A stretch of DNA of 64,000 nt from Nonlabens tegetincola. Its GTDB lineage: Bacteria; Bacteroidota; Bacteroidia; Flavobacteriales; Flavobacteriaceae. Shown in pieces: positions 1-64,000 of the stretch. Position 1 is the stretch's first letter; each line of letters opens with the position of its first letter. The notes beneath the pieces were generated by a model. The model did no database searches, was not told the DNA's origin, and was given only the letters and a program-made list of their open reading frames with translations. The DNA lies in contig NZ_MQVV01000012.1 of NCBI RefSeq assembly GCF_002954355.1, positions 124,001 through 188,000 of the forward strand, read 5' to 3'. The translations under genes were made by a program, and so were the position numbers.

Positions 1-470
1 ACCTCGCTATTTTCTTGTATCACTAAACCATTAGAGCTGGTTGTTATAGAAAGAATTTCATCTACACGATTAAAATTATCTATTTCAAATTGTTGTATTT
101 GATTAGGGTTTGAAACATTGCTGCTTGTAATGATATTTTCATCGTATTCTATACTGTAAGAACTAGTACTTTGATTTTCAATCTTTGTATAATTGATTAC
201 TTGGTTGTTTGGTGCGTATTGAAATTGATATGTTTTTGATTGTTGACCAGAGAATACGATCTCAGATATAAGATTTTCATTATCGTATACTATATCAATG
301 TTTGTTACAATATTGCTAGCTGTGTTTTCTGCTATTTGAATTGAACTAAGTCTTACTTTATCGTCAATAGTGGTAATATCGTCATCTCCTTGATTTTGAT
401 CATCGGACAATGTAGGATCCTCATCGCAAGAAACCAAAAGTAGAATTAATAGAGTATATAAATATTTCAC
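1..470 (-). CDS. Lipoprotein, partial (3' end outside window)
   Basis: The minus-strand frame stays open from 470 to the window edge and so lacks its C-terminus. I start it at GTG (468-470); no in-frame ATG lies just upstream. The N-terminus is a short hydrophobic signal ending in a lipobox (LLLVSC) followed by an acidic stretch (DEDPTLSDD), the usual look of a surface or periplasmic lipoprotein in Bacteroidota. The visible part is rich in Asn, Ser, Ile and Tyr and reads like the YD/DUF4595-type beta-strand lipoproteins (pattern xxYxYDxxxxI), but I cannot assign a family. It lies downstream of the M1 peptidase gene and is separated from it by a terminator. Confidence 0.7.
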   Translation of the reverse strand, partial: MKYLYTLLILLLVSCDEDPTLSDDQNQGDDDITTIDDKVRLSSIQIAENTASNIVTNIDIVYDNENLISEIVFSGQQSKTYQFQYAPNNQVINYTKIENQSTSSYSIEYDENIITSSNVSNPNQIQQFEIDNFNRVDEILSITTSSNGLVIQENSE

Positions 471-534
471 GTAAAAGCGATTGAATTGGATTGATAGTTT
501 TACAATAGAGTAAAAGTACAATTTATGGTAAAAC

Positions 535-566
535 AAAAAGCCAGTTTCTATTGAAACTGGCTTTTT
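535..566 (-). terminator. Rho-independent terminator of the M1 peptidase gene
   Basis: AAGCCAGTTTC and GAAACTGGCTT pair around the loop TATT, with T-runs on both strands. It follows the stop of the 587-2893 gene. Confidence 0.85.
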
Positions 567-586
567 AAACGTTTATAAAACAGAGA

Positions 587-2893
587 TTATTGCTTTCTCA
601 TTTCTTCAAACTTATCAACTTTAGGCTGTTGTGGCCAGCTGTTGTTTGACACATCAATGTCAGCTGTTTCTAGGTCTGGGTCTATAGTAATACCTACGAT
701 TTCTTTATCGCTTGCTTTACTTAGACCAACTTCTTTATCATTGTATCTCCAAATTTCTGCTGGATGAGTGACACGTTCTTTAGTACCATCTGCAAACGTG
801 TATTCAATGATAATAGGCATAACTAATCCTCCTGGTTTTTCAACAGTAATTTCATAGAAGTATTTAGGAGCTTTCATTCTAGCTCTTTCTTCGGCAGTGA
901 AATTTTCTTTTAAGTAATCATCTATACCACTTACTACTTCTCCTGGTTGCTTACCTTTCAAGGCAGCGTTAAAGTCTTCGCTATCTTCTTTTACCATATA
1001 AACAAGACCAGCTTCTTTAATACGTTCAACAGGAATGCCGTTTTCTTTAGCATAATCCTTCATAGCTTGGTTCATTTCATTTGAAACATAATATTTACTA
1101 ACCTCTTTAAGTCCCATATCATTGAAACGAGTAGTATAGAACCATCCTCTCCAGAACCAGTCTAGATCCATAGCACTTGCATCTTCCATAGAACGGAAGA
1201 AATCCTCTGGTGTAGGGTGCTTGAACATCCATCTTTGAGAATAAGTACGGAATGCATAATCAAAAAGATCACGACCCATTACGGTTTCTCTTAAGATATT
1301 AAGACCAGTAGCAGGCTTACTATAAGCGTTTGAACCAAATTGATACGTATTTAAACCTTTACTCATAATTGGAGCGATGTATCTTTGATCACCTGCCATA
1401 TAAGGAACAATTTTCGCAGCAGGTCCACGACGAGATGGGTACGCATCTAAACCTTCAATAGCAGCTGGATAATTTTCACCAAAATCTTGTTCGGCAACGT
1501 ATTGTACAAAAGTATTAAGACCTTCGTCCATCCATGTCCATTGACGCTCATCACTATTAACAATCATTGGGAAGAAGTTGTGTCCAACCTCGTGGATAAT
1601 TACTGAAATCATACCAAATTTAGTACGATCTGTGTAGTTTCCTTCAGCATCTGGTCTACCGTAGTTCCAGCAAATCATTGGATATTCCATTCCTTGATTC
1701 TTTGCGTGAACCGATATTGCTTTGTGGTAAGGGTAGTCAAAAGTCATTCTACTGTAGGACTTTAAAGTTTGCGCTACTGCATATGTGGACCATTGCTCCC
1801 ATAATGGATTACCTTCTGGCGGATATATAGAAACAGCCATAACATCTTTATCACCTACCTTAACAGCCATAGCATCTGCTACGTAACGACGAGATGAAGT
1901 CCATCCAAAGTCACGTACATAATCAGCCTTGAATTCCCAAGTTTTAGTTTTAGTAGCACCTGGCATCATTGCAAGTTTCTCAGCCTCTGGTTGAGTTCTT
2001 ATTATAACAGGTTTGTCATAACTTTTTGTAGCCTGCTCATAACGCTTTAATTCTGTTTTAGAATAAACGTCTTTTCTGTTTTCTAACTTACCAGTTGCAT
2101 CAACCCAGTGATCTTCTGGTACAGTAAGGTTTACTTCAAAAGTTCCGAATGGTAATGCAAACTCATCACGACCCCAGAATTGACTATTCTGCCATCCTTC
2201 AACGTCGTTATACACACACATGCGAGGATAAAACTGAGCGATTACATAGGCTCTATGTCCATCAGGAAATTGCTCATATCCACTACGTCCTCTACCATCA
2301 ACGTGGTTGTTGATGTTGTAGTCCCATTCTATATCAAAACTAAATTTCTCACCTGTTTTTAGCGTTTTAGGTAATTCAACTCTCATCATAGTTTGATTAA
2401 TCATGTATGGAAGAGCGTTACCTTTTGAATCTAATACTTTCTTTATATTGAAACCACCATCAAACGGTTCTTTCATATATTGAGATGCAAAATCAGACGG
2501 ACGCATGAATGGATTAACGCCACCACCTTCAATAAGTGCAGACTTAGTATCCTTCTGTCTTACGTTTTGGTCTAACTGCACCCATAGATAGTCTAATGCA
2601 TCTGGTGAGTTGTTAGTGTAAGTAATCGTTTCATAACCATAAATATGATGATTGGCATCATCTAATTTGATGTCCATCTTGTAGTCTGCTCGTTGCTGAT
2701 AGTAGGCAGGACCAGGTGCTCCACTTGCACTGCGGTATTGGTTAGGAGTGGAAAATTCTTGGTACAGTTGACGGAACTTGTTGATGTTATAGTGTTCCTC
2801 TGCTTTTGGTTCTTCTTGTTGTTCTGTTTCCTGTGCTTGTAAACCGAAGGAAATCATTAACAAACTGAAAAACAAAAATTTAATAGTTTTCAT
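587..2893 (-). CDS. M1 family metallopeptidase (aminopeptidase-like), secreted
   Basis: A 768-residue protein with an N-terminal signal peptide (about residues 1-20, ending in LQAQ), so it acts in the periplasm or outside. The gluzincin zinc site is complete: HEVGH at 434-438 and the third ligand E457 (in WMDEGL) 18 residues later, the M1 spacing. An exopeptidase-type loop (NQGMEYP) precedes it in place of the classical GxMEN. The first 300 residues form the beta-rich N-domain of M1 enzymes. It probably trims peptides for uptake. It is the last gene of a minus-strand run (4988 to 587) and is followed by a terminator. The exact substrate is unknown. Confidence 0.9.
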   Translation of the reverse strand: MKTIKFLFFSLLMISFGLQAQETEQQEEPKAEEHYNINKFRQLYQEFSTPNQYRSASGAPGPAYYQQRADYKMDIKLDDANHHIYGYETITYTNNSPDALDYLWVQLDQNVRQKDTKSALIEGGGVNPFMRPSDFASQYMKEPFDGGFNIKKVLDSKGNALPYMINQTMMRVELPKTLKTGEKFSFDIEWDYNINNHVDGRGRSGYEQFPDGHRAYVIAQFYPRMCVYNDVEGWQNSQFWGRDEFALPFGTFEVNLTVPEDHWVDATGKLENRKDVYSKTELKRYEQATKSYDKPVIIRTQPEAEKLAMMPGATKTKTWEFKADYVRDFGWTSSRRYVADAMAVKVGDKDVMAVSIYPPEGNPLWEQWSTYAVAQTLKSYSRMTFDYPYHKAISVHAKNQGMEYPMICWNYGRPDAEGNYTDRTKFGMISVIIHEVGHNFFPMIVNSDERQWTWMDEGLNTFVQYVAEQDFGENYPAAIEGLDAYPSRRGPAAKIVPYMAGDQRYIAPIMSKGLNTYQFGSNAYSKPATGLNILRETVMGRDLFDYAFRTYSQRWMFKHPTPEDFFRSMEDASAMDLDWFWRGWFYTTRFNDMGLKEVSKYYVSNEMNQAMKDYAKENGIPVERIKEAGLVYMVKEDSEDFNAALKGKQPGEVVSGIDDYLKENFTAEERARMKAPKYFYEITVEKPGGLVMPIIIEYTFADGTKERVTHPAEIWRYNDKEVGLSKASDKEIVGITIDPDLETADIDVSNNSWPQQPKVDKFEEMRKQ

Positions 2894-2951
2894 GTTGCAA
2901 ATTAGGTTTAAGGATTGCTAAAATAAGAAATATACGCACCTTTTATAAAGA

Positions 2952-3470
2952 TTAAGAAAAAGTTAAGGTTTCTTGTGGGCGTTCTTTTGTCATTACCATG
3001 CTCTTTCTTTTGTCGTTGATTTTATAATGTACCATATTTTTTTGGTCATCAAACACCTCAAAAAGAGCAGTGAATTTCATTTTAATAGTTTCTGGCATTT
3101 TGGTAACCGGTAATTCTATGTAAAGCACAATTTGATCATCAATAAACTCTGCGCCCAATACGTTTACAGTTAGTTCCTTACCATCTACAGTGGCTTCAAT
3201 TTTACTTTGAAAATACTTTTCTAAATAAAAATTTACAGTTTTTAAATCCTTAATTCCATCTAGCTTCACTTCCTTGCCAAAACGATCTTGTAAGGCATCT
3301 TCCATATCGTCTATAAAAAATCGACTGGTCATTTGAAGTGCGCTAGCCTTTTGTTTATAAGCGACATTGGAAACTGATAAATAGTATTTATGATCGTTTT
3401 GTTTAGTATGCTTTCGCGAAAGCGTAAACAGCACCAAACTACTGGTTACAATTAGAATAAGGTATTTCAT
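2952..3470 (-). CDS. DUF6702 family protein
   Basis: A 172-residue protein of the DUF6702 type (YYLSVSNVAY ... LQMTSRFFIDDMEDAL), which in flavobacteria is often found directly upstream of an M1 metallopeptidase gene, as here (58 bp gap). The N-terminus is a hydrophobic signal or anchor, residues 1-16. Residues 17-20 (LSRK) are encoded by a copy of the GCTTTCGCGAAAGC palindrome, so the normal signal-cleavage region appears altered. The function of the family is unknown. The shared neighbourhood suggests a role beside the peptidase at the cell envelope, which is inference. Confidence 0.8.
   Translation of the reverse strand: MKYLILIVTSSLVLFTLSRKHTKQNDHKYYLSVSNVAYKQKASALQMTSRFFIDDMEDALQDRFGKEVKLDGIKDLKTVNFYLEKYFQSKIEATVDGKELTVNVLGAEFIDDQIVLYIELPVTKMPETIKMKFTALFEVFDDQKNMVHYKINDKRKSMVMTKERPQETLTFS
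3410..3423. repeat. GCTTTCGCGAAAGC palindrome, copy 1
   Basis: Perfect 14-bp palindrome inside the DUF6702 gene, read there as L-S-R-K. Confidence 0.95.
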
Positions 3471-3520
3471 ACTTACTAGATAAATTTTGCACTTAAATGT
3501 TACAAGTTATGTTCCAAAAA

Positions 3521-4066
3521 TTATAATTGTGTCACGTTACCTAGAAAGATGCCGTGAAAGCGCTCATCAGTATTATAAACAGCATCTATTTCAATGTAGA
3601 ATCCAGTGCTGTATGGACTTACTCGTATAAAACCTGATTCAAATGCGGTAATCGCATTGAGGTTGTTACCGGTATCATAATTCTCTGAAAAACCTGCATT
3701 CACATCACCAATTTCTTGTGTTGAGTTGATTTCATAAGTACCACTTTGTAATGGGATGTTTCGATTGCCAAAAAACTCGAGATCAATGGCAAAGCCTGTA
3801 CCTGAAAGCGTACCAGAATTTTCTGTGATATTCTCGTCGGTAATCAATAATTGTGTGGAATAAGTGTCGCTAGAAATTTGTAAAAATTCTTCAAGATAAG
3901 CCGGTCTTACGCCTTGATTGTTTTGAAGATCGGGACCGTAACAAAAAACATTAAAGGTAATGGGTGGCAATTCTGGCAAATCATCATCATTGCTACAAGA
4001 GTTGATCCCTATAATTAGGAATAAGGATAGCACTAACTTTATTGGGAATAAGTTTTTTGTAGTCAT
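3521..4066 (-). CDS. Lipoprotein of unknown function
   Basis: A 181-residue protein with a signal peptide and lipobox (IGINSC, Cys about residue 24) followed by an acidic SNDDD linker, so it is probably an outer-membrane-attached lipoprotein. The rest is beta-rich with many Asn, Thr and Gly (for example NIPLQSGTYEINST), a composition common in small lipoproteins that build a single beta-sandwich. The start codon lies one base after the stop of the upstream gene, so the two are cotranscribed and probably translationally coupled. I do not recognise the family. Confidence 0.8.
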   Translation of the reverse strand: MTTKNLFPIKLVLSLFLIIGINSCSNDDDLPELPPITFNVFCYGPDLQNNQGVRPAYLEEFLQISSDTYSTQLLITDENITENSGTLSGTGFAIDLEFFGNRNIPLQSGTYEINSTQEIGDVNAGFSENYDTGNNLNAITAFESGFIRVSPYSTGFYIEIDAVYNTDERFHGIFLGNVTQL

Positions 4067-4067
4067 T

Positions 4068-4988
4068 TTATTGCTTTTTAATGGTTTCTTTCATTTTTAA
4101 AGAGTCTGTGGACATTGAGTTAAATTGAATATTGGTTTCTTGTGTTGATTCAGTTGGATGATAGTCAGGTAGATTCTTTTTTCTTTTGAATTCTGTTGCG
4201 GTCATGTTGAGAAACTGAAGTAAATCTAACTCATTTTGTTTAGAGAACATCTCTTCATTTAATCCTCTGTCCTTGGCGTAATACATGAATTCATAGAGGT
4301 ATTTTTCTTCTAATTTCAAGAATTCAGTTAGGAACTTAGTTTGGTATTTATTTTTAATTAAAATCACGTCAAACTCTTTTTTTTCTTCTACTGGTCCCGA
4401 GTTTAAATCAAGAGCGCTCAAAGTACTGTTGAGAACAACCGCACCTAGTAGTCCTACTAGGTTAAACATATTAAACCTGGGCATACTTTGGGCCATGGCT
4501 TCATGCCTTATAGCGTATTCTTCTGGTTGACGTTGACGATCAGAAAAGGTGTTGTCAATACGATCTACCGCTCTTGTACGTACATTAAATTCACTTACTT
4601 CGTCTATTTTGGGATCGACGTTGGTAACTTCTTTTACATCTATAAGCATCAAGCTTTCATTAATAACAACCTCATCTAGAACGTTTACTCCTTGCCTAAG
4701 TTGTATAGTAGCTTTTTTATCCTCAACAGTTTGCTCAGTGACCACTAAAGTAAGAGGTTCATATTGTACAGCTCTCAAGGTGAGTTTATCACCTGCTTTT
4801 ACATTCAAATAAAAGATACCATCATCATTAGTGACAGTACCATCAATGCTGTTATTATTAAAAATGGTAATTCCAGATAGCGGTTCTTCTGTTGCGCTTA
4901 GAATTTTTCCTTCTATTTGAGTTCGATTATTTTGTGACCATAAAAGGACTGAAAATAATAGGAGACCGATATTAATAATTGCTTTCAT
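4068..4988 (-). CDS. Carboxypeptidase-regulatory-like domain protein
   Basis: A 306-residue secreted protein. After a signal peptide (about 1-19) comes a CarboxypepD_reg-like beta-sandwich (residues about 23-110: IEGKILSATEEPLSGITIF, then GTVTNDDGIFYLNV and LDEVVI). This is the module found at the N-terminus of SusC/TonB-dependent receptors, but no barrel follows. The C-terminal half is charged and helical (ExKKEFDVILIKNKYQTKFL ...). It is the first gene of the minus-strand run. A candidate -7 box TAACTTTG lies at 5014-5007. The function is not known. Confidence 0.8.
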   Translation of the reverse strand: MKAIINIGLLLFSVLLWSQNNRTQIEGKILSATEEPLSGITIFNNNSIDGTVTNDDGIFYLNVKAGDKLTLRAVQYEPLTLVVTEQTVEDKKATIQLRQGVNVLDEVVINESLMLIDVKEVTNVDPKIDEVSEFNVRTRAVDRIDNTFSDRQRQPEEYAIRHEAMAQSMPRFNMFNLVGLLGAVVLNSTLSALDLNSGPVEEKKEFDVILIKNKYQTKFLTEFLKLEEKYLYEFMYYAKDRGLNEEMFSKQNELDLLQFLNMTATEFKRKKNLPDYHPTESTQETNIQFNSMSTDSLKMKETIKKQ

Positions 4989-5006
4989 AGCTTATTCTAT
5001 TTAAAA

Positions 5007-5014
5007 CAAAGTTA
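5007..5014 (-). promoter_or_regulatory. Candidate -7 box (TAACTTTG) for the 4068-4988 gene
   Basis: Matches TAnnTTTG of the Bacteroidota main sigma factor, 18 bp upstream of the start. I see no good -33 TTG. Confidence 0.4.
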
Positions 5015-5125
5015 CTCATACTTGTTACTGTATGACACACTTAAATTAAGCTTTAAGTTAATGTTTGTAAAAAGACTTTACATTAAAGTTTACTTAATTT
5101 ACAAATACAAGGAGAGATTAACTTG

Positions 5126-5133
5126 TAATTTTG
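5126..5133 (+). promoter_or_regulatory. Candidate -7 box (TAATTTTG) for pepE
   Basis: Matches TAnnTTTG and ends 34 bp before the pepE start. I see no clear -33 TTG. Confidence 0.4.
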
Positions 5134-5167
5134 ATGATAATTGTTATTCTTAAAGTGGTAAAAATTT

Positions 5168-5881
5168 ATGCGCAATCTTATTATTGCTAGTACATCTACG
5201 ATACATCGATCTGGATATTTAGAATATATTAAAGAAGATGTTCTTACAGCCCTCAAAGAAGTTGAAGCTACAAGTCTACTCTTTATTCCATTCGCAAGAC
5301 CTGGTGGAATTACGCATGAAGATTATACTAAAAAAGTGCAAGTAGCACTAGAAGACACCGGTATTAAGGTAGTTGGTTTGCATGAAGTGCAGGATCCTAA
5401 AAAGGCTATTCTTGAGGCCAAAGCAATTTTTACCGGTGGTGGAAATACCTTTGTATTACTTAATGAGCTTTACAAACGAGATGTTTTAACTGCTCTTAGA
5501 AAAGCGATATTTTCAGGAACCTTCTATCTAGGAACTAGTGCTGGTAGCAATTTGTGTGGCCTCACAGTTAATAATACTAATGATATGCCTATTGTTCATC
5601 CTCCGAGTCTCAAAGCATTAGGCGTAATAGGTTATAATATTAATCCACATTATCTAGATCCGGATTCAGGATCTACTCACATGGGTGAAACGAGAGAAAC
5701 AAGAATCAACGAGTTTCACACGTACCATCAGATACCGGTAGTTGGATTGCGAGAAGGTAGTTACATAAGAGTGCTAGGAGATAAAGAATTGCTCAAAGGT
5801 GAATTGACCGCACGAGTTTTTAAAAAAGATAATAAACCGGTTGAGGTCTCACCAGATTTTGATTTTGCTACATTAACTTAA
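5168..5881 (+). CDS. pepE: Dipeptidase E (peptidase family S51)
   Basis: A 237-residue cytoplasmic serine peptidase of family S51 that releases N-terminal aspartate from Asp-X dipeptides. The nucleophile elbow GTSAGSN places Ser at residue 124. Asp139 and His161 follow at exactly the spacing of the Salmonella enzyme triad (S120, D135, H157; +15 and +37). Length matches the family (about 230). The gene is first of a plus-strand group; a GNAT gene starts 11 bp after its stop. Confidence 0.93.
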   Translation: MRNLIIASTSTIHRSGYLEYIKEDVLTALKEVEATSLLFIPFARPGGITHEDYTKKVQVALEDTGIKVVGLHEVQDPKKAILEAKAIFTGGGNTFVLLNELYKRDVLTALRKAIFSGTFYLGTSAGSNLCGLTVNNTNDMPIVHPPSLKALGVIGYNINPHYLDPDSGSTHMGETRETRINEFHTYHQIPVVGLREGSYIRVLGDKELLKGELTARVFKKDNKPVEVSPDFDFATLT

Positions 5882-5892
5882 ATCTTAAACCT

Positions 5893-6177
5893 ATGAATAT
5901 TGATATAAAACACAATCAAAACGATAGTAGAGGAATCTTCTTTTATAAAAAGGAGGAAAAAACGATGGCCGAACTTACATACTCTCATGAGGATAATGTT
6001 ATGACCATTGATCATACCGAAGTAAATCCAGATTTAGAAGGTAATGGAATAGGAACTCAATTAGTTCATAAGGCGGTTGAGTATGCTCAAAAAAATAATA
6101 TGAAGGTTCATCCTTTATGTCCATTTGCTGAAGTTTTATTTGATGAAAACGACCAATGGAGCGATCTAAGGGTTTGA
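5893..6177 (+). CDS. Small GNAT-fold N-acetyltransferase
   Basis: A 94-residue single-domain acetyltransferase-like protein of the short YidJ/NATD1 type: strands GIFFYKKEEKTMAELTYS, then HTEVNPDLEGNGIG with an acetyl-CoA loop of the R/Q-x-x-G-x-G/A kind (EGNGIG), then helix LVHKAVEYAQ. I keep the first ATG because the conserved first strand would be lost if translation began at the ATG at 5965. The AAGGAGG just before that ATG is coding sequence (Lys-Glu repeats). The substrate is unknown. The stop overlaps the start of the next GNAT gene by one base (TGATG). Confidence 0.85.
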   Translation: MNIDIKHNQNDSRGIFFYKKEEKTMAELTYSHEDNVMTIDHTEVNPDLEGNGIGTQLVHKAVEYAQKNNMKVHPLCPFAEVLFDENDQWSDLRV

Positions 6178-6716
6178 TGCCAACATTAGAAACTGAACGA
6201 TTACTATTAAGGCCGTTTGAGATTTCTGATAAAGAATTTGTGTTTGACTTGCACAAGGATCCTCAGGTCATGCAGTTTACAGGAAAACAACCTATGACAA
6301 CTGTTCTAGAGGCAAAACTCTTATTAGATGAAATATTGCATCCAGAAAAAGGTCAATACGCTTCATACCAATTAGGAAGGTATGCCGTTATTGATAAATC
6401 TACAGGAAAAAAAATAGGCAGCGCAGGTTTGAATTATACTCAATCTAAAAACATTATTGAGATAGGGTATAAATTTTTAAAGGAATTTTGGGGTCAAGGT
6501 TACGCAACAGAATCTTGTAAAGCTCTTCTAGATCATGGATTCAATACTAGAAATTTTGATTCAATAGCAGCACATATAGCCGAGGAAAATATAGGATCTC
6601 AAATTGTTGCAGAAAGGTTGGGAATGCAAATCCATCATAGGTTTTTATGGGAAGGCGTTATTCCCGGTAGGTTTTATACAATGAGTAAATCAACCTTTAA
6701 GGCAAACAATCTGTAG
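6177..6716 (+). CDS. GNAT family N-acetyltransferase (RimJ/RimL-like)
   Basis: A 179-residue protein beginning LETERLLLRPFEISD, the hallmark of the RimJ/RimL branch, with the acetyl-CoA loop GQGYATESCKAL and the typical A-x-N-x-x-S-x-x-V-x-E-R-L-G-M pattern (AHIAEENIGSQIVAERLGM). I start at ATG 6177, which overlaps the upstream TGA by one base, rather than at the upstream ATG 6156, because homologs begin close to the TERL motif. It may acetylate a protein N-terminus or a small amine; the substrate cannot be read from sequence. Confidence 0.85.
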   Translation: MPTLETERLLLRPFEISDKEFVFDLHKDPQVMQFTGKQPMTTVLEAKLLLDEILHPEKGQYASYQLGRYAVIDKSTGKKIGSAGLNYTQSKNIIEIGYKFLKEFWGQGYATESCKALLDHGFNTRNFDSIAAHIAEENIGSQIVAERLGMQIHHRFLWEGVIPGRFYTMSKSTFKANNL

Positions 6717-6792
6717 TGTTTAACAATAACAATAATTATAGGTGGATTACTCATACAGTTATTTACTTTTACACCGCGTCTATGCCATTGCT

Positions 6793-8967
6793 ATGAGAAA
6801 CAGTTTTTTGTTCGTCTTTTTCTTGCCATTTATAATGATGGCGCAAGAGTCTACACCTTTTATCATTCAAAAGGCAGCCGAAAGATTATCACAAAACGAA
6901 CTGCTTAATCAAGTAAATAGCTTTAGCTATGAGTCTTATGAGAATTTTAAAATAACTGGTGATCCAGAGGCTTTAACAGGTCCAGGTTATAAAAAAACCG
7001 AATTACGTAAGACTTTAAAAAAAACGCAAGTACTTTTTTCAGAGCGTACCATCCTGCATGTATACGATTCAATAAAAGGATATAAAGAGGTAGTAACAGC
7101 AGCTCAAATGCCAGGTTTTGAAAAACCTGTATATCCTGTATATACTATCATATTTCAATCCCAGTTTTTAAATCAAAAGGATTATATAATACTTGATCAA
7201 CGATTTAAAAATCCATTGCATTCTTCAAGAACTGAATTCTACGATTATCAAATCGAAAAAGATTCCGTAATAGAGAACAGAACTGTCTATAAAGTAAATT
7301 TTAAACCACAACCTCTTGCAGAAATCCCCAATTTATTAGAAGGTACCGTTTACATAGATGCTGTTAATTATGATGTTGTTCTCTTTGAAATTGATACACC
7401 AGGAGAACTCAATATAGAGACTCTTCATAGCTTTACCTACAATACAAAAGCCGGAGTTTGGGTTCCTTTAAAAAGATCTTTGTATGTAAAAAAGCAGAAA
7501 ACTAAAAAGGAATTGGAGCTTTTTGGTGGTAGGCTAGAGGTAGGTAACGAATCTCCGTCTGAAAATCAAACAGGACAAGATTTGTATATGATTCTAGAAG
7601 TGGATTACTTCAATTATGAATTAAATATACCGGTAGATTTTGGAAAGAAGGGTATTCTTACTGAAATCCCTGACGAGGCAATAGGTCGGCCAGAATCATA
7701 TTGGGATGAATATCGAGATTCAAAAGAGGCCTATACAACAACACAACTAGCTCAATTTACAAACTTGGATAGTGTGGTTACCGCGACCAAGATTAATAGA
7801 AAACTAGAAACACTTGATAAGTTTAAGGTGGGCTATTATCCAGCAGGATTTTTTGATATTGATTTAAAGTATCTAGTAAAATACAATGATTACGAGGCGT
7901 TTAGATTGGGAGTTGGTGGTCAAACTAATGAGAAATTAAGTGAAAAATGGAGGTTAAGTGGTTACGTGGCCTACGGTACTAAGGATGATCGATTTAAATA
8001 TAAAATAAGCGCAGGATTTAGAATTGACGAAGAAAAAAACACATGGCTCAACCTATATAAAAGTGAGGATATTGCTGAAATAGGTGCCGAAAAATTCTTG
8101 ACTGATGCACGTGTTTATAGTCTTTTTGAGCCTAGACTTATCAATATTCCAACTTTCTTTAAATACAATAGTGTAGGAGCCTCACTACAACAGCGATTAT
8201 TCCCTTCGTTGATAAGTGAGATCTCGCTTTCGCGAAAGCGAATTACTCAAACAACATTTTATGAATTCAGGCCTAGGGATAATAGTTTTACTAACTATAC
8301 CTTATCTGAAGTGGTTATAGGTGCGAGGTATAGTCCAGTAAGCACCTTTATGCTTACTCCTAGCGGTTATCAAGAAATAACACGAGGTTATCCAATATTA
8401 AGTGCTCAATACACACAAGGAATAAAAGGATTGTATGGATCAAACTTTAATTACGGAAAGTTGTCTGCCAAAGCGGTATATTTTCAACCCTGGAAGGACA
8501 ATTCTTTTACTGAATTGCAAGTAGAAGGTCACTACGGCCGTGGCGATATTCCTCTTACCCATCTTTATCATGCTTACCCTAACTCACCTACAAAAGATGA
8601 ATTATTGCAAAGGTTTTCAGTTGCAGGTAGGCGCAGTTTTGAAACCATGTATTTCAATGAGTTCTTTTCTGATAGATTGATCACAGCACAAGTAAAGCAT
8701 AGATTCCCTGCACTTAACATTGCATCGTTTTTAAAGCCTGAAGTTGCCTTTATTACTAGGGCAGCCTTAGGTAGTATGAACAATACTGAAGAGCATATAG
8801 GAATTGGGTTTGACACTCTAGAACACGGTTATTTTGAAAGTGGTGTTGAATTAAATAAACTCCTTTTCGGATTTGGATTAAGCTTTTCTTACCGCTATGG
8901 GGCTTATCATTTGCCTGATATTGAGGACAATCTTGCGTTAAAATTTACCTTTTATTTAGAATTGTAG
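6793..8967 (+). CDS. DUF5686 family outer-membrane protein
   Basis: A 724-residue protein. The start at ATG 6793 gives a good signal peptide (RNSFLFVFFLPFIMMAQ); an upstream GTG at 6742 would bury it. The N-terminal third resembles DUF5686 (helix IIQKAAERLSQN, then SFSYESYENFKITGDPE). The C-terminal part has alternating strands and ends in an aromatic strand (LALKFTFYLEL), as in an outer-membrane beta-barrel. Many DUF5686 proteins carry a CarboxypepD_reg domain before this region and here I do not see one. Palindrome copy 2 encodes LSRKR near residue 480. The family's function is unknown; the context is envelope genes. Confidence 0.8.
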   Translation: MRNSFLFVFFLPFIMMAQESTPFIIQKAAERLSQNELLNQVNSFSYESYENFKITGDPEALTGPGYKKTELRKTLKKTQVLFSERTILHVYDSIKGYKEVVTAAQMPGFEKPVYPVYTIIFQSQFLNQKDYIILDQRFKNPLHSSRTEFYDYQIEKDSVIENRTVYKVNFKPQPLAEIPNLLEGTVYIDAVNYDVVLFEIDTPGELNIETLHSFTYNTKAGVWVPLKRSLYVKKQKTKKELELFGGRLEVGNESPSENQTGQDLYMILEVDYFNYELNIPVDFGKKGILTEIPDEAIGRPESYWDEYRDSKEAYTTTQLAQFTNLDSVVTATKINRKLETLDKFKVGYYPAGFFDIDLKYLVKYNDYEAFRLGVGGQTNEKLSEKWRLSGYVAYGTKDDRFKYKISAGFRIDEEKNTWLNLYKSEDIAEIGAEKFLTDARVYSLFEPRLINIPTFFKYNSVGASLQQRLFPSLISEISLSRKRITQTTFYEFRPRDNSFTNYTLSEVVIGARYSPVSTFMLTPSGYQEITRGYPILSAQYTQGIKGLYGSNFNYGKLSAKAVYFQPWKDNSFTELQVEGHYGRGDIPLTHLYHAYPNSPTKDELLQRFSVAGRRSFETMYFNEFFSDRLITAQVKHRFPALNIASFLKPEVAFITRAALGSMNNTEEHIGIGFDTLEHGYFESGVELNKLLFGFGLSFSYRYGAYHLPDIEDNLALKFTFYLEL
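8226..8239. repeat. GCTTTCGCGAAAGC palindrome, copy 2
   Basis: Perfect copy (16-bp palindrome with flanking C/G) in the DUF5686 gene, read as L-S-R-K. Confidence 0.95.
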
Positions 8968-9017
8968 CCTTTAGAATAGTTTACACTTGAAATAAGGATT
9001 ATCACGTGTATAAGATT

Positions 9018-9025
9018 TACCTTTG
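9018..9025 (+). promoter_or_regulatory. Candidate -7 box (TACCTTTG) for the MMPL gene
   Basis: Matches TAnnTTTGCA and ends 20 bp before the start. The nearest TTG (8987-8989) is farther than the usual 17-23 bp. Confidence 0.5.
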
Positions 9026-9045
9026 CAGCCCATCGGTAAAGACCT

Positions 9046-11433
9046 ATGCATAAATTATTTAGTTTCAGCTTTTGGAATAGTTTAGCGCGATTAATACTGC
9101 GCAATCGTGAGGTGATTCTCGGACTTATTGTTCTTGCAACAATTGCCCTAGGAACTCAGTGGAAATACATGAAGTTTTCTCATACTGAGGCTAATTTGCT
9201 TCCTGATGATCATCCAGTGAATATTGAGTATGATGAGTTTATTAAACAATTTGGTGAAGAAGGGAATTTAATTATTCTTGGAGCTACCCAAGAGACTCTT
9301 AATACTTACGAGAAATTAAATGCTTGGAACCAACTGGCAGATAGTATTTCAAAATTTGAGGAAATCGACTTCGTTTTATCTACCAGTAACTTACCTGTTC
9401 TTGAATTAGATGAACCTAGTTCTAGTTTTAAAGTAAACGAATTACTGCCTACAAAATTAAAAAGCGAGGCAGACTATGCCACTTTTAAGAAAAAGCTATT
9501 TACCGATTTACCGTTTTACAAAAATTTAATTTATAGTGAAAAGGATAGTGTAATACGTACCGCTGTTTATTTAAAGAAAGACATTGTAAATACAATCACT
9601 CGAAAAGAGTTTGTTCTTAATGAATTAGTTCCTTTAATAGATTCTTATAGAAATAATGGACTAGATGTTAGAACATCAGGAATGCCTTACATACGTACCT
9701 TAAATGCACAAAATATTGTTGATGAAATAGGTATGTTTTTGTTAGCAGCATTGCTTATAACCTCTGGGTTATTCTTTTTCTTTTTCAGATCGTGGCGCGC
9801 AACTTTTATATCTATTGTCACCGTAATAATAGGAGTGATGTGGGCATTTGGATTTTTGGGTCTATTTCGATTTGAGATCACTGTACTCACAGCTATCATT
9901 CCTCCTTTAATTATTGTAATTGGGATACCTAATTGCATATTCTTAATCAATAAATACCAGCAGGAAATCAGGAAACACGGTAATCAAGCTCTCTCTTTAC
10001 AACGAGTCATTACTAAGGTAGGTAATGCTACTTTAATGACTAACCTTACCACTGCAAGTGGATTTGCAACTTTTATTTTTACGCAAAGTAAATTGCTTAA
10101 AGAATTTGGTATTGTAGCAAGTATCTGTATCGTTACCATATTCGTTTTAAGCTTGATGATTATTCCTATCATTTATAGCTATTTACCGTTGCCTAAGGAA
10201 AAACATCTTAAGCATTTAGGAAAAACGTGGATCAACAGTTTTGCCAATTGGTTAGGTGTTATGGTGAAGAACTATAGAATCGCTATTTATATTACCAGCG
10301 TTGTTGTCCTTATTCTCAGCTTCATTGGGATGTATCAAATTAGAGTTTCTGGAAGTTTAATTGAGGATATGCCTAAAAGCATGGGCTTTTACAAGGATAT
10401 TAAATTTTTTGAAGAAAGTTTTGATGGTGTCATGCCTGTTGAAATTGTCATCAATACCAAGAAAAAGAAAGGTGTTAATAAACCAAAAACGCTTAAAAAG
10501 ATTGACAAGTTAGAAGAGCATATCATTGAAACACCCGAGTTGTCCAGACCAATGTCGGTAATTTCATTAATTAAGTTTGCAAAACAGGCTTTCTATCAAG
10601 GTGATCCCGAGTTCTTTGATCTGCCAACAAGCAATGAACGTTTATTTATGGCTAAATTTCTCAAGAATAGTAATGGAGAAGTAGGTTTAATGAAAAGTTA
10701 TGTGGATAGTACAGGTCAATACGCACGCGTGACAACTTTCATGAAAGATATGCCTACTGAACGTCTTGAGTATGTAGAAGAAAATTTAAGAGCAAAACTT
10801 GAAACCCTTTTTCCTGTTGAAGATTATGAAATTACCTTAACGGGTAAAGCGCTTGTATTTCAAAAAGGAACCAATTACTTAATTAATAATTTGATTTTGT
10901 CATTATCCTTGGCCATTTTATTAATAGCATTGTTTATCGCGTTTATGTTTAAGTCGCTTAGGATGATTTTTGTTTCGATTGTACCTAACTTACTTCCTTT
11001 GTTAATGACTGCTGGATTAATGGGTTTCATAGGTGTGCCTATAAAAGCTTCAACCATCTTGGTTTTTTCAATAGCCTTTGGAATTTCTGTTGATGATACT
11101 ATTCACTTCTTAGCTAAGTATAGGCAAGAGCTTATGGCAAATAATTGGAAAATTAAGAAGTCTGTTTATAGCGCTTTAAAAGAAACTGGAGTTAGTATGT
11201 TTTATACTAGTATCGTTTTATTTTTTGGATTTTCTACATTTACCATATCGAGTTTTGGAGGTACTGTTGCATTAGGAGCTTTAGTAAGTGCAACCTTGTT
11301 ATTTGCTATGTTGTCCAATCTTTTGTTGTTGCCTAGTATGTTGTTATCACTAGAACGCAGCATCGCAAATGAACGTACATTTAAAAAACCAGCCATTCCT
11401 ATTATCGCACCAAAATCTGACGAGGAAGAATAG
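9046..11433 (+). CDS. RND/MMPL family transporter
   Basis: A 795-residue inner-membrane protein with the RND layout: TM1 (about 20-38), a large periplasmic loop, five TMs, TM7 near 415, a second loop, and five more TMs. It belongs to the HAE3/MMPL branch rather than the AcrB type. The second half keeps the proton-relay motif GISVDD (679-684) in TM10. The equivalent place in TM4 reads GIPN (293-296) without an acid. Likely substrates are lipids, hopanoids or other hydrophobic envelope compounds; this is family-level inference. The gene is flanked by DUF5686 and asnS and has its own promoter candidate. Confidence 0.85.
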   Translation: MHKLFSFSFWNSLARLILRNREVILGLIVLATIALGTQWKYMKFSHTEANLLPDDHPVNIEYDEFIKQFGEEGNLIILGATQETLNTYEKLNAWNQLADSISKFEEIDFVLSTSNLPVLELDEPSSSFKVNELLPTKLKSEADYATFKKKLFTDLPFYKNLIYSEKDSVIRTAVYLKKDIVNTITRKEFVLNELVPLIDSYRNNGLDVRTSGMPYIRTLNAQNIVDEIGMFLLAALLITSGLFFFFFRSWRATFISIVTVIIGVMWAFGFLGLFRFEITVLTAIIPPLIIVIGIPNCIFLINKYQQEIRKHGNQALSLQRVITKVGNATLMTNLTTASGFATFIFTQSKLLKEFGIVASICIVTIFVLSLMIIPIIYSYLPLPKEKHLKHLGKTWINSFANWLGVMVKNYRIAIYITSVVVLILSFIGMYQIRVSGSLIEDMPKSMGFYKDIKFFEESFDGVMPVEIVINTKKKKGVNKPKTLKKIDKLEEHIIETPELSRPMSVISLIKFAKQAFYQGDPEFFDLPTSNERLFMAKFLKNSNGEVGLMKSYVDSTGQYARVTTFMKDMPTERLEYVEENLRAKLETLFPVEDYEITLTGKALVFQKGTNYLINNLILSLSLAILLIALFIAFMFKSLRMIFVSIVPNLLPLLMTAGLMGFIGVPIKASTILVFSIAFGISVDDTIHFLAKYRQELMANNWKIKKSVYSALKETGVSMFYTSIVLFFGFSTFTISSFGGTVALGALVSATLLFAMLSNLLLLPSMLLSLERSIANERTFKKPAIPIIAPKSDEEE

Positions 11434-11469
11434 GACGCGTATCTCTAGTGTAATTCGTTGCAGCAATTA

Positions 11470-11500
11470 TTGTTCATAGAGTGCATAAAATCTATATTTG
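11470..11500 (+). promoter_or_regulatory. Promoter of asnS (TTG-N20-TATATTTG)
   Basis: The -33 TTG (11470-11472) and -7 TATATTTG (11493-11500) have a 20-bp spacer, matching the Bacteroidota consensus. It also shows that the TTG at 11498 is promoter, not a start codon. Confidence 0.7.
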
Positions 11501-11521
11501 CCATTCAAGTTATTCCTAGAA

Positions 11522-12958
11522 ATGAAAAGAATAGTAGATATTTTAAAGGACGATCCTAGTATGGTTGAAATTACCGTTAAAGGATGGGTGCGCAGTTTTA
11601 GAAACGATAGATTTATAGCGATTAATGACGGTTCGACCATAAAGAATTTGCAAGCAGTAATAGATCCTGAAAAAATAGATCAAGCTGTAAGAGATCAAAT
11701 TACAGTAGCATCTGCTGTGGCAGTTACAGGTAATTTAGTCGAAAGTGAAGGAAAAGGACAACGTGTAGAACTACAAGCTAATTCGGTAGAGATTCTTGCA
11801 ACCGCAGATTCTGAAGAAGTAGCAAAAACAATTTTGTCTCCTAAAAGGCATAAATTGGATACACTAAGAGAACAAGCTCACTTACGCGTGCGTACTAATA
11901 CCTTTGGAGCGGTAATGCGTGTAAGAGCGGCCTTATCTTTTGCTATTCATAAATATTTCCAAGAAAAAGGATTTTATCAAGCTCATACACCAATCATTAC
12001 TGGTAGTGATGCTGAAGGAGCTGGAGAAATGTTTCGTATCTCTACCTTAGATGCAAAAAATCCTCCGCTTACAGAAGAAGGGGAAATAGATTACTCAAAA
12101 GATTTTTTTGGTAAAGAAACCAACTTAACTGTTTCAGGACAGTTAGAAGCAGAAACTTATGCCATGGGATTAGGTCAAGTATATACCTTTGGACCTACCT
12201 TTAGAGCAGAAAATTCAAATACATCTCGACATTTAGCCGAATTTTGGATGATTGAACCTGAAGTAGCGTTTAATGATCTAGATGCAAACATGGATCTTGC
12301 CGAGGATTTTATTAAAGAAGTAATTAAGTATACCATTGAACAATGCGCCGATGATTTAGAATTTCTAGAGCAACGATTGGTTAACGAAGATAAGCTCAAG
12401 CCTCAAGCAGAACGTAGTCCTATGCCGTTACGTGAAAAGTTAGAGTTTGTTTTAAAAAATAACTTTAAACGAGTTTCTTATACCGAGGCGATAGATATAC
12501 TTAAAAACTCTAAGCCTAATAAGAAGAAAAAGTTCAACTATGTCATAGAAGAATGGGGAGCAGATCTTCAATCGGAACATGAACGTTATCTAGTTGAAAA
12601 ACATTTTAAGTGTCCCGTGATTCTTTTTGATTATCCTGCAAAAATTAAAGCCTTTTATATGAGGTTAAATGATGATCATAAAACTGTGCGCGCCATGGAT
12701 ATCTTATTCCCTGGAATTGGTGAAATTGTTGGTGGTTCTCAACGTGAAGAGCGTTATGATGTACTTAAACAAAAAATGGATGACATGGGAATTCCAGAAG
12801 AGGAACTTTGGTGGTATCTAGAGATGAGAAAATTCGGTAGTGTAGTACATAGCGGATTTGGATTAGGATTTGAACGATTGGTAATGTTTGTTACAGGAAT
12901 GGGTAATGTACGTGACGTAATTCCTTATCCTCGCACACCAGGAAATGCTGAATTCTAA
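11522..12958 (+). CDS. asnS: Asparagine--tRNA ligase
   Basis: A 478-residue class II aminoacyl-tRNA synthetase. The N-terminal OB-fold anticodon domain (ITVKGWVRSFRNDRFIAIND) is followed by the class II core with motif 2 (FGPTFRAENSNTSRHLAEFW) and motif 3 (GFGLGFERLVMF). The S-N-T-S and R-H-L-A-E-F combination marks AsnRS rather than AspRS. I start at ATG 11522; an upstream TTG at 11498 lies inside the -7 promoter box. A terminator follows the gene, then rpoN. Confidence 0.95.
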   Translation: MKRIVDILKDDPSMVEITVKGWVRSFRNDRFIAINDGSTIKNLQAVIDPEKIDQAVRDQITVASAVAVTGNLVESEGKGQRVELQANSVEILATADSEEVAKTILSPKRHKLDTLREQAHLRVRTNTFGAVMRVRAALSFAIHKYFQEKGFYQAHTPIITGSDAEGAGEMFRISTLDAKNPPLTEEGEIDYSKDFFGKETNLTVSGQLEAETYAMGLGQVYTFGPTFRAENSNTSRHLAEFWMIEPEVAFNDLDANMDLAEDFIKEVIKYTIEQCADDLEFLEQRLVNEDKLKPQAERSPMPLREKLEFVLKNNFKRVSYTEAIDILKNSKPNKKKKFNYVIEEWGADLQSEHERYLVEKHFKCPVILFDYPAKIKAFYMRLNDDHKTVRAMDILFPGIGEIVGGSQREERYDVLKQKMDDMGIPEEELWWYLEMRKFGSVVHSGFGLGFERLVMFVTGMGNVRDVIPYPRTPGNAEF

Positions 12959-12984
12959 CTAAATAATTCACAAAAATCAAACTT

Positions 12985-13011
12985 AAGCCTGTGATCACAC
13001 AGGCTTTTTTT
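12985..13011 (+). terminator. Rho-independent terminator of asnS
   Basis: AAGCCTGTG/CACAGGCTT stem with loop ATCA, followed by seven T. Confidence 0.9.
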
Positions 13012-13037
13012 ATTTTTACAAGTAAGAATATTTGTAA

Positions 13038-14492
13038 ATGCTTAAGCAAACACTCAATTTTAAACTTTCTCAAAAGCTGTCTCCGCAGCAAATTCAGCTC
13101 ATGAAATTGATTCAACTGCCTACACAGGCATTTGAACAACGAGTTAAATCTGAACTTGAGGAAAATCCTGCACTTGATAGTGGCAAGGAAAAATCAGAAG
13201 ATGAGTATGACTCACTTACTAACGACGATTTTGATCAAGATAATGAAACCATCGAGGCAGATATCAATGTTGATGAATATTTAAGCGACGACGAGATACC
13301 AGAATATCGTACGCAATCTAATAACTACAGTGCGGATGAAGACGAGAAAAGTGTTCCTTATGCGGCAGGAAAATCATTTACTCAAACCCTTCTTGATCAG
13401 CTTAATACTAGGCGATTATCCGATCAAGAAGCTAGTATCGCGCAATTTTTAGTAGGTAGCATAGATGGTAGCGGTTACATACGCAGATCATTGGAGGATA
13501 TTGCAGATGACCTAGCCTTTACCATGAACGTTTACACCGATGTGGATGAGGTAGAAAAGGTGTTGCGTATCGTACAACAGCTAGATCCTGCCGGAGTAGG
13601 AGCCCGTAGTTTGCAGGAGTGTTTATTGATTCAGCTTTCGCGAAAGCGTAATTCCCCAGATACTGAGCTTGCAATTAAGTTGATTAGAGACAGTTTTGAC
13701 GCTTTTAGTAAAAAGCACTATAAAAAATTACTTTCTAAATACAATGTAAGTGAGGAAGAATTGCGTGATGCTATTGAAGAAATAGAGCATTTAAACCCAA
13801 AACCTGGAGGCTCATACGCTGGCGGCAGTACAAAAATCGTAGAGCAAGTTGTTCCAGATTTTACAATTAGAATTAAAGACGGCGAGTTAGAACTTACTCT
13901 AAATGGTCGTAATGCTCCAGAGCTACACGTGTCTAGAGACTACTCTAACATGCTTAAAGGTTATAAAGAGGCAAAGGAGAAGACTAAGTCTCAAAAGGAC
14001 GCTGTGATGTTCATTAAACAAAAGCTGGATAGTGCAAAGTGGTTCATTGAGGCAATAAAGCAACGACAAGAAACACTGTTTGTAACGATGTCTAGCATTA
14101 TGCATTATCAAAAGGAATATTTCCTTACAGGTGATGAACGTAACTTACGTCCTATGATTTTAAAGGACATCGCCGATGAAATTGGTATGGACGTTTCTAC
14201 CGTGAGCCGTGTGGCAAATTCAAAGTATGTGGATACACCTTATGGAACAAAGTTGATCAAGGAATTTTTCTCGGAATCCATGACTAATACAGACGGAGAA
14301 GAGGTTTCTACTAGGGAAATAAAGAAAATACTAGAAACTGTGATTAATGAAGAGGATAAGAAAAAACCTCTTACGGATCAAAAACTAGCTGAGATCCTTA
14401 AGGATAAAGGTTATCCTATAGCCAGAAGAACGGTAGCTAAGTATCGTGAGCAGCTAGATATTCCCGTAGCAAGATTGCGTAAAGAGATCTAA
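13038..14492 (+). CDS. rpoN: RNA polymerase sigma-54 factor
   Basis: A 484-residue sigma-54. Region I (LSQKLSPQQIQLMKLIQLP, activator interaction) is followed by an acidic region II (about 45-115), the core-binding region, and the C-terminal DNA-binding part with the RpoN box ARRTVAKYRE at 462-471, which contacts the -24 element. It needs bacterial enhancer-binding proteins to open promoters; none is encoded in the window. Palindrome copy 3 encodes QLSRKRN near residue 200. The stop overlaps the next ATG (TAATG), so the membrane gene behind it is coupled. Confidence 0.95.
   Translation: MLKQTLNFKLSQKLSPQQIQLMKLIQLPTQAFEQRVKSELEENPALDSGKEKSEDEYDSLTNDDFDQDNETIEADINVDEYLSDDEIPEYRTQSNNYSADEDEKSVPYAAGKSFTQTLLDQLNTRRLSDQEASIAQFLVGSIDGSGYIRRSLEDIADDLAFTMNVYTDVDEVEKVLRIVQQLDPAGVGARSLQECLLIQLSRKRNSPDTELAIKLIRDSFDAFSKKHYKKLLSKYNVSEEELRDAIEEIEHLNPKPGGSYAGGSTKIVEQVVPDFTIRIKDGELELTLNGRNAPELHVSRDYSNMLKGYKEAKEKTKSQKDAVMFIKQKLDSAKWFIEAIKQRQETLFVTMSSIMHYQKEYFLTGDERNLRPMILKDIADEIGMDVSTVSRVANSKYVDTPYGTKLIKEFFSESMTNTDGEEVSTREIKKILETVINEEDKKKPLTDQKLAEILKDKGYPIARRTVAKYREQLDIPVARLRKEI
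13634..13647. repeat. GCTTTCGCGAAAGC palindrome, copy 3
   Basis: Perfect copy inside rpoN, read as L-S-R-K. Confidence 0.95.
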
Positions 14493-15088
14493 TGCAAGAA
14501 CGCTTTTTTAAGATATGGAGCGTCGTGACAAATCCCTTATGGATTCCTTTTGTTGTATCGTTTTGGTTTCTTAGTTATAATACCTATGATAATGATCAGC
14601 AAGTTGATGTCAAGTTGTATTTGATAGGATTGCTTACCATTATTATCCCGTTGTTGATTTATGTAATATTAAAAATACTTGGTATAGTTCAATCTATAGA
14701 TTTAAAAACATCAAAGGAACGCACCTGGCCACTTATTTGTTATACGATATTGATTGTGATCGTAGCACGTGGTGGCTTTAGAGATGGATTTCATACACCA
14801 TTGTATTATTTCTTTATCGGGATTGTAGTCGCTTCATTTATCGCAGCAGTTCTCTCTTTTATGAGGTATAAAATAAGTTTGCATATGATGGGAATAGGTG
14901 GATTGCTAGGTTTTGTGTTTGTTCTTTTATTCACTATGAATCTACCGTTGTTGTATTTAATAGCTGGTATAAGTATAATAGCTGGGGTTACAGCGTCTGC
15001 ACGATTATATTTAAAAGCACATTCTAATCACGAAATAATATTTGGCTTTTTGACCGGTTTGATTACACAAATTTATATTGGGGTTTAA
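14492..15088 (+). CDS. PAP2-like membrane protein (degenerate phosphatase motifs)
   Basis: A 198-residue protein with about six membrane helices, translationally coupled to rpoN. Its polar residues follow the order of type 2 phosphatidic acid phosphatases: motif 1 K-x4-R-x2-P (K72, R77, P80), a His in place of PSGH (SLHMMG, H131), and motif 3 R-x5-H-x3-E (R171, H177, E181) where the usual residue is Asp. I infer a PAP2 relative whose activity is uncertain. It is convergent with the next gene with only 6 bp between stops. Confidence 0.6.
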   Translation: MQERFFKIWSVVTNPLWIPFVVSFWFLSYNTYDNDQQVDVKLYLIGLLTIIIPLLIYVILKILGIVQSIDLKTSKERTWPLICYTILIVIVARGGFRDGFHTPLYYFFIGIVVASFIAAVLSFMRYKISLHMMGIGGLLGFVFVLLFTMNLPLLYLIAGISIIAGVTASARLYLKAHSNHEIIFGFLTGLITQIYIGV

Positions 15089-15094
15089 TACGTA

Positions 15095-15817
15095 TTATAG
15101 AATGTAAAATTCTATTCCAAATTTTATCGGTTGAAGATTGATAGGATCGTTATTTATTTGTGCGTTTTCATTGAATAATGGATTTAGATTATACATCACA
15201 AAAGCGTTAAAACTTCCATTACCGATGCTTAAGGTTGCAGCAAATCTAAATTTTTCTAGTTCTGGAATGTCTTTTAGGACTCTTGTAACTCCTTCGCCTT
15301 GAAAGTCGGATTTGTGATGAAAGATATACCCTAGTCTTACACCGGTGTAGATACGCCAAAAGGTATATTCTGTAGGAGTAGAAGTGCGCCATCTAAATTG
15401 TATGGGCATCTCTATTAGATTGGTGTGTAAACGATTGCGATCCACATCAATGTCGTCATCAATAATTTGATAAGTTGTTTTACCGCTTTCATCGGTATTA
15501 ATAAATAAGTTGGAATTATATCTATTTGTGCTGTATCCTAAACCTATACCTATGGCAATATTTCTTCTTTTATTAATTGGCATGTCTCTAATAAACCCTA
15601 AATGTAGACCACCTGAAAATCCATTTTGAGAAAACTCATCGGGTTCATTGTTAATTAGATTAAAAGTTAGTCCTACATATATTTGATCTTCTCTATACAA
15701 TGAATCGTTTACGCTTTCTGGTATTTTCTCAAATTCTTGTGTTTGAACAGTGGTATCCTGTCCAAAAGAGATATAACTAACAAGAAAGATAATTAGTAAA
15801 AGCGAGTATGTTCTCAT
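15095..15817 (-). CDS. PorT-like outer-membrane beta-barrel protein
   Basis: A 240-residue protein with a signal peptide (ends in YISFGQ) and about eight amphipathic strands, for example QIYVGLTFNLI, GGLHLGFI, NIAIGIGLGYS, EMPIQFRWR, and a terminal strand IKFGIEFYIL. This is the outline of the PorT/OmpA-like small barrels of Bacteroidota. It lies directly downstream of an ExbD gene on the same strand, an arrangement seen in other flavobacteria. PorT itself serves type IX secretion; whether this member does is not shown by sequence. Confidence 0.7.
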   Translation of the reverse strand: MRTYSLLLIIFLVSYISFGQDTTVQTQEFEKIPESVNDSLYREDQIYVGLTFNLINNEPDEFSQNGFSGGLHLGFIRDMPINKRRNIAIGIGLGYSTNRYNSNLFINTDESGKTTYQIIDDDIDVDRNRLHTNLIEMPIQFRWRTSTPTEYTFWRIYTGVRLGYIFHHKSDFQGEGVTRVLKDIPELEKFRFAATLSIGNGSFNAFVMYNLNPLFNENAQINNDPINLQPIKFGIEFYIL

Positions 15818-15952
15818 AAGGTTTGTTTTGCCGTAAGCAAGTTACTAATAGTAAAAGAAAATATGTGACTATAAAATTGTAATTATTTGACAAGGCAAGG
15901 ATTGTACAATATATTAAAGTCACATATTAGCCGTATTGTTATTGATTTGAGA

Positions 15953-16573
15953 TTATTCAATTTTTACAGGTTCAGCCTCCGATAGCTTTCCTGGAAAGAG
16001 ATCTTCAACCAGTTCAATTTTCCTTTTCAATTCGAGAAATTCAGGTGAGTTTAAATCGTTTTGTGGCCAATTTTGACGTTCTAGCTTCAACGCTTTGTAG
16101 CTCGTGTTAAAAAGTCTTAGGGCCTCTCTGTCTCGTAAATGGTTATATGCTTTGATAAGTTGATCAGTAACTGTCAAATAGGTCTTGTAATCGGTTTGTC
16201 GGTCACTTACCAGTGAGATCACTGCCTTATCTGGATTGTCAGAGGACTCTGGATTTCGTTCTCCTTGACAATAATTACAGGTTTTATTTCCAGATCCGCC
16301 ACCATTGTCTAAAAAGGCAATAGCGCTTGTTGTGATGTCTTCTATCTCCATTGGTGATCCTTCAACCATTATTTGATTGTCCGATGTTACTATTACTTGA
16401 TAAATGTTTCTTTCAGGAATACTAACCGCAGGTGTGTCGTTAGGCTTAGATAATTTTCTTAAGATTCCGGTGTCTGTTTCAATGGTTGTTGTTACTAGAA
16501 AGAAGATAAGTAACAGGAATGCTATATCTGCCATTGAGCCTGCATTCACTTCTGGTGCGTTTCGTTTTGCCAT
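15953..16573 (-). CDS. ExbD/TolR-type biopolymer transport protein (paralog 3)
   Basis: A 206-residue ExbD. It has one N-terminal TM (SMADIAFLLLIFFLVTTTI, with the conserved Asp that carries protons) and a periplasmic domain. I start at ATG 16573 (MAKRNAPEV), aligned with the paralog at 17256-17888, rather than eight codons upstream. It is a close duplicate of that paralog, sharing the cysteine motif CNYCQG and the tail LVEDLFPGKLSEAEP. A terminator and about 150 bp separate it from the main exb operon, so it may have its own promoter. Confidence 0.9.
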   Translation of the reverse strand: MAKRNAPEVNAGSMADIAFLLLIFFLVTTTIETDTGILRKLSKPNDTPAVSIPERNIYQVIVTSDNQIMVEGSPMEIEDITTSAIAFLDNGGGSGNKTCNYCQGERNPESSDNPDKAVISLVSDRQTDYKTYLTVTDQLIKAYNHLRDREALRLFNTSYKALKLERQNWPQNDLNSPEFLELKRKIELVEDLFPGKLSEAEPVKIE

Positions 16574-16720
16574 TTTGATAAAATTTAAGGTTAACATTAA
16601 TGAGAATTACGAAGCAATAAGTTGATAAAGCTTAATTATAATTCGTAAGTACTCCTGTAACCAAAATCAAAGGTCGTGCCACTGATTATCAGGCAATTGT
16701 ATGAAATGCAATAAAACAAA

Positions 16721-16747
16721 AAAAGCCAGTCCCTAGGACTGGCTTTT
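16721..16747 (-). terminator. Rho-independent terminator of the exb operon
   Basis: AAAAGCCAGTCC / GGACTGGCTTTT stem, loop CTA, T-rich on both strands, just after the 16768 stop. Confidence 0.9.
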
Positions 16748-16767
16748 AACTTGTATTAAAGTGAAAT

Positions 16768-17253
16768 TTACTTCTTAATGTTTTTCATTGAATTACCTTC
16801 TTTAGAAGTGTAATTAACCTTGAGTGCATAGGCATCTCTAAGTTCTTGTTTAACATCAGTAAGAATACCAACTTTAGAGTTTCTATCTACTTTAAGTGAA
16901 ACCAAAAATTCATCCTTTTCGTCTTCATTCATTTTATTTCTCTTAGTGTTAACGTAGTCTTGAACTTGTTTGACACTTGAGATTTTATCACCTAGTTGTA
17001 CTACATCATTAGTACCAAATTGCTTTTGCATTTTTTCGTTAGGTTTTCCAATGTAAATGAAAGCTACTTTGTTTTTGTCGGATAACTTTTCTACTTCACC
17101 TGCAAGTGGAAGATTATTTTCAACGCTTAATTCATTTTCACGCATTACCGTAGCAACCATGAAAAAGAATAAAAGCATAAATACGATATCTGGCAGCGAA
17201 GCCGTAGAAATCGCTGGTAAATCACCACTCTTTTTCTTTTTAAACTTTGACAT
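16768..17253 (-). CDS. ExbD/TolR-type biopolymer transport protein (paralog 2)
   Basis: A 161-residue ExbD of a different subtype: basic N-terminus (SKFKKKKSGDLPAIST), one TM with the conserved Asp (SLPDIVFMLLFFFMVATVM), then a periplasmic domain with the typical VDRNSKVGILTDVKQELR region. It lies 2 bp after the stop of paralog 1. Bacteroidota exb loci usually carry two different ExbD subunits that work with ExbB to energise TonB, or in some species gliding and secretion. No TonB gene lies beside it. Confidence 0.93.
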   Translation of the reverse strand: MSKFKKKKSGDLPAISTASLPDIVFMLLFFFMVATVMRENELSVENNLPLAGEVEKLSDKNKVAFIYIGKPNEKMQKQFGTNDVVQLGDKISSVKQVQDYVNTKRNKMNEDEKDEFLVSLKVDRNSKVGILTDVKQELRDAYALKVNYTSKEGNSMKNIKK

Positions 17254-17255
17254 AA

Positions 17256-17888
17256 TTATCCTGCTTTTTGAGGTTCTGCTTCTGATAATTTACCAGGGAA
17301 CAACTCTTCTACTTTTTCGATTTTCTCAACCAGTTTTTCATAATCAGGATTGTCTTCCTTTTCTGTTTCTGGCCAACCGTCCTTTTCTGCTTTTAGCTCT
17401 TCGTAAGATACACCATATAGTCTATTAGCTTCACGATTTCTAAGTGTTGTGTAAGCCTTTACTAATTGATCCATTACGGTGATGTACATACTGTAGCTAG
17501 CTTGTCTATCATTTACAAGTGAAATCACAGCCTTATCTGGATTATCAGATGATGCTGGATCTTTTTTACCTTGACAGTATCCACAAGCAGTTCTAGGTGT
17601 GTCTCCACCACCATTATCTAGGAATTCTATAGCAGCTTTAGTTAAATCTTTAACTTCCATAGGTTTCTCTTCTACTAGTAGCTGGTCGTTTTTATTAACC
17701 AGTACTTGGAAGATATTTTTTTCCTTAATTGGTGGAGCTTCTTGCTCTTCTGGCGCAGGTGGCGGTAACTTACGTTTGATACCACTATCAACTTCAATAG
17801 TTGTTGTAACTAGGAAGAAGATAAGTAGCAAAAACGCTATATCAGCCATGGAACCTGCATTCACTTCTGGTGCTGATCTTCTAGCCAT
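17256..17888 (-). CDS. ExbD/TolR-type biopolymer transport protein (paralog 1)
   Basis: A 210-residue ExbD. It starts MARRSAPEVNAGS, then a TM with the proton-carrying Asp (SMADIAFLLLIFF), a Pro/Glu-rich linker, and a periplasmic domain with an inserted pair of cysteines (CGYCQG) that could form a disulfide or bind a ligand. It forms an operon with exbB and a small membrane protein upstream (4-bp spacing) and ExbD paralog 2 downstream. The gene at 15953-16573 is its close duplicate. Confidence 0.93.
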   Translation of the reverse strand: MARRSAPEVNAGSMADIAFLLLIFFLVTTTIEVDSGIKRKLPPPAPEEQEAPPIKEKNIFQVLVNKNDQLLVEEKPMEVKDLTKAAIEFLDNGGGDTPRTACGYCQGKKDPASSDNPDKAVISLVNDRQASYSMYITVMDQLVKAYTTLRNREANRLYGVSYEELKAEKDGWPETEKEDNPDYEKLVEKIEKVEELFPGKLSEAEPQKAG

Positions 17889-17891
17889 AAT

Positions 17892-18365
17892 TTATCTTTT
17901 TAAAACTTTACTCACTCCAGACCAAACAATAGTACCTACAGCAACTATTGCTAGTATGTAGAATACATATAAAGATGTTCCGATCCATTGTGAGGTGCTC
18001 GCAGTTAACTGCTCGCCGTCGTCTAACATGATAGCTTCTCCTTGTGCATTTACTACTGAATTATCAGCAAATGCAAAATAAGAAATTAGAACTACTACTA
18101 CGAGTAGACCTATTGAGATCAAACTCTTTTTAAGAGTTTCTGGACTTGTAAATAGTCCTTTAAGTACAAATACTACTACAGATAATATGATTATTCCTAA
18201 AATGATATAAGATAGATACATCATTGGTGTTACTGTAGAGCTTTGAACTCCGTTCTCATTAAGTTCAATAGCCTCATCACCCACAGCAAGGGTGTAGAAA
18301 AAGAATCCAAAAGCCACTAAACCTAGCAAGAGTACAAGATATTTTATTACTTTATGTAATGCCAT
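17892..18365 (-). CDS. Membrane protein of the exb operon
   Basis: A 157-residue protein with four predicted membrane helices (about 7-27, 48-70, 80-98, 130-150) and a short acidic loop between helices 3 and 4. It sits between exbB and exbD with spacings of 26 and 3 bp, so it is cotranscribed. Small proteins like this are common at this place in flavobacterial exb operons, but I know no function for them. A role in assembling or tuning the ExbBD motor is inference from position only. Confidence 0.75.
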   Translation of the reverse strand: MALHKVIKYLVLLLGLVAFGFFFYTLAVGDEAIELNENGVQSSTVTPMMYLSYIILGIIILSVVVFVLKGLFTSPETLKKSLISIGLLVVVVLISYFAFADNSVVNAQGEAIMLDDGEQLTASTSQWIGTSLYVFYILAIVAVGTIVWSGVSKVLKR

Positions 18366-18391
18366 GGTTTTAGTTTTTTAAGATTCTACTA

Positions 18392-19171
18392 TTAAAGTTT
18401 ACCGTTTTTGTAGTCAGACAAGATGTCTATCAATGTAATTGATGCATCTTCCATGTCATTTACAATACTATCGATTTTAGCAATGATGTAGTTGTAAAAG
18501 ATTTGAAGAATAATAGCAACAATCAGACCAAATACAGTTGTAAGAAGCGCAACTTTAATACCTGTTGCAACTAGTGATGGTTCCATAGCACCTGCTTCTG
18601 CGATACTATCGAAAGATTTGATCATCCCGATTACTGTACCCATGAAACCAAGCATAGGTGCTAGTGCGATGAATAAAGATACCCAAGAAACATTTTTTTC
18701 TAATTGGCCCATTTGAACACCACCATAAGCAACTACAGCTTTTTCTGCAGCGTCTATACCTTCATCTACACGGTCTAAACCTTGGTAGTAGATAGAAGCA
18801 ACAGGACCTTTTGTGTTTCTACAAACTTCCTTAGCAGCTTCAACACCACCACTCTTAAGAGCGTCTTCTACGTTTGCAGCTAATTTCTTAGAGTTTGTTG
18901 TGGAAAGGTTTAGATAAATAATTCTTTCAATAGCGATAGCTAGACCTAAGATAAGACAAAGTAATACAATCGCCATAAACACAGGACCACCTTCTATGAA
19001 TCGCTTTTTAAGCTCTTGGTGAAAGCTTACCTTTTCTACAGGGTCAGCATTTTGCGTAACAATTGTAGTAATCGCAGCATTAGTAGTCGTTGTTGTAGCA
19101 GCAGTTGAAGTGTTTGCCATACCTAGCATCATCATAACTGCAACGAGTAAAATTGAAAGTGATCGTTTCAT
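18392..19171 (-). CDS. exbB: MotA/TolQ/ExbB proton channel family protein
   Basis: A 259-residue ExbB/TolQ with an unusual N-terminal signal-like helix (KRSLSILLVAVMMMLGMA) and a Thr/Ala-rich stretch, then TM (VFMAIVLLCLILGLAIAIERI), a cytoplasmic loop, and the TM pair with the signature GFMGTVIGMIKSF and ALLTTVFGLIVAI. With ExbD it forms the proton-driven motor of the inner membrane. I start at ATG 19171; the reading frame continues upstream, but that stretch is AT-rich leader. It is first of the four-gene operon ending at 16768. Confidence 0.92.
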   Translation of the reverse strand: MKRSLSILLVAVMMMLGMANTSTAATTTTTNAAITTIVTQNADPVEKVSFHQELKKRFIEGGPVFMAIVLLCLILGLAIAIERIIYLNLSTTNSKKLAANVEDALKSGGVEAAKEVCRNTKGPVASIYYQGLDRVDEGIDAAEKAVVAYGGVQMGQLEKNVSWVSLFIALAPMLGFMGTVIGMIKSFDSIAEAGAMEPSLVATGIKVALLTTVFGLIVAIILQIFYNYIIAKIDSIVNDMEDASITLIDILSDYKNGKL

Positions 19172-19349
19172 TTTTAGATATTGATTTATTTGAATTTTCA
19201 AGTTAAGGAGGTAAATATATAATATCTCAAACAGATTATACAAGCAAAGGGCTAACAATCGTAAAAAATGACATTAACTTAACATTTATACCTATGTTAG
19301 TGTTCCTTAATATATAGTCAACTTTAAACGCGAAAATTTATTGTAAAAT

Positions 19350-19379
19350 AAAAGCCCAACCTTTTAAGGATGGGCTTTT
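19350..19379 (-). terminator. Terminator of tRNA-Leu(CAA)
   Basis: Stem AAAGCCCA(ACC) / (GGA)TGGGCTTT with flanking A/T runs, directly behind the tRNA on the minus strand. Confidence 0.8.
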
Positions 19380-19380
19380 G

Positions 19381-19462
19381 TACCTCAGGCCGGAATCGAA
19401 CCGGCACGCCGTGAAGCATTGGATTTTGAATCCAACGTGTCTACCAATTCCACCACTGAGGC
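19381..19462 (-). tRNA. tRNA-Leu (anticodon CAA)
   Basis: An 82-nt class II tRNA with acceptor GCCTCAG/CTGAGGT, D-arm GGTGGAATTGGTAGACAC, anticodon stem TTGGA/TCCAA with loop TTCAAAA, a variable arm, and T-loop GTTCGATTCC. The 3' CCA is not encoded. Confidence 0.96.
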
Positions 19463-19547
19463 AATAAGTAGAGAGCGCAAAAGTAATAAAAGTAATCATT
19501 GTAGCGATATTATTATTGATAAATATGGACAACTCAATATATAATTG

Positions 19548-19555
19548 TACTTTTG
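19548..19555 (+). promoter_or_regulatory. Candidate -7 box (TACTTTTG) of prs
   Basis: Matches TAnnTTTGCA and lies 36 bp before the prs ATG. It shows that the TTG at 19553 is not the start codon. Confidence 0.55.
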
Positions 19556-19591
19556 CACGCTCAAAACCAACATCCTATAAAGACTAGAGAA

Positions 19592-20533
19592 ATGAGCTAC
19601 GCACTTAAGGACGCAAAATTATTCGGCTGCAGGCAAAGTATGGACCTTGCCAAAAGAATTGCTACGGCATATGGTGCCGAGTTAGGTCAGGTTAACTTCT
19701 CTACCTTTAGTGATGGTGAGTTTCAACCTAGCTTTGAAGAATCTATAAGAGGTCGTCGTATCTTTATCATAGGATCAACACAGCCTAGTAGCGATAACCT
19801 TATGGAAATGTTATTGATGTTAGATGCTGCAAAAAGAGCAAGTGCAAGACACATCACAGCGGTAATTCCATATTTTGGATGGGCTAGACAAGATAGAAAA
19901 GATAAACCACGTGTTCCAATAGGAGCAAAAATGATTGCTAAAGTGCTTGAGACAGCAGGTGCAACAAGAATCATTACAATGGATTTACATGCTGATCAAA
20001 TTCAAGGCTTCTTTGAAAAACCAGTAGATCACCTTTTTGCAAGCTCTTTATTTGTACCTCACTTGAAGGAATTAGCTTTAGAGGATCTTACTATTGCTTC
20101 ACCTGATATGGGTGGTTCTAAACGAGCTTATGCTTATGCCAAAACTCTAGAAAGTGATGTGGTAGTTTGTTATAAACAACGTCAAAAGGCCAATGTTATT
20201 TCTCACATGGAGTTAATTGGAGACGTGACAGGTAAGAATGTGGTACTAGTTGATGATATGGTAGATACTGCCGGAACGTTAACTAAAGCTGCTGATGTAA
20301 TGATGGAGCGCGGTGCAAAAAGTGTAAGAGCTATTTGTACTCATGCAATTCTTTCCGGTAAAGCCTATGAGAGAATTGAGAACTCTCAATTAGAAGAGTT
20401 AATTGTAACCGATTCTATTCCTTTAAGACAGGAGAGTTCTAAAATAAAAGTATTATCCTGTGCAGGACTGTTTGCGACTGTGATGAAAAGCGTGCAACAA
20501 AATGAGTCCATCAGCGATAATTTTATAATGTAA
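19592..20533 (+). CDS. prs: Ribose-phosphate pyrophosphokinase
   Basis: A 313-residue PRPP synthetase that makes phosphoribosyl pyrophosphate from ribose-5-phosphate and ATP for purine, pyrimidine, His and Trp synthesis. It shows the ATP-binding region (SFSDGE-type FSDGEFQPSFEESIRGRR), the flexible-loop region YFGWARQDRKDKPR, the metal site DLHADQIQGFF and the PRPP loop VVLVDDMVDTAGTL. The start at ATG 19592 (MSYALKDAKLFG) gives the family length; the frame extends upstream only into the promoter. The ctc gene follows after 20 bp, the classical prs-ctc pairing. Confidence 0.96.
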   Translation: MSYALKDAKLFGCRQSMDLAKRIATAYGAELGQVNFSTFSDGEFQPSFEESIRGRRIFIIGSTQPSSDNLMEMLLMLDAAKRASARHITAVIPYFGWARQDRKDKPRVPIGAKMIAKVLETAGATRIITMDLHADQIQGFFEKPVDHLFASSLFVPHLKELALEDLTIASPDMGGSKRAYAYAKTLESDVVVCYKQRQKANVISHMELIGDVTGKNVVLVDDMVDTAGTLTKAADVMMERGAKSVRAICTHAILSGKAYERIENSQLEELIVTDSIPLRQESSKIKVLSCAGLFATVMKSVQQNESISDNFIM

Positions 20534-20553
20534 ATTAATTTAAATTTAAATAA

Positions 20554-21183
20554 ATGAAGTCAATCACGATCAACGGATCTAAAAGAGAAAGCGTGGGTAA
20601 AAAGGCAACTAAAGCCCTACGTAATGCTGGTATGGTTCCTTGTGTCATCTACGGAGGAGACGAGCCAGTACACTTTGCAGCGCACGAAAATGCGTTCAGA
20701 AACCTTGTTTATACTCCAGATGCTCACACTGTAGTGATCGATCTAGGAGAAGACGGTACTTACAATGCTATTGCTCAAGATTTACAATGGCACCCAGTAA
20801 GAGAATTATTATTACATGCTGATTTCTATCAAATCTTTGATGATAAAGCAGTGACTATGGAAATCCCTGTGAAACTACACGGTAATTCACGTGGTGTGCT
20901 TAACGGTGGTGTACTTAAATTCCCTAACCGTAAGCTTAGAGTTAAAGCAGTACCTGCAAACTTACCTGACTACATTAATGTAGAAATTTCAGACCTTAAA
21001 ATTGGTATGAAGAGACAGGTTAAGGAATTGCGTTCTGATTCTTATGAAATTATGCACCCAGATACAATGGTTGTTGTAATGGTTAAAACATCTCGTAATG
21101 CTGTTGCAGATGACGATGATGAAGATGAAGATGTGCCAGCTACTGAAACTAGCGATGTAGCAGCAGTTAAGGAAGATGCATAA
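20554..21183 (+). CDS. rplY: 50S ribosomal protein L25/general stress protein Ctc
   Basis: A 209-residue member of the CTC type: an N-terminal L25 domain ([25 protein letters not shown], binds 5S rRNA), a C-terminal beta domain ([18 protein letters not shown]) and an extra acidic tail ([14 protein letters not shown]). Plain L25 of E. coli is about 95 residues. It lies 20 bp after prs and ends at a strong terminator, so the two form an operon. Confidence 0.95.
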
Positions 21184-21204
21184 ATTTTCTTAAACCTAAA
21201 TTAC

Positions 21205-21235
21205 AAGCCTTGAGAGTTCTCAAGGCTTTTTTTGT
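21205..21235 (+). terminator. Terminator of the prs-ctc operon
   Basis: AAGCCTTGAGA / TCTCAAGGCTT stem followed by seven T. Confidence 0.92.
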
Positions 21236-21292
21236 GCCAGCATTTTATAAACTTATAACAAAAAGATCGTCTCGTTTTTATAGCTTTGAAAG

Positions 21293-21916
21293 ATGTTTAC
21301 ATGGTTGCAAAAATTACTAGGTAATAAAGTAAAAACTCATGAAAGTGATATGAAAAAATTTCTAGTTGTAGGATTAGGAAATCCAGGTTCAAAATATACA
21401 GAAACACGACATAATATAGGTTTCAAGATACTAGACGAACTTGCTGCTATGAAAGATGTTACCTTTGAGACTCTAAAGTTAGGCGACGTAGCAACTACTA
21501 CACATAAAGGAAAGAAAGTGGTGCTCCTTAAACCTAATACCTTTATGAATTTGAGTGGTAAGGCGGTGAAATATTACATGAAACAGGAAAAAATAGAAAA
21601 AGAGAATATCCTAATTATTACAGACGATCTTAATCTGGAGTTCGGGACAATTCGCATGAAGGGAAAAGGTAGTGATGGTGGTCATAACGGTCTCAAGGAT
21701 GTTCAAATTACGTTGAATACTCCTAATTACCCTAGGCTTCGGTTCGGTATATCGGCCCAGTTTGGTAAAGGGCGACAGGTTGATTATGTGTTGGGAGAAT
21801 GGAATAAGGAAGAACAAGCAGCTTTACCAGAACGTATTGACAAAGCTTCAAATGCTGCTTTGGCTTTTATTCATGCAGGATTGTCTAATGCTATGAATGA
21901 ATTTAATGGTAAGTAG
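21293..21916 (+). CDS. pth: Peptidyl-tRNA hydrolase
   Basis: A 207-residue enzyme that frees tRNA from peptidyl-tRNA released by stalled ribosomes. It carries the conserved GLGNPG (N30), TRHNIGF (catalytic H40) and ITDDLNLEFG motifs and the GSDGGHNGLK loop. The first 20 residues (FTWLQKLLGNKVKTHESD) form an extension that I have seen in flavobacterial homologs; translation from Met20 is also possible. A palindrome copy with 22-bp symmetry lies just after the stop. Confidence 0.94.
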   Translation: MFTWLQKLLGNKVKTHESDMKKFLVVGLGNPGSKYTETRHNIGFKILDELAAMKDVTFETLKLGDVATTTHKGKKVVLLKPNTFMNLSGKAVKYYMKQEKIEKENILIITDDLNLEFGTIRMKGKGSDGGHNGLKDVQITLNTPNYPRLRFGISAQFGKGRQVDYVLGEWNKEEQAALPERIDKASNAALAFIHAGLSNAMNEFNGK

Positions 21917-21932
21917 TGAGTAGAGTTAGTAC

Positions 21933-21946
21933 GCTTTCGCGAAAGC
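21933..21946. repeat. GCTTTCGCGAAAGC palindrome, copy 4 (intergenic)
   Basis: Perfect copy between pth and ribF. The dyad extends to 22 bp (21929-21950, GTAC at the left end and GTAC at the right). Confidence 0.95.
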
Positions 21947-22017
21947 GTACAAAACTTAAATCATCAAGGTGAAAAAATAGTATACTAGACTTAATAAAGT
22001 AATCGACTAATTGCGAA

Positions 22018-22953
22018 TTGAAAATATATAATAACATATCCGAATTTAAATCAGATAGAAAGAGTGTGGTTACCATTGGTACATTTGATGGTGTGCATCA
22101 TGGACATCAAAAAATTTTACAACGTGTGGTTAATCGTGCTCAAGCAGACAATTTGACGAGTGTGCTTCTTACCTTTTTTCCTCATCCTAGAATGGTATTG
22201 CAACCAGACCATGATTTGAAATTAATTAATAGTATCGAGGAACGCACTGAACTTGTAAAAGATCAAGGAATTGAGAACATGGTCATTCACCCTTTCTCAA
22301 TAGAGTTTTCAAGAACTACCGCACAGGAATATGTTAAGGAAATACTGGTTGATCAATTAAAGGCTAGTGTTGTCGTTATAGGTTATGATCATCGTTTTGG
22401 TCGTAATCGTAGTGCAAGCATTCATGAGCTTAAAGAATATGCTAGTGAGTACCATTTTGATATAATTGAAATCTCAAAGGAAGAAGTAGAAGAGGTTGCA
22501 GTAAGCAGTACTAAAGTGAGACAATCGCTAGAAAGCGGCGAGATAGAACGAGCAAATCGCTATTTGAATAGAACTTATAGTTTAAAAGGTCATGTAAGAT
22601 CTGGTAAACAAATAGGCCGAACTATTGGTTACCCAACTGCAAACCTACATGTTCACCAAGAGTACAAATTAATTCCAGGAAATGGAGTTTATATAACATC
22701 TAGTTGTATTGACGGGAAACACTTTTTTGGTATGACTAACATAGGTGTTAACCCTACCATTGGGAATGGAAACTACCGTACCATTGAAACCTATTATTTA
22801 GATTTTGATGGTGATTTGTATGATACTTCAATGGAGCTGTTTTTTCATAAACGGTTAAGGGATGAAAAGAAGTTTGATACCATGCAGGAACTCGTAAGTG
22901 CTATGGATGATGATTTAAAGCGTACACAAGATTATGCGAGAGACGATAAATAA
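22018..22953 (+). CDS. ribF: Bifunctional riboflavin kinase/FAD synthetase
   Basis: A 311-residue enzyme that makes FMN and then FAD from riboflavin. The N-terminal nucleotidyltransferase domain has TIGTFDGVHHGHQKIL, FPHPR and an ISSTKVR-type motif (VSSTKVRQSL). The C-terminal flavokinase domain has GRTIGYPTANL. The start is TTG 22018: in the same frame a stop lies at 22000-22002 and nothing between is a start codon, while the next Met would delete the nucleotide-binding motif. The gene overlaps the next one by 20 bp. Confidence 0.94.
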   Translation: MKIYNNISEFKSDRKSVVTIGTFDGVHHGHQKILQRVVNRAQADNLTSVLLTFFPHPRMVLQPDHDLKLINSIEERTELVKDQGIENMVIHPFSIEFSRTTAQEYVKEILVDQLKASVVVIGYDHRFGRNRSASIHELKEYASEYHFDIIEISKEEVEEVAVSSTKVRQSLESGEIERANRYLNRTYSLKGHVRSGKQIGRTIGYPTANLHVHQEYKLIPGNGVYITSSCIDGKHFFGMTNIGVNPTIGNGNYRTIETYYLDFDGDLYDTSMELFFHKRLRDEKKFDTMQELVSAMDDDLKRTQDYARDDK

Positions 22954-24271
22954 ATGGTTTTTTACCCAAGTAGATAATTCTGCTCTTGTTGTTTTTAGAA
23001 TGGTCTATGGAATCATTCTTACTTGCGAGGCTTTTGGAAGTATTGCCTTGGGTGCTGTTAAACGTTTATTTATAGATACTGAGTTTACATTTACATTCAT
23101 AGGTTTTGAGTTTTTAGAGCCATTGCCAGGATATGGCATGTACGTTCTATACAGTGCTATGGGAATAGCAGGTATCTTTATTATGTTAGGGTACAAGTAT
23201 AGGATGGCAATGCTGTTTTATGCGATTACATGGACTTACGTTTATTTACTTCAAAAATCTAGTTACAATAATCATTGTTATTTGATTATGTTACTTAATT
23301 GGTTACTTGTTTTCTTACCTGCTCATAAAGCTGGATCTATTGATGCTAATAAGAACAAAGAGTTATTGAAAATTCACATGAGTCGATGGATTTATATTCT
23401 AATTATCGGGTTTGTATGGATCGTTTACAGCTATGCCAGTATAGCTAAGTTTTACCCAGACTGGTTGGATGGAAGTTTTGAGAAATTTTTAATGTCTACT
23501 CGTGGACGTGATTATGAGATTCTTCAACAAGATTGGGCTCATGTTGCTATTCTATACTATGGGCTGCTTTTCGATTTAATTATTGTCCCATTGTTATTGT
23601 GGAAACGAACTAGGTGGATTGCAATTATAGCAAGTGTATTCTTCCATTTATTCAACTCTATAGTTTTTAAGATTGGCGTTTTCCCTTATCTCGCACTATC
23701 ATTTTTATTGTTTTTTCTTACCACTGAAACCGTTCATAAAAGATTTTTAAGTAAAAAAACTTTTTATGCTGCACGAGAGGTGATTGTACCAAAACACGCA
23801 GGTATTATAAAAGTGTTTACTATTAGTTTTCTGCTTGTTATGCTAGTTCTTCCATTGCGTCATTGGGTGATAGAGGATGATGTATTATGGACTGAAGAAG
23901 GTCATCGATTAAGCTGGCGCATGATGTTGCGCAGTCGTTCTGGAAGAGCTGTTTATTATGTGGAGAATAAAGAAACTGGTAAGCGTGAACGCGTAAATAT
24001 CAAAGAAAGATTGTCTAGAAAGCAATTTAATTCGGCAAATACGAAGCCAGATTTCATGTGGCAACTGGCTCAAAGGCTTAAAAAAGAGTATGCTGATAAA
24101 GGTGAAGATGTAGCTGTTTATATCTCTTCAAGTGTTTCTATAAATGGTAGACCTAGATCAAAGTTTACAAATGATACTATTGACATCGCATCACAACCAT
24201 GGTCTCAATTTAAACACGCAAATTGGTTAATGCCGTCACCTTTACAAGATACGCCAACAAACCGACCTTGA
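22934..24271 (+). CDS. HTTM/vitamin K-dependent gamma-carboxylase-like membrane protein
   Basis: A 445-residue protein with an HTTM (horizontally transferred transmembrane) domain of about eight helices, followed by a soluble region (from about 300). It carries features of vitamin K-dependent gamma-glutamyl carboxylase: YNNHCYLI near 111 and ASIAKFYPDWLDG (K172), where the animal enzyme has its catalytic lysine, and later HRLSWRMMLRSRSG. Bacterial members exist in several marine bacteria; their substrates are unknown. It overlaps ribF by 20 bp, so it is cotranscribed with it. Confidence 0.85.
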   Translation: MRETINKWFFTQVDNSALVVFRMVYGIILTCEAFGSIALGAVKRLFIDTEFTFTFIGFEFLEPLPGYGMYVLYSAMGIAGIFIMLGYKYRMAMLFYAITWTYVYLLQKSSYNNHCYLIMLLNWLLVFLPAHKAGSIDANKNKELLKIHMSRWIYILIIGFVWIVYSYASIAKFYPDWLDGSFEKFLMSTRGRDYEILQQDWAHVAILYYGLLFDLIIVPLLLWKRTRWIAIIASVFFHLFNSIVFKIGVFPYLALSFLLFFLTTETVHKRFLSKKTFYAAREVIVPKHAGIIKVFTISFLLVMLVLPLRHWVIEDDVLWTEEGHRLSWRMMLRSRSGRAVYYVENKETGKRERVNIKERLSRKQFNSANTKPDFMWQLAQRLKKEYADKGEDVAVYISSSVSINGRPRSKFTNDTIDIASQPWSQFKHANWLMPSPLQDTPTNRP

Positions 24272-24333
24272 TTCTCGTTTAATACAAGGAGAATCAGTAA
24301 TTTTATCGGCTTAAATAATTAAAACTTATTTCA

Positions 24334-25605
24334 ATGCTACAAATTGCAGCAATCAGAGAAAACAAAGAGGCATTTGCTCAGGCACTTACCAAGCGTAATA
24401 TTGATGCCATGCCTATGCTAGAACAAGCTATCGAAGTAGATGAGCGCAGAAGAAGTTTGCAAGCTCAACTAGATGAAACACTTTCTCAAAGTAATAAGTT
24501 GTCCAAACAAATAGGAGAATTATTTAAATCTGGTAAAGCACAAGAGGCTAATGAGCTAAAAGCACAAACTGGCGAGCTTAAAGAATCTTCAAAGAATCTT
24601 GCTGAGCAGTTACAAACTGCTCAAAATGACTTACAAGAGTTGTTGTACAACATTCCTAATGTGCCTCAAGAAAGTGTTCCAGCAGGTTCTACAGACGAGG
24701 ATAATGAAGTTGTTGAGGAGCATGGTGCCGTGCCAGTGCTAGATGAACAAGCTCAACCGCACTGGGAACTAGTTAAAAAATACGATATTATTGACTTTGA
24801 ACTAGGTAATAAAATTACCGGAGCAGGATTCCCTGTTTATAAAAATAAAGGAGCGCGACTTCAAAGAGCTTTAATAAACTACTTTCTAGATAAAAATACA
24901 GCAGCAGGTTATCAAGAAATGCAAGTGCCACACCTTGTTAATGAGGCAAGCGGATACGGCACAGGTCAGCTGCCCGATAAAGAAGGTCAAATGTACCATG
25001 TAGGTAATGATGATTTGTATTTAATTCCTACTGCCGAGGTTCCCATTACTAATCTTTATAGAGGTGATCTATTAGAAGAAAAAGACCTTCCTATTGCAAT
25101 GACTGGTTATACTCCTTGTTTTAGAAGGGAAGCAGGAAGTTATGGAGCACATGTACGAGGTCTTAATCGTTTACATCAATTTGATAAAGTAGAAATTTTA
25201 AGAATAGAGCATCCTGATAAAAGTGATCAGGCTCTTGATGATATGGTAAGCCACGTAAAGAATATTCTTGATGAATTGAAATTGCCTTATCGTATTCTTA
25301 GATTGTGCGGTGGTGATCTTGGGTTTACTTCAACACTTACTTATGATTTTGAAGTTTATAGTACGGCACAAGAAAAATGGTTAGAAGTAAGTAGTGTTTC
25401 TAATTTTAAAACCTTTCAAGCAAATCGTTTGAAATTAAGATACCGTGCAGGTGAAAAACAAACAGAACTGTTACATACTCTTAACGGGAGTGCACTAGCA
25501 TTACCTAGAATAATGGCAGGAATTTTGGAGAACTATCAAACAGCTGATGGTATTAAGATCCCTGAAGTTCTTGTACCTTACTGCGGTTTTGATATGATAC
25601 AATAA
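24334..25605 (+). CDS. serS: Serine--tRNA ligase
   Basis: A 423-residue class II synthetase. The N-terminal helical hairpin (about 30-105, Gln/Glu/Lys rich coiled coil) grips the long variable arm of tRNA-Ser. The catalytic core shows motif 2 (TPCFRREAGSYGAHVRGLNR) and motif 3 (NGSALALPRIMAGILEN), with the Ser-binding TAEVPITN. A TPR gene follows 3 bp after the stop. Confidence 0.96.
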   Translation: MLQIAAIRENKEAFAQALTKRNIDAMPMLEQAIEVDERRRSLQAQLDETLSQSNKLSKQIGELFKSGKAQEANELKAQTGELKESSKNLAEQLQTAQNDLQELLYNIPNVPQESVPAGSTDEDNEVVEEHGAVPVLDEQAQPHWELVKKYDIIDFELGNKITGAGFPVYKNKGARLQRALINYFLDKNTAAGYQEMQVPHLVNEASGYGTGQLPDKEGQMYHVGNDDLYLIPTAEVPITNLYRGDLLEEKDLPIAMTGYTPCFRREAGSYGAHVRGLNRLHQFDKVEILRIEHPDKSDQALDDMVSHVKNILDELKLPYRILRLCGGDLGFTSTLTYDFEVYSTAQEKWLEVSSVSNFKTFQANRLKLRYRAGEKQTELLHTLNGSALALPRIMAGILENYQTADGIKIPEVLVPYCGFDMIQ

Positions 25606-25608
25606 TTT

Positions 25609-27405
25609 ATGAAATATGCTGTAACGCTTCTTTTTTTGTCTTTAGTGACGTGGTCAACGGCCCAAAGTTTGCAGTTGGCGCAAAACTACATGGACCAAGG
25701 CGAGTACAGTAAGGCAGCCAGCATATATGAAAAATTAGTCAACGATAAGAAAAATAGGAACTACAATACCGTATTTTCTTTAATTGATGCTTATCACCAA
25801 TTAGAAGAATACGGTAAAGTAGATTCTTTAATTGATAAAAAGGTATCTACATCTTTTGCATACAAACAAACCCTACTAATAGAAAAAGGTTATAATCAAG
25901 TATTGCAAGGAAATGATTCGATAGCTAGTAGCTATTATCAACAAGCAATCGATCTAGTAAAAGAAAAGCCAGAGCTTACTTACAGTATCGCAAGTAGGTT
26001 TGAAAAACGTACAGAACTGGATGAGGCTGTACAAGTCTATGAAATAGGAACCCAGCTTAGGCCACAAGCAAATTATAGTTTTCAGTTGGCTAGATTGTAT
26101 GGTGAACTAGGTGATATGGAGAAAATGTTTGAGGAAAACATTAAACTCATTGAAAAAAATGTCGCTTACAGGGCAAGAGCACAAGCTCTTTTTTCTCAAT
26201 ATATAACTGACGACGCATTGTCCGAGACTAATACGATATTGCGTAAAGTACTTCTTAAAAGATTACGTTCAAATCCAGATGTTTTATACAATCAATTGCT
26301 TTCATGGTTGTTTGTGCAGCAAAAGGATTTTAAAAATGCTTTTATTCAAGAAAAGGCAATTTACAATAGGGATAAAGAAAGTATGGACAACTTGCAGGAC
26401 CTTGCCGAGGTCGCAGTCGAGGAAAATGATATTCCTGCTGCATTTGACATACTGGACTTTATGATTGAGAATGCTCAATCTCCCTTTACTAGATACAATG
26501 CTCAGGTACTCAAACTTAAATTACGCTCTAATGGAGCTTCAGTTGATGAATATTCTCAAATAAAGCAAGAATATGAGCAGCTTCTTGAATTCTACGGTCG
26601 TGATCAACGCAGTTTTAGGTTACAATTAGATTATGCTCGGTTCTTGGCGTTCAAAAATGACAATGCACCACTAGCCATTGATTTATTGGCAGATCTCAAT
26701 AAAGCTAATTTTTCTCAATTTGATAAGGCTAGGGTAAAAATGTTACTAGCCGATGTCCTTGTTCTTCAAGAGCAATTTAATCGAGCCCTTATTTTATACA
26801 GTCAAATTCAAAATGATTTGCCCAATGATTTATTGGCTCAGGAATCTCAATATAGAGTAGCTCGTACCAGTTTTTATAAAGGAGATTTTCCTTGGGCACT
26901 TACTCAATTAAAAGTATTACGTAGCGCTAGCAGTAAGCTTATAGCAAATGATGCCATGCAATTGAGTCTAACGATTTCTGACCACTCTGGACAAGATACT
27001 ACGTATGTTGCTTTGTCCGCTTTCGCGAAAGCGGAATTAAAACAATATCAAAACAAAAGAAAGCAGGCTATTGAAGCCTACAATAATGTGCTGCAAAACC
27101 ATGCAGGTGACGACATTGAGGATGAGGCATTGTTAAGACAGGCAAAGCTATATCAGGTAGAAGGAGATACACAAAATGCTATCCAGAATTACACTAGGAT
27201 TATCAAAAATCATGGTGATGGTATTTTGAGTGATGATGCGCTTTACGAGCTAGGAAAGTTATATGAAGAAGTACTTGATGATCCTGCAAAAGCACAAGAA
27301 TATTTTGAACAAATAATTTTCTCACACGCAGATAGCATTTACTTCACAGATGCTAGACGTCGATACCGCAGATTGCGTGGTGATACTAATGAAAAAGCTT
27401 TTTAA
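25609..27405 (+). CDS. Tetratricopeptide-repeat protein, secreted
   Basis: A 598-residue protein with a signal peptide (about 1-18, WSTAQ) and many TPR helices, for instance AQNYMDQGEYSKAASIYEKL at the start and GKLYEEVLDDPAKAQEYFEQI near the end. It is a periplasmic scaffold for protein contacts with no enzymatic motif. It sits between serS (3 bp) and DUF4286 (2 bp), which is a frequent order in flavobacteria. Palindrome copy 5 encodes SAFAKAEL near residue 472, inside a helix. Confidence 0.88.
   Translation: MKYAVTLLFLSLVTWSTAQSLQLAQNYMDQGEYSKAASIYEKLVNDKKNRNYNTVFSLIDAYHQLEEYGKVDSLIDKKVSTSFAYKQTLLIEKGYNQVLQGNDSIASSYYQQAIDLVKEKPELTYSIASRFEKRTELDEAVQVYEIGTQLRPQANYSFQLARLYGELGDMEKMFEENIKLIEKNVAYRARAQALFSQYITDDALSETNTILRKVLLKRLRSNPDVLYNQLLSWLFVQQKDFKNAFIQEKAIYNRDKESMDNLQDLAEVAVEENDIPAAFDILDFMIENAQSPFTRYNAQVLKLKLRSNGASVDEYSQIKQEYEQLLEFYGRDQRSFRLQLDYARFLAFKNDNAPLAIDLLADLNKANFSQFDKARVKMLLADVLVLQEQFNRALILYSQIQNDLPNDLLAQESQYRVARTSFYKGDFPWALTQLKVLRSASSKLIANDAMQLSLTISDHSGQDTTYVALSAFAKAELKQYQNKRKQAIEAYNNVLQNHAGDDIEDEALLRQAKLYQVEGDTQNAIQNYTRIIKNHGDGILSDDALYELGKLYEEVLDDPAKAQEYFEQIIFSHADSIYFTDARRRYRRLRGDTNEKAF
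27019..27032. repeat. GCTTTCGCGAAAGC palindrome, copy 5
   Basis: Perfect copy in the TPR gene, read as A-F-A-K-A. The dyad extends to 20 bp (27016-27035). Confidence 0.95.
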
Positions 27406-27407
27406 TT

Positions 27408-27746
27408 ATGGTAATTTATAATGTAACCTGTAATGTAGATTCTAGTGTTCATGATCAATGGATAGTATGGATGCGTGAACATATACCACAAGTGCTGGGA
27501 ACAGGGCTATTTATGGAAGCTAGGTTTACTAAAGTGCTTGTCAAAGAGCAAGACGGTTCCCATACCTACTCAATTCAATACAAAGCTTATAGCGCACAGG
27601 CCTTGCAGGAGTATAAAGACAAACATTCTGAAGCGTTACAAAAAGACGGTCTTGAAAAATGGGCAGATAAGGTTCTGAGTTTCCGTACAGAGCTTGAAGT
27701 GGTAGATGAATATACAGTGCGCCGCAAGGAAGAGTCTCAGAATTAA
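27408..27746 (+). CDS. DUF4286 family protein
   Basis: A 112-residue soluble protein of the DUF4286 family: IYNVTCNVDSSVHDQWIVWM, HIPQVLGTGLFMEARFTKVL and FRTELEVVDEY. The pattern suggests an alpha-beta ferredoxin-like (dimeric barrel) fold. No catalytic function is known for it. It starts 2 bp after the TPR gene and belongs to the same operon. Confidence 0.85.
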   Translation: MVIYNVTCNVDSSVHDQWIVWMREHIPQVLGTGLFMEARFTKVLVKEQDGSHTYSIQYKAYSAQALQEYKDKHSEALQKDGLEKWADKVLSFRTELEVVDEYTVRRKEESQN

Positions 27747-27823
27747 ATGGGTCTTCTTTTTATAATAATAGGAATTTGACATAATTACGACTTACTAATT
27801 TTTAAACCAAATGTTTGGTAACT

Positions 27824-28204
27824 ATGTCTCAAAATAACACGCGACCCAAAAACGTTCTAGGAACTGCTTTAGAGTCCTGTTGTACCAATCCGATTACAGG
27901 TTATTGGCGTGATGGATACTGCAGGACGTCGATACAAGATGTAGGTACCCATGTGGTATGTGCTGTTATGACGGAAGAATTTCTAGAGTTTACAAAGTCT
28001 AAAGGGAACGACCTTACATCACCCATACCTGCATATCAATTTCCAGGTCTTAAACCAGGTGATAAATGGTGTTTGTGTGTATTAAGATGGATCGAAGCAG
28101 AAAAAGCTGGATGTGCGCCCCATATTATTCTAAAAGGAACTGATAGTAACGCATTGAAATTTACAAATTTGGAAACATTGAAAGTTTATGCGATCGATGC
28201 CTAA
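27824..28204 (+). CDS. DUF2237 family protein
   Basis: A 126-residue protein with the DUF2237 pattern NVLGTALESCCTNPITGYWRDG, then GTHVVCAVMTEEFLEF, IPAYQFPGLKPGDKWCLC and AGCAPHI. The six cysteines are largely conserved in the family, whose function is unknown. I start at ATG 27824; the TTG at 27815 lies in a small inverted repeat (ACCAAA-TG-TTTGGT, 27806-27819) just upstream. Confidence 0.88.
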   Translation: MSQNNTRPKNVLGTALESCCTNPITGYWRDGYCRTSIQDVGTHVVCAVMTEEFLEFTKSKGNDLTSPIPAYQFPGLKPGDKWCLCVLRWIEAEKAGCAPHIILKGTDSNALKFTNLETLKVYAIDA

Positions 28205-28307
28205 TCAGGTATAATAAAGCTTGAAATAAAGCTGTAGTTTATGCTAAACACCTTTGTTTTTTTATTAAATTTATACCTATAGGTTTAATACGAAAACACC
28301 CGTTTTT

Positions 28308-29150
28308 ATGGCAAAAAATATCCTCGTAGCAACAGATTTTTCTTCAAATTCATGGCACGCATTCACTTATGTTTCAACGCTTTTTAAAGATGAAACTTGT
28401 ATGTTTCATTTATTGCATGCTTATGATACTGAATATCATAGCCGCAATGAATTAAAACAAGGCAACGATGCTTCATTCACTTATGAATCTCCAAAGGATA
28501 AAGGTGACGTTTTACTTAATAAAATGCTTGAAAAGATTGCATTAGAATGTGCTAATGAAAAGCATACCTATAAAACACACTTAATGCATGATGATGTAGC
28601 CACTGCGGTTACAAAAACCTTATCTACTGAAAATATCTCTTTGATAGTAATGGGTAGTAAAGGAATAACTAATTATGAAAAAAGTGTATTTGGTAGTAAT
28701 ACAATAGCGACCATGAAAGAGGCTGGTAGTTGTACTATTCTTACTGTTCCACAAGACTCAGAGGTAGAAGAAATAAAAGAAATAGTTTTTCCTACTGATT
28801 ATAAAAGTGCCTATAGTAGTTTAAGATTGCAAAGCCTAATAGACCTTGCAACTATTCAAGATGCAGCTATCTGTGTCTTACATGTTGATACCAGTAGCGG
28901 CCTAGAAACAGTTCAAGAAGATAATAAACAAATTTTAGATGATGCGTTATCCAACAACAGGCATAGTTTTCATGTTTTAACGGGTAGCGATGTAAACCTA
29001 GCTGTAAAACATTTTGTAGAGAGTAGGGATAGTAGCATGGTGGCAATCGTAAATCGCAAACACAATCTATTTACAAGTTGGTTTTCTACTAATATGGTAA
29101 TGGAAATCGGTAAAGTAAGTCAAGTGCCTTTACTTATTTTACCTGAGTAA
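28308..29150 (+). CDS. Universal stress protein (tandem Usp domains)
   Basis: A 280-residue protein of two Usp folds. Domain 1 (1-145) begins NILVATDFS and keeps the ATP-binding pattern G-x2-G-x9-G-S (MGSKGITNYEKSVFGSNT). Domain 2 (about 150-280, EIVFPTDYK) has lost that pattern. Two-domain Usps of this size are common in Bacteroidota and are linked to stress and starvation. The stop overlaps an ATG (TAATG) that starts the small frameshifted membrane gene behind it. Confidence 0.9.
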   Translation: MAKNILVATDFSSNSWHAFTYVSTLFKDETCMFHLLHAYDTEYHSRNELKQGNDASFTYESPKDKGDVLLNKMLEKIALECANEKHTYKTHLMHDDVATAVTKTLSTENISLIVMGSKGITNYEKSVFGSNTIATMKEAGSCTILTVPQDSEVEEIKEIVFPTDYKSAYSSLRLQSLIDLATIQDAAICVLHVDTSSGLETVQEDNKQILDDALSNNRHSFHVLTGSDVNLAVKHFVESRDSSMVAIVNRKHNLFTSWFSTNMVMEIGKVSQVPLLILPE

Positions 29151-29370
29151 TGAACAAAAAAATAAAGTTTTTAAGTTTCTGCTTTTTTCCATAGTTCTTG
29201 CTTTGCTTGCGTATTTCAATGTGTTGTCGCTATCAATAAACATTTTAGGGAATGTAGAATTAGAATTGCTTTATGGGTCTTTAATATTGTGTATTCCGTT
29301 GATTGTTTTAACCATGTTGGAATACCTACTTGATTTTATAAAAAGAGAGGTTTCTAAGGGGAAGGATTGA
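29150..29370 (+). pseudogene. Small two-TM membrane protein, frameshifted in an A7 run
   Basis: ATG 29150 overlaps the Usp stop (TAATG). That frame hits a stop after 14 codons. The next frame, however, is open to TGA 29370 and reads as a good membrane protein: helix KFLLFSIVLALLAYF, then LLYGSLILCIPLIVLTMLEYL, and a basic tail FIKREVSKGKD. Adding one A to the A7 run at 29156-29162 joins the start to this frame and gives about 73 residues. It may be a sequencing or assembly error, slippage, or real decay. No family is recognised. Confidence 0.55.
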
Positions 29371-29394
29371 CAAAATTTTAATTTTAAAAAATAA

Positions 29395-29425
29395 AACCGT
29401 TGCTATCAAAGGGATAACAACGGTT
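29395..29425 (-). terminator. Terminator of tRNA-Ser
   Basis: AACCGTTG / CAACGGTT stem with an inner TATC/GATA pair, and T-rich on the minus strand. Confidence 0.85.
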
Positions 29426-29429
29426 CTAG

Positions 29430-29517
29430 CAGTGAGGAAGGGATTCGAACCCTCGAAACGGTTTTGCCGTTTACACACTTTCCAGGCGTGCGCCTTCGAC
29501 CACTCGGCCACCTCACT
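29430..29517 (-). tRNA. tRNA-Ser (anticodon GGA)
   Basis: An 88-nt class II tRNA: acceptor AGTGAGG/CCTCACT, then TGGCCGAGTGG, anticodon stem CACGC/GTGTG with loop CTGGAAA, a long variable arm (AAACGGCAAAACCGTTT) and T-loop GGTTCGAATCC. The 3' CCA is not encoded. Confidence 0.96.
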
Positions 29518-29570
29518 ATTTTTGTAAAACTGATCGCAAAAATACCGTAATACTTTATGTTTACCAATTT

Positions 29571-30635
29571 CTAATTAGTTATCTCACCTCTTAAACTTGT
29601 TTCAAAACAATCTTTAAACATCAAATCATCCTCGATGTAAGCAAGTAAATACATCATTTTGGCTAGAGCAGCTTCAGTAGTTAGATCTTTACCACTTATC
29701 ATACCCATTTCCTTCAAAGCACGACTTGTTTCATACTTACCCATATCTACTGATCCACCACGACACTGTGTTACATTAACAATACGTATATCCTTTGACA
29801 AGCAATCTTTCATTGCATCAATGAACCATGATTTAGTAGGAGCGTTGCCACTTCCATAAGTTTCAAGGATAATACCTTTTAGATTTGGAATATTACATAT
29901 GGCTTGTACGGTGGTCTCTGTAATTCCAGGAAATAATTTGAGTACAACGACATCGGCTATCATTTGTGGTCGATAATGCATTCTATCATCACTACGAGGT
30001 ATGACTCTATGTACTTGAACCTCTCGGTTTTTGTATCCTTTCCATAAAAGATCTTCATCAACATTTAAATGCACACCACTTATAGCGAGAGGTGGAAAAT
30101 TAGGCGAACTGAAGGCTTCAAAATGTTCTGCATTCATTTTTGCGGTACGATTTGCTCTGTATAGCTGATATTCAAAGTAAATGCAAACTTCCCTTATTAA
30201 GGGCTTCTTCTTCTTGCGTAACGTAGCTATCTGTATGCTTGTAATTAAGTTTTCTTTTGCATCAGTTCTTAAATCGCCTATAGGCAGTTGAGATCCTGTT
30301 AGGATAACAGGTTTTGTCAAGTTTTCAAACATAAAACTGAGTGCACTGCCTGTGAACGACATAGTGTCGCTGCCGTGTAAAACAACAAACCCATCATAAT
30401 TGTCATAACGATCATAAATCATGTCTCCTATCAAGCGCCATTCTTCCGTATTCATATCAGAACTATCGATAGGTGTTTCAAAAGAAATGGTTTCTATTGT
30501 ACAGTCTAGTTGTTTAAGCTCTGGAATGTGGTATAGAAGTTTGTCAAAATCAAATGCTTTTAAAGCACCTGTTTTAATGTCTTTCATCATTCCAATTGTT
30601 CCACCTGTGTAGATAAGCAGGATATTTGGTTTCAT
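29571..30635 (-). CDS. ansA: Type I (cytoplasmic) L-asparaginase
   Basis: A 354-residue asparaginase converting Asn to Asp and ammonia. There is no signal peptide. The first catalytic triad region is YTGGTIG (T13). The second is LHGSDTM, where Ser89 replaces the usual Thr, with D90 and K166 (NRTAKMNAE). I believe Ser also occurs at this place in other flavobacteria. Its ATG overlaps the stop of the upstream acyltransferase gene by one base. Confidence 0.92.
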   Translation of the reverse strand: MKPNILLIYTGGTIGMMKDIKTGALKAFDFDKLLYHIPELKQLDCTIETISFETPIDSSDMNTEEWRLIGDMIYDRYDNYDGFVVLHGSDTMSFTGSALSFMFENLTKPVILTGSQLPIGDLRTDAKENLITSIQIATLRKKKKPLIREVCIYFEYQLYRANRTAKMNAEHFEAFSSPNFPPLAISGVHLNVDEDLLWKGYKNREVQVHRVIPRSDDRMHYRPQMIADVVVLKLFPGITETTVQAICNIPNLKGIILETYGSGNAPTKSWFIDAMKDCLSKDIRIVNVTQCRGGSVDMGKYETSRALKEMGMISGKDLTTEAALAKMMYLLAYIEDDLMFKDCFETSLRGEITN

Positions 30636-31756
30636 TATTCTGCGTTTAGGAGTTCTTTATTAGTTACAGGTTGGGCATACATTTTCAAAAAGCTAGTTAC
30701 AGTCATTTGATCTTCTACATCAACACGTAGTCTCAATCGTCTCTCAAATTGAGCCATATCATGCTCACTATAATGTTTGCTGTATTTTCTAGAAACATGT
30801 AATAAATCGTGTGCAACATAATTAGTTGGCCACAAATGATAATTAAGTTGTATCGTGGTGTCTAATTGGTCAACAACACGTTGTAAAGTTTTGTTTGTTT
30901 TTTCACCATCTATTTTTACTATTTCCAATGGTTTTGAAGCGTGTATATGAATATGTTTCTTTTGTCCTAGTGCACCATACATGATACTGTTAAAATCTTC
31001 GTTTTCAGACTTTACGTATTCTTGATCTGCGGCTTTGGCAAGCAATTCAGGTACTTTTAAGGCGTCAGTAGGGTCGTACTCATAAGAAATAGAAACGGGT
31101 ACTATTTTTAAATCGTTCAAATAGTTTGCAATGTCTTTTTTACCAGCAGCTAGTGCTATCATTTTAAGAACACCTTGCTCCGTATGATCATTTCCATCTT
31201 TCGTTCGACCTTGTCTTTGAGCGATCCATACACTGCGATTTTCTTCCTTTAATAGGTGAAAGATGTAATCGCTAAGTTTAATACTGCTAAGTAATGTCTC
31301 TCTAGGTGATCCACCTCTTCTTACTATAAAATTACGAGTAAGTTTACTTAACATGTTTACAAACGGGCGCTGTACTAAATTATCACCTATAGCACTTGCT
31401 GTTCTTATTAAGTTCTTTTCAAATAAAATAAGATTGAGCAACGAGGTATCTAGTACGATGTCTCTATGATTTGATATATATAAATAGGATGTATTAGTAT
31501 CTAGTTCGTCAAAACCACTACTAGTCATGCCAGCACTTGTGGTGTCGATTACACGCGTTACCGTTTTACTTATAACTTCTCTTTGAAACTCATTTATAGA
31601 CGTGCATCTAGTTACGATATCCTTAATCTCATCGTCGGATTTGTCTGGAAATGTATATTGGAATAAGGTTTTAATCATAGGATGCCTTACTGCACTTTGT
31701 AAGACAGTTTGCACTTCATCATCCTTAAAAAATCGTATGTCGTCGTAAACTTCCAT
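30635..31756 (-). CDS. 1-acyl-glycerol-3-phosphate acyltransferase-like protein
   Basis: A 373-residue protein with a PlsC-type acyltransferase core: the histidine motif SNHRDIVLD, then NFIVRRGG, and WIAQRQGRTKDG in the place of the usual FPEGTRS block. No strong TM helix is visible, so it is probably peripheral to the membrane. It is likely to acylate a lipid precursor in phospholipid synthesis; the exact acceptor is unknown. A -7 box TACATTTG (31773-31766) overlaps the end of tatD, so it can be transcribed separately, coupled to ansA downstream. Confidence 0.82.
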   Translation of the reverse strand: MEVYDDIRFFKDDEVQTVLQSAVRHPMIKTLFQYTFPDKSDDEIKDIVTRCTSINEFQREVISKTVTRVIDTTSAGMTSSGFDELDTNTSYLYISNHRDIVLDTSLLNLILFEKNLIRTASAIGDNLVQRPFVNMLSKLTRNFIVRRGGSPRETLLSSIKLSDYIFHLLKEENRSVWIAQRQGRTKDGNDHTEQGVLKMIALAAGKKDIANYLNDLKIVPVSISYEYDPTDALKVPELLAKAADQEYVKSENEDFNSIMYGALGQKKHIHIHASKPLEIVKIDGEKTNKTLQRVVDQLDTTIQLNYHLWPTNYVAHDLLHVSRKYSKHYSEHDMAQFERRLRLRVDVEDQMTVTSFLKMYAQPVTNKELLNAE

Positions 31757-31765
31757 TCTAGTCGC

Positions 31766-31773
31766 AAATGTAC
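31766..31773 (-). promoter_or_regulatory. Candidate -7 box (TACATTTG) for the acyltransferase-ansA pair
   Basis: Matches TAnnTTTG 9 bp before the start codon and abuts the tatD stop. Confidence 0.45.
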
Positions 31774-32541
31774 TTATATCCCAAAAATTCTTTTACTATT
31801 ATCCGTAGTGATTCTTGCGATTTCTTCCACACTAACATCGTAAATCAAAGAAAGTTTATCCGCAACAAGTTTAGTATAAGCACTTTCATTGCGCTTTCCT
31901 CTGTAAGGCACAGGAGCAAGGTAAGGAGCATCGGTTTCTAGCACGATGTGATGTAGGTCGATCTTATTTAAAAATTGATCAATTTTGCCATTTTTAAATG
32001 TAGCAACGCCACCTATTCCCAGGTGTAAATTTAGATCCACAGCTTGCTTTGCATGATCAATCGTTCCCGTAAAACAATGAAAAATTCCTTTTAAAGAAGT
32101 GTTTCTATAGTCCTCTAAAACTTCAAAAACTTCATCAAACGCATCTCTACAATGAATAGCAATGGGTAAGTCACGGTCCAATGACCATTTGATTTGAGTG
32201 TGAAATGCTTCTAGTTGTTCTTTTTTAAAGGACTTGTCCCAGTATAAATCAACACCTATTTCTCCAATAGCGACATACTCATGTTGTTCTAGCATTTGAG
32301 AAATATGCTTTAGCTCATCTTTATAATTTTCCTTTACGTGCGTAGGGTGCAAACCACACATTAAAAACACTTCGCTAGGATAATTTGCTTTTAATTGTAA
32401 CATGCGATCTGTATACTCAGAATCAATAGCTGGTACAAAAAATCGTTGAACTCCTGCTGCCTTGGCACGCGAGATCATTTCATCTCTATCTTCATCAAAG
32501 GCCTCGCTGTATAAATGAGTGTGCGTATCAGTTAAAATCAT
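31774..32541 (-). CDS. tatD: TatD family hydrolase (metal-dependent DNase)
   Basis: A 255-residue TIM-barrel hydrolase with the metal ligands in order: DTHTHL near the N-terminus, AIGEIGVDLYW (Glu), PIAIHCRDAF, GIFHCFTG and LETDAPYLAP. TatD enzymes act as 3'-5' exonucleases or endonucleases and in DNA repair. The gene is read from a -7 box ending only four bases before the ATG. Confidence 0.93.
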   Translation of the reverse strand: MILTDTHTHLYSEAFDEDRDEMISRAKAAGVQRFFVPAIDSEYTDRMLQLKANYPSEVFLMCGLHPTHVKENYKDELKHISQMLEQHEYVAIGEIGVDLYWDKSFKKEQLEAFHTQIKWSLDRDLPIAIHCRDAFDEVFEVLEDYRNTSLKGIFHCFTGTIDHAKQAVDLNLHLGIGGVATFKNGKIDQFLNKIDLHHIVLETDAPYLAPVPYRGKRNESAYTKLVADKLSLIYDVSVEEIARITTDNSKRIFGI

Positions 32542-32545
32542 ACTG

Positions 32546-32553
32546 CAAAAATA
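32546..32553 (-). promoter_or_regulatory. Candidate -7 box (TATTTTTG) of tatD, leaderless spacing
   Basis: TATTTTTG is followed by CAGT and then ATG, so transcription would start at or next to the start codon. Confidence 0.5.
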
Positions 32554-32570
32554 AGGCTTGTTGTAGGTAT

Positions 32571-32584
32571 GCTTTCGCGAAAGC
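32571..32584. repeat. GCTTTCGCGAAAGC palindrome, copy 6 (intergenic)
   Basis: Perfect copy between the divergent genes tatD and the retropepsin gene. Confidence 0.95.
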
Positions 32585-32614
32585 GGAATATCTTTAAACC
32601 CAGATTCAAAGAAT

Positions 32615-33052
32615 ATGAAATCATTAAAAAAATGGCTCGTCAGTCAAGGTTATACGGCACATCCAATACGATTATCCAAAAAAAGCGGTCACATTGTAAC
32701 CAAAGCTGTGTTAAATGGATATCAGGGCAGATTTATTATTGATACTGGAGCTAGCGCAACTTGTGTAAATCAAGATTTGTATAAAGAGTTTCAATTGAAT
32801 ACAGAGTTTATGGATAAAGCAATAGGTACCGCGAGTGGTTCCTTGCGTCCAAGAATAGCTCATCATAATGTACTAGAACTGGGTGATTGGGAAGATCAAG
32901 ATGTGACGGTTTTATCAATGGATATGACCTTTATTAATACCGCGCTTAAAAGTGAACGCATGCATTCTATCCAGGGATTGTTAGGTGCAGACTTTTTGAT
33001 AAGTTCACAGGCGATTATTGATTATAAAGGAAAATATATTTACATGAAGTGA
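32615..33052 (+). CDS. Retropepsin-like aspartic protease (clan AA)
   Basis: A 145-residue protein with one aspartic-protease unit: RFIIDTGASATCV (catalytic D43 in DTGA), then a flap region, and the closing psi-loop hydrophobic motif IQGLLGADFLIS. A protein of this size must dimerise to form an active site, as retropepsins do. There is no clear signal peptide (the N-terminus is basic: KSLKKWLVSQG). Its substrate is unknown. It shares a bidirectional terminator with the next, convergent gene. Confidence 0.85.
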   Translation: MKSLKKWLVSQGYTAHPIRLSKKSGHIVTKAVLNGYQGRFIIDTGASATCVNQDLYKEFQLNTEFMDKAIGTASGSLRPRIAHHNVLELGDWEDQDVTVLSMDMTFINTALKSERMHSIQGLLGADFLISSQAIIDYKGKYIYMK

Positions 33053-33072
33053 TAGATGAAAGTAAGGCGTAT

Positions 33073-33104
33073 AAAAAAAGCTGCTCCACGAGCAGCTTTT
33101 TTTT
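33073..33104. terminator. Bidirectional terminator
   Basis: AAAAAAGCTGCT / AGCAGCTTTTTTTT stem, loop CCACG, between convergent genes. Confidence 0.92.
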
Positions 33105-33124
33105 ATGAGTGTTTCTAGTTAGTT

Positions 33125-33943
33125 TTAATATTGTACATCAAAACTTCCATTGTCAATTACAATTCCACCAGTAGTAGTGTAATTAAATGTACCTGTAATT
33201 GAATTGTTTGCTGTATCGTGAGTTAGAATTTCAATTGTCCCGCTTTGAGCAGTCTCACCAGAAGTACCTTGAGCATATAATCCTGTAGCATCCGTTGGGA
33301 ATGAATAAACTCCTGGAACGATAGTATCAGGGAATGAAATAGATAAGCTTATGTTTTGGTTACTAGCAAATATTAGAATCGTACCAGATGATACATTAGG
33401 CGATATAAGTGATGGATTAAGAGCTTGTCCATCTACATCGGCAGCAAAAGAATTTGTTGTATTGCCATTTCCTGGGTTAATAGTTCCTCCTAATGGGACT
33501 TCAAAAATCACACCTTTTCTCATGTAAAGCGAGTCGGCAGCATTTGCAGTGTAGGTGACAAAATCGAAGGTTCCAGATACAAAACCTGAATTAGAACTAG
33601 AGGTGATCGTAACTTCACCACGGCCATCATTTGCGTTGCTAGAAAAAGATTGAGAGTTGTTAAAAACATAAGTAGCCTCACTAGATGCACCTTGACCTAG
33701 AATGTAGGTTCCAGGACTACTGTCGTCTAGAGAAATTGTTAGAGATTCTAATTGATTAGTTCCTTGAATAATCAGTCTTCCATCGATGTCGATTGAAGCA
33801 GCCATATCCTGCGCTTTGAAAAATTCTCCATTACGCACAGCTTGGATTGCAGGGCTGTTATCTTCATCTAGATTTTTTTCACATCCTACAATGGCAATCA
33901 AAGTAAGGACAGCTACAATTAGTTTTTTCATCAGTAATTTCAT
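33125..33943 (-). CDS. DUF6252-like lipoprotein
   Basis: A 272-residue lipoprotein with signal and lipobox (TLIAIVGC, followed by EKNLDEDNS). It contains two repeats of a roughly 115-residue beta domain, each starting with a small-ligand-like strand set (IDGRLIIQGTNQ; VSSGTILIFASNQ), passing through a PGTY/PGVY turn, and closing with SGTFDFVTYT and TGTFNYTTTGG. This matches DUF6252-type domains, for which no function is known. The start may also be the second Met (four codons later), which gives a shorter signal peptide. Confidence 0.78.
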   Translation of the reverse strand: MKLLMKKLIVAVLTLIAIVGCEKNLDEDNSPAIQAVRNGEFFKAQDMAASIDIDGRLIIQGTNQLESLTISLDDSSPGTYILGQGASSEATYVFNNSQSFSSNANDGRGEVTITSSSNSGFVSGTFDFVTYTANAADSLYMRKGVIFEVPLGGTINPGNGNTTNSFAADVDGQALNPSLISPNVSSGTILIFASNQNISLSISFPDTIVPGVYSFPTDATGLYAQGTSGETAQSGTIEILTHDTANNSITGTFNYTTTGGIVIDNGSFDVQY

Positions 33944-34016
33944 TAAGTTTGGGGTAAATGTAAGGATTTAATAAGAATTAAATCTTTATATATGATGCTC
34001 ATTATTAAAATAATGG

Positions 34017-34024
34017 TACTTTTG
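34017..34024 (+). promoter_or_regulatory. Candidate -7 box (TACTTTTG) of the rpsP operon
   Basis: The extended form TACTTTTGCAGC is followed by a 48-bp leader before rpsP. Confidence 0.55.
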
Positions 34025-34072
34025 CAGCCTTAAATTAATAAAAAGGGACGTGTTCCCGCAAACTTTAATGTT

Positions 34073-34579
34073 ATGCCTGTAAAAATCAGATTACAAAGAC
34101 ACGGTAAAAAAGGAAAGCCTTTTTACTGGATCGTAGCAGCAGATGCTCGCGCAAAGAGAGATGGTAGATTCCTTGAAAAAATAGGAACTTACAATCCTAA
34201 CACTAACCCTGCAACTATCAACCTAGATGTAGATGGTGCTGTACAATGGTTAGAGAATGGTGCGCAGCCTACTGATACAGCTCGTGCTCTTTTAAGCTAC
34301 AAAGGTGCGTTACTTAAAAAGCACCTTAAAGGTGGTGTGAAAAAAGGTGCGATCACTGAAGAACAAGCTGAAGAAAAATTCCAAGCTTGGGTTTCTGAAA
34401 AAGAAGCAAAAATTGCAAACAAAGCTGCTGGTCTTAAGGCTGATGCAGATAAAATTGCAGCTGAAGCTCTAGAAGCAGAAAAAGCAGTAAACGAAGCTCG
34501 TATCGCAGCAAATGCTCCAGAACCAGAAGTGGAAGAGCCAGCTGCAGCTAGCGAAGACGCAACAGGAGAAGAAGAGTAA
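34073..34579 (+). CDS. rpsP: 30S ribosomal protein S16
   Basis: A 168-residue S16. The S16 domain ([33 protein letters not shown]) takes up the first 85 or so residues. The rest is an Ala/Glu/Lys-rich helical tail ending in an acidic stretch, making the protein about twice the usual length. Such tails are seen in Bacteroidota S16. First gene of the operon rpsP-rimM-trmN6. Confidence 0.96.
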
Positions 34580-34590
34580 ATCGATATAAC

Positions 34591-35118
34591 ATGCGTAAAA
34601 AAGACTGTTTTTACGTAGGTACGATCGTAAACAAATTTAGTTTTAAAGGTGAAATCCTTGTCAAGTTAGACACTGATGAACCGGATCTTTTTCTTGAAAT
34701 GGAATCAGTTTTTGTCGAAGTAGGCAAAAACTTGATTCCATTTTTTATTGAACGCAGTCAACTACACAAATCTGCATTACTGCGTATCAAATTTGAAGAT
34801 GTAGACGATGAACCTACGGCAGATTCCTTGCTTCAGAAGGACCTGTATTTGCCTCTTACTGCATTACCGCCGCTTACAGGTAATAAATTTTACTACCATG
34901 AAATCATAGGTTTTACCATTGTTGATTCTAACTATGGCGAGGTAGGAATTGTAGATGGTGTTAACGATACAACCTCACAAGCTCTTTTTGAAATAAAGCA
35001 AGGTGAGAAAGAAATTCTTATACCAGTTCACGACGAGTTTATTTTAAGTGTAGACCGTGACAACAAACAAATTTTAGTAGAAACACCACCAGGTTTAATT
35101 GAGTTGTATTTAGAGTAA
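34591..35118 (+). CDS. rimM: Ribosome maturation factor RimM
   Basis: A 175-residue 16S rRNA processing factor that binds S19 in the 30S head. It has the N-terminal beta-barrel (FYVGTIVNKFSFKGEILVKL) and the PRC-like C-terminal barrel (FYYHEIIGFTIVDSNYGEVG, EILIPVHDEFI). It follows rpsP by 11 bp, the usual order. Its stop overlaps the next start (TAATG). Confidence 0.95.
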   Translation: MRKKDCFYVGTIVNKFSFKGEILVKLDTDEPDLFLEMESVFVEVGKNLIPFFIERSQLHKSALLRIKFEDVDDEPTADSLLQKDLYLPLTALPPLTGNKFYYHEIIGFTIVDSNYGEVGIVDGVNDTTSQALFEIKQGEKEILIPVHDEFILSVDRDNKQILVETPPGLIELYLE

Positions 35119-35858
35119 TGAGTACGTTCTCTTTTAAACAGTTTGACATCGTTCAAGATAAGGTTGCTCAAAAGGTAGGTACCGACGGTGTTCTTTTAGG
35201 AGCATGGTGTAGTCTTGATAAGCAACCACACAAAATATTAGATATAGGATCAGGAACAGGGCTCATCTCTTTAATGTGCGCTCAACGGTTTCCACAAGCG
35301 TTTATTGAGTCTATAGAGATCGATCACGATGCCTTTGAGCAAACTGCATCCAATTTTGAATCTAGCAAGTTTAAAGACCAACTATATGCATATCATGCTA
35401 GCTTTCAAGAGTTTTATGATGAGGTTGATGAGCGCTATGATTTTATGGTGAGTAATCCACCATTTTATAATGCTCAGTCAATTAAATCTGATGATCAAAT
35501 AGAGAGTCGTAGGCAACAAGCAAGATTTGACGATGCTTTACCTTTTGAAGAGCTTTTCTATGGTGTTTATAAGCTTCTTGCTATCGATGGTACTTTTGCA
35601 CTCGTATTTCCTGTAGATAGAGAAGAACGAGTTCTTGAAATTGCCGATTACTTCACCATGATGCCTACACGTAAAATGTACGTACGTGGAACTGTGGATA
35701 GTCCTGTTAAAAGAGTGTTTATGGAATTACGCTTTCGCGAAAGCGTAATAAAATCCAATCAAAAACTAGTTACCCAGCATATGGTAATTGAACATTCTAG
35801 GCATGAGTATACCGATGAGTATATCGCACTTACAAAGGACTTTTATTTAAAAATGTAA
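35118..35858 (+). CDS. trmN6: tRNA1(Val) (adenine(37)-N6)-methyltransferase
   Basis: A 246-residue SAM-dependent methyltransferase of the YfiC/TrmN6 type. It has the N-terminal FKQFDIVQDKVAQKVGTDGVLLGAW, the SAM loop DIGSGTGLISL, the acidic residue IEIDHDA and the adenine N6 motif NPPFY. Palindrome copy 7 encodes LRFRESVI near the C-terminus. Third gene of the rpsP operon. Confidence 0.93.
   Translation: MSTFSFKQFDIVQDKVAQKVGTDGVLLGAWCSLDKQPHKILDIGSGTGLISLMCAQRFPQAFIESIEIDHDAFEQTASNFESSKFKDQLYAYHASFQEFYDEVDERYDFMVSNPPFYNAQSIKSDDQIESRRQQARFDDALPFEELFYGVYKLLAIDGTFALVFPVDREERVLEIADYFTMMPTRKMYVRGTVDSPVKRVFMELRFRESVIKSNQKLVTQHMVIEHSRHEYTDEYIALTKDFYLKM
35731..35744. repeat. GCTTTCGCGAAAGC palindrome, copy 7
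   Basis: Perfect copy in trmN6, read as R-F-R-E-S. The dyad extends to 22 bp (35727-35748). Confidence 0.95.
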
Positions 35859-35969
35859 TCCTTATCATTTTTCTGGGCAATAAGTGAGCATTCTCTTATT
35901 TTTACGACCAATTCAAAAACTATTGGAACTACACTCAAACGATGTAGTTACTCTATACAAATTATATCT

Positions 35970-37154
35970 ATGAAACCAGATCTATTTGAAGCACCAGATT
36001 ATTACAACCTAGATGAGTTACTTACCGAGGAACACAAAATGATACGTGATGCAGCTCGTTCTTGGGTTAAACGTGATGTTTCACCTATCATTGAACAAGC
36101 AGCACAGGATGCCAAGTTTCCTGAGAGTATTATACCAGGATTAGCATCAATAGGTGCTTTTGGTCCTTATATTCCAGAAGAATATGGTGGTGCAGGATTG
36201 GACCAAATCTCTTATGGTTTGATCATGCAAGAAATAGAACGAGGTGACAGTGGTGTGCGCAGTACAGCATCAGTCCAGTCATCGCTAGTTATGTATCCTA
36301 TATGGAAATACGGTAGTGAAGAACATAGAAAAAAGTTTTTACCTAAACTAGCAAGTGGTGAATTTATGGGCTCATTCGGTCTTACTGAACCGGACCACGG
36401 TAGTAATCCAGGAGGAATGACTACTAATTTTAAAGATGCTGGAGATGGAGAAAATATTATTTTAAATGGAGCCAAGTTATGGATATCAAACAGCCCATTT
36501 TGTGATGTGGCAGTGGTTTGGGCTAAGAATGAAGAAGGTCGTATCCATGGAGTTATTGTAGAAAGAGGCATGGAAGGTTTCTCTACTCCAGAGACTCATA
36601 ACAAATGGTCTTTGAGAGCAAGTGCTACAGGTGAGTTGATTTTTCAGGATGTAAAAGTTCCAAAAAGTAATATTTTACCAGGTCGCTCTGGTCTAGGTGC
36701 TCCTCTTAGTTGTCTAGATAGTGCTCGTTTTGGTATTGCATGGGGTGCTATAGGTGCTGCAATGGATTGCTACGATACAGCGCTTAGATATGCAAAAGAA
36801 CGTATCCAATTTGGGAAACCAATTGCAGCTTTTCAATTACAGCAAAAGAAGCTTGCCGAAATGATTACTGAGATTACCAAAGCACAACTACTAGCATGGA
36901 GATTAGGAGTGTTGCGTGAAGAAGGAAAGGCAACAAGCGCTCAAATTTCTATGGCAAAGCGTAATAATGTTGAAATGGCTGTTAAGATTGCTCGTGAGGC
37001 TCGACAAATTTTGGGAGGAATGGGAATAACAGGTGAATATAGTATCATGAGACATATGATGAATCTAGAAAGTGTTATTACTTATGAAGGAACTCACGAT
37101 ATTCATTTGTTGATCACCGGACTTGATATTACTGGAGAAAATGCTTTTAAGTAG
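35970..37154 (+). CDS. gcdH: Acyl-CoA dehydrogenase, glutaryl-CoA dehydrogenase type
   Basis: A 394-residue FAD enzyme. The N-terminal helical domain, middle beta domain (GSFGLTEPDHGSNPGGM, LWISNSPFCDVAVVWA) and C-terminal helices are all present. The region RGDSGVRSTASVQSSLVMYP and the catalytic glutamate E373 in TYEGTHDIH resemble glutaryl-CoA dehydrogenase more than other acyl-CoA dehydrogenases. It would convert glutaryl-CoA to crotonyl-CoA in Lys/Trp degradation. It ends at a strong terminator. Confidence 0.9.
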   Translation: MKPDLFEAPDYYNLDELLTEEHKMIRDAARSWVKRDVSPIIEQAAQDAKFPESIIPGLASIGAFGPYIPEEYGGAGLDQISYGLIMQEIERGDSGVRSTASVQSSLVMYPIWKYGSEEHRKKFLPKLASGEFMGSFGLTEPDHGSNPGGMTTNFKDAGDGENIILNGAKLWISNSPFCDVAVVWAKNEEGRIHGVIVERGMEGFSTPETHNKWSLRASATGELIFQDVKVPKSNILPGRSGLGAPLSCLDSARFGIAWGAIGAAMDCYDTALRYAKERIQFGKPIAAFQLQQKKLAEMITEITKAQLLAWRLGVLREEGKATSAQISMAKRNNVEMAVKIAREARQILGGMGITGEYSIMRHMMNLESVITYEGTHDIHLLITGLDITGENAFK

Positions 37155-37177
37155 GTAATCGTTAAATATATTATAGA

Positions 37178-37205
37178 GGCTGCCTACAACAATAGGCAGC
37201 CTTTT
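37178..37205 (+). terminator. Terminator of gcdH
   Basis: GGCTGCCTA / TAGGCAGCC stem with loop CAACAA and a following TTTT. Confidence 0.88.
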
Positions 37206-37212
37206 ATTTTTG
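37205..37212 (+). promoter_or_regulatory. Candidate -7 box (TATTTTTG) of the DUF3050 gene
   Basis: Matches TAnnTTTGCA directly behind the gcdH terminator and ends 13 bp before the start codon. Confidence 0.5.
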
Positions 37213-37225
37213 CACAAATTGAGCT

Positions 37226-38002
37226 ATGAATACAACTATAATTGAATCTAGAATTAGTGACAATCGTAAAAGATTGTTGAGTCATCCTTTATACAATGCT
37301 ATTTCTAATTTAGGAGATTTACAGGTTTTTACATCTCATCATGTTTTTGCTGTTTGGGATTTTATGTCTTTGCTCAAAGCTCTACAAAGAGAACTTACCT
37401 GTACAACTACTCCGTGGTTTCCTAAAGGTAGTAATGATACTAGATATTTAATTAATGAAATTGTTCTGGCTGAAGAATCTGATCTTGATCAAGATGGTAA
37501 TAGATTGAGTCATTTTGAAATGTATTTAAATGCCATGGAAGGACTAGATGTTGATACAGATTTGATAGTAAATCAAATTGTAACGATTTCTAACCATAAT
37601 AATCCTATTGAACAAATTTCAAAAACGGACATACCTGATTTTGTCAAAAGATTTTTGACCTTCACATTTGAAATTATTGAGCGTAATCAACCTCACGAAA
37701 TTGCTGCTGCATTTACTTATGGCCGTGAAGATTTAATTCCTGAAATGTTTACTGAAATTCTTAAAGGAATGCGAGTAGAAGAAGGAGTAGATCTTACTGC
37801 TATACGATATTATTTTGATAGACACATTGAGTTAGATGGTGATGAGCACGGCCCAATGGCGCATAAAATGGTGGCTCTTTTGTGTGGCGATGATAGTGTG
37901 AAATGGGAACAAGCAGCACATGTCGCAAATGAATCCTTACAAAAACGTATTGAGTTATTTGATGGTATTTATGCAGCTATTGGGGTTCCAGAATTAGTCT
38001 AG
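37226..38002 (+). CDS. DUF3050 domain-containing protein
   Basis: A 258-residue all-helical protein of the DUF3050 family (LLSHPLYNAISNLGDLQVFTSHHVFAVWDFMSLLK is typical), predicted to adopt a heme-oxygenase-like fold. Conserved metal-type residues stand out: HHVFAVWDFM, EESDLDQDG, HFEMYLNAM and DRHIELDGDEHGPM, which together could hold a di-iron centre as in related oxidases. That role is inference. It stands alone between a terminator and a lipoprotein gene. Confidence 0.85.
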   Translation: MNTTIIESRISDNRKRLLSHPLYNAISNLGDLQVFTSHHVFAVWDFMSLLKALQRELTCTTTPWFPKGSNDTRYLINEIVLAEESDLDQDGNRLSHFEMYLNAMEGLDVDTDLIVNQIVTISNHNNPIEQISKTDIPDFVKRFLTFTFEIIERNQPHEIAAAFTYGREDLIPEMFTEILKGMRVEEGVDLTAIRYYFDRHIELDGDEHGPMAHKMVALLCGDDSVKWEQAAHVANESLQKRIELFDGIYAAIGVPELV

Positions 38003-38094
38003 TTGCTTAACAATTAGCAGTATTTAACTTATAAAAATATAGAGTAATTAATGAAATAGATATTTTTGAAGAATTAATCAATCAAATTAACGAT

Positions 38095-38592
38095 ATGAAA
38101 ACTTTAAAAATTTTATTTCTGTCTTTACTAACAATTGCAACCATATCATGTGGTGATGATGATGGACCAGAAAATTTACCGGTAAATGCTGAGAATATTG
38201 CTGGAACTTATTCCTTGACTTTTTTTAGATCTCAAGAAACCTACAACGAAACGGTAAATGGTAGTACAGTAACAAGGGTATACCTAGAAGAAGGTACTGC
38301 CTTTAACAACGCCATTTTTGTATTTAATGCTAATGGTACTTACACGAGCTCTGGTACTTATACTTATGATTATGAAGAGCAAGTAAATGGTGTAGTAGTA
38401 GATACAGATACAGACATTGATTCCTTAACCAGTTCTGGGACTTATTCTGTAGTTGGAAATTCAATTTACTTGTCTGATGCAGATGAGACTTTTGAGGTGC
38501 AAACACTCACAAGTTCAAACATGACACTTTCACTTGATGAAGTGGATGGTGATTCCTCTTATGAGTTGGAAATACGCTTTACTAAGCAATAG
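38095..38592 (+). CDS. Lipocalin-like lipoprotein
   Basis: A 165-residue protein with signal and lipobox (TIATISC, then GDDDGPE). After the Cys it shows the pattern of small lipocalin-like domains of Bacteroidota: NIAGTYSLTFF, FVFNANGTYTSSGTYTY, SGTYSVVGNSIYLSD and SYELEIRFTKQ. It probably binds a hydrophobic ligand or has a structural role at the outer membrane; nothing specific can be said. A bidirectional terminator follows. Confidence 0.82.
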   Translation: MKTLKILFLSLLTIATISCGDDDGPENLPVNAENIAGTYSLTFFRSQETYNETVNGSTVTRVYLEEGTAFNNAIFVFNANGTYTSSGTYTYDYEEQVNGVVVDTDTDIDSLTSSGTYSVVGNSIYLSDADETFEVQTLTSSNMTLSLDEVDGDSSYELEIRFTKQ

Positions 38593-38613
38593 AGAACATT
38601 CAAGTTATTAAAT

Positions 38614-38650
38614 AAAAAAAGGCGCTTCATGATCATGAAGCGCTTTTTTT
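38614..38650. terminator. Bidirectional terminator
   Basis: GCGCTTCATGA / TCATGAAGCGC stem (38622-38643) flanked by A7 and T8 between convergent genes. Confidence 0.92.
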
Positions 38651-38666
38651 TGGTATTTTATAAAAG

Positions 38667-38942
38667 TTATAAAGTATCTCGTGATTCTTCTTTTTCTGCG
38701 ATTCCAGAAATATCCTCAACTTTCTCTATTTGTGGTGCGTGTTTTTTGATGGTAAGTTCAACACCAGATTTTAAAGTCATTTGATTTACGTGACAACCTA
38801 CACAAGTTCCCAATAATCTAACAATAACATGTTTATCGTCTTTTATCTCAACCAATTCAATATCTCCATTATCCCTTTGTAGAAATGGTCGGATTTCCTC
38901 TAATCCAGCTTCAACTGCTGCTTGTAATGCTGCTCCTGTCAT
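38667..38942 (-). CDS. NifU-like C-terminal domain protein (Fe-S scaffold)
   Basis: A 91-residue NifU/Nfu domain with the cluster-binding motif CVGC (C47, C50) in LLGTCVGCHVNQMTLKSGVE. It can carry an iron-sulfur cluster for transfer to apoproteins. Its ATG overlaps the stop of the upstream mrp gene by one base, so both are coupled and likely work together in Fe-S protein maturation. Confidence 0.93.
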   Translation of the reverse strand: MTGAALQAAVEAGLEEIRPFLQRDNGDIELVEIKDDKHVIVRLLGTCVGCHVNQMTLKSGVELTIKKHAPQIEKVEDISGIAEKEESRDTL

Positions 38943-40090
38943 TATTGCTTTTGTTTGTTCACCGGACTACATCCAGCCATAGTAGTTATTTTAATAGCTT
39001 GAGTAGGTGGTAAGTTTTCATTTCGTTTAACTGTTTCTTCAACTACATTACGAGTAATATCAATAAATGCTTGTTCAACTAGAGTATCTTCTTGCATGGC
39101 TGCAGGTCTACCTACATCGCCGGCTTCTCTTATCGTTTGCATTAATGGTAATTCTCCTAAAAATCTTACTTGTAAATCTTCTGCAAGATTACGTGCTCCA
39201 TCCTTTCCAAAGATATGATATTTATTTTCAGGTAATTCAGGCGGAGTGAAATAAGCCATGTTTTCTATAATTCCTAGAACAGGAACGTTGATACTTTCTT
39301 GTTGGAACATAGCAACACCCTTGCGGGCATCTGCCAATGCTACATTTTGAGGAGTTGATACTACTACTGCACCCGTTAAAGGTAGTGATTGCATTATGCT
39401 TAAATGAATATCACCAGTACCTGGAGGAAGGTCAACTAGTAAAAAATCCAATTCTCCCCATGCAGCGTCAAAAATCATTTGATTAAGAGCCTTTGCTGCC
39501 ATAGGGCCACGCCAAACTACTGCCTGGTCTGGTTGCGTAAAAAAGCCGATGGACAGTACCTTTACACCATAACTTTCCACTGGTTTCATTTTGGATTTTC
39601 CATCCACGTTAACAGAAAGTGGTTTTTCGTTAATCACATCAAACATAATCGTAGCACTAGGACCGTAAATATCGGCATCTAATAATCCGACACTAAATCC
39701 CATTTTTGCCAATGAAACAGCAAGGTTTGCTGTTACAGTAGATTTTCCTACACCACCTTTACCACTTGCTACTGCTATGATATTATCAATTCCTGGTATA
39801 GGTTTTCCTTTAATTTGAGGAGCTTTATTTTCTTGAACTGGTGCTTCAACCTTTAAATTAACTTTCACTTGAGCTTTTTGATAAACCTCTTTGTGAATAG
39901 CTTGTAGGATGGAAACTTCAGTTTTCTTTTTTGCTTGTAAGCTAGGATTGTTTATAGTAACATCAACCACTACCTCTTCTCCAAATACTATAACGTTTTT
40001 AATGGCTCCGCTTTCTACCATATTCTGTCCTTCACCAGGAACTGATATAGTTTCAAGAGCCTTGAGAACATCTTTTTTCTCTATTTTCAT
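38942..40090 (-). CDS. mrp: Mrp/ApbC family iron-sulfur cluster carrier ATPase
   Basis: A 382-residue protein with an N-terminal MIP18/DUF59 domain (about 1-80) and a P-loop ATPase domain: deviant Walker A SGKGGVGKST (about 109-118), DADIYGPS, and DLPPGTGD. I start at ATG 40090 (MKIEKKDV) instead of the GTG three codons upstream. It loads Fe-S clusters onto target proteins. A -7 box TATCTTTG lies at 40119-40112. It forms an operon with the NifU-like gene. Confidence 0.93.
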   Translation of the reverse strand: MKIEKKDVLKALETISVPGEGQNMVESGAIKNVIVFGEEVVVDVTINNPSLQAKKKTEVSILQAIHKEVYQKAQVKVNLKVEAPVQENKAPQIKGKPIPGIDNIIAVASGKGGVGKSTVTANLAVSLAKMGFSVGLLDADIYGPSATIMFDVINEKPLSVNVDGKSKMKPVESYGVKVLSIGFFTQPDQAVVWRGPMAAKALNQMIFDAAWGELDFLLVDLPPGTGDIHLSIMQSLPLTGAVVVSTPQNVALADARKGVAMFQQESINVPVLGIIENMAYFTPPELPENKYHIFGKDGARNLAEDLQVRFLGELPLMQTIREAGDVGRPAAMQEDTLVEQAFIDITRNVVEETVKRNENLPPTQAIKITTMAGCSPVNKQKQ

Positions 40091-40111
40091 GGGTATCACT
40101 TAATCTGATTA

Positions 40112-40119
40112 CAAAGATA
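40112..40119 (-). promoter_or_regulatory. Candidate -7 box (TATCTTTG) of mrp-nifU
   Basis: Matches TAnnTTTG and lies 21 bp before the mrp start. Confidence 0.45.
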
Positions 40120-40198
40120 CAACCTAGTGACTTTAAAAAGGAGAAACTGTATAAAAGGATAGAGCGGTGTGATAAGATTTAATTATACTTAAAAATAA

Positions 40199-40227
40199 AA
40201 AGCGAGCCTTGAAAGGCTCGCTTTTTT
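40199..40227 (-). terminator. Terminator of frr
   Basis: AGCGAGCC / GGCTCGCT stem with loop TTGAAA and A/T runs on both sides, just beyond the frr stop. Confidence 0.9.
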
Positions 40228-40247
40228 AAATACTATAAAAGATATTT

Positions 40248-40802
40248 TTAAACAGTCATGATTTCTTTTTCTTTAACCACGATCATTTCATCAATTTTGG
40301 CAACATACTTATCAGTAAGAACCTGAACTTCTTGTTCTGCATTTTTAAGTTCATCTTCTGATAAATCAAGTTTTCTTAAATCATTAAGAGCATTTTTACG
40401 GTCATTACGCACACCTACTTTTGAATCTTCTCCTTCTGCCTTAGCTTGTTTTGCAAGTTGACGACGACGTTCTTCTGTCAAAGCAGGAACATTAATGATT
40501 ATACTCTCACCATTATTCATAGGATTCAATCCTAAGTTTGCAATCATGATACCTTTCTCGATTTCAGGAATCATTGCTTTTTCCCATGGCTGTACACTTA
40601 TAGTACGCGCATCGGGAGTACTTACATTTGCAACCTGGGTAAGTGGCGTTTGACTACCGTAATAGTCTACAGTCACGCTTCCTAACATAGCAGGACTAGC
40701 CTTTCCAGCTCGTATGTTAAGTAATTCTTTTTCTAAGTGCTTGATAGCACCATCCATAGCTTCTTTAGCTGTATCTAAAATAAAAGTTGATTCTTCGTTC
40801 AT
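40248..40802 (-). CDS. frr: Ribosome recycling factor
   Basis: A 184-residue RRF, which splits the post-termination ribosome together with EF-G. It shows the helical arm (MDGAIKHLEKELLNIRAGKA), the small beta domain (LTQVANVSTPDARTISVQPW) and the second helix pair (LTEERRRQLAKQAKAEGE). It has its own -7 box TATATTTG (40835-40828) and follows pyrH, the usual order. Confidence 0.96.
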   Translation of the reverse strand: MNEESTFILDTAKEAMDGAIKHLEKELLNIRAGKASPAMLGSVTVDYYGSQTPLTQVANVSTPDARTISVQPWEKAMIPEIEKGIMIANLGLNPMNNGESIIINVPALTEERRRQLAKQAKAEGEDSKVGVRNDRKNALNDLRKLDLSEDELKNAEQEVQVLTDKYVAKIDEMIVVKEKEIMTV

Positions 40803-40827
40803 GATGTCAATTTATTGAGCACTTGTA

Positions 40828-40835
40828 CAAATATA
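40828..40835 (-). promoter_or_regulatory. Candidate -7 box (TATATTTG) of frr
   Basis: Matches TAnnTTTG between pyrH and frr. Confidence 0.5.
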
Positions 40836-40848
40836 TTGCCGTTTTCAA

Positions 40849-41553
40849 TTATTGTACTCTTGTTCCTATTTTTTCTCCATTTAAAAGCTTTACTAAATTA
40901 CCGTTTGTATTCATATCAAATACAATTATTGGTAATTTATTTTCTTGACTTAAAGTAAACGCTGTGGTATCCATTACTTTCAGGCCTTTATTAAGAACCT
41001 CTTCAAAGCTTATTAAGTCAAATTTAGTGGCGCTAGTGTCTTTTTCTGGATCTGCAGTGTAAATTCCATCAACTCTTGTTCCTTTAAGGATTACATCGGC
41101 TTCAATTTCAATAGCTCGTAGTACAGCAGCACTATCTGTTGTGAAATAGGGATTACCAGTACCACCGCCAAAAATTACGACACGTCCTTTTTCTAAATGA
41201 CGTATTGCCTTGCGACGTATAAAAGGTTCTGCCACCTCATTAATTTTAATTGCAGTTTGCAGTCTAGTAGGTATTCCTGCATCTTCACAAGCACTTTGTA
41301 AGGCCAAACCGTTAATAACCGTTGCTAGCATTCCCATATGATCACCTTGCACGCGATCCATTCCTGCACTAGCACCTGCTACACCTCTAAAAATATTACC
41401 GCCACCAATTACAATGGCTACCTCTACACCCATATCAGTGACTTTTTTAATTTCTTGGGCATATTCTGCAAGACGTTTTGGGTCTATACCGTACTGGCGA
41501 TCTCCCATTAACGCTTCTCCTGATAGTTTGAGTAATATTCTCTTGTATTCCAT
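40849..41553 (-). CDS. pyrH: Uridylate kinase (UMP kinase)
   Basis: A 234-residue amino-acid-kinase-fold enzyme that phosphorylates UMP to UDP. It has [23 protein letters not shown], the [16 protein letters not shown] substrate loop and [16 protein letters not shown]. Length and motifs match bacterial PyrH. A -7 box TATATTTG is at 41583-41576; frr lies downstream. Confidence 0.96.
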
Positions 41554-41575
41554 GGGTGTTTTTTACAAAGTTGTG

Positions 41576-41583
41576 CAAATATA
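41576..41583 (-). promoter_or_regulatory. Candidate -7 box (TATATTTG) of pyrH
   Basis: Matches TAnnTTTG, 22 bp before the pyrH start. Confidence 0.5.
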
Positions 41584-41619
41584 ATTGAAAGTAAATAGGA
41601 ATGGAATAGGTGTGAGTTC

Positions 41620-41633
41620 GCTTTCGCGAAAGC
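41620..41633. repeat. GCTTTCGCGAAAGC palindrome, copy 8 (intergenic)
   Basis: Perfect copy between the divergent pyrH and DUF3109 genes, just outside both promoter boxes. Confidence 0.95.
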
Positions 41634-41669
41634 GTATCTAAAAAAATTACATCAATAGTACGACTGAAG

Positions 41670-41677
41670 TATCTTTG
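41670..41677 (+). promoter_or_regulatory. Candidate -7 box (TATCTTTG) of the DUF3109 gene
   Basis: Matches TAnnTTTGCA and ends 16 bp before the start codon. Confidence 0.55.
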
Positions 41678-41693
41678 CAAAAAAGTAAGGAAG

Positions 41694-42260
41694 ATGTTTC
41701 AGTTAGGGAAAACCATAGTGTCGGACGATCTATTAGAAAAGGAATTTGTTTGTAACATAAGCGCTTGTAAAGGAATATGCTGTGTTGCTGGTGAGGCAGG
41801 CGCGCCGCTCGAGCAAAAGGAATTGGAAATTCTCGATAACGAGTATGAAAATATCAAACCCTTTTTAAATGATAAAGGTAGGGCCGCAATAGAGGAACAA
41901 GGTACCTGGATCGAGCGTGAGAATGGTGAATTGGAAACGCCCTTAGTAAATGGTGCCGAGTGTGCTTATACCATTTTTAATGAGGATGGAACTGCAAAAT
42001 GTGGTATCGAGGCAGCCTATCATGCAGGTAAAACACCTTTTTACAAACCTATTTCTTGTCATTTGTATCCTGTGCGTATACAAGAATACACCGACTTTAG
42101 CGCAGTGAATTACCACAAATGGGAAATTTGTAATGATGCTTGTGAGTTGGGTAAAGAATTGTCGGTTCCAGTTTATAAATTTTTGAAGGATTCTTTGATA
42201 CGAAAATTTGGTGCTCAATGGTATGAAGAGTTAGAGGACATCGCACAGAACTATAAGTAG
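41694..42260 (+). CDS. DUF3109 family cysteine-rich protein
   Basis: A 188-residue cytoplasmic protein of the DUF3109 family with nine cysteines. C20, C25, C29 and C30 form a C-x4-C-x3-CC cluster near the N-terminus (CNISACKGICC), and C90, C103, C122, C146 and C150 follow. The pattern suggests an Fe-S cluster or zinc site as in YkgJ-type proteins. The family function is unknown. The gene is transcribed away from pyrH. Confidence 0.88.
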   Translation: MFQLGKTIVSDDLLEKEFVCNISACKGICCVAGEAGAPLEQKELEILDNEYENIKPFLNDKGRAAIEEQGTWIERENGELETPLVNGAECAYTIFNEDGTAKCGIEAAYHAGKTPFYKPISCHLYPVRIQEYTDFSAVNYHKWEICNDACELGKELSVPVYKFLKDSLIRKFGAQWYEELEDIAQNYK

Positions 42261-42427
42261 GGTTATGTTAATGCTCTGGCATTTATTTTACAGCAGGTTT
42301 AACATAATTAGTAGGTTATTGATTCTATTTCAAAAAATGATTTTAATATCCTACTAAAGCTTTGTGAAGTGACCTGTATCTAACCTATGATCGTGCTAAC
42401 TTGTAGGCAAATTAAAAAACAAAAGCT

Positions 42428-42874
42428 ATGAGTTACACAGAAAAAGTTGCCAACAAGTTAAACGATTTATTAGAGAAAAACTACGACGCCGAAGCCGGTT
42501 ACAAGGAAGCAAAAGACCAGGTAGATAGCAGTAGATTGAAAGATTTCTTTTCTCAACAAGCACAAGAACGATATGATTTTGGTCATGAGCTAAAATCTGA
42601 AATAAGAAGTTTTGGTCAAGAACCAGATAAAGGAACAAGTATCACTGGTGATGCCCATAGAGCATGGATGAATATAAAGTCTACCTTCTCATCTGATAAG
42701 GAAGAAACTATACTTGAAGAAGCCATACGTGGAGAAAAAGCGGCTGTAGAGGAGTACAATGAAGTTCTAGCCGAAACATCGCTGCCAGTTTCTACAAGAA
42801 CAATTTTAACTAAACACCGAGACAACATTCAAACTGCACTTAATCGAGTGAATGCAATGGAGAATATTGCCTAA
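42428..42874 (+). CDS. DUF2383 (PA2169-type) four-helix-bundle protein
   Basis: A 148-residue ferritin-like helical protein: KVANKLNDLLEKNYDAEAGYKEAKDQV, a second helix FFSQQAQERYDFGHELKSEI, then ILEEAIRGEKAAVEEYNEVL and the last helix ILTKHRDNIQTALNRV. The Glu/His positions match the PA2169/DUF2383 family, which is usually linked to general stress. Its 167-bp leader contains two nested inverted repeats. Confidence 0.87.
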   Translation: MSYTEKVANKLNDLLEKNYDAEAGYKEAKDQVDSSRLKDFFSQQAQERYDFGHELKSEIRSFGQEPDKGTSITGDAHRAWMNIKSTFSSDKEETILEEAIRGEKAAVEEYNEVLAETSLPVSTRTILTKHRDNIQTALNRVNAMENIA

Positions 42875-42896
42875 AATATTTTTTGTTTGGTTGATG

Positions 42897-42930
42897 AAAA
42901 GCCCCAATTACCATTTGTAATTGGGGCTTT
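42897..42930. terminator. Bidirectional terminator
   Basis: AAAGCCCCAATTA / TAATTGGGGCTTT stem, loop CCATTTG, between convergent DUF2383 and purK. Confidence 0.93.
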
Positions 42931-42952
42931 CTTTCTTTAAAAATATAATTGG

Positions 42953-44098
42953 TTATTCTGCTGCAATAACTCTTATTTTCTTTTTAACCTCTTCGGCTAT
43001 TTTACGTGCCTCGTTTATATCCTTATTAACTATGGTAACGTGCCCCATTTTTCTAAAAGGTCTAGTTTGTTTTTTACCATAAATATGAGGAGTTACTCCA
43101 GGCATAGATAGAATTTCTTCAATTCCATCATAAATAACATCGCCAGTATGATTTTCTTCACCTACAAGATTTACCATTACGCTACTTATAACACTTTCTG
43201 TATCACCTAATGGAAGGTTGCAAACACATCTTATATGTTGTTCAAACTGATCGGTCATAGAGCCTTCTATGGAATAGTGACCAGAATTATGAGGTCGTGG
43301 AGCTACTTCATTCACAAGTATTTCTCCATCCTTAGTCAAAAACATTTCTACCGCGAGTAAGCCTACATGATTAAAAGCCTCGCTCACTTTTAAAGCCACT
43401 TCACGTGCCTTATTAGAAATATCGTCACTAATCCTTGCCGGACACAACACGTATTCTACTTGATTAGCCTCTGGATGAAACTCCATTTCAACAACAGGAT
43501 AGGTTTTCATTTCACCACTTGCATTACGTGCTACGATAACCGCAAGCTCTAGGTCAAAATCAATCATGTCCTCGTATAAACATGGTTGTTCAGGTAACTC
43601 TTTTAAATCATCTTGATTTCGAATTACTTTGACGCCTTTACCGTCATAACCGCCTTCGGCACTTTTCCAAATAAACGGGAATTCACGACCGTGATCCATT
43701 TTTGGAGAGTCATAGGTTTCAAAAGGACTAGTAGGAATATTTTGTGAGCGGTAAAACTCTTTCTGTCTAGATTTATTACGTATTAAATTAAGTACGCTGG
43801 CACTAGGTGAAACTGCAATGCCCTTATCTTCTAAATCTTGAAGTGCTTGTACATTGACGTTTTCAATTTCAATAGTAAGAACATCCACTTGTTCTCCCAT
43901 TTCCATCACAGCATCGTAATTCATTATATCGCCTACAAAGAAAACGGTACTTCCTTCAAACGCCGGAGCCGTTTCAACATCGTCCATGACATAGGTTTGA
44001 ATGTCCCATTTGCGCGTTGTATAAAGCATCATCTTGCCCAATTGGCCACCGCCCAAAATCCCTAATCTAAAGTCTGAAGAAAAATAAGTTTGTTCCAT
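42953..44098 (-). CDS. purK: N5-carboxyaminoimidazole ribonucleotide synthase
   Basis: A 381-residue ATP-grasp enzyme of purine synthesis that makes N5-CAIR from AIR, bicarbonate and ATP. It has the N-terminal LGILGGGQLGKMM, the ATP-grasp region FPFIWKSAEGGYDGKGV, and VNEVAPRPHNSGHYSIEG. A -7 box ends four bases before its ATG, which predicts a leaderless mRNA. The divergent neighbour hpt-adk also belongs to purine metabolism. Confidence 0.95.
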   Translation of the reverse strand: MEQTYFSSDFRLGILGGGQLGKMMLYTTRKWDIQTYVMDDVETAPAFEGSTVFFVGDIMNYDAVMEMGEQVDVLTIEIENVNVQALQDLEDKGIAVSPSASVLNLIRNKSRQKEFYRSQNIPTSPFETYDSPKMDHGREFPFIWKSAEGGYDGKGVKVIRNQDDLKELPEQPCLYEDMIDFDLELAVIVARNASGEMKTYPVVEMEFHPEANQVEYVLCPARISDDISNKAREVALKVSEAFNHVGLLAVEMFLTKDGEILVNEVAPRPHNSGHYSIEGSMTDQFEQHIRCVCNLPLGDTESVISSVMVNLVGEENHTGDVIYDGIEEILSMPGVTPHIYGKKQTRPFRKMGHVTIVNKDINEARKIAEEVKKKIRVIAAE

Positions 44099-44102
44099 GC
44101 TT

Positions 44103-44110
44103 CAAAAATA
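44103..44110 (-). promoter_or_regulatory. Candidate -7 box (TATTTTTG) of purK, leaderless spacing
   Basis: TATTTTTG is followed by AAGC and then ATG, as at tatD. Confidence 0.5.
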
Positions 44111-44127
44111 AGCACGTTCAATAGAAA

Positions 44128-44155
44128 TTGGCTATTTTCATTATAACTATCTTTG
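44128..44155 (+). promoter_or_regulatory. Promoter of hpt-adk (TTG-N17-TATCTTTG)
   Basis: -33 TTG (44128-44130) and -7 TATCTTTG (44148-44155) with a 17-bp spacer, continued as GCA. Confidence 0.7.
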
Positions 44156-44170
44156 CATAAAAGCTACGAG

Positions 44171-45271
44171 TTGATCAAACTACACGACCTTTATTTTAAA
44201 CCCTTTATGAGCGCTAGGGAAATTGATAGCGCGGTTGATAATCTTGCCTATCAACTTAATCGTGATTTAGCAGATAAAAAGCCAATATTTCTCGGGATTC
44301 TGAATGGTAGTTTTATGGTCCTTGCAGATTTGGTGCGCAAATTTCAGCATCCTTGTGAAATAGCATTTATCAAGGCAAAAAGTTACGACGGAACACAAAG
44401 TACTGGTCAAGTAAAGTTAGAAGGATTGGATTTAGATTTATCCAATAGGACAGTCGTGGTAGTAGAAGATATAGTAGATACTGGACTTACTGTGGTCACG
44501 CTTTCGCGAAAGCTAACACAACTAAATCCCAAAGAACTACTAGTAGCTACCTTGTTTTTAAAACCTGATGTTTACAAACAAGAACTTAAAATAGACTACG
44601 TAGGTCTTAATATTGAAAACAAATTTGTCGTGGGATACGGCATGGATTATAATAATTTGGGGAGAGAATTACCCCAGCTTTACGTACAAACTAATAAAAT
44701 GAAAAACATCGTATTATTCGGTCCTCCTGGTGCTGGAAAAGGAACTCAAGCAGAACGTTTAAAGGAAAAATACAACCTCGTTCATATTTCTACAGGAGAC
44801 GTTTTTAGATACAACATCAAAAATGCAACAGAACTAGGTACCCTTGCAAAATCTTATATAGATAAAGGAGATTTGGTTCCTGATGAGGTAACGATCAAAA
44901 TGCTTAAAGCCGAAGTCGAAAAAAATCCTCAAGCCGAAGGTTTTATTTTTGATGGGTTTCCTAGAACAAACGCTCAAGCCGAGGCACTTGATAACTTATT
45001 GCAGTCCATGGATACTGAGGTAAGCGGTATGGTTGCACTAGAAGTAGAAGATGAAATTTTAGTAAAGCGTTTACTTGAAAGAGGAAAAACAAGCGGTCGT
45101 GCCGATGATGCTAATGAAGATGTTATTAGAGACCGAGTAAAAGTTTATTATAAGCAAACAGCACCACTTAAAGACTACTATGCTGCTCAAGACAAGTATT
45201 ATGGAGTTGATGGAGTAGGAGCTATTGATGAAATTACACAGCGATTGAGTGTAGAGTTTGATAAGTTATAA
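44171..45271 (+). CDS. adk: Bifunctional hypoxanthine phosphoribosyltransferase-adenylate kinase
   Basis: A 366-residue fusion. Residues 1-176 are an HPRT (IKLHDLYFKPFMSAREID, FLGILNGSFM, PRPP loop VVVVEDIVDTGLT), which salvages hypoxanthine/guanine. Residues 177-366 are a complete short-LID adenylate kinase (FGPPGAGKGTQAERL, DGFPRTNAQAEAL, GRADD), which makes 2 ADP from AMP and ATP. I start at TTG 44171 because HPRT homologs begin at the IKLHD strand; a TTG at 44153 is part of the -7 box. Palindrome copy 9 encodes LSRK after the PRPP loop. Such fusions are known in other flavobacteria. Confidence 0.92.
   Translation: MIKLHDLYFKPFMSAREIDSAVDNLAYQLNRDLADKKPIFLGILNGSFMVLADLVRKFQHPCEIAFIKAKSYDGTQSTGQVKLEGLDLDLSNRTVVVVEDIVDTGLTVVTLSRKLTQLNPKELLVATLFLKPDVYKQELKIDYVGLNIENKFVVGYGMDYNNLGRELPQLYVQTNKMKNIVLFGPPGAGKGTQAERLKEKYNLVHISTGDVFRYNIKNATELGTLAKSYIDKGDLVPDEVTIKMLKAEVEKNPQAEGFIFDGFPRTNAQAEALDNLLQSMDTEVSGMVALEVEDEILVKRLLERGKTSGRADDANEDVIRDRVKVYYKQTAPLKDYYAAQDKYYGVDGVGAIDEITQRLSVEFDKL
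44500..44513. repeat. GCTTTCGCGAAAGC palindrome, copy 9
   Basis: Perfect copy inside the HPRT part of hpt-adk, read as L-S-R-K. Confidence 0.95.
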
Positions 45272-45329
45272 CATTGACCTCACTCTAAAAATGCGATAAG
45301 CATTATTAATTAAATAAGAAATTGAAAAA

Positions 45330-46346
45330 ATGACCGAAGGAAATTTTGTAGACTATACTAAGATACACTTAGAATCTGGTCGAGGCGGAAAAGGTAGTAC
45401 GCACTTGCACAGGGAAAAGTATGTAGAAAAAGGTGGTCCAGATGGTGGAGATGGTGGTCGTGGTGGTCATATTATTCTTAAGGGTAATAAAAATCTTTGG
45501 ACCTTATATCACTTTAAATTCAAACGACATTTTAAAGCCGGCGCAGGAGGAAATGGTGCCAAGCAACGTCGTACTGGTGAGGATGGTCAGGATGTAACCA
45601 TTGAACTTCCTATAGGAACAGTGGTTAAAAATGCTGAAACAGGCCAGGTCATTACCGAAATTCTAGATGATGGTCAGGAGTTTATCATCTGTGAAGGAGG
45701 AATGGGTGGTCGTGGTAACTGGCATTTTAAAAGTTCTACCAATCAAACTCCTAGATATGCGCAGCCTGGTACCGAAGGTGAGGAACTGGATGTGATTTTT
45801 GAACTTAAAGTTCTTGCAGATATTGGATTAGTAGGATTCCCTAATGCAGGTAAATCTACTTTATTATCAGTTCTAACATCGGCTAAACCTAAAATTGCCA
45901 ATTATGAGTTTACTACTCTTAAGCCTAATTTAGGAATTGTAGAATATCGTGATTTCAAAACTTTTGTCATAGCCGATATTCCAGGTATTATTGAAGGCGC
46001 TGCAGAAGGTAAGGGAATAGGGCATAGATTCTTAAGACATATAGAGCGTAATTCAACCTTATTATTTCTAATTCCGGCTGATGCGGATGATATCAGTGCA
46101 GAATATGATGTACTAGTAAATGAGTTGAAAAAATACAATCCAGAACTATTAGATAAAGAGCGCTTTATTTGTATATCAAAATCTGATATGCTAGATGATG
46201 AACTTATGATAGAAATGAGGGAATCACTAGATGATCAAGGAGCTTTCCAAGGAAGGCCTTATATGTTTATTTCTAGCGCTACACATTACAACCTAACCGA
46301 GTTAAAGGATCAACTATGGAGCATGCTCAACAAATCTGCCGAATAA
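45330..46346 (+). CDS. obgE: GTPase Obg/CgtA
   Basis: A 338-residue ribosome-assembly GTPase. The N-terminal glycine-rich Obg fold (about 1-158: [30 protein letters not shown]) is followed by the G domain with GFPNAGKST (G1), FTTLKPNLG (G2), [14 protein letters not shown] (G3) and a G4 of SKSD. The C-terminal OCT domain is absent, as in many Bacteroidota. It follows hpt-adk by 58 bp and overlaps the next gene by 31 bp. Confidence 0.95.
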
Positions 46347-47074
46347 GTTTTTGTTCATTATTTCTTATTCTTTTCTTTTCTATTGAGCTCACAGCTCAAG
46401 AGTATTTAGGAGAGTGGAGCTTTAAGGAAGTTGATACGACAGCCATTCAAGGTGTAAAACCAACAGCTGTTGAACTTAATAGATTAGCTAGGATGTTTCA
46501 AGACCTATCTTTTAAATTGAATAAAGACAATAGCTCTGTCCTTAACTTTGCTGGAAAATCGTACAACTTAACCTATGAGATTGAAGAAAATGTAATTAGG
46601 TTTAGTGATAAAAGTGGAGTATTCTACTGGAACGGTGATGAAACAGGAGTGCTAGTTTCTGGAAATGCACATCTCATCATGCATAAAGGAAAGGTAGCTA
46701 ATACTAAAGTGAATTACTCTTATATTAAAAAATTAGAGTATGCTACCATTGAAGTTGATACGGTCAAACTTCTTAAAAAATGGAAAACTGAAGAGGTAAG
46801 AATGCGCGATCAATCACCAGAGTCTTCTAGGGAAGAGCTTCTACTTCTTGATTTTTCATTACACTTTTTATCTCCTGAAATTGTTTCGACTAAAGTTTTG
46901 TTTATGGACGCTAAACTTAAATGGGAAACAACTGAAGATAAAGGAATTATATTGATAGAAAGTAAAAATCAATCTTTTAAAAAATGGGCTGTTTACCAAC
47001 AAACTGATAGCAGCTTACTAATTGAAGATTTAGAAAAAGGCCACATTTTCTATATGGTAGAAGTAACTGAATAA
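46316..47074 (+). CDS. Secreted protein of unknown function
   Basis: A 252-residue protein whose ATG lies inside the end of obgE (31-bp overlap). The N-terminus is a signal peptide after a short polar start ([18 protein letters not shown]). The mature part begins [11 protein letters not shown], the opening of many lipocalin-like domains, and two similar halves seem present (residues about 30-135 and 150-250, each starting LGEW/LLKKW). No family is assigned with confidence. Its stop is 5 bp from the stop of a convergent gene. Confidence 0.75.
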
Positions 47075-47079
47075 TTCCT

Positions 47080-47523
47080 TTAAACTCCAAACTGTTCAAA
47101 GTGGTGATTAAGGTGTTTCCATTGTAAAATTCCCCATTGTTCTTCCGTAAATGTACCAAAAACAGGATGAGGTGCCCTATTAGGATTATGCCTATCGTTA
47201 TACAATTCTTGCATCCATTTCTTTAATTCTGCTTTTTGTTCTTCAAAATTAAAAGTAGCGGTTGATCGAAATGCAGGTGGAGTAGGAGCGTTTTTTTTAA
47301 AAGGTTTTGGGCTGTAAAGCATCTTCTTGAATAATAATTTGACGACCCAATTTGATTTCAGATTTTTATCATTATAACCCAGAGCAATCTTTAAGGGCTC
47401 TTGACAATGATTCATCATTTGTGCCGTCGTCATTTTACCCCATAAAGGTGCGTTGTCAGGATTAATAGAATCCAGTCTTTCAAGTAATTGATGATAGGAT
47501 TGAGAATTAAAAAATGATTCCAT
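47080..47523 (-). CDS. DUF1569 family protein (DinB-like)
   Basis: A 147-residue helical protein of the DUF1569 type, a DinB/YfiT relative: LWGKMTTAQMMNHCQEPLKIALG near residue 40 and HPVFGTFTEEQWGILQWKHLNHHFEQFGV at the end. The three His positions (in MNHC, WKHLNHH) are the likely metal ligands of the DinB four-helix bundle. Activity is unknown. It follows the NamZ-like gene by 11 bp, so both form an operon. Confidence 0.85.
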   Translation of the reverse strand: MESFFNSQSYHQLLERLDSINPDNAPLWGKMTTAQMMNHCQEPLKIALGYNDKNLKSNWVVKLLFKKMLYSPKPFKKNAPTPPAFRSTATFNFEEQKAELKKWMQELYNDRHNPNRAPHPVFGTFTEEQWGILQWKHLNHHFEQFGV

Positions 47524-47534
47524 AGTGGTTATAG

Positions 47535-48803
47535 TTAAGGGTATAGTAAATAATTCTTACGGATTTTCAAGAAGGCATTAAGGTCATTTTGCCAACTGTC
47601 TCTAATTTCCTCAGGCGTTAAGCCAGCTTGAATCTGTTCTTGCAGCTTTTTTGTTCCAGCGAGCTTGGTGAAGAAGGAGTTGAAGAATTCACTTTGGTTG
47701 GGCGCTTTCGCGTAAGCGGTAACTAAATATTCAAGATCTAGATTGCTTAATGACTTGCTCTCTTGTAAATCCATACCGTAACAAGTTTTATTTTCATGTT
47801 TTGGATATTGTGCTCCTGGATTTGATTGTGGAGTAAAGGAAAATTCGTAATCATTTTTATAATAAGGAGCTCCAAAAATTTGAAATTGTTTATCCGTACC
47901 TCTACCTACACTAACCGTTGTTCCTTCAAAAAAGCAAAGGCTAGGATATAAATTGATGGATTTATCGTTGGGTAAATTTGGAGAAGGAGCTATGGGTATT
48001 GAATACTTACTGTCATGACTGTAATCACTCATTTTAATAATAGACAAAGGACATTGCAACTTATAATCTAACCAACCTTCACCATTGATCATTTGAGCAT
48101 ATTCACCAATAGTCATTCCATGTACAACCGGAATTGGATGCATGCCGACGAAACTTTGATGTTCTTTTTCTAAAACAGGTCCATCGACATAATGTCCATT
48201 TGGATTAGGCCGATCTAGAACAAATAACTTTCGATCGTTTGCTGCACAAGCTTGCATTACATAATGTAAAGTACTTATGTAAGTATAAAATCTAGCACCT
48301 ACATCTTGAATGTCAAAAATGACAAAATCCACATCGGTAATGTGTTCGTCTTTAGGTTGTTTGTTTTTTCCATAAAGCGATATAACTGGTACACCTGTTT
48401 TTGCATCAATTCCATCCTTTATGGTTGCGCCAGCATCGGCAGTACCTCTAAACCCATGTTCTGGAGCAAACACCCTTTTTACTTTGACTCCAAGCGATAG
48501 TAAAGTGTCTACAAGATGTACATAAGTGGTGTCCTGGCCTTTAATTTTTTGAACTACACTGGTTTGATTTCCTACTACAGCAACGGTTTTGTTTACAAAA
48601 CCGCGACCCCAAATTCCAATACGATCTGCAGCAGGTTTGGGATAGGTAACACTTATCGATGAGTCAACAGCGGTTTCAATCGCAGCGTCATTTATGGCAA
48701 CGACTTTTTCTATCTTAGGTTTGCAGTTTGTAAACACTAGTAAAAGCAGTAAAACGCTATATTTGATTGCAGAAAAAGAAAGTTTGAATTTAGAATATTT
48801 CAT
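47535..48803 (-). CDS. DUF1343/NamZ-like exo-beta-N-acetylmuramidase, lipoprotein
   Basis: A 422-residue lipoprotein (SVLLLLLVFTNC lipobox) of the DUF1343 family, whose characterised member NamZ removes terminal MurNAc from peptidoglycan fragments. Family blocks are clear: VKRVFAPEHGFRG, FDIQDVGARFYTYISTLH, IPVVHGMTIGEYAQMINGEGW and SPNLPNDKSINLYPSLCFFEG. It likely serves cell-wall recycling. A one-mismatch copy of the palindrome encodes AYAKA. Its 5' end overlaps the divergent permease gene by about 20 bp. Confidence 0.9.
   Translation of the reverse strand: MKYSKFKLSFSAIKYSVLLLLLVFTNCKPKIEKVVAINDAAIETAVDSSISVTYPKPAADRIGIWGRGFVNKTVAVVGNQTSVVQKIKGQDTTYVHLVDTLLSLGVKVKRVFAPEHGFRGTADAGATIKDGIDAKTGVPVISLYGKNKQPKDEHITDVDFVIFDIQDVGARFYTYISTLHYVMQACAANDRKLFVLDRPNPNGHYVDGPVLEKEHQSFVGMHPIPVVHGMTIGEYAQMINGEGWLDYKLQCPLSIIKMSDYSHDSKYSIPIAPSPNLPNDKSINLYPSLCFFEGTTVSVGRGTDKQFQIFGAPYYKNDYEFSFTPQSNPGAQYPKHENKTCYGMDLQESKSLSNLDLEYLVTAYAKAPNQSEFFNSFFTKLAGTKKLQEQIQAGLTPEEIRDSWQNDLNAFLKIRKNYLLYP
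47704..47717. repeat. Degenerate palindrome GCTTTCGCGTAAGC (copy 10, one mismatch)
   Basis: One base away from the GCTTTCGCGAAAGC element. It lies in the NamZ-like gene and is read as A-Y-A-K-A. Confidence 0.8.
48758..48765 (+). promoter_or_regulatory. Candidate -7 box (TATATTTG) of the permease gene, inside the NamZ-like gene
   Basis: Matches TAnnTTTG, 18 bp before TTG 48784. It lies within the signal-peptide coding region of the opposite gene. Confidence 0.5.
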
Positions 48804-50019
48804 AGCTAAAAGAATACAAAGTAGTACCGCTTATAAAAATAGTGTAAGTGCACCTATAATTAAAATTGCCATAGCAGCAATTGCAATAGGTGTAATTGTA
48901 ATGTTAATTGCCATAGCCACTGGAGTTGGATTACAGCGAAAAATAAAGGAAAAAGTGAGTGCTTTTAATGGTCATGTTACCATTGCCTTATTTGACAGAA
49001 ATAATTCCATCACAACAGTAAAACCTATAAGTATTTATCAAGACTTTTATCCTAAATTTAATGAAGCACCACAAGTAGAGCACATACAAGCTGTAGCCAC
49101 TAAAGGTGCCATGATTCGTACTGAAAAGGATTTTGAAGGCATAATATTTAAAGGAATAGGGCTTGATTATAAATGGGAATACTTTAGTGATTTTATTATC
49201 TCGGGACAAGCTCCTGATTTAGATACTGATAAAGCATCCAAAGAAATATTGATTTCTGACGATATTGCTAGACGATTGCAACTTGAGGTAGGAGATAAAG
49301 CTCCTACATTCTTTATGAGGTCAGATAGATCTACTCCAATAGCTAAGGCGTTTGTGGTTTCAGGTATATATGACAGTGGACTAGAGGAATACGATTCTAA
49401 ATTTGTTCTAGGAGATTTACGTCATATTCAAAAAATCAATAAATGGAACGAGGATGAGGTAGGTAATTTTGAAGTGTTTATTGCAGATTTTGATCAATTA
49501 GATGACGCCGGTAAACTCATACAATCTAAAACACCTTTTAACCTTAATGCAAGAACGCTCACACAGCAATTCCCAAGTATGTTCCAGTGGTTAAGTTTAT
49601 TAGATACAAATATTTATGGGATTATAGGAATTATTCTAGTTGTAGGAATTATAAATATGATAACAGCGTTATTAGTGCTTATTTTGGATCGTACTCGTAT
49701 GATAGGCGTTCTTAAATCTCTAGGCGCCAGCAATTGGACCGTGCGTAAAATTTTCTTATACAATGCTATGAACCTTGTTCTACAAGGATTGATAATAGGC
49801 AATATATTAGGAATAGGTTTAATAGCTGTTCAATATTTCTTCAGCCCGATAACTCTAGATCCACAAAATTACTACGTTACACAGGCACCTGTGTACATAA
49901 GTTGGTACCATGTCCTTTTACTAAATGCAGGAACATTTGTAGTTTGCCTGTTATCTTTATTGTTGCCTAGTTACGTCGCTAGTAAGATATCACCGGTAAA
50001 AGCCATGAGATTTGAATAA
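48784..50019 (+). CDS. FtsX-like/LolE-type ABC transporter permease
   Basis: A 411-residue inner-membrane permease: N-terminal TM (IIKIAIAAIAIGVIVMLIAIATG), a large periplasmic MacB-type core domain (about 45-260), then three TMs with the FtsX signature (IINMITALLVLILDRTRMIGVLKSLGAS). It resembles LolC/E lipoprotein-releasing permeases; the ATPase is not adjacent. I start at TTG 48784 because flavobacterial homologs begin at the NLEYFIAKR strand. The ATG 90 bp upstream would add 30 residues antisense to the NamZ-like gene. Confidence 0.85.
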   Translation: MNLEYFIAKRIQSSTAYKNSVSAPIIKIAIAAIAIGVIVMLIAIATGVGLQRKIKEKVSAFNGHVTIALFDRNNSITTVKPISIYQDFYPKFNEAPQVEHIQAVATKGAMIRTEKDFEGIIFKGIGLDYKWEYFSDFIISGQAPDLDTDKASKEILISDDIARRLQLEVGDKAPTFFMRSDRSTPIAKAFVVSGIYDSGLEEYDSKFVLGDLRHIQKINKWNEDEVGNFEVFIADFDQLDDAGKLIQSKTPFNLNARTLTQQFPSMFQWLSLLDTNIYGIIGIILVVGIINMITALLVLILDRTRMIGVLKSLGASNWTVRKIFLYNAMNLVLQGLIIGNILGIGLIAVQYFFSPITLDPQNYYVTQAPVYISWYHVLLLNAGTFVVCLLSLLLPSYVASKISPVKAMRFE

Positions 50020-50038
50020 GATTATCTAAATTCACACT

Positions 50039-50584
50039 ATGGCGTTGTTCAAAAGAGATCCTTGGATTCTAGATGTTTACCGTACTTACGGCGGCGAGCA
50101 TCACTTATACGTGCGTGGTAGGGCGCTTGAGGATCAACCTCTTAAACACTATGAACAACAAACCTTCTATCAAACCTTACGTAACACCTGGCGCACTTTT
50201 GCTACCGATGAAATTCGCAATGCTTTAGTAGTGTTAACCTTGTCAAACGGTGATAAGTTTGAAACGCAAGCCGATCATGAAGGATACTTTTTATTCAATT
50301 TAGAAGTTGATTACAATTTGCTCGATCTGGTAGATGAGTCTGGTTACTTGCCTGTCGTGGTAAGTTTTCACGAGGATAATGCAGCTTTCGCGAAAGCAAA
50401 AACTCAAAAGCGTATTGCTATCAACCGATTTAGCGGTGAGATTTTAATCCCTAAAGAAACTTCGTCTTACGGAATTATAAGCGATATCGACGATACCATC
50501 ATGCATACTGGTGTGACTAGTTTTTTGAAAATGCGTGTTGCTTTTAATACTTTTTTAAAAATTATGATAGGCGTGTGCCTTTAA
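50039..50584 (+). CDS. App1 family phosphatase, N-terminal part (gene split by a frameshift)
   Basis: A 181-residue product that ends early. It holds the N-terminal App1 region and the HAD nucleophile motif DIDDT (149-153, GIISDIDDTIMHTG), used by yeast App1 to dephosphorylate phosphatidate. After TFLK the frame runs into a short random tail (IMIGVCL) and stops. A -1 shift at 50551-50557 continues directly into the C-terminal part at 50575. Palindrome copy 11 encodes AAFAKAK at about 115-121. The intact gene would span 50039-51066 (about 342 residues). Confidence 0.85.
   Translation: MALFKRDPWILDVYRTYGGEHHLYVRGRALEDQPLKHYEQQTFYQTLRNTWRTFATDEIRNALVVLTLSNGDKFETQADHEGYFLFNLEVDYNLLDLVDESGYLPVVVSFHEDNAAFAKAKTQKRIAINRFSGEILIPKETSSYGIISDIDDTIMHTGVTSFLKMRVAFNTFLKIMIGVCL
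50384..50397. repeat. GCTTTCGCGAAAGC palindrome, copy 11
   Basis: Perfect copy in the App1 gene, read as A-F-A-K-A. Confidence 0.95.
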
Positions 50585-51066
50585 AGGGTGCTGCCAGTTT
50601 GTATCAATTGCTACATCGAGGTATGGGAGGAAATGATCACAATCCTATGTTTTATTTGAGCAATAGTCCGTGGAATCTATACAAGTATCTAGAAAAGTTT
50701 TTGGATTTTCATGGATTTCCAAAAGGGCCTATTTTATTAAGAGATTTTCCTACTCCTTGGGATCGCACGCCAAAGCTTAAACGGCCACATAAAGCCCATG
50801 AATTACTAAATATCTTAAAACATTATCCCGATCTCAAATTCATTTTGATAGGCGATAGCGGTGAGCATGATGCCGATTATTATAAAGAGGTTGCGCAACA
50901 GTTCCCAAATAGAATCTTGGCTATTTATTTAAGATCAGTTAAACACAGTAAGAAAATGGCGCGAGTAAAAGCCATTGCAAACTCCTTTACCATTTGTCCT
51001 ATGATCCTAGTTGAAGAGTCAAATGAAGCAGTAAAACACGCTAGACAACATGGATGGATTGTATAA
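50575..51066 (+). CDS. App1 family phosphatase, C-terminal part (gene split by a frameshift)
   Basis: The second half of the App1 catalytic domain (PF09949-type): PLKGAASLYQLLHRG, FYLSNSPWNLYKYLEKFL, FPKGPILLRDF and the HAD motif IV FILIGDSGEHDADYY. By itself it lacks the nucleophile Asp and would be inactive. The ATG at 50575 is probably not a real start. The -1 frame joins it to the first half as N-Y-D-R-R-V-P-L-K-G. Confidence 0.8.
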   Translation: MPLKGAASLYQLLHRGMGGNDHNPMFYLSNSPWNLYKYLEKFLDFHGFPKGPILLRDFPTPWDRTPKLKRPHKAHELLNILKHYPDLKFILIGDSGEHDADYYKEVAQQFPNRILAIYLRSVKHSKKMARVKAIANSFTICPMILVEESNEAVKHARQHGWIV

Positions 51067-51182
51067 AATGATTTTTATTGCTTTATCTAGGAACTTTAAT
51101 TCATACTAATCCCATTAATTTTCGGGTGAACAAGTGACTAAAATAGATATAATTCAACATCTGGTTTTATAATAATAAAGCC

Positions 51183-52283
51183 TTAACTAAGCACCTTTTT
51201 ATTTTTCTTATAAAACGCATCTGCTTGTTGTTGCATGAGTTCTCGGGCTACACGTTTACGATGGTTGTATAGGGCGTCCTCCTCGGCAATATCTGCATAA
51301 ACTCTATTGTTTACTTCGCGATCAGTTTGTAATAAGATTGCATGCTGTTGACGTTGTTGTGCTACCCAATTCTCCACTACTGCTAGTCGTTCTTCTAACT
51401 TTAAATCATATTCACCTCGTGGTGAGAGAAGTTTGGCTATAATAGGCGATGTTTCAATGGCTAGGAATAGTAGAAAGATGAAAAATGATGTAATAAAAGG
51501 TAATTGATTTAATGCTTCAATTCGAGCCATAAGTCCGTCAAATTTGTCTATGATGGGTTGAGTGCTTGCGATTTGTGCTTTCTCTTGTTCTGCGAGTGTG
51601 GCCATTTGAGTTTCTAGGGCCTCAATTTTTTCTGCATTAGTGGCTTTTAGGTCTGTTAACTCTGCTAGAGCTGCATCGTGTTTTTCTCGTTTTTCCTTAT
51701 AAACGGGACCTTTACCTAGCAAGTTGGTTCCTGCTCGTCCTTCCGCTTCGGCGATGTAAGTGTTGTAGAGTTCATTTACCTCACTTTCCTTATCTGTAAT
51801 CTCTTGTTTTAGATCTTGGATCGCTTTCGCGAAAGCGGATTCCTCAACCTCATATAATGCAGCGACTTGCTCCTGATTTTCTAGCGTCATCGCGTTTTTT
51901 TCTTCTAGCAAGACTTGATCAATTTCTTTTTCAAAGATTTTAAGTTCAAGCGGTTTTGAAATCACCATTGCGATTATAATGGCCAATAATATACGCGGTG
52001 TTGCCTGCCATATTTCATTAATTTTTTTATCACTTTTCTTTAGGGTAGAAACAATGTATCTATCCAAATTGAAGATGAGTAAACCCCAAATAAAGCCAAA
52101 AAAGCCCGCAATCCAGTAATTATCAAAAACGGTAAAGAGCGCATAACTAGCAGCAAAAAACGCCATAAGAGCGGTAAAGAAAACGGTGGCACCTATACCG
52201 GCGTATTTGTTACGTTCACCAGCTGTACACTGGTCTAGGAGATCGGCATCGGCGCCGCTGCAGAATATGAAAAAGGATTGCAT
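51183..52283 (-). CDS. DUF4407 domain-containing membrane protein
   Basis: A 366-residue protein of the DUF4407 family: FCSGADADLLDQCTAGERNKYAGIG, two close TM helices (about 30-72), WGLLIFNLDRYIVSTLKK, a third TM (RILLAIIIAMVIS), a long coiled coil (about 120-245, rich in Glu/Ala/Lys) and a fourth TM (FITSFFIFLLFLAIETSPI). Its function is unknown; it resembles a sensor or scaffold with a long helical stalk. Palindrome copy 12 encodes SAFAKAI in the coiled coil. A terminator hairpin touches the start codon. Confidence 0.87.
   Translation of the reverse strand: MQSFFIFCSGADADLLDQCTAGERNKYAGIGATVFFTALMAFFAASYALFTVFDNYWIAGFFGFIWGLLIFNLDRYIVSTLKKSDKKINEIWQATPRILLAIIIAMVISKPLELKIFEKEIDQVLLEEKNAMTLENQEQVAALYEVEESAFAKAIQDLKQEITDKESEVNELYNTYIAEAEGRAGTNLLGKGPVYKEKREKHDAALAELTDLKATNAEKIEALETQMATLAEQEKAQIASTQPIIDKFDGLMARIEALNQLPFITSFFIFLLFLAIETSPIIAKLLSPRGEYDLKLEERLAVVENWVAQQRQQHAILLQTDREVNNRVYADIAEEDALYNHRKRVARELMQQQADAFYKKNKKVLS
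51823..51836. repeat. GCTTTCGCGAAAGC palindrome, copy 12
   Basis: Perfect copy in the DUF4407 gene, read as A-F-A-K-A on the minus strand. Confidence 0.95.
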
Positions 52284-52325
52284 AAAAAAAAGCGTTTACA
52301 AGTTGAGGTTATCTTATAAACGCTT
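52284..52325 (-). terminator. Terminator of blaR1, abutting the DUF4407 start codon
   Basis: Stem AAGCGTTTATAAG / CTTGTAAACGCTT (one wobble pair) followed by a run of seven to eight T that runs straight into the ATG of the DUF4407 gene. Confidence 0.85.
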
Positions 52326-52393
52326 GAAATTGTGGAATGTTACATAGGAAGTTAAAATTGAAAATGTTCTAGTTATTTGGCTGTTTATTGAAT

Positions 52394-54091
52394 TTACATT
52401 TTATCATTCGTAGCAGGTGGCGGTGGTGGTAAGTTGGGCCATGGCTGGGCATTTGCTTTTTGAGCTTTGGTTAGTTTATTGTAGATAGCCTTATATTTTT
52501 CCACTTCCTTTAATTTAACAATTGGGTATTCAGCGTTACCGTTTTCAGTAGCTAGTTTATTTTTTGCATTGATTTCTTTTGCCCACAAATTGTATTTTAC
52601 CAAGTCTTCATACTCTGGCGCCGGTGGCGGTGGTGGCGGTAAATCCTTTGGATCTATTTGTTCAATTTTTTTGTTTTTAACGACAATGATGTTACCAGCT
52701 CTATCATATAATTTACCGTCATTATCTTTTGTGGTGTAGTAATGTATTTTATTATCTACTTTAATATAACCTGATTTAGTCAATGGCGGTGGTGGTGGCG
52801 GTGGTGGCAATAGCTTCTTATTATCATTCGTTTCCAAAATTTTTATGGACATGATTCCATTGCTGTCTGGACTTATTTCAACACCATTTTGACCTACTTT
52901 TTCAATGATGGAAATCGCATTATCTGCATCTATTTGATCATTTCTTAAGTAATAGTTAAGCTCTTCTTTATGTTGATTGATGTATTCAATCGCGCTTAGA
53001 TTACCTAATTCCTCAATTACTTCTTTTTCTACCACTATTTCTTTAGATACTGTATATCCTTGTTTTTCAAAATCTTGCAGTTCTCCGAATTTGTTATAAA
53101 TATCTATTTGATCATCATTGATTTTATAGAAATAATCATCACCTTGTATTTTTAAATAACCTTCTGTAGTGTTAGCATCTACAACAATTAGCTTTTGGTT
53201 TTGTTCAGGTATTTCTACTTCCTCAACTTCCTGGAATTTAGTTTCTTCTTTTCCACAGCTGATTATTAAAATTGCAAGTAAAGGAATTAATGCAAGTGAT
53301 CTAATGATCAAGCTTGTGTTAGATGTTTTAGTTTTCATAATGCGGAATCTTTTTTTAATGATTGGGAAGTTAAAGGTGTTAGCTAGTGAGGTATAATGAC
53401 TATGCTGGCTATAATTCAAAAGTGTTTCTTGGTATTCTGTGGTGTCTACACCTTGGTCCAATACAGCTTTATCGGCAAGAAACTCATGATTTAATTTTAT
53501 AGAATATCGTAAAAGGTATAAAACGGGATTGAACCATAGAAGAATTAATAACAGTTCAACCATCAAAACATCTATTGAATGACGTTGATCCAAATGTACT
53601 TTTTCATGTTCTAAAACGAGTTCAGGTATTTGATCGTTAGCATACTGATTTTTAGATACAAATATTCTATTGATAAAAGAATGTGGGACTGTAAATGCAT
53701 GACGAAGTATTAATTGATAGTTATTGTAAGGTTTAATCTCATCTTCGTTTTCAACCCTAAATCTGATGATGTTTTTTACAAATCGCCATGACATGATGAG
53801 AATTCCAACTGCATAAACAGATAATAGAACTGCGGTCCAATCGAAGGTTTCAGTTGGTTGCTCATTATGTAAATCAGTTATTATTGGTTGCTCTACCAGG
53901 AAAGCAGATGCACGATCAACTGAAAAAACGACTGTGTTTACAACTACAAAAGGAATTAACAAAGAGAAAATTGTTGCTAAAAGCAAGTAATATCTTTTAA
54001 CATGATGCCATGACGTATTTTCAAGTGTCAGTTTGTAAAACAACCATAGTACAAATAAAGAAGCAGTGCTATTGATAAGGTAATGTTCCAT
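52394..54091 (-). CDS. BlaR1/MecR1-type M56 family metallopeptidase
   Basis: A 565-residue membrane sensor-protease. The N-terminal TMs (about 10-55, 85-102) frame the zinc site HEKVH (162-166). A further TM (LALIPLLAILIISC) ends near residue 280. The C-terminal periplasmic part has no penicillin-binding domain. Instead it holds two short related modules (GYLKIQGDDYFYKIN; GYIKVDNKIHYYTTKD) and three polyproline tracts. When activated, such proteins lead to cleavage of the partner repressor BlaI, encoded 2 bp upstream. The signal sensed is unknown. Confidence 0.88.
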   Translation of the reverse strand: MEHYLINSTASLFVLWLFYKLTLENTSWHHVKRYYLLLATIFSLLIPFVVVNTVVFSVDRASAFLVEQPIITDLHNEQPTETFDWTAVLLSVYAVGILIMSWRFVKNIIRFRVENEDEIKPYNNYQLILRHAFTVPHSFINRIFVSKNQYANDQIPELVLEHEKVHLDQRHSIDVLMVELLLILLWFNPVLYLLRYSIKLNHEFLADKAVLDQGVDTTEYQETLLNYSQHSHYTSLANTFNFPIIKKRFRIMKTKTSNTSLIIRSLALIPLLAILIISCGKEETKFQEVEEVEIPEQNQKLIVVDANTTEGYLKIQGDDYFYKINDDQIDIYNKFGELQDFEKQGYTVSKEIVVEKEVIEELGNLSAIEYINQHKEELNYYLRNDQIDADNAISIIEKVGQNGVEISPDSNGIMSIKILETNDNKKLLPPPPPPPPLTKSGYIKVDNKIHYYTTKDNDGKLYDRAGNIIVVKNKKIEQIDPKDLPPPPPPAPEYEDLVKYNLWAKEINAKNKLATENGNAEYPIVKLKEVEKYKAIYNKLTKAQKANAQPWPNLPPPPPATNDKM

Positions 54092-54093
54092 AA

Positions 54094-54459
54094 CTACTTC
54101 TTTTTAATTTCACTATCTATAATATCCCGTAATTCCTGTAATTCTTCCTGGCTTAGATTCGTCTCTTTTGTAAAAAAAGAGGCAAACTGTGAAGCGCTGT
54201 CATTAAAGAAATTCTTAATCAAGCCATTTACATGTTTAGAGAAATAATCACTTTTTTTAATTAGTGGATAATATTGACGACTACGACCAAAAAGCTTAAA
54301 ACCTACAAAACCTTTATCGGTCATTCGTTTTAATAAGGTAGCAACGGTTGTTGTTGCTGGTTTAGGCTCTGGATAGTTTTCTAATAAATCTTTCATATAG
54401 GCTTTGTCAAGTTCCCATAGGTGATTCATTAGTTCTTCTTCACTTTTTGACAGTTTCAT
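54094..54459 (-). CDS. BlaI/MecI/CopY family transcriptional repressor
   Basis: A 121-residue winged-helix repressor: KLSKSEEELMNHLWELDKAYMKDLL, recognition helix region TTTVATLLKRMTDKGFVGF, wing GRSRQYYPLI, and a C-terminal dimerisation helix set (LSQEELQELRDIIDSEI). First gene of the operon with blaR1. It most likely binds the two TACA-N2-TGTA dyads at 54482-54523, which cover its own promoter. Confidence 0.93.
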   Translation of the reverse strand: MKLSKSEEELMNHLWELDKAYMKDLLENYPEPKPATTTVATLLKRMTDKGFVGFKLFGRSRQYYPLIKKSDYFSKHVNGLIKNFFNDSASQFASFFTKETNLSQEELQELRDIIDSEIKKK

Positions 54460-54481
54460 GTTCTACATAATTAGAGTTAAC

Positions 54482-54495
54482 TCTACAAATGTAGA
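54482..54495. promoter_or_regulatory. BlaI operator 1 (over the -7 box)
   Basis: TCTACA-AA-TGTAGA is an inverted repeat containing TACAnnTGTA, the BlaI/MecI core. On the minus strand it contains the -7 box TACATTTG (54493-54486). Confidence 0.8.
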
Positions 54496-54515
54496 AATAA
54501 ATTTATATTCTACAA
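54486..54515 (-). promoter_or_regulatory. Promoter of blaI-blaR1 (TTG-N19-TACATTTG)
   Basis: -33 TTG (54515-54513) and -7 TACATTTG (54493-54486) with a 19-bp spacer. Both elements lie inside the operator dyads. Confidence 0.75.
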
Positions 54516-54523
54516 GTGTAGAA
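54508..54523. promoter_or_regulatory. BlaI operator 2 (over the -33 element)
   Basis: TTCTACA-AG-TGTAGAA is a 16-bp inverted repeat with core TACAnnTGTA. Its centre lies 27 bp from that of operator 1. Confidence 0.8.
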
Positions 54524-54850
54524 GTATGTTTTTTGAAATTAGTGACAAATTTTATCAGGTTACGATCAAAATCGAATTTCATTGCCGATGTAATACGTAT
54601 TCTACGAAGTCGATATAAAAAATATATAATTCAGTAATAATTGTTTATAGAGCTAGGCTTGCCTCAATATCAAGCTCTTGTATAATAAAATACCGTTCCT
54701 TTGAGAGCTAGAAGAGAAATTGTAACACACTTATTATCGATAAACGACTCGTTTTTTGTTAAAAAAGATTACCCATTGTTAAATTAATTATAATTTGAAT
54801 TATTCTTGCGGTCGAATTCATTATTTTTTATTAACTCAAATTCAATTGTA
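54524..54850. other. Intergenic region between blaI and the secreted protein gene
   Basis: About 330 bp, very AT-rich, with no convincing gene. It contains repeated AGAGCT/AGCTCT words (54649-54654, 54673-54678, 54704-54709) that could form two alternative hairpins. I find no exact TAnnTTTG box for the downstream gene. Confidence 0.5.
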
Positions 54851-56302
54851 ATGAATAAAATTATTTTTCTGTTTTTTCTACTATTGGTTAGTATAGCTTA
54901 CTCACAAGTAGGTATAAATACTAATTCTCCAGACCCTAGTGCGATGCTGGATATAGATTCAGTTGATAAAGGTCTTCTCACACCTAGAATGACTACTGCC
55001 CAACGGGATGCTATTACAAGTCCAGCAACGGGATTATTAGTTTTTGATACTGATTTAAATGCTTTCCAGTATTTTGACGGTACTGTTTGGGTTTCTTTAG
55101 GTTCAAAGCAATTAAGGGATAATTACAAATTGGTAAAAAGTATTGACGACCTGTCGGATGAATTGGTAGCTGGTGGTGGTACTAAGTATCTTCTCAATAC
55201 TAATTTTCTTTACGAAATTAATGGTGCGATATTGGTTGACTTTCCTATTGATTTGAACGGAGCTTATGTAGAAGGAGTAGATTCATCTGAAGATATTTTG
55301 ATTAATGTTTCTAGTGGTAGTCTATTTGAAGGTACTAAGGGTGGTGGATTGCGTAATTTAACACTTTCAGGCTCTTTACCAGCTGGAACAAAAACACAAA
55401 TATTTGATATCAATGCAACTGCTGGAGAATTATTACTTATTAACAATACTATTGTTGCCAATGCCAGTAAGGTTGGAACATTAACTGGTTTGAGCACGGT
55501 ATTTTTTAGCGTAACACAATATCTTGATAATGATGATGGATTTACTATCAATAATATTACTAACTTCTTTGTAAGTAATATTTTCTGGACACAATCCAAT
55601 ACAGGTACGTTCATGGAGCTTACAGGTTCTTTTAGCAATTTACAAATGAATGGTGGTCGTATAGAGTCCAACGGAACTGAGATAGGAATTGATGTAAGCG
55701 CAAATCCTACCATTGTAAACGATGCCACATTATCTCAACTAAGTTTTGTAGGTGATGGGCAATTTGTTGATGGATATACTACAGGCTCTTATACGGGATT
55801 TAGTTTCACAAAAGATTGGAATGTAAATTGTTCTGGTATACCCTTTGAGTCCGATCAGGTAGCAGCTGGGAATATTTATTATAGTGGTACATTAACGACA
55901 GGTTACCCACAGACCATATCTAGTGGTGCTCCTGTACAAATTAAAAGCGCTACTGATTTTGTGGCTACCGACCTTTTTAGATTTAGAGCAGAGGATAATA
56001 ATAATGACCTAATTTATGAGGGTAAAAAACGGAGGAATGTTCAGATAAATGTTTCACTTAGTATTCGTGTTACTGATGCTGTGAATGATTTTTACGCTTT
56101 TGCGATTGCAAAAAACGGTAGTCTCGTTTTAGAAACTAATAGTGTTGTTCAAATTGCTAGCAATACTCAAATTCAAAATGTTGCCTTGAATGGGATATTA
56201 ACCCTTGAACCTGGTGATAGGATCGAGATTTTCGCTGATAGGTTAACCGGTTCAGGAACTGATGGATTGGTTGTTTTTTCAGAGAACGTTAGTGTACGAT
56301 AA
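54851..56302 (+). CDS. Secreted protein with tail-fibre-like N-terminus and beta-helix-like body
   Basis: A 483-residue protein starting at ATG 54851, which gives a clean signal peptide (NKIIFLFFLLLVSIAYSQ); the frame extends 15 codons upstream. The mature N-terminus VGINTNSPDPSAMLDIDS ... GLLTPRMTTAQRDAI ... YFDGTVWVSLG is a module common in Bacteroidota surface proteins and phage-tail-like structures. The middle is Gly/Asn/Thr-rich repeating strands (GLRNLTLSG, LLINNTIVANAS, MNGGRIESNG) like a right-handed beta-helix, and the end (DRIEIFADRLTG) looks like a beta-sandwich cap. Function unknown. Confidence 0.8.
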   Translation: MNKIIFLFFLLLVSIAYSQVGINTNSPDPSAMLDIDSVDKGLLTPRMTTAQRDAITSPATGLLVFDTDLNAFQYFDGTVWVSLGSKQLRDNYKLVKSIDDLSDELVAGGGTKYLLNTNFLYEINGAILVDFPIDLNGAYVEGVDSSEDILINVSSGSLFEGTKGGGLRNLTLSGSLPAGTKTQIFDINATAGELLLINNTIVANASKVGTLTGLSTVFFSVTQYLDNDDGFTINNITNFFVSNIFWTQSNTGTFMELTGSFSNLQMNGGRIESNGTEIGIDVSANPTIVNDATLSQLSFVGDGQFVDGYTTGSYTGFSFTKDWNVNCSGIPFESDQVAAGNIYYSGTLTTGYPQTISSGAPVQIKSATDFVATDLFRFRAEDNNNDLIYEGKKRRNVQINVSLSIRVTDAVNDFYAFAIAKNGSLVLETNSVVQIASNTQIQNVALNGILTLEPGDRIEIFADRLTGSGTDGLVVFSENVSVR

Positions 56303-56319
56303 ATAGTTTTAAATATTTC

Positions 56320-56333
56320 GCTTTCGCGAAAGC
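56320..56333. repeat. GCTTTCGCGAAAGC palindrome, copy 13 (intergenic)
   Basis: Perfect copy 18 bp behind the stop of the secreted protein gene and just before the terminator. Confidence 0.95.
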
Positions 56334-56340
56334 GTCAATA

Positions 56341-56374
56341 AAAAAATCCCATTCAGTAAGTGAATGGGATTTTT
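56341..56374. terminator. Bidirectional terminator
   Basis: AAAATCCCATTCA / TGAATGGGATTTT stem, loop GTAAG, between convergent genes. Confidence 0.92.
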
Positions 56375-56391
56375 AATGCAATATAAGTGAT

Positions 56392-57777
56392 TTATTTACT
56401 CATCTTTGCAAAGTGTTTATAAAAATGTGGAATTGTTTCAATCCCTTTTAAATAATTCCAAATACCAAAATGCTCATTAGGTGAGTGGATAGCATCACTG
56501 TCTAATCCAAATCCCATAAGAATAGATTTACTATTTAATTCTTTTTCAAATAAAGCTACGATAGGTATAGATCCACCACTGCGTTGTGGTATAGGAGTTT
56601 TACCAAAAGTATCCTCATAGGCTTTGCTAGCTGCTTGGTATCCTACACTATCAATTGGGGTAACATAGGCAGTACCACCGTGATGAGGTGAAACTTTAAC
56701 TTTTACACTTTTAGGAGCAATACTTTCAAAGTGTTTTTGAAAAAGATCGGTAATTTCCTTCCAATCTTGATCTGGGACAAGTCGCATTGAAATTTTTGCA
56801 TAGGCCTTGCTTGCAATGACAGTTTTTGCACCTTCACCAGTATAGCCACCCCAAATACCATTCACATCTAGAGTAGGACGTATGCTATTGCGTTCGTTTG
56901 TAGTGTATCCTTTTTCACCGTGTTCCTGTGCTATGTCTAGGGCTTTATTGTAGTCCTCTTGCGAAAAAGGAGCTTTGGCCATTTCGGCACGTTCTTCCTT
57001 ACTTAATTCTTCGACCTTATCATAAAATCCAGGTATAGTAATGTGGTTGTTCTCATCATGCAATTGTGCTATCATATCGCACAAAATGTTAATAGGGTTT
57101 GCTACTGCACCACCATAAAGGCCAGAATGTAAATCACGATTAGGTCCCGTAACTTCTACTTCAACATAACTTAATCCTCTTAGACCTGTAGTGATACTAG
57201 GAACTTCTTTTGATATCATACCTGTGTCAGAGATTAAAATAACATCATTGGCTAGTTTTTCCCTGTTGTTTTCTAAAAACCAACCTAGAGATTCACTTCC
57301 TACTTCTTCTTCACCTTCAATCATAAATTTAACATTACAGGGCAACTCATTATTTGCAGTAAGATATTCAAGCGCCTTTACATGCATGTACATTTGTCCT
57401 TTATCATCGCAAGCACCACGAGCAAAAATTGCTCCTTCTGGATGAAGCTCTGTTTTTTTAATTACCGGTTCAAATGGCGGACTGTCCCAAAGATTAATAG
57501 GGTCTGGTGGTTGTACGTCATAATGACCGTAAACCAAAACAGTAGGAAGATCTGGATTTATTATTTTTTCTCCATAGACGATTGGGTATCCTGGGGTTTC
57601 ACAAATTTCTACTTGATCACAACCAGCATCCTCAAGCGACTTTTTGATATGTTCACTAGTTTTTATCACGTCATTCTTATAAGCAGGATCAGCACTAATG
57701 GACGGAATTTTAAGTAGTTCAATCAATTCATTTATGAATCTATCCTTGTGTTTTTCTATATAAGGTTTAGTGTTCAT
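56392..57777 (-). CDS. M20 family dipeptidase
   Basis: A 461-residue dinuclear zinc peptidase of family M20 (carnosinase/CNDP-like). Metal and catalytic residues are present in order: VYGHYDVQPPDP (H85, D87), ARGACDDKGQ (D124), the acid cluster EGEEEVGS (about 154-161) and a C-terminal GLDSDAIHSPNE (His). There is no signal peptide, so it cleaves dipeptides in the cytoplasm. It stands alone on the minus strand. Confidence 0.93.
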   Translation of the reverse strand: MNTKPYIEKHKDRFINELIELLKIPSISADPAYKNDVIKTSEHIKKSLEDAGCDQVEICETPGYPIVYGEKIINPDLPTVLVYGHYDVQPPDPINLWDSPPFEPVIKKTELHPEGAIFARGACDDKGQMYMHVKALEYLTANNELPCNVKFMIEGEEEVGSESLGWFLENNREKLANDVILISDTGMISKEVPSITTGLRGLSYVEVEVTGPNRDLHSGLYGGAVANPINILCDMIAQLHDENNHITIPGFYDKVEELSKEERAEMAKAPFSQEDYNKALDIAQEHGEKGYTTNERNSIRPTLDVNGIWGGYTGEGAKTVIASKAYAKISMRLVPDQDWKEITDLFQKHFESIAPKSVKVKVSPHHGGTAYVTPIDSVGYQAASKAYEDTFGKTPIPQRSGGSIPIVALFEKELNSKSILMGFGLDSDAIHSPNEHFGIWNYLKGIETIPHFYKHFAKMSK

Positions 57778-57832
57778 GTGTTGTTGTTTTAGGTAAAGAT
57801 AAGGAAGAGGTAAAATATTTATCTGAAAGAAT

Positions 57833-57861
57833 TTGTAATATGTGAAAAGTTAGTATATTTG
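57833..57861 (+). promoter_or_regulatory. Promoter of tRNA-Leu(UAG) (TTG-N18-TATATTTG)
   Basis: -33 TTG (57833-57835) and -7 TATATTTG (57854-57861) with an 18-bp spacer, 27 bp before the mature tRNA. Confidence 0.7.
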
Positions 57862-57888
57862 CCGTCCCGTAAGGGTACTATCAGTAAT

Positions 57889-57970
57889 GCGGATGTGGTG
57901 GAACTGGTAGACACGCTAGACTTAGGATCTAGTGCCGCAAGGTGTGCAGGTTCGATTCCTGTCATCCGCA
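57889..57970 (+). tRNA. tRNA-Leu (anticodon TAG)
   Basis: An 82-nt class II tRNA: acceptor GCGGATG/CATCCGC, anticodon stem CTAGA/TCTAG with loop CTTAGGA, a variable arm and T-loop GGTTCGATTCC. The 3' CCA is not encoded. Confidence 0.96.
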
Positions 57971-57980
57971 CAAAAGAAGA

Positions 57981-58004
57981 GCTCGCTTTAAGCGGGCTTT
58001 TTTT
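57981..58004 (+). terminator. Terminator of tRNA-Leu(UAG)
   Basis: GCTCGCTT / AGCGGGC stem with wobble pairing and seven T. Confidence 0.8.
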
Positions 58005-58248
58005 ATGTCAAATATCTGCTGTTGCAGTTTTTAATTTTATCTAGTTTTTAATATATCTTATAGCAATCACCAATTATTGGCTACTTAATAATTGGCTTGA
58101 TTTATGTACGTGTAAGTTTGTAAAATTCTTACTACTAATCTATGGGATTTTAAATTGTTTAATAATTAACATTATAAATTAAACAAAATATTATCTTTAG
58201 ATAAAATTAATTGAACTGGAGTTATTAAACTCACTGGAATTAAAACGT

Positions 58249-58956
58249 ATGAAAAACAAAGAACTTGAGGTTGATGAGTTGATTACTAATGATAATCTAC
58301 TTAACAATTTAACCTTTGATGAAATAGGAGACGATCACTTATTTACTGGAATGGAAACACCTATGAAAGCTGATGCTTTTGTGATGAGTGATGATGAGAA
58401 AAAGGATAAGATTGCCAATTTGTTTTCTCAAATTATGGATGTCATGGGTCTTGATCTTACTGATGATTCACTCAAAGGAACACCCAGAAGAGTGGCCAAA
58501 ATGTATATAGACGAGATTTTTTCAGGTCTTAATCCTGCAAATAAACCCAAAATTGCTTTATTCGATAATAAGTATCAATACAATCAAATGTTGGTTGAAA
58601 AGAATATTACTTTTTATTCCAACTGTGAACATCATTTTGTTCCAATTATAGGTAAAGCTCATGTGGCCTATATTTCATCTGGCAGGGTGATAGGTTTGTC
58701 AAAACTTAATCGAATTGTACAGTATTATGCAAAGCGCCCACAGGTCCAAGAGAGATTGACAAATCAAATAGGGACAGATCTACAAGAGATTCTGAATACA
58801 GAAGATGTTGCAGTTGTGATAGACGCTAAACATTTGTGTGTTTCTTCTCGAGGAGTAAAGGATGATACGTCGTCTACCGTGACTGCTTTTTATGGAGGCA
58901 AATTTAATGATGATGAAAAAATAAGACAGCTTCAAAATTACATTTACAATCAATAA
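58249..58956 (+). CDS. folE: GTP cyclohydrolase I
   Basis: A 235-residue enzyme converting GTP to 7,8-dihydroneopterin triphosphate for folate (and queuosine-type) synthesis. The zinc site is intact: C126 and H129 in SNCEHHF, and the second Cys in KHLCVSSRG. The GTP-binding GRVIGLSKLNRIV and RPQVQERLTNQI motifs are present. The first 50 residues form an acidic N-terminal extension. The 278 bp upstream contain only the tRNA terminator and AT-rich sequence. Confidence 0.95.
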   Translation: MKNKELEVDELITNDNLLNNLTFDEIGDDHLFTGMETPMKADAFVMSDDEKKDKIANLFSQIMDVMGLDLTDDSLKGTPRRVAKMYIDEIFSGLNPANKPKIALFDNKYQYNQMLVEKNITFYSNCEHHFVPIIGKAHVAYISSGRVIGLSKLNRIVQYYAKRPQVQERLTNQIGTDLQEILNTEDVAVVIDAKHLCVSSRGVKDDTSSTVTAFYGGKFNDDEKIRQLQNYIYNQ

Positions 58957-58980
58957 AATAATTGAGTCGTCAATAATATA

Positions 58981-59011
58981 AACTTCCCTTAACCGAGGGA
59001 AGTTTTTTTAT
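58981..59011. terminator. Terminator of folE
   Basis: AACTTCCCT / AGGGAAGTT stem, loop TAACCG, followed by seven T. It overlaps the end of the convergent acyltransferase gene. Confidence 0.9.
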
Positions 59012-60093
59012 GACTCTGTTTTAAAGTATTCTCTAGCTCTTGAATATAAAAATTTATTGGTGCGAGCACCGTATAATGCCAGAGCACAAACGATAAGTAT
59101 AAAGGTAAACGCTCCAATAATAGCAGTGTACGGATTTAATGTTTTACCTATCAATTGATGCAGTCCAAAACCAGTAAAAGACCCGTAAATAATTATAAAA
59201 TGGATAACGTATATAGAAAGAGTCTTTTGCCCAATTATCAAAAGCTTAGAGTCTTTAAAAAACCTTTCGAGCGCATAAAAAGTACCGAAAAGAATAAAAA
59301 CATTTCCTAATCTAGTAATAAGGTAATTGTAGTAGGCGACCGATTTAAATAGCTCAATATCAGTAGTGCGGTATAAGATCATTAAAAACCAGCTAGAGTG
59401 ATAAATCAATAAAATACCAACCACAAAAAATCCGATAATTAATACGGACTTGAACTTTTCTTTCAAATGATATTTATAAAAAATAGAGGCAATAAAACTA
59501 CCTATGGACATATATCCTAACCAAGGCAAAATAGTAAAGATGCTACCATTATTTTTTGATAAATAATTGGCTATAAAAACAGGCAGCTGGCTGGTATCTA
59601 ATTCTCTATAATACGGTTCTAGTAGAAAGATGCTTACACCCAGAATAAATTGAATTAGGGAAAAAACAAGAGAATTTTTAAGAACTAGATAATAACATCC
59701 TACAGTAATAATAAGTGATAGACCTATACACTGTAAAACATCTACCCGTAAAAAATTAGTACCTAGTCTTCCATCTAGCCAGGTAAATAAAGAGATACGT
59801 AAAGAGTAGCCGATTCCTATTAAAAGTAAACCTCTATAAAACCCTTTTTTTATGCGTTCATTTGCTATTCCTTGTTTTTTAGATTTTAACAAAAGGAATG
59901 AAAATATTAATCCTGAGATCGTGAAAAAGGTAGGCGCGGTTATTCCTCTAAAATAATTCCATATCTCGTAAAAAAAGTTTCCTTGTACATGAAATTCTGG
60001 CGCCAGTAAGGTAGAGATGAAATGCCCTTGTAACATCATTAAAATAGCAAATGCTCTTACTGCATCAATAAAGAAAATTCTTTTAGGATTCAC
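59008..60093 (-). CDS. Heparan-alpha-glucosaminide N-acetyltransferase-like membrane protein
   Basis: A 361-residue protein with about ten TMs. The start RIFFIDAVRAFAILMMLQGHF, followed by FRGITAPTFFTISGLIFSF, matches the DUF1624/HGSNAT catalytic-type acyltransferase domain (acid and His in the first TM region). It starts with GTG 60093; a -7 box TAATTTTG lies at 60127-60120. It may transfer acetyl groups across the inner membrane onto a sugar. No glycan cluster surrounds it, so its substrate is open. Confidence 0.82.
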   Translation of the reverse strand: MNPKRIFFIDAVRAFAILMMLQGHFISTLLAPEFHVQGNFFYEIWNYFRGITAPTFFTISGLIFSFLLLKSKKQGIANERIKKGFYRGLLLIGIGYSLRISLFTWLDGRLGTNFLRVDVLQCIGLSLIITVGCYYLVLKNSLVFSLIQFILGVSIFLLEPYYRELDTSQLPVFIANYLSKNNGSIFTILPWLGYMSIGSFIASIFYKYHLKEKFKSVLIIGFFVVGILLIYHSSWFLMILYRTTDIELFKSVAYYNYLITRLGNVFILFGTFYALERFFKDSKLLIIGQKTLSIYVIHFIIIYGSFTGFGLHQLIGKTLNPYTAIIGAFTFILIVCALALYGARTNKFLYSRAREYFKTES

Positions 60094-60235
60094 TGATTAG
60101 TTTAATAGTTGATGTATAGCAAAATTAATGATAAACATTAACTCAAAAGTACTATCTAGAGTATTCAATGTTTTAATGGTGTTGTAATCGGTAGAATAAA
60201 ATGTAGAAATGGATTCAATTCAAAATAGCCGTAAA

Positions 60236-60265
60236 ACAAAAAAGCCTCTCCTTTTGGAAAAGCTT
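60236..60265 (-). terminator. Terminator of tRNA-Asp
   Basis: On the minus strand AAGCTTTTCC-AAAA-GGAGAGGCTT, with two GU pairs, followed by a T-run. Two more hairpins lie between it and the tRNA. Confidence 0.75.
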
Positions 60266-60343
60266 CTCACAAAGTGTTTTCACACTTTCTGTCTTCAAAT
60301 TGAAGACCACACAACTTGATTTGTTTTCTTTTAAAAAGAAAAG

Positions 60344-60417
60344 CGGTCTGGACGGGATTCGAACCCGCGACCCCATGCGTGACAGGCATGTATTCTAACC
60401 AGCTGAACTACCAGACC
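60344..60417 (-). tRNA. tRNA-Asp (anticodon GTC)
   Basis: A 74-nt class I tRNA: acceptor GGTCTGG/CCAGACC, D-arm GTTCAGCTGGTTAGAA, anticodon stem CATGC/GCATG with loop CTGTCAC, T-loop GGTTCGAATCC. The 3' CCA is not encoded. Confidence 0.96.
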
Positions 60418-60587
60418 GTGTTCTAAAGAACTTTGCTATCGCAGCTTTCTGCTTTAGCGGTTGCAAATATATACTCATTTTTAGTTTTGCACAAACAATT
60501 TTTTACTTTTTTCAATTAATTTATTTTTTAACCTTATGATAGCATTCTAAACAGCTTTGTTTAAAGGTGATTAGATACTTTTACGCT

Positions 60588-61400
60588 ATGATAAAATTAT
60601 TAGCTACCGATATAGATGGGACTCTTTTGAATGATAATCGAGAGGTTTCATCTTCAACTATAAAGGCATTTAAAGATCTTCATATTCCTAAAATTTTGAT
60701 ATCTGCACGCATGCCTCAAGCCATGACTCACCTACAAGAAGATTTAAAAATCACAGATCATCCCATGATTTGTTACAATGGAGCGCTTGTAATCTCAAAG
60801 GATCAGTCAATAGTTGATATAACGATACCTTTTAATACCATTTCTGATTTTGTCGAAATTGCCAGAATACATAATTTACATTGTAGTATTTATAGAGGTA
60901 AGGAGTGGTTTGTTCCTGAGTTGGATTTCTGGGCAAATAGAGAAATCAATAATACAAAGGTAGAGCCAGTTGTTCAGGATTACGGGCGTACGTTAGAATA
61001 TTTCAATCAGACTAGACATAAAGGTGGTGCCCATAAAATAATGTTGATGGGTGACGAGGAGTTTATGGATCTCGCTTTCGCGAAAGCGGAATCTAAAAAA
61101 TTACCCGTACACTTATACAGATCAAAAAACACATATACCGAAATTACACCAAATGGAATTTCCAAAATAGAAGCATTGAAGGAGCTTTTAAAGCACGATT
61201 TTTCCAACGTAACTGTTGAACAGGTTGTTGCTTTTGGAGATAATTACAACGACGTTACCATGATTAAAGAAGTTGGTTATGGGATAGCGGTTGATAATGC
61301 AAGAGACAAGGTGAAAGAGGTTGCTGTCGAAGTTACTGACCATCATAAACAAGATGGTGTTGCAAATTGGTTAATAAAAAATTCTCGTTTGTTCCAATAA
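60588..61400 (+). CDS. Cof-type HAD superfamily phosphatase
   Basis: A 270-residue haloacid dehalogenase family hydrolase with a C2B cap. It has the nucleophile motif ATDIDGTLL (D8, D10), motif II (PKILISARMP), Lys in motif III, and motif IV GDNYNDVTMI. It probably dephosphorylates sugar phosphates, flavin or PLP-type compounds. I start at ATG 60588; the GTG 21 bp upstream would add a stretch absent in this family. Palindrome copy 14 encodes LAFAKAES near residue 165. Confidence 0.9.
   Translation: MIKLLATDIDGTLLNDNREVSSSTIKAFKDLHIPKILISARMPQAMTHLQEDLKITDHPMICYNGALVISKDQSIVDITIPFNTISDFVEIARIHNLHCSIYRGKEWFVPELDFWANREINNTKVEPVVQDYGRTLEYFNQTRHKGGAHKIMLMGDEEFMDLAFAKAESKKLPVHLYRSKNTYTEITPNGISKIEALKELLKHDFSNVTVEQVVAFGDNYNDVTMIKEVGYGIAVDNARDKVKEVAVEVTDHHKQDGVANWLIKNSRLFQ
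61074..61087. repeat. GCTTTCGCGAAAGC palindrome, copy 14
   Basis: Perfect copy in the HAD gene, read as A-F-A-K-A. Confidence 0.95.
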
Positions 61401-61436
61401 AAAAAGCGGCCTCACACATGGTGAAGACCGCCTTTT
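61400..61436. terminator. Bidirectional terminator
   Basis: GCGG(C)CTCAC / GTGAAGACCGC stem with a small bulge, flanked by A7 and TTTT, between convergent genes. Confidence 0.82.
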
Positions 61437-61459
61437 CATATAAGTTGTACAGTCAATTA

Positions 61460-61984
61460 CTATTCGATTACTATAATATCATTGGTAGATAATTGTGCTG
61501 CGCTCATTACTTCTTGATAATTGGTTACATCTACAGTACCAGCTAATTCGACAGGTAAAATTACTATCCTGAATGTCTGATTTTGTAAGTCTGCAGGAGC
61601 AAGCTGCGACAAATCGGTCGTTGCAGGAGCGTCAATAAACAACTCTACGTCACCGTTTGTTGCATCGTAATTATATTGAAATTCACCAAAATCAGTATAC
61701 AATACTTGTGGTAGTAATCTCCATACATCAACTGTGCCGCCGTTATTTCCTGGAACTTCATCCCACAATAAATACGTAAGTACCATGTCATCTGGGAAAG
61801 TTTGAATGTTATTTGGGAAAGGAATTAGTTGTGCATAATCCGGTGCAAAAAAGTCAGTTGTAATTTCAAATGACTGGGCTGTTACATTAACTCCATCTAA
61901 TCCATCAAAACCCGGTGGACCTTGTGGTCCTTCACATGCTGCAAATGTTACTGCTGCAATTACTAAAAGTATTATTTTTTTCAT
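61460..61984 (-). CDS. Lipoprotein with a short collagen-like segment
   Basis: A 174-residue lipoprotein: signal and lipobox (VTFAAC), directly followed by four G-x-y triplets (EGPQGPPGFDGLDG), then a beta-rich domain of about 140 residues. Such short collagen-like linkers after the lipobox are frequent in small Bacteroidota lipoproteins and probably act as a stiff spacer from the membrane. The domain itself is not assigned. It is divergent from the TPR gene at 62026. Confidence 0.82.
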   Translation of the reverse strand: MKKIILLVIAAVTFAACEGPQGPPGFDGLDGVNVTAQSFEITTDFFAPDYAQLIPFPNNIQTFPDDMVLTYLLWDEVPGNNGGTVDVWRLLPQVLYTDFGEFQYNYDATNGDVELFIDAPATTDLSQLAPADLQNQTFRIVILPVELAGTVDVTNYQEVMSAAQLSTNDIIVIE

Positions 61985-62025
61985 GGTAAAAGTTTCTTAT
62001 CTTTCTTCAATAAGCGTGCCTAAAA

Positions 62026-63156
62026 ATGAAAAGTCTAATATTTCTTTTACTTGTTTGTGTTTTTAATATCAATTTTTCCATTTCACAAAGTGAAGCTGAC
62101 AGCTTGTACGAGGCAGGTGAATTTAAAAAAGCAATTCCCTTATACCAGGTAAAAGAAGATGCTGATTCTGCTTATAAATTGGGGCGCATATACCAGCAAC
62201 TAGGAAATAGAGAGCAAGCTGTTTTTTACCTTTCACAGTCTATTTTAAGAGACTCTAAACACGTTCAAGCGCAATTTCAACTGGGGAAAATAGAATTGTC
62301 AAATAATCCAGCAAGAGCCTTTACTCTTTTTATAAACTTGACAGAACGTTTTCCAGAAAATGCTACTTATTACTATTACCTAGGAAAAGCGCAACAAGAA
62401 TTAGGTGTAGAGGAAAAAGCTACCGAATCATTTAAAACATCTATTGCTTTAAATGAAGATTATCTAAATAGTTACTATGCACTTATAGCATCTTATATTA
62501 AAACACGTAATGAAATTTATGCCATTAAATATGCTCGAGAGATATTAAAAAAACATCCTGAGAATAATAAAGCAAGGTTATATCTAGCTCAGGCTTTTTA
62601 CAATAGTAAGCTGTATGAAAATGCAGTTGATGAACTTGAATTATTAATTCAAAATGGTAAGGTTACAGACTATACGACACGAACTATCGGTATTGCTTAT
62701 TTTGAATCGCAACAATATGAAAAATCAATAGAGTGGCTTAAAACATATATCGAAATGTTTGAAAAGGAAAGTGCTTTATCTTACTTCTATTTATCTAAGG
62801 CATATTCTAGAATGGAAAACTGGGAAATGGCCCATGAAATGATAGATAGATCCATTGAAATTCGTAGACCGGCCTTGTCAAATGAATTTTTACAAAAGGC
62901 TACCATTTACAGAGGTCAGCGCAATGAAAAAGAAGCTTTTAATTTTATAAAGAAGGCTTATCAAGAAAATAAAAACGATGATCTTGTCCATTACCAATTA
63001 GTTATCGCCGCAGATGAATATTTCAAAGACAAAAAAACAATTATCAAATACTACGAGAACTTCATAAAAGCACACCCAAAAAGCTCATTTAAAGAAATGG
63101 CACAAGCCAGATTGAGCGATTTGAGAAAGATAGATTTTATGGAGGCTAAGGAATAG
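62026..63156 (+). CDS. Tetratricopeptide-repeat protein, secreted
   Basis: A 376-residue protein with a signal peptide (KSLIFLLLVCVFNINFSISQ) and about nine TPRs, for example AYKLGRIYQQLGNREQAVFYL, YYLGKAQQELGVEEKATESF and YFYLSKAYSRMENWEMAHEM. It is a periplasmic protein-interaction scaffold with no catalytic motif. The small TonB-C-like lipoprotein gene starts 23 bp after its stop, so they may be cotranscribed. Confidence 0.88.
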   Translation: MKSLIFLLLVCVFNINFSISQSEADSLYEAGEFKKAIPLYQVKEDADSAYKLGRIYQQLGNREQAVFYLSQSILRDSKHVQAQFQLGKIELSNNPARAFTLFINLTERFPENATYYYYLGKAQQELGVEEKATESFKTSIALNEDYLNSYYALIASYIKTRNEIYAIKYAREILKKHPENNKARLYLAQAFYNSKLYENAVDELELLIQNGKVTDYTTRTIGIAYFESQQYEKSIEWLKTYIEMFEKESALSYFYLSKAYSRMENWEMAHEMIDRSIEIRRPALSNEFLQKATIYRGQRNEKEAFNFIKKAYQENKNDDLVHYQLVIAADEYFKDKKTIIKYYENFIKAHPKSSFKEMAQARLSDLRKIDFMEAKE

Positions 63157-63179
63157 TAAACTAATTGTAAATTAGCACT

Positions 63180-63662
63180 ATGATTTACAGGTTGTCTTTA
63201 CTTGTGTTATTGATAGTTCTTTCAAGTTCTTGTATGAATGAGCAAGAAAGGCAACAACGTGCTTCTAAAATTGCACAACAACAGTTTGAAAAAGTAGATC
63301 TTTCAAAGCTTGATCAATATCCTTTATTTCCTAATTGTGATGAAATGTTAGATAATAAAGAATGTTTTTCTCGTGAACTGCATTCCCTTATTCATAAAAA
63401 GCTTGCGTCGTCAACAAACAAAATCGAACTCATTAAACAGGATAGTATATCAATTTCTATAACGGTAACGAAAGAAGGTAACATCAAATATGATAGTCTA
63501 GTTACACATGCTCATCATGTAAATAGTGATCAAATCACCTTATTTCTATCAGAAGCATTAACCGAATTACCTCGTATCAATAGCGCTTTAAAAAAAGATA
63601 TTCCAGTTACATCAAGTTTTATTGTGCCAGTGGTGTTTGAACCTATTGAGGTTGAGTATTAA
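63180..63662 (+). CDS. Lipoprotein with TonB C-terminal-like domain
   Basis: A 160-residue lipoprotein with lipobox VLSSSC. The mature part follows the pattern of Bacteroidota TonB-like C-terminal domains: YPLFPNCDEMLDNKECFSRELHSLIHKKL, then ISISITVTKEGNIKYDSL and LTELPRINSALKKDIPVTSSFIVPVVF. It lacks the membrane helix of a true TonB, being lipid-anchored instead, so it is unlikely to energise receptors in the classical way. Its last 20 bp overlap the end of the convergent glycosyltransferase gene. Confidence 0.75.
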   Translation: MIYRLSLLVLLIVLSSSCMNEQERQQRASKIAQQQFEKVDLSKLDQYPLFPNCDEMLDNKECFSRELHSLIHKKLASSTNKIELIKQDSISISITVTKEGNIKYDSLVTHAHHVNSDQITLFLSEALTELPRINSALKKDIPVTSSFIVPVVFEPIEVEY

Positions 63663-64000
63663 GGGATCGTCCTCGCCATGTAATTTTAAATAAACTCTTA
63701 TAGGTTATTAATAAAACCAAAAACGGATAGGTAAAGTACACCAGTAGTAGCCACTTCCATTCTTTGTGATCTTTAAAGTGATGATCGTAGATAAAGTTTG
63801 AGATGTAATCAGCTATTAGTTTCAGAAAATATATCGTTAGGAAGAGCTCTATTGATATTAATTGCATCCATAAGAGAAATGGGGCTAATATGAACAACAC
63901 ACTCATGAACAATACTTGTACTGCAACAAGTTTATTCAGCATACTGCTAGTATGAGTTCCTTTTTGTGCCCATCTTGCACGTTGATTAATGTTGTTGCGA
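63643..64000 (-). CDS. Family 2 glycosyltransferase, C-terminal part (5' end outside window)
   Basis: The frame is open to the window edge, so only about 118 C-terminal residues are seen. They begin with N-Q-R-A-R-W-A-Q-K-G, the Q-x-x-R-W motif of processive or membrane GT2 enzymes, followed by three hydrophobic segments (VLFMSVLFILAPFLLW, IELFLTIYFLKLIADYI, LLLVYFTYPFLVLLITY). The ATG at 63942 lies behind the catalytic motif and is not the real start. It would make or export a glycan at the inner membrane; the catalytic Asp motifs lie outside the window. Confidence 0.82.
   Translation of the reverse strand, partial: RNNINQRARWAQKGTHTSSMLNKLVAVQVLFMSVLFILAPFLLWMQLISIELFLTIYFLKLIADYISNFIYDHHFKDHKEWKWLLLVYFTYPFLVLLITYKSLFKITWRGRSLNTQPQ

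Follow-up and report, generated by a model that had tools for sequence, protein, structure and literature searches.

The window, a 64-kb stretch of Nonlabens DNA analyzed at its full length, carries 13 perfect copies of a 14-bp palindrome and one copy with a single mismatch. The positions of all 14 were confirmed as given in the original prediction, and besides these the window holds no further copy with two or fewer mismatches. Four of the 13 perfect copies had been described as intergenic, and those at 21933, 32571, 41620 and 56320 do fall between ORFs of the ORF list. The sites are as follows.

3410..3423, perfect site, within a DUF6702-domain ORF (2952-3470, minus strand)
8226..8239, perfect site, inside a DUF5686 ORF; aligned copy in all six named Nonlabens loci covering the position (L003-L008)
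13634..13647, perfect site, inside rpoN; same place in 7 of 7 named Nonlabens loci
21933..21946, perfect site, intergenic; preceding ORF ends at 21916, following ORF starts at 22018
27019..27032, perfect site, inside ORF 25609-27405, which matches TPR-type families weakly
32571..32584, perfect site, intergenic (32541/32615); the named Nonlabens loci L006 and L007 have an aligned copy
35731..35744, perfect site, within an ORF that encodes a small methyltransferase domain (MTS)
41620..41633, perfect site, intergenic (41553/41694)
44500..44513, perfect site, inside a phosphoribosyltransferase-adenylate kinase fusion ORF; none of the 14 bases changed in 21 of the 22 Nonlabens genomes aligned
47704..47717, one-mismatch copy, inside a NamZ-family ORF (minus strand)
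50384..50397, perfect site, inside ORF 50039-50584
51823..51836, perfect site, inside a DUF4407 ORF (minus strand)
56320..56333, perfect site, intergenic (56302/56392)
61074..61087, perfect site, inside a HAD-hydrolase ORF

Dinucleotide shuffles of the window contained a mean of 0.18 copies at two or fewer mismatches (maximum 2). Markov models of orders 1-4 trained on the window predict 0.00004-0.0002 perfect copies, in agreement with the earlier rough figure of order 0.0001. The expectation rises to 0.06 and 5.1 copies at orders 5 and 6, because models of these orders, trained on the same window, have learned the repeats.

The abundance extends far beyond the window. The 3.03 Mb Nonlabens genome to which the window belongs contains 577 copies of the 14-mer and none of the reversed control, and the motif was found in 23 of 23 Nonlabens genomes at 288-857 copies each (752 in G008 and 563 in G010). 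Both outcomes are opposite to those that the original prediction had named as refuting it. The density is one copy per 4.5-5 kb. A second genus is heavily marked in 18 of 18 genomes, and a third in the one genome searched, where the search used just the 10-bp core. That core occurs 0-37 times in each of the other 391 of 397 genomes of the family (Flavobacteriaceae). The motif is abundant in just three of the genera searched. Perfect copies greatly outnumber copies with a single mismatch: a 400-kb part of G000 has 87 of the former and 3 of the latter, and the 2.398 Mb read of G022 has 536 and 70. In the literature searched, no text contained the 14-mer or its 12-mer, and none of those containing the 10-mer was titled on flavobacteria; among the papers listed on iterated palindromes or uptake motifs in flavobacteria, none was seen to describe the 14-mer.

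Copies are retained in place. Of 34 coding copies mapped between two species whose proteins have a median identity of 69%, 29 are still present: 23 are exact and unmoved, 3 carry a single mismatch, and 3 are perfect but shifted by 2, 14 or 29 nt. These figures refer to orthologue pairs of at least 45% identity and exclude 5 of 39 mapped coding sites below 45% (likely paralogues). The three shifted copies count as retained, although two of them are close to protein starts, in regions of uncertain alignment. Only 1% of random 14-mers stay perfect in the same comparison. A comparison between genera covered 11 sites, all mapped through one-way best hits; for 7 of these, the pair had at least 45% identity. 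The rpoN site, the sole site with outgroups aligned, is missing without an indel from 73 other flavobacterial loci; as judged from this alignment, substitutions created it and nothing was inserted. The proposal of a genome-wide recognition site comparable to HIP1 of cyanobacteria is well supported by genus-wide abundance and in-place retention.

Spacing, context and flanks were analyzed in one genome, G022, a second Nonlabens genome (2.398 of 2.872 Mb), and checked on a smaller scale in G000, G229 and G244; genes of G022 were called with a purpose-written dicodon script and no standard gene caller. Sites in G022 are far more even than chance: the coefficient of variation (CV) of the gaps is 0.59, compared with 1.02 when sites are simulated at an unchanged intergenic share, and 6 gaps are shorter than 1 kb, compared with 116. 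Even spacing was also seen among the first of the sites listed for G229 (CV 0.67, 99 gaps) and G244 (CV 0.55, 49 gaps). Predicted genes contain 314 of the 536 G022 copies, and 222 lie between genes where 51.6 are expected, a roughly fourfold enrichment. The intergenic sites are distributed in rough proportion across all gene orientations, and convergent regions are not favored (24 of 222 sites, 14.5% of intergenic bases). When density was followed from origin to terminus, as the original prediction had suggested, no trend appeared; it was 19-24 sites per 100 kb at every distance from parS in the 2.398 Mb read. The site is genome-wide, evenly spaced and maintained copy by copy.

The 14-mer is the center of a signature of about 80 bp with two-fold symmetry. 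Constraint is equal on the two halves of the core, which hold 37 and 33 single mismatches. The flanks had been said to differ at each site, which holds in that no flank is copied, but they share a weak symmetric signature of about 30 nt per side. It consists of alternating T-rich and G-rich blocks; each strand is GT-rich on the 5' side of the core, and the skew fades about 30 nt out. The T-rich blocks lie at -3/-4, -10 to -13 and -24 to -31, with a best period of about 9 bp over a few cycles only; in uptake sequences, flanking AT-rich segments are spaced by about one helical turn. A 14-mer kept nearly letter-perfect amid changing surrounding DNA points to a protein reader, with a role perhaps in recognition of own DNA or in chromosome organization. 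The 14-mer is almost certainly the core of an ~80-bp recognition site for one sequence-specific, two-fold symmetric (dimeric) predicted reader.

Genome-wide iterated words are rare. This one is a longer and sharper signal than HIP1, occurs in culturable marine bacteria, and has carrier and non-carrier genera side by side within one family. Its exact 14 bp and informative flanks make the site an ideal bait for the protein that reads it, whose identity would tell how one sequence tiles a genome and what keeps about 600 copies exact. When the predicted proteins of G022 and of the G000 stretch were searched by regular expression for methylases, recombinases and a second ParB, none stood out as a reader, and site pairs closer than 1.3 kb in G022 had no obvious gene in common that hinted at a reader gene.

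The statistics of the 14-mer are closest to those of DNA-uptake sequences. The USS and DUS of Pasteurellaceae and Neisseriaceae (PMC1939737, PMC1626085) share with it many near-identical, clade-specific copies that arise by mutation, an excess of perfect over single-mismatch copies, even spacing and an intergenic excess; their AT-rich flanking segments can be set beside the T-rich blocks found here. Haemophilus influenzae has 1471 perfect and 764 single-mismatch copies (PMC1939737), and Pasteurellaceae sequences have a very strong consensus with AT-rich flanking segments and arise through mutation (PMC1626085). In Riemerella columbina, own DNA outcompetes foreign DNA in transformation (PMC7965970). 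Known uptake sequences are not palindromic, as PMC1939737 states for DUES. Unlike USS and DUS, which are non-palindromic and have one orientation, the 14-mer is a perfect dyad with symmetric halves and flanks, and its core measures 14 bp compared with 9-10 in uptake sequences.

Our first choice of mechanism, held with slightly less than even confidence, is that the site acts like a DNA-uptake (self-recognition) sequence. Site-bearing DNA would be preferentially taken up or recombined, so that alleles creating or restoring a perfect site would spread. A single site per few kilobases would suffice for one fragment; sites would therefore repel one another and fill the core genome evenly, with some phages and recent islands left without sites. 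Copy number, taxon range, perfect-copy excess, even spacing, intergenic excess, flank blocks and retention all speak for uptake, as does the presence of DprA and ComEC genes in G022 (sought in the G022 and G000 stretches). The palindrome with equally constrained halves speaks against it, since this suggests a dimeric and typically intracellular protein, and no receptor was found. More tentatively, a horizontally transferable dimeric-reader system may rewrite the genomes that it enters, building several hundred to about 1000 near-identical, evenly spaced ~80-bp palindromes by in-place mutation. If so, no earlier uptake or self-recognition sequence would have had dyad symmetry, and this one would, to our knowledge, be the first in Bacteroidota; it would have built up independently in two or three flavobacterial genera at the least.

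Phages bear on uptake from both sides. Nonlabens phage P12024S has no copy in 35.7 kb, and the related P12024L has none in 35.0 of 35.65 kb; we take both to be lytic, and the records of the two list no integrase. Against this, some phage-like contigs do carry sites, although these were selected for holding a copy. Among the matches listed, viral contigs comprised many probable chance matches in GC-richer DNA and an AT-rich phage-like set. A blastn search of a phage collection with a 39-base stretch of the window gave short chance matches only.

Because dyad symmetry implies a dimeric reader, a chromosome-organizing protein is a close rival to uptake. An intracellular dimeric protein bound at about 600 even sites would wrap or bridge the DNA into loops of a few kilobases, which we regard as a real possibility, if a somewhat weaker one. 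The perfect dyad with its equally constrained halves, the symmetric flanks to about 30 nt, the strong in-place retention, and the even spacing with uniform density at any distance from parS are all consistent with it. Known architectural sites (parS, Noc, MatP, SlmA) tolerate mismatches and are biased to the origin or terminus, whereas the 14-mer is nearly exact and uniform. The absence of a reader among the proteins searched also counts against such a protein, and selection would have to hold 14 exact bases at each of about 600 redundant sites.

A Chi-like recombination or repair signal, read bidirectionally by AddAB, would protect own DNA and start RecA loading on GT-rich 3' tails. The density is similar to that of Chi in Escherichia coli, GT-rich DNA lies 5' of the core on each strand, the two related Nonlabens phages have no copy, and AddAB-type genes (PF12705) are present in 40 of 40 genomes. 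This last result cuts both ways: carriers and non-carriers alike have the domain, whereas the motif is abundant in three genera only. Known Chi sites are 5-8 nt long, non-palindromic and read as a single strand, unlike the 14-bp palindrome, and the skew found here fades about 30 nt from the core. We consider a Chi-like signal improbable.

HIP1 (GCGATCGC) is likewise a hyper-abundant exact palindrome; it is present inside and between genes and is kept in place across species. A role in chromosome organization has been suggested for it in cyanobacteria, and we know of no function established after decades. The 14-mer differs in its longer core, its sparser occurrence, its long and informative flanks, and its phylum. 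Elhai proposed that cyanobacterial HIPs are the product of a methyltransferase and methyl-directed repair, and reports that each alternate HIP comes with a matching methyltransferase (PMC4390886). The same origin for our highly iterated palindrome seems more doubtful still than a Chi-like one. The C5 methylase family PF00145 and the N6/N4 family PF01555 are each present in 7 of 13 carrier genomes tested, so neither is common to all, and G008 and G010 have neither despite their 752 and 563 sites. An exact 14-bp core with informative flanks also goes beyond usual methylase specificity.

The suggested link to a ParB/Noc-type reader fared poorly, and we judge it very unlikely. Both kinds of site have the TTTC..GAAA palindrome, but the halves are 2 bp apart in the 14-mer and 4 bp apart in parS and Noc sites, and the 14-mer occurs in hundreds of exact, chromosome-uniform copies with no depletion far from parS. 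Eight of eight carriers tested have a single chromosomal-type ParB (~300 aa), as do 32 other genomes; extra copies occur in some genomes, among the eight carriers only in G019 (616 aa). G022 has an ordinary, canonical parS near its GC-skew minimum, separate from the 14-mer.

A mobile repeat, REP element, terminator hairpin or cruciform can practically be dismissed: the core is a perfect inverted repeat, but, unlike extragenic REP elements, 314 of 536 G022 copies lie inside predicted genes, and convergent regions hold only 24 of 222 intergenic sites against 14.5% of the bases. Hairpins and cruciforms are rejected, since complementarity between the two flanks does not exceed that of shuffled flanks (z = -0.4). 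The original view that this is not a mobile repeat is borne out by genus-wide abundance, in-place retention across species and the apparent origin of the rpoN site by substitution.

The window contains 13 perfect copies of the palindrome GCTTTCGCGAAAGC and one single-mismatch copy at 47704, all at the places given in the original prediction; scanning the window with up to two mismatches revealed no further copy. Shuffled windows held a mean of 0.18 copies (two mismatches or fewer). Markov models of orders 1 to 4 predict 0.00004 to 0.0002 copies of the 14-mer, which bears out the claim that far less than one is expected in 64 kb. A count over the whole source genome (G000, 3.03 Mb), as originally proposed, gave 577 copies versus none of the reversed control.

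The 14-mer was also sought in relatives, and all 23 Nonlabens genomes carry it (288 to 857 copies apiece). The same search of 36 genomes outside Nonlabens returned zero in 35 and six in one (G033). The best named relatives of the window's rpoN gene are seven Nonlabens loci (84–87% identity; other genera ≤80%), which hold 2–5 copies apiece; 73 named loci from elsewhere yielded one perfect copy, in a 13-kb Dokdonia sinensis locus that has two imperfect copies besides. Phylum-wide, 22 of 394 genomes have any copy, and none besides G000 exceeds six. When the family was searched for the 10-bp core TTTCGCGAAA (397 genomes, 231 genera), four sampled Nonlabens genomes had 591–700 copies and representatives of two further Flavobacteriaceae genera, G244 and G229, had 1107 and 559; the remaining 391 genomes had 0 to 37 (reversed control, 0 to 28). 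The full 14-mer occurs in all 18 genomes of G244's genus (369–905 copies) and at 26 of 31 sampled G229 and G244 sites (12/15 and 14/16), around which the GC content of the samples is 47% and 39%. The core ends are less exact in G244 than in G000, because 857 of 1107 cores lie within full copies in the former versus 577 of 591 in the latter. Core counts are moderately raised in three other genera, g61, g95 and g161 (24–37 in six genomes, 7 in one), and these may represent relics, related words or coincidence.

In a second Nonlabens genome (G022, assembled as a single contig, 2.398 of 2.872 Mb read), 536 copies are perfect, 70 have one mismatch and 24 have two, versus means of 0, 0.3 and 4.9 for control palindromes of the same composition; the corresponding counts in 400 kb of G000 are 87, 3 and 1. 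The core carries 29 bits of information, and the flanks add about 14 bits over 36 nt on each side. The flanks are two-fold symmetric. The 5′ side is C-poor and rich in T (−3/−4, −10 to −13 and −24 to −31) and G (−6, −9 and −15/−16), the 3′ side mirrors it, and the pattern fades about 30 nt out; the best periodicity, about 9 bp, spans only a few cycles. Single mismatches in G022 split evenly over the two halves of the core (37 and 33). No covariation links the two flanks at opposite positions (z = −0.4), so folding into a hairpin or cruciform is not the selected property. The flank and core pattern fits a putative protein that reads the halves independently. Core bases 3 and 4 are nearly invariant in G022 (0 and 2 of the 70 single mismatches) and T to C at position 5 is the commonest variant (folded count 20 of 70), a bias that may reflect contacts of the putative reader. 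A G immediately before the core and a C immediately after it each occur once in 536 copies, and a G-C pair lengthening the palindrome is practically never seen.

Sites in G022 are evenly spaced. Gaps average 4.5 kb with a coefficient of variation (CV) of 0.59, versus 1.02 in 300 simulations that preserved the intergenic share of sites, and six gaps are shorter than 1 kb versus 116 simulated (91 in the lowest run); excluding gaps with unread bases left this unchanged. Among the first sites listed, such short gaps number 6 of 99 in G229 (17.5 expected) and 1 of 49 in G244 (12.4 expected). Intergenic sites are in excess in G022 (222 of 536 versus 51.6 expected) and fall in tandem, divergent and convergent regions roughly in proportion to intergenic bases, while genic sites prefer the Ala-Phe-Ala-Lys frame (187 of 314). 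Ten gaps exceed 12 kb. As judged from translated ORFs, two harbor giant adhesin-like genes, and others a locus for polysaccharide use, a locus for surface polysaccharide or integrase/restriction-like genes. The genes in at least two resemble ordinary core genes, and unread bases apparently fall in at least one.

Retention was assessed by comparing coding sites of a 400-kb G000 stretch with reciprocal-best G022 orthologues (median identity 69%). Among the 39 sites that could be mapped, 23 match perfectly in place, three carry a single mismatch, two carry three mismatches and 11 carry at least six; 1% of random 14-mers are kept perfect. Five sites lie in orthologue pairs below 45% identity. Setting these aside leaves 34: 26 with at most one mismatch in place, three whose perfect copy is shifted by 2, 14 or 29 nt and five lacking a copy nearby. 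Intergenic sites are kept in 8 of 12 regions whose flanking genes are adjacent in both genomes; a looser count gives 9 of 13, with a G022 site in 7 of 83 regions siteless in G000. In an adenylate-kinase fusion gene, all 14 bases are intact in 21 of 22 aligned genomes (G009 is the exception; G021, where the gene is split over two contigs, was omitted); in the same 21 genomes, 88 of the 240 flanking alignment columns show no variation. The rpoN site is identical in all eight Nonlabens sequences and encodes LSRK then Arg; outgroups have mostly L-H-R-K-E, with varied codons. The alignment has no indel there, so the site arose by substitution, which evidently altered the protein. The changes in sigma-54 (window 13038–14492), relative to most outgroups, are H to S and E to R in the eight Nonlabens sequences. 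Between genera, none of 11 mapped sites coincides exactly; seven of them lie in gene pairs with 45% identity or more, and one of those seven has a copy 2 nt off. This small sample of 11 sites suggests that sites accumulated separately or have turned over for a long time.

The 14-mer is almost certainly a functional, maintained recognition sequence. For its role we tentatively favor uptake-like self-recognition. Unlike known DNA-uptake sequences, the 14-mer is palindromic, and we know of no uptake sequence of that form. G022 has DprA and ComEC genes. The available portions of two sources describe uptake sequences that resemble the 14-mer in their strong consensus, evenly spaced copies, excess between genes, T-rich flanks, mutational origin and clade specificity (PMC1939737, PMC1626085). 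Among relatives, Riemerella columbina favors DNA of its own kind in transformation, and the portion available establishes no motif (PMC7965970).

Ranked close behind, and possible if less probable, is a chromosome-organizing dimer that reads the sites. A nucleoid role was reportedly proposed for HIP1 in earlier work. Plotted along the origin–terminus axis of G022, sites show no trend (19–24 per 100 kb in all six bins of parS distance; 13–26 in single 100-kb blocks). The ParB/Noc-like reader originally suggested fares poorly: the eight site-rich genomes (carriers) tested and 32 other genomes alike have one chromosomal-type ParB, some (including carrier G019) with extra copies, and G022 has canonical parS. 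The likeness to HIP1 holds for palindromic form and is not borne out for the two methylase families compared. Elhai, in the part available, links HIPs to methylases (PMC4390886); here the C5 (PF00145) and N6/N4 (PF01555) families each occur in 7 of 13 carriers and are both missing from carriers G008 and G010. The AddAB-type domain PF12705 is present in 40 of 40 genomes, carriers or not. No carrier-specific gene emerged among the candidate families compared (ParB, PF00145, PF01555 and PF12705).

Two related Nonlabens phages have zero copies of the 14-mer. Two or three copies occur in 11–14 kb of phage-like contigs that carry genes for integrase, tail or head proteins and were chosen for holding a copy; L134 (head protease gene) has three and L117 (tape measure and integrase) two, with typical flanks. 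In some non-carriers, small clusters share a contig with a 616-aa ParB (G033 C18, G201 C1 and G145 C1) that probably belongs to a mobile element, which suggests that these are mobile elements formerly resident in carrier hosts. G061 is an exception, its listed core copies and long ParB being on different contigs. Distances between the 616-aa ParB and the first site are about 6 kb (G033), 10 kb (G145, for the core only) and 32 kb (G201).
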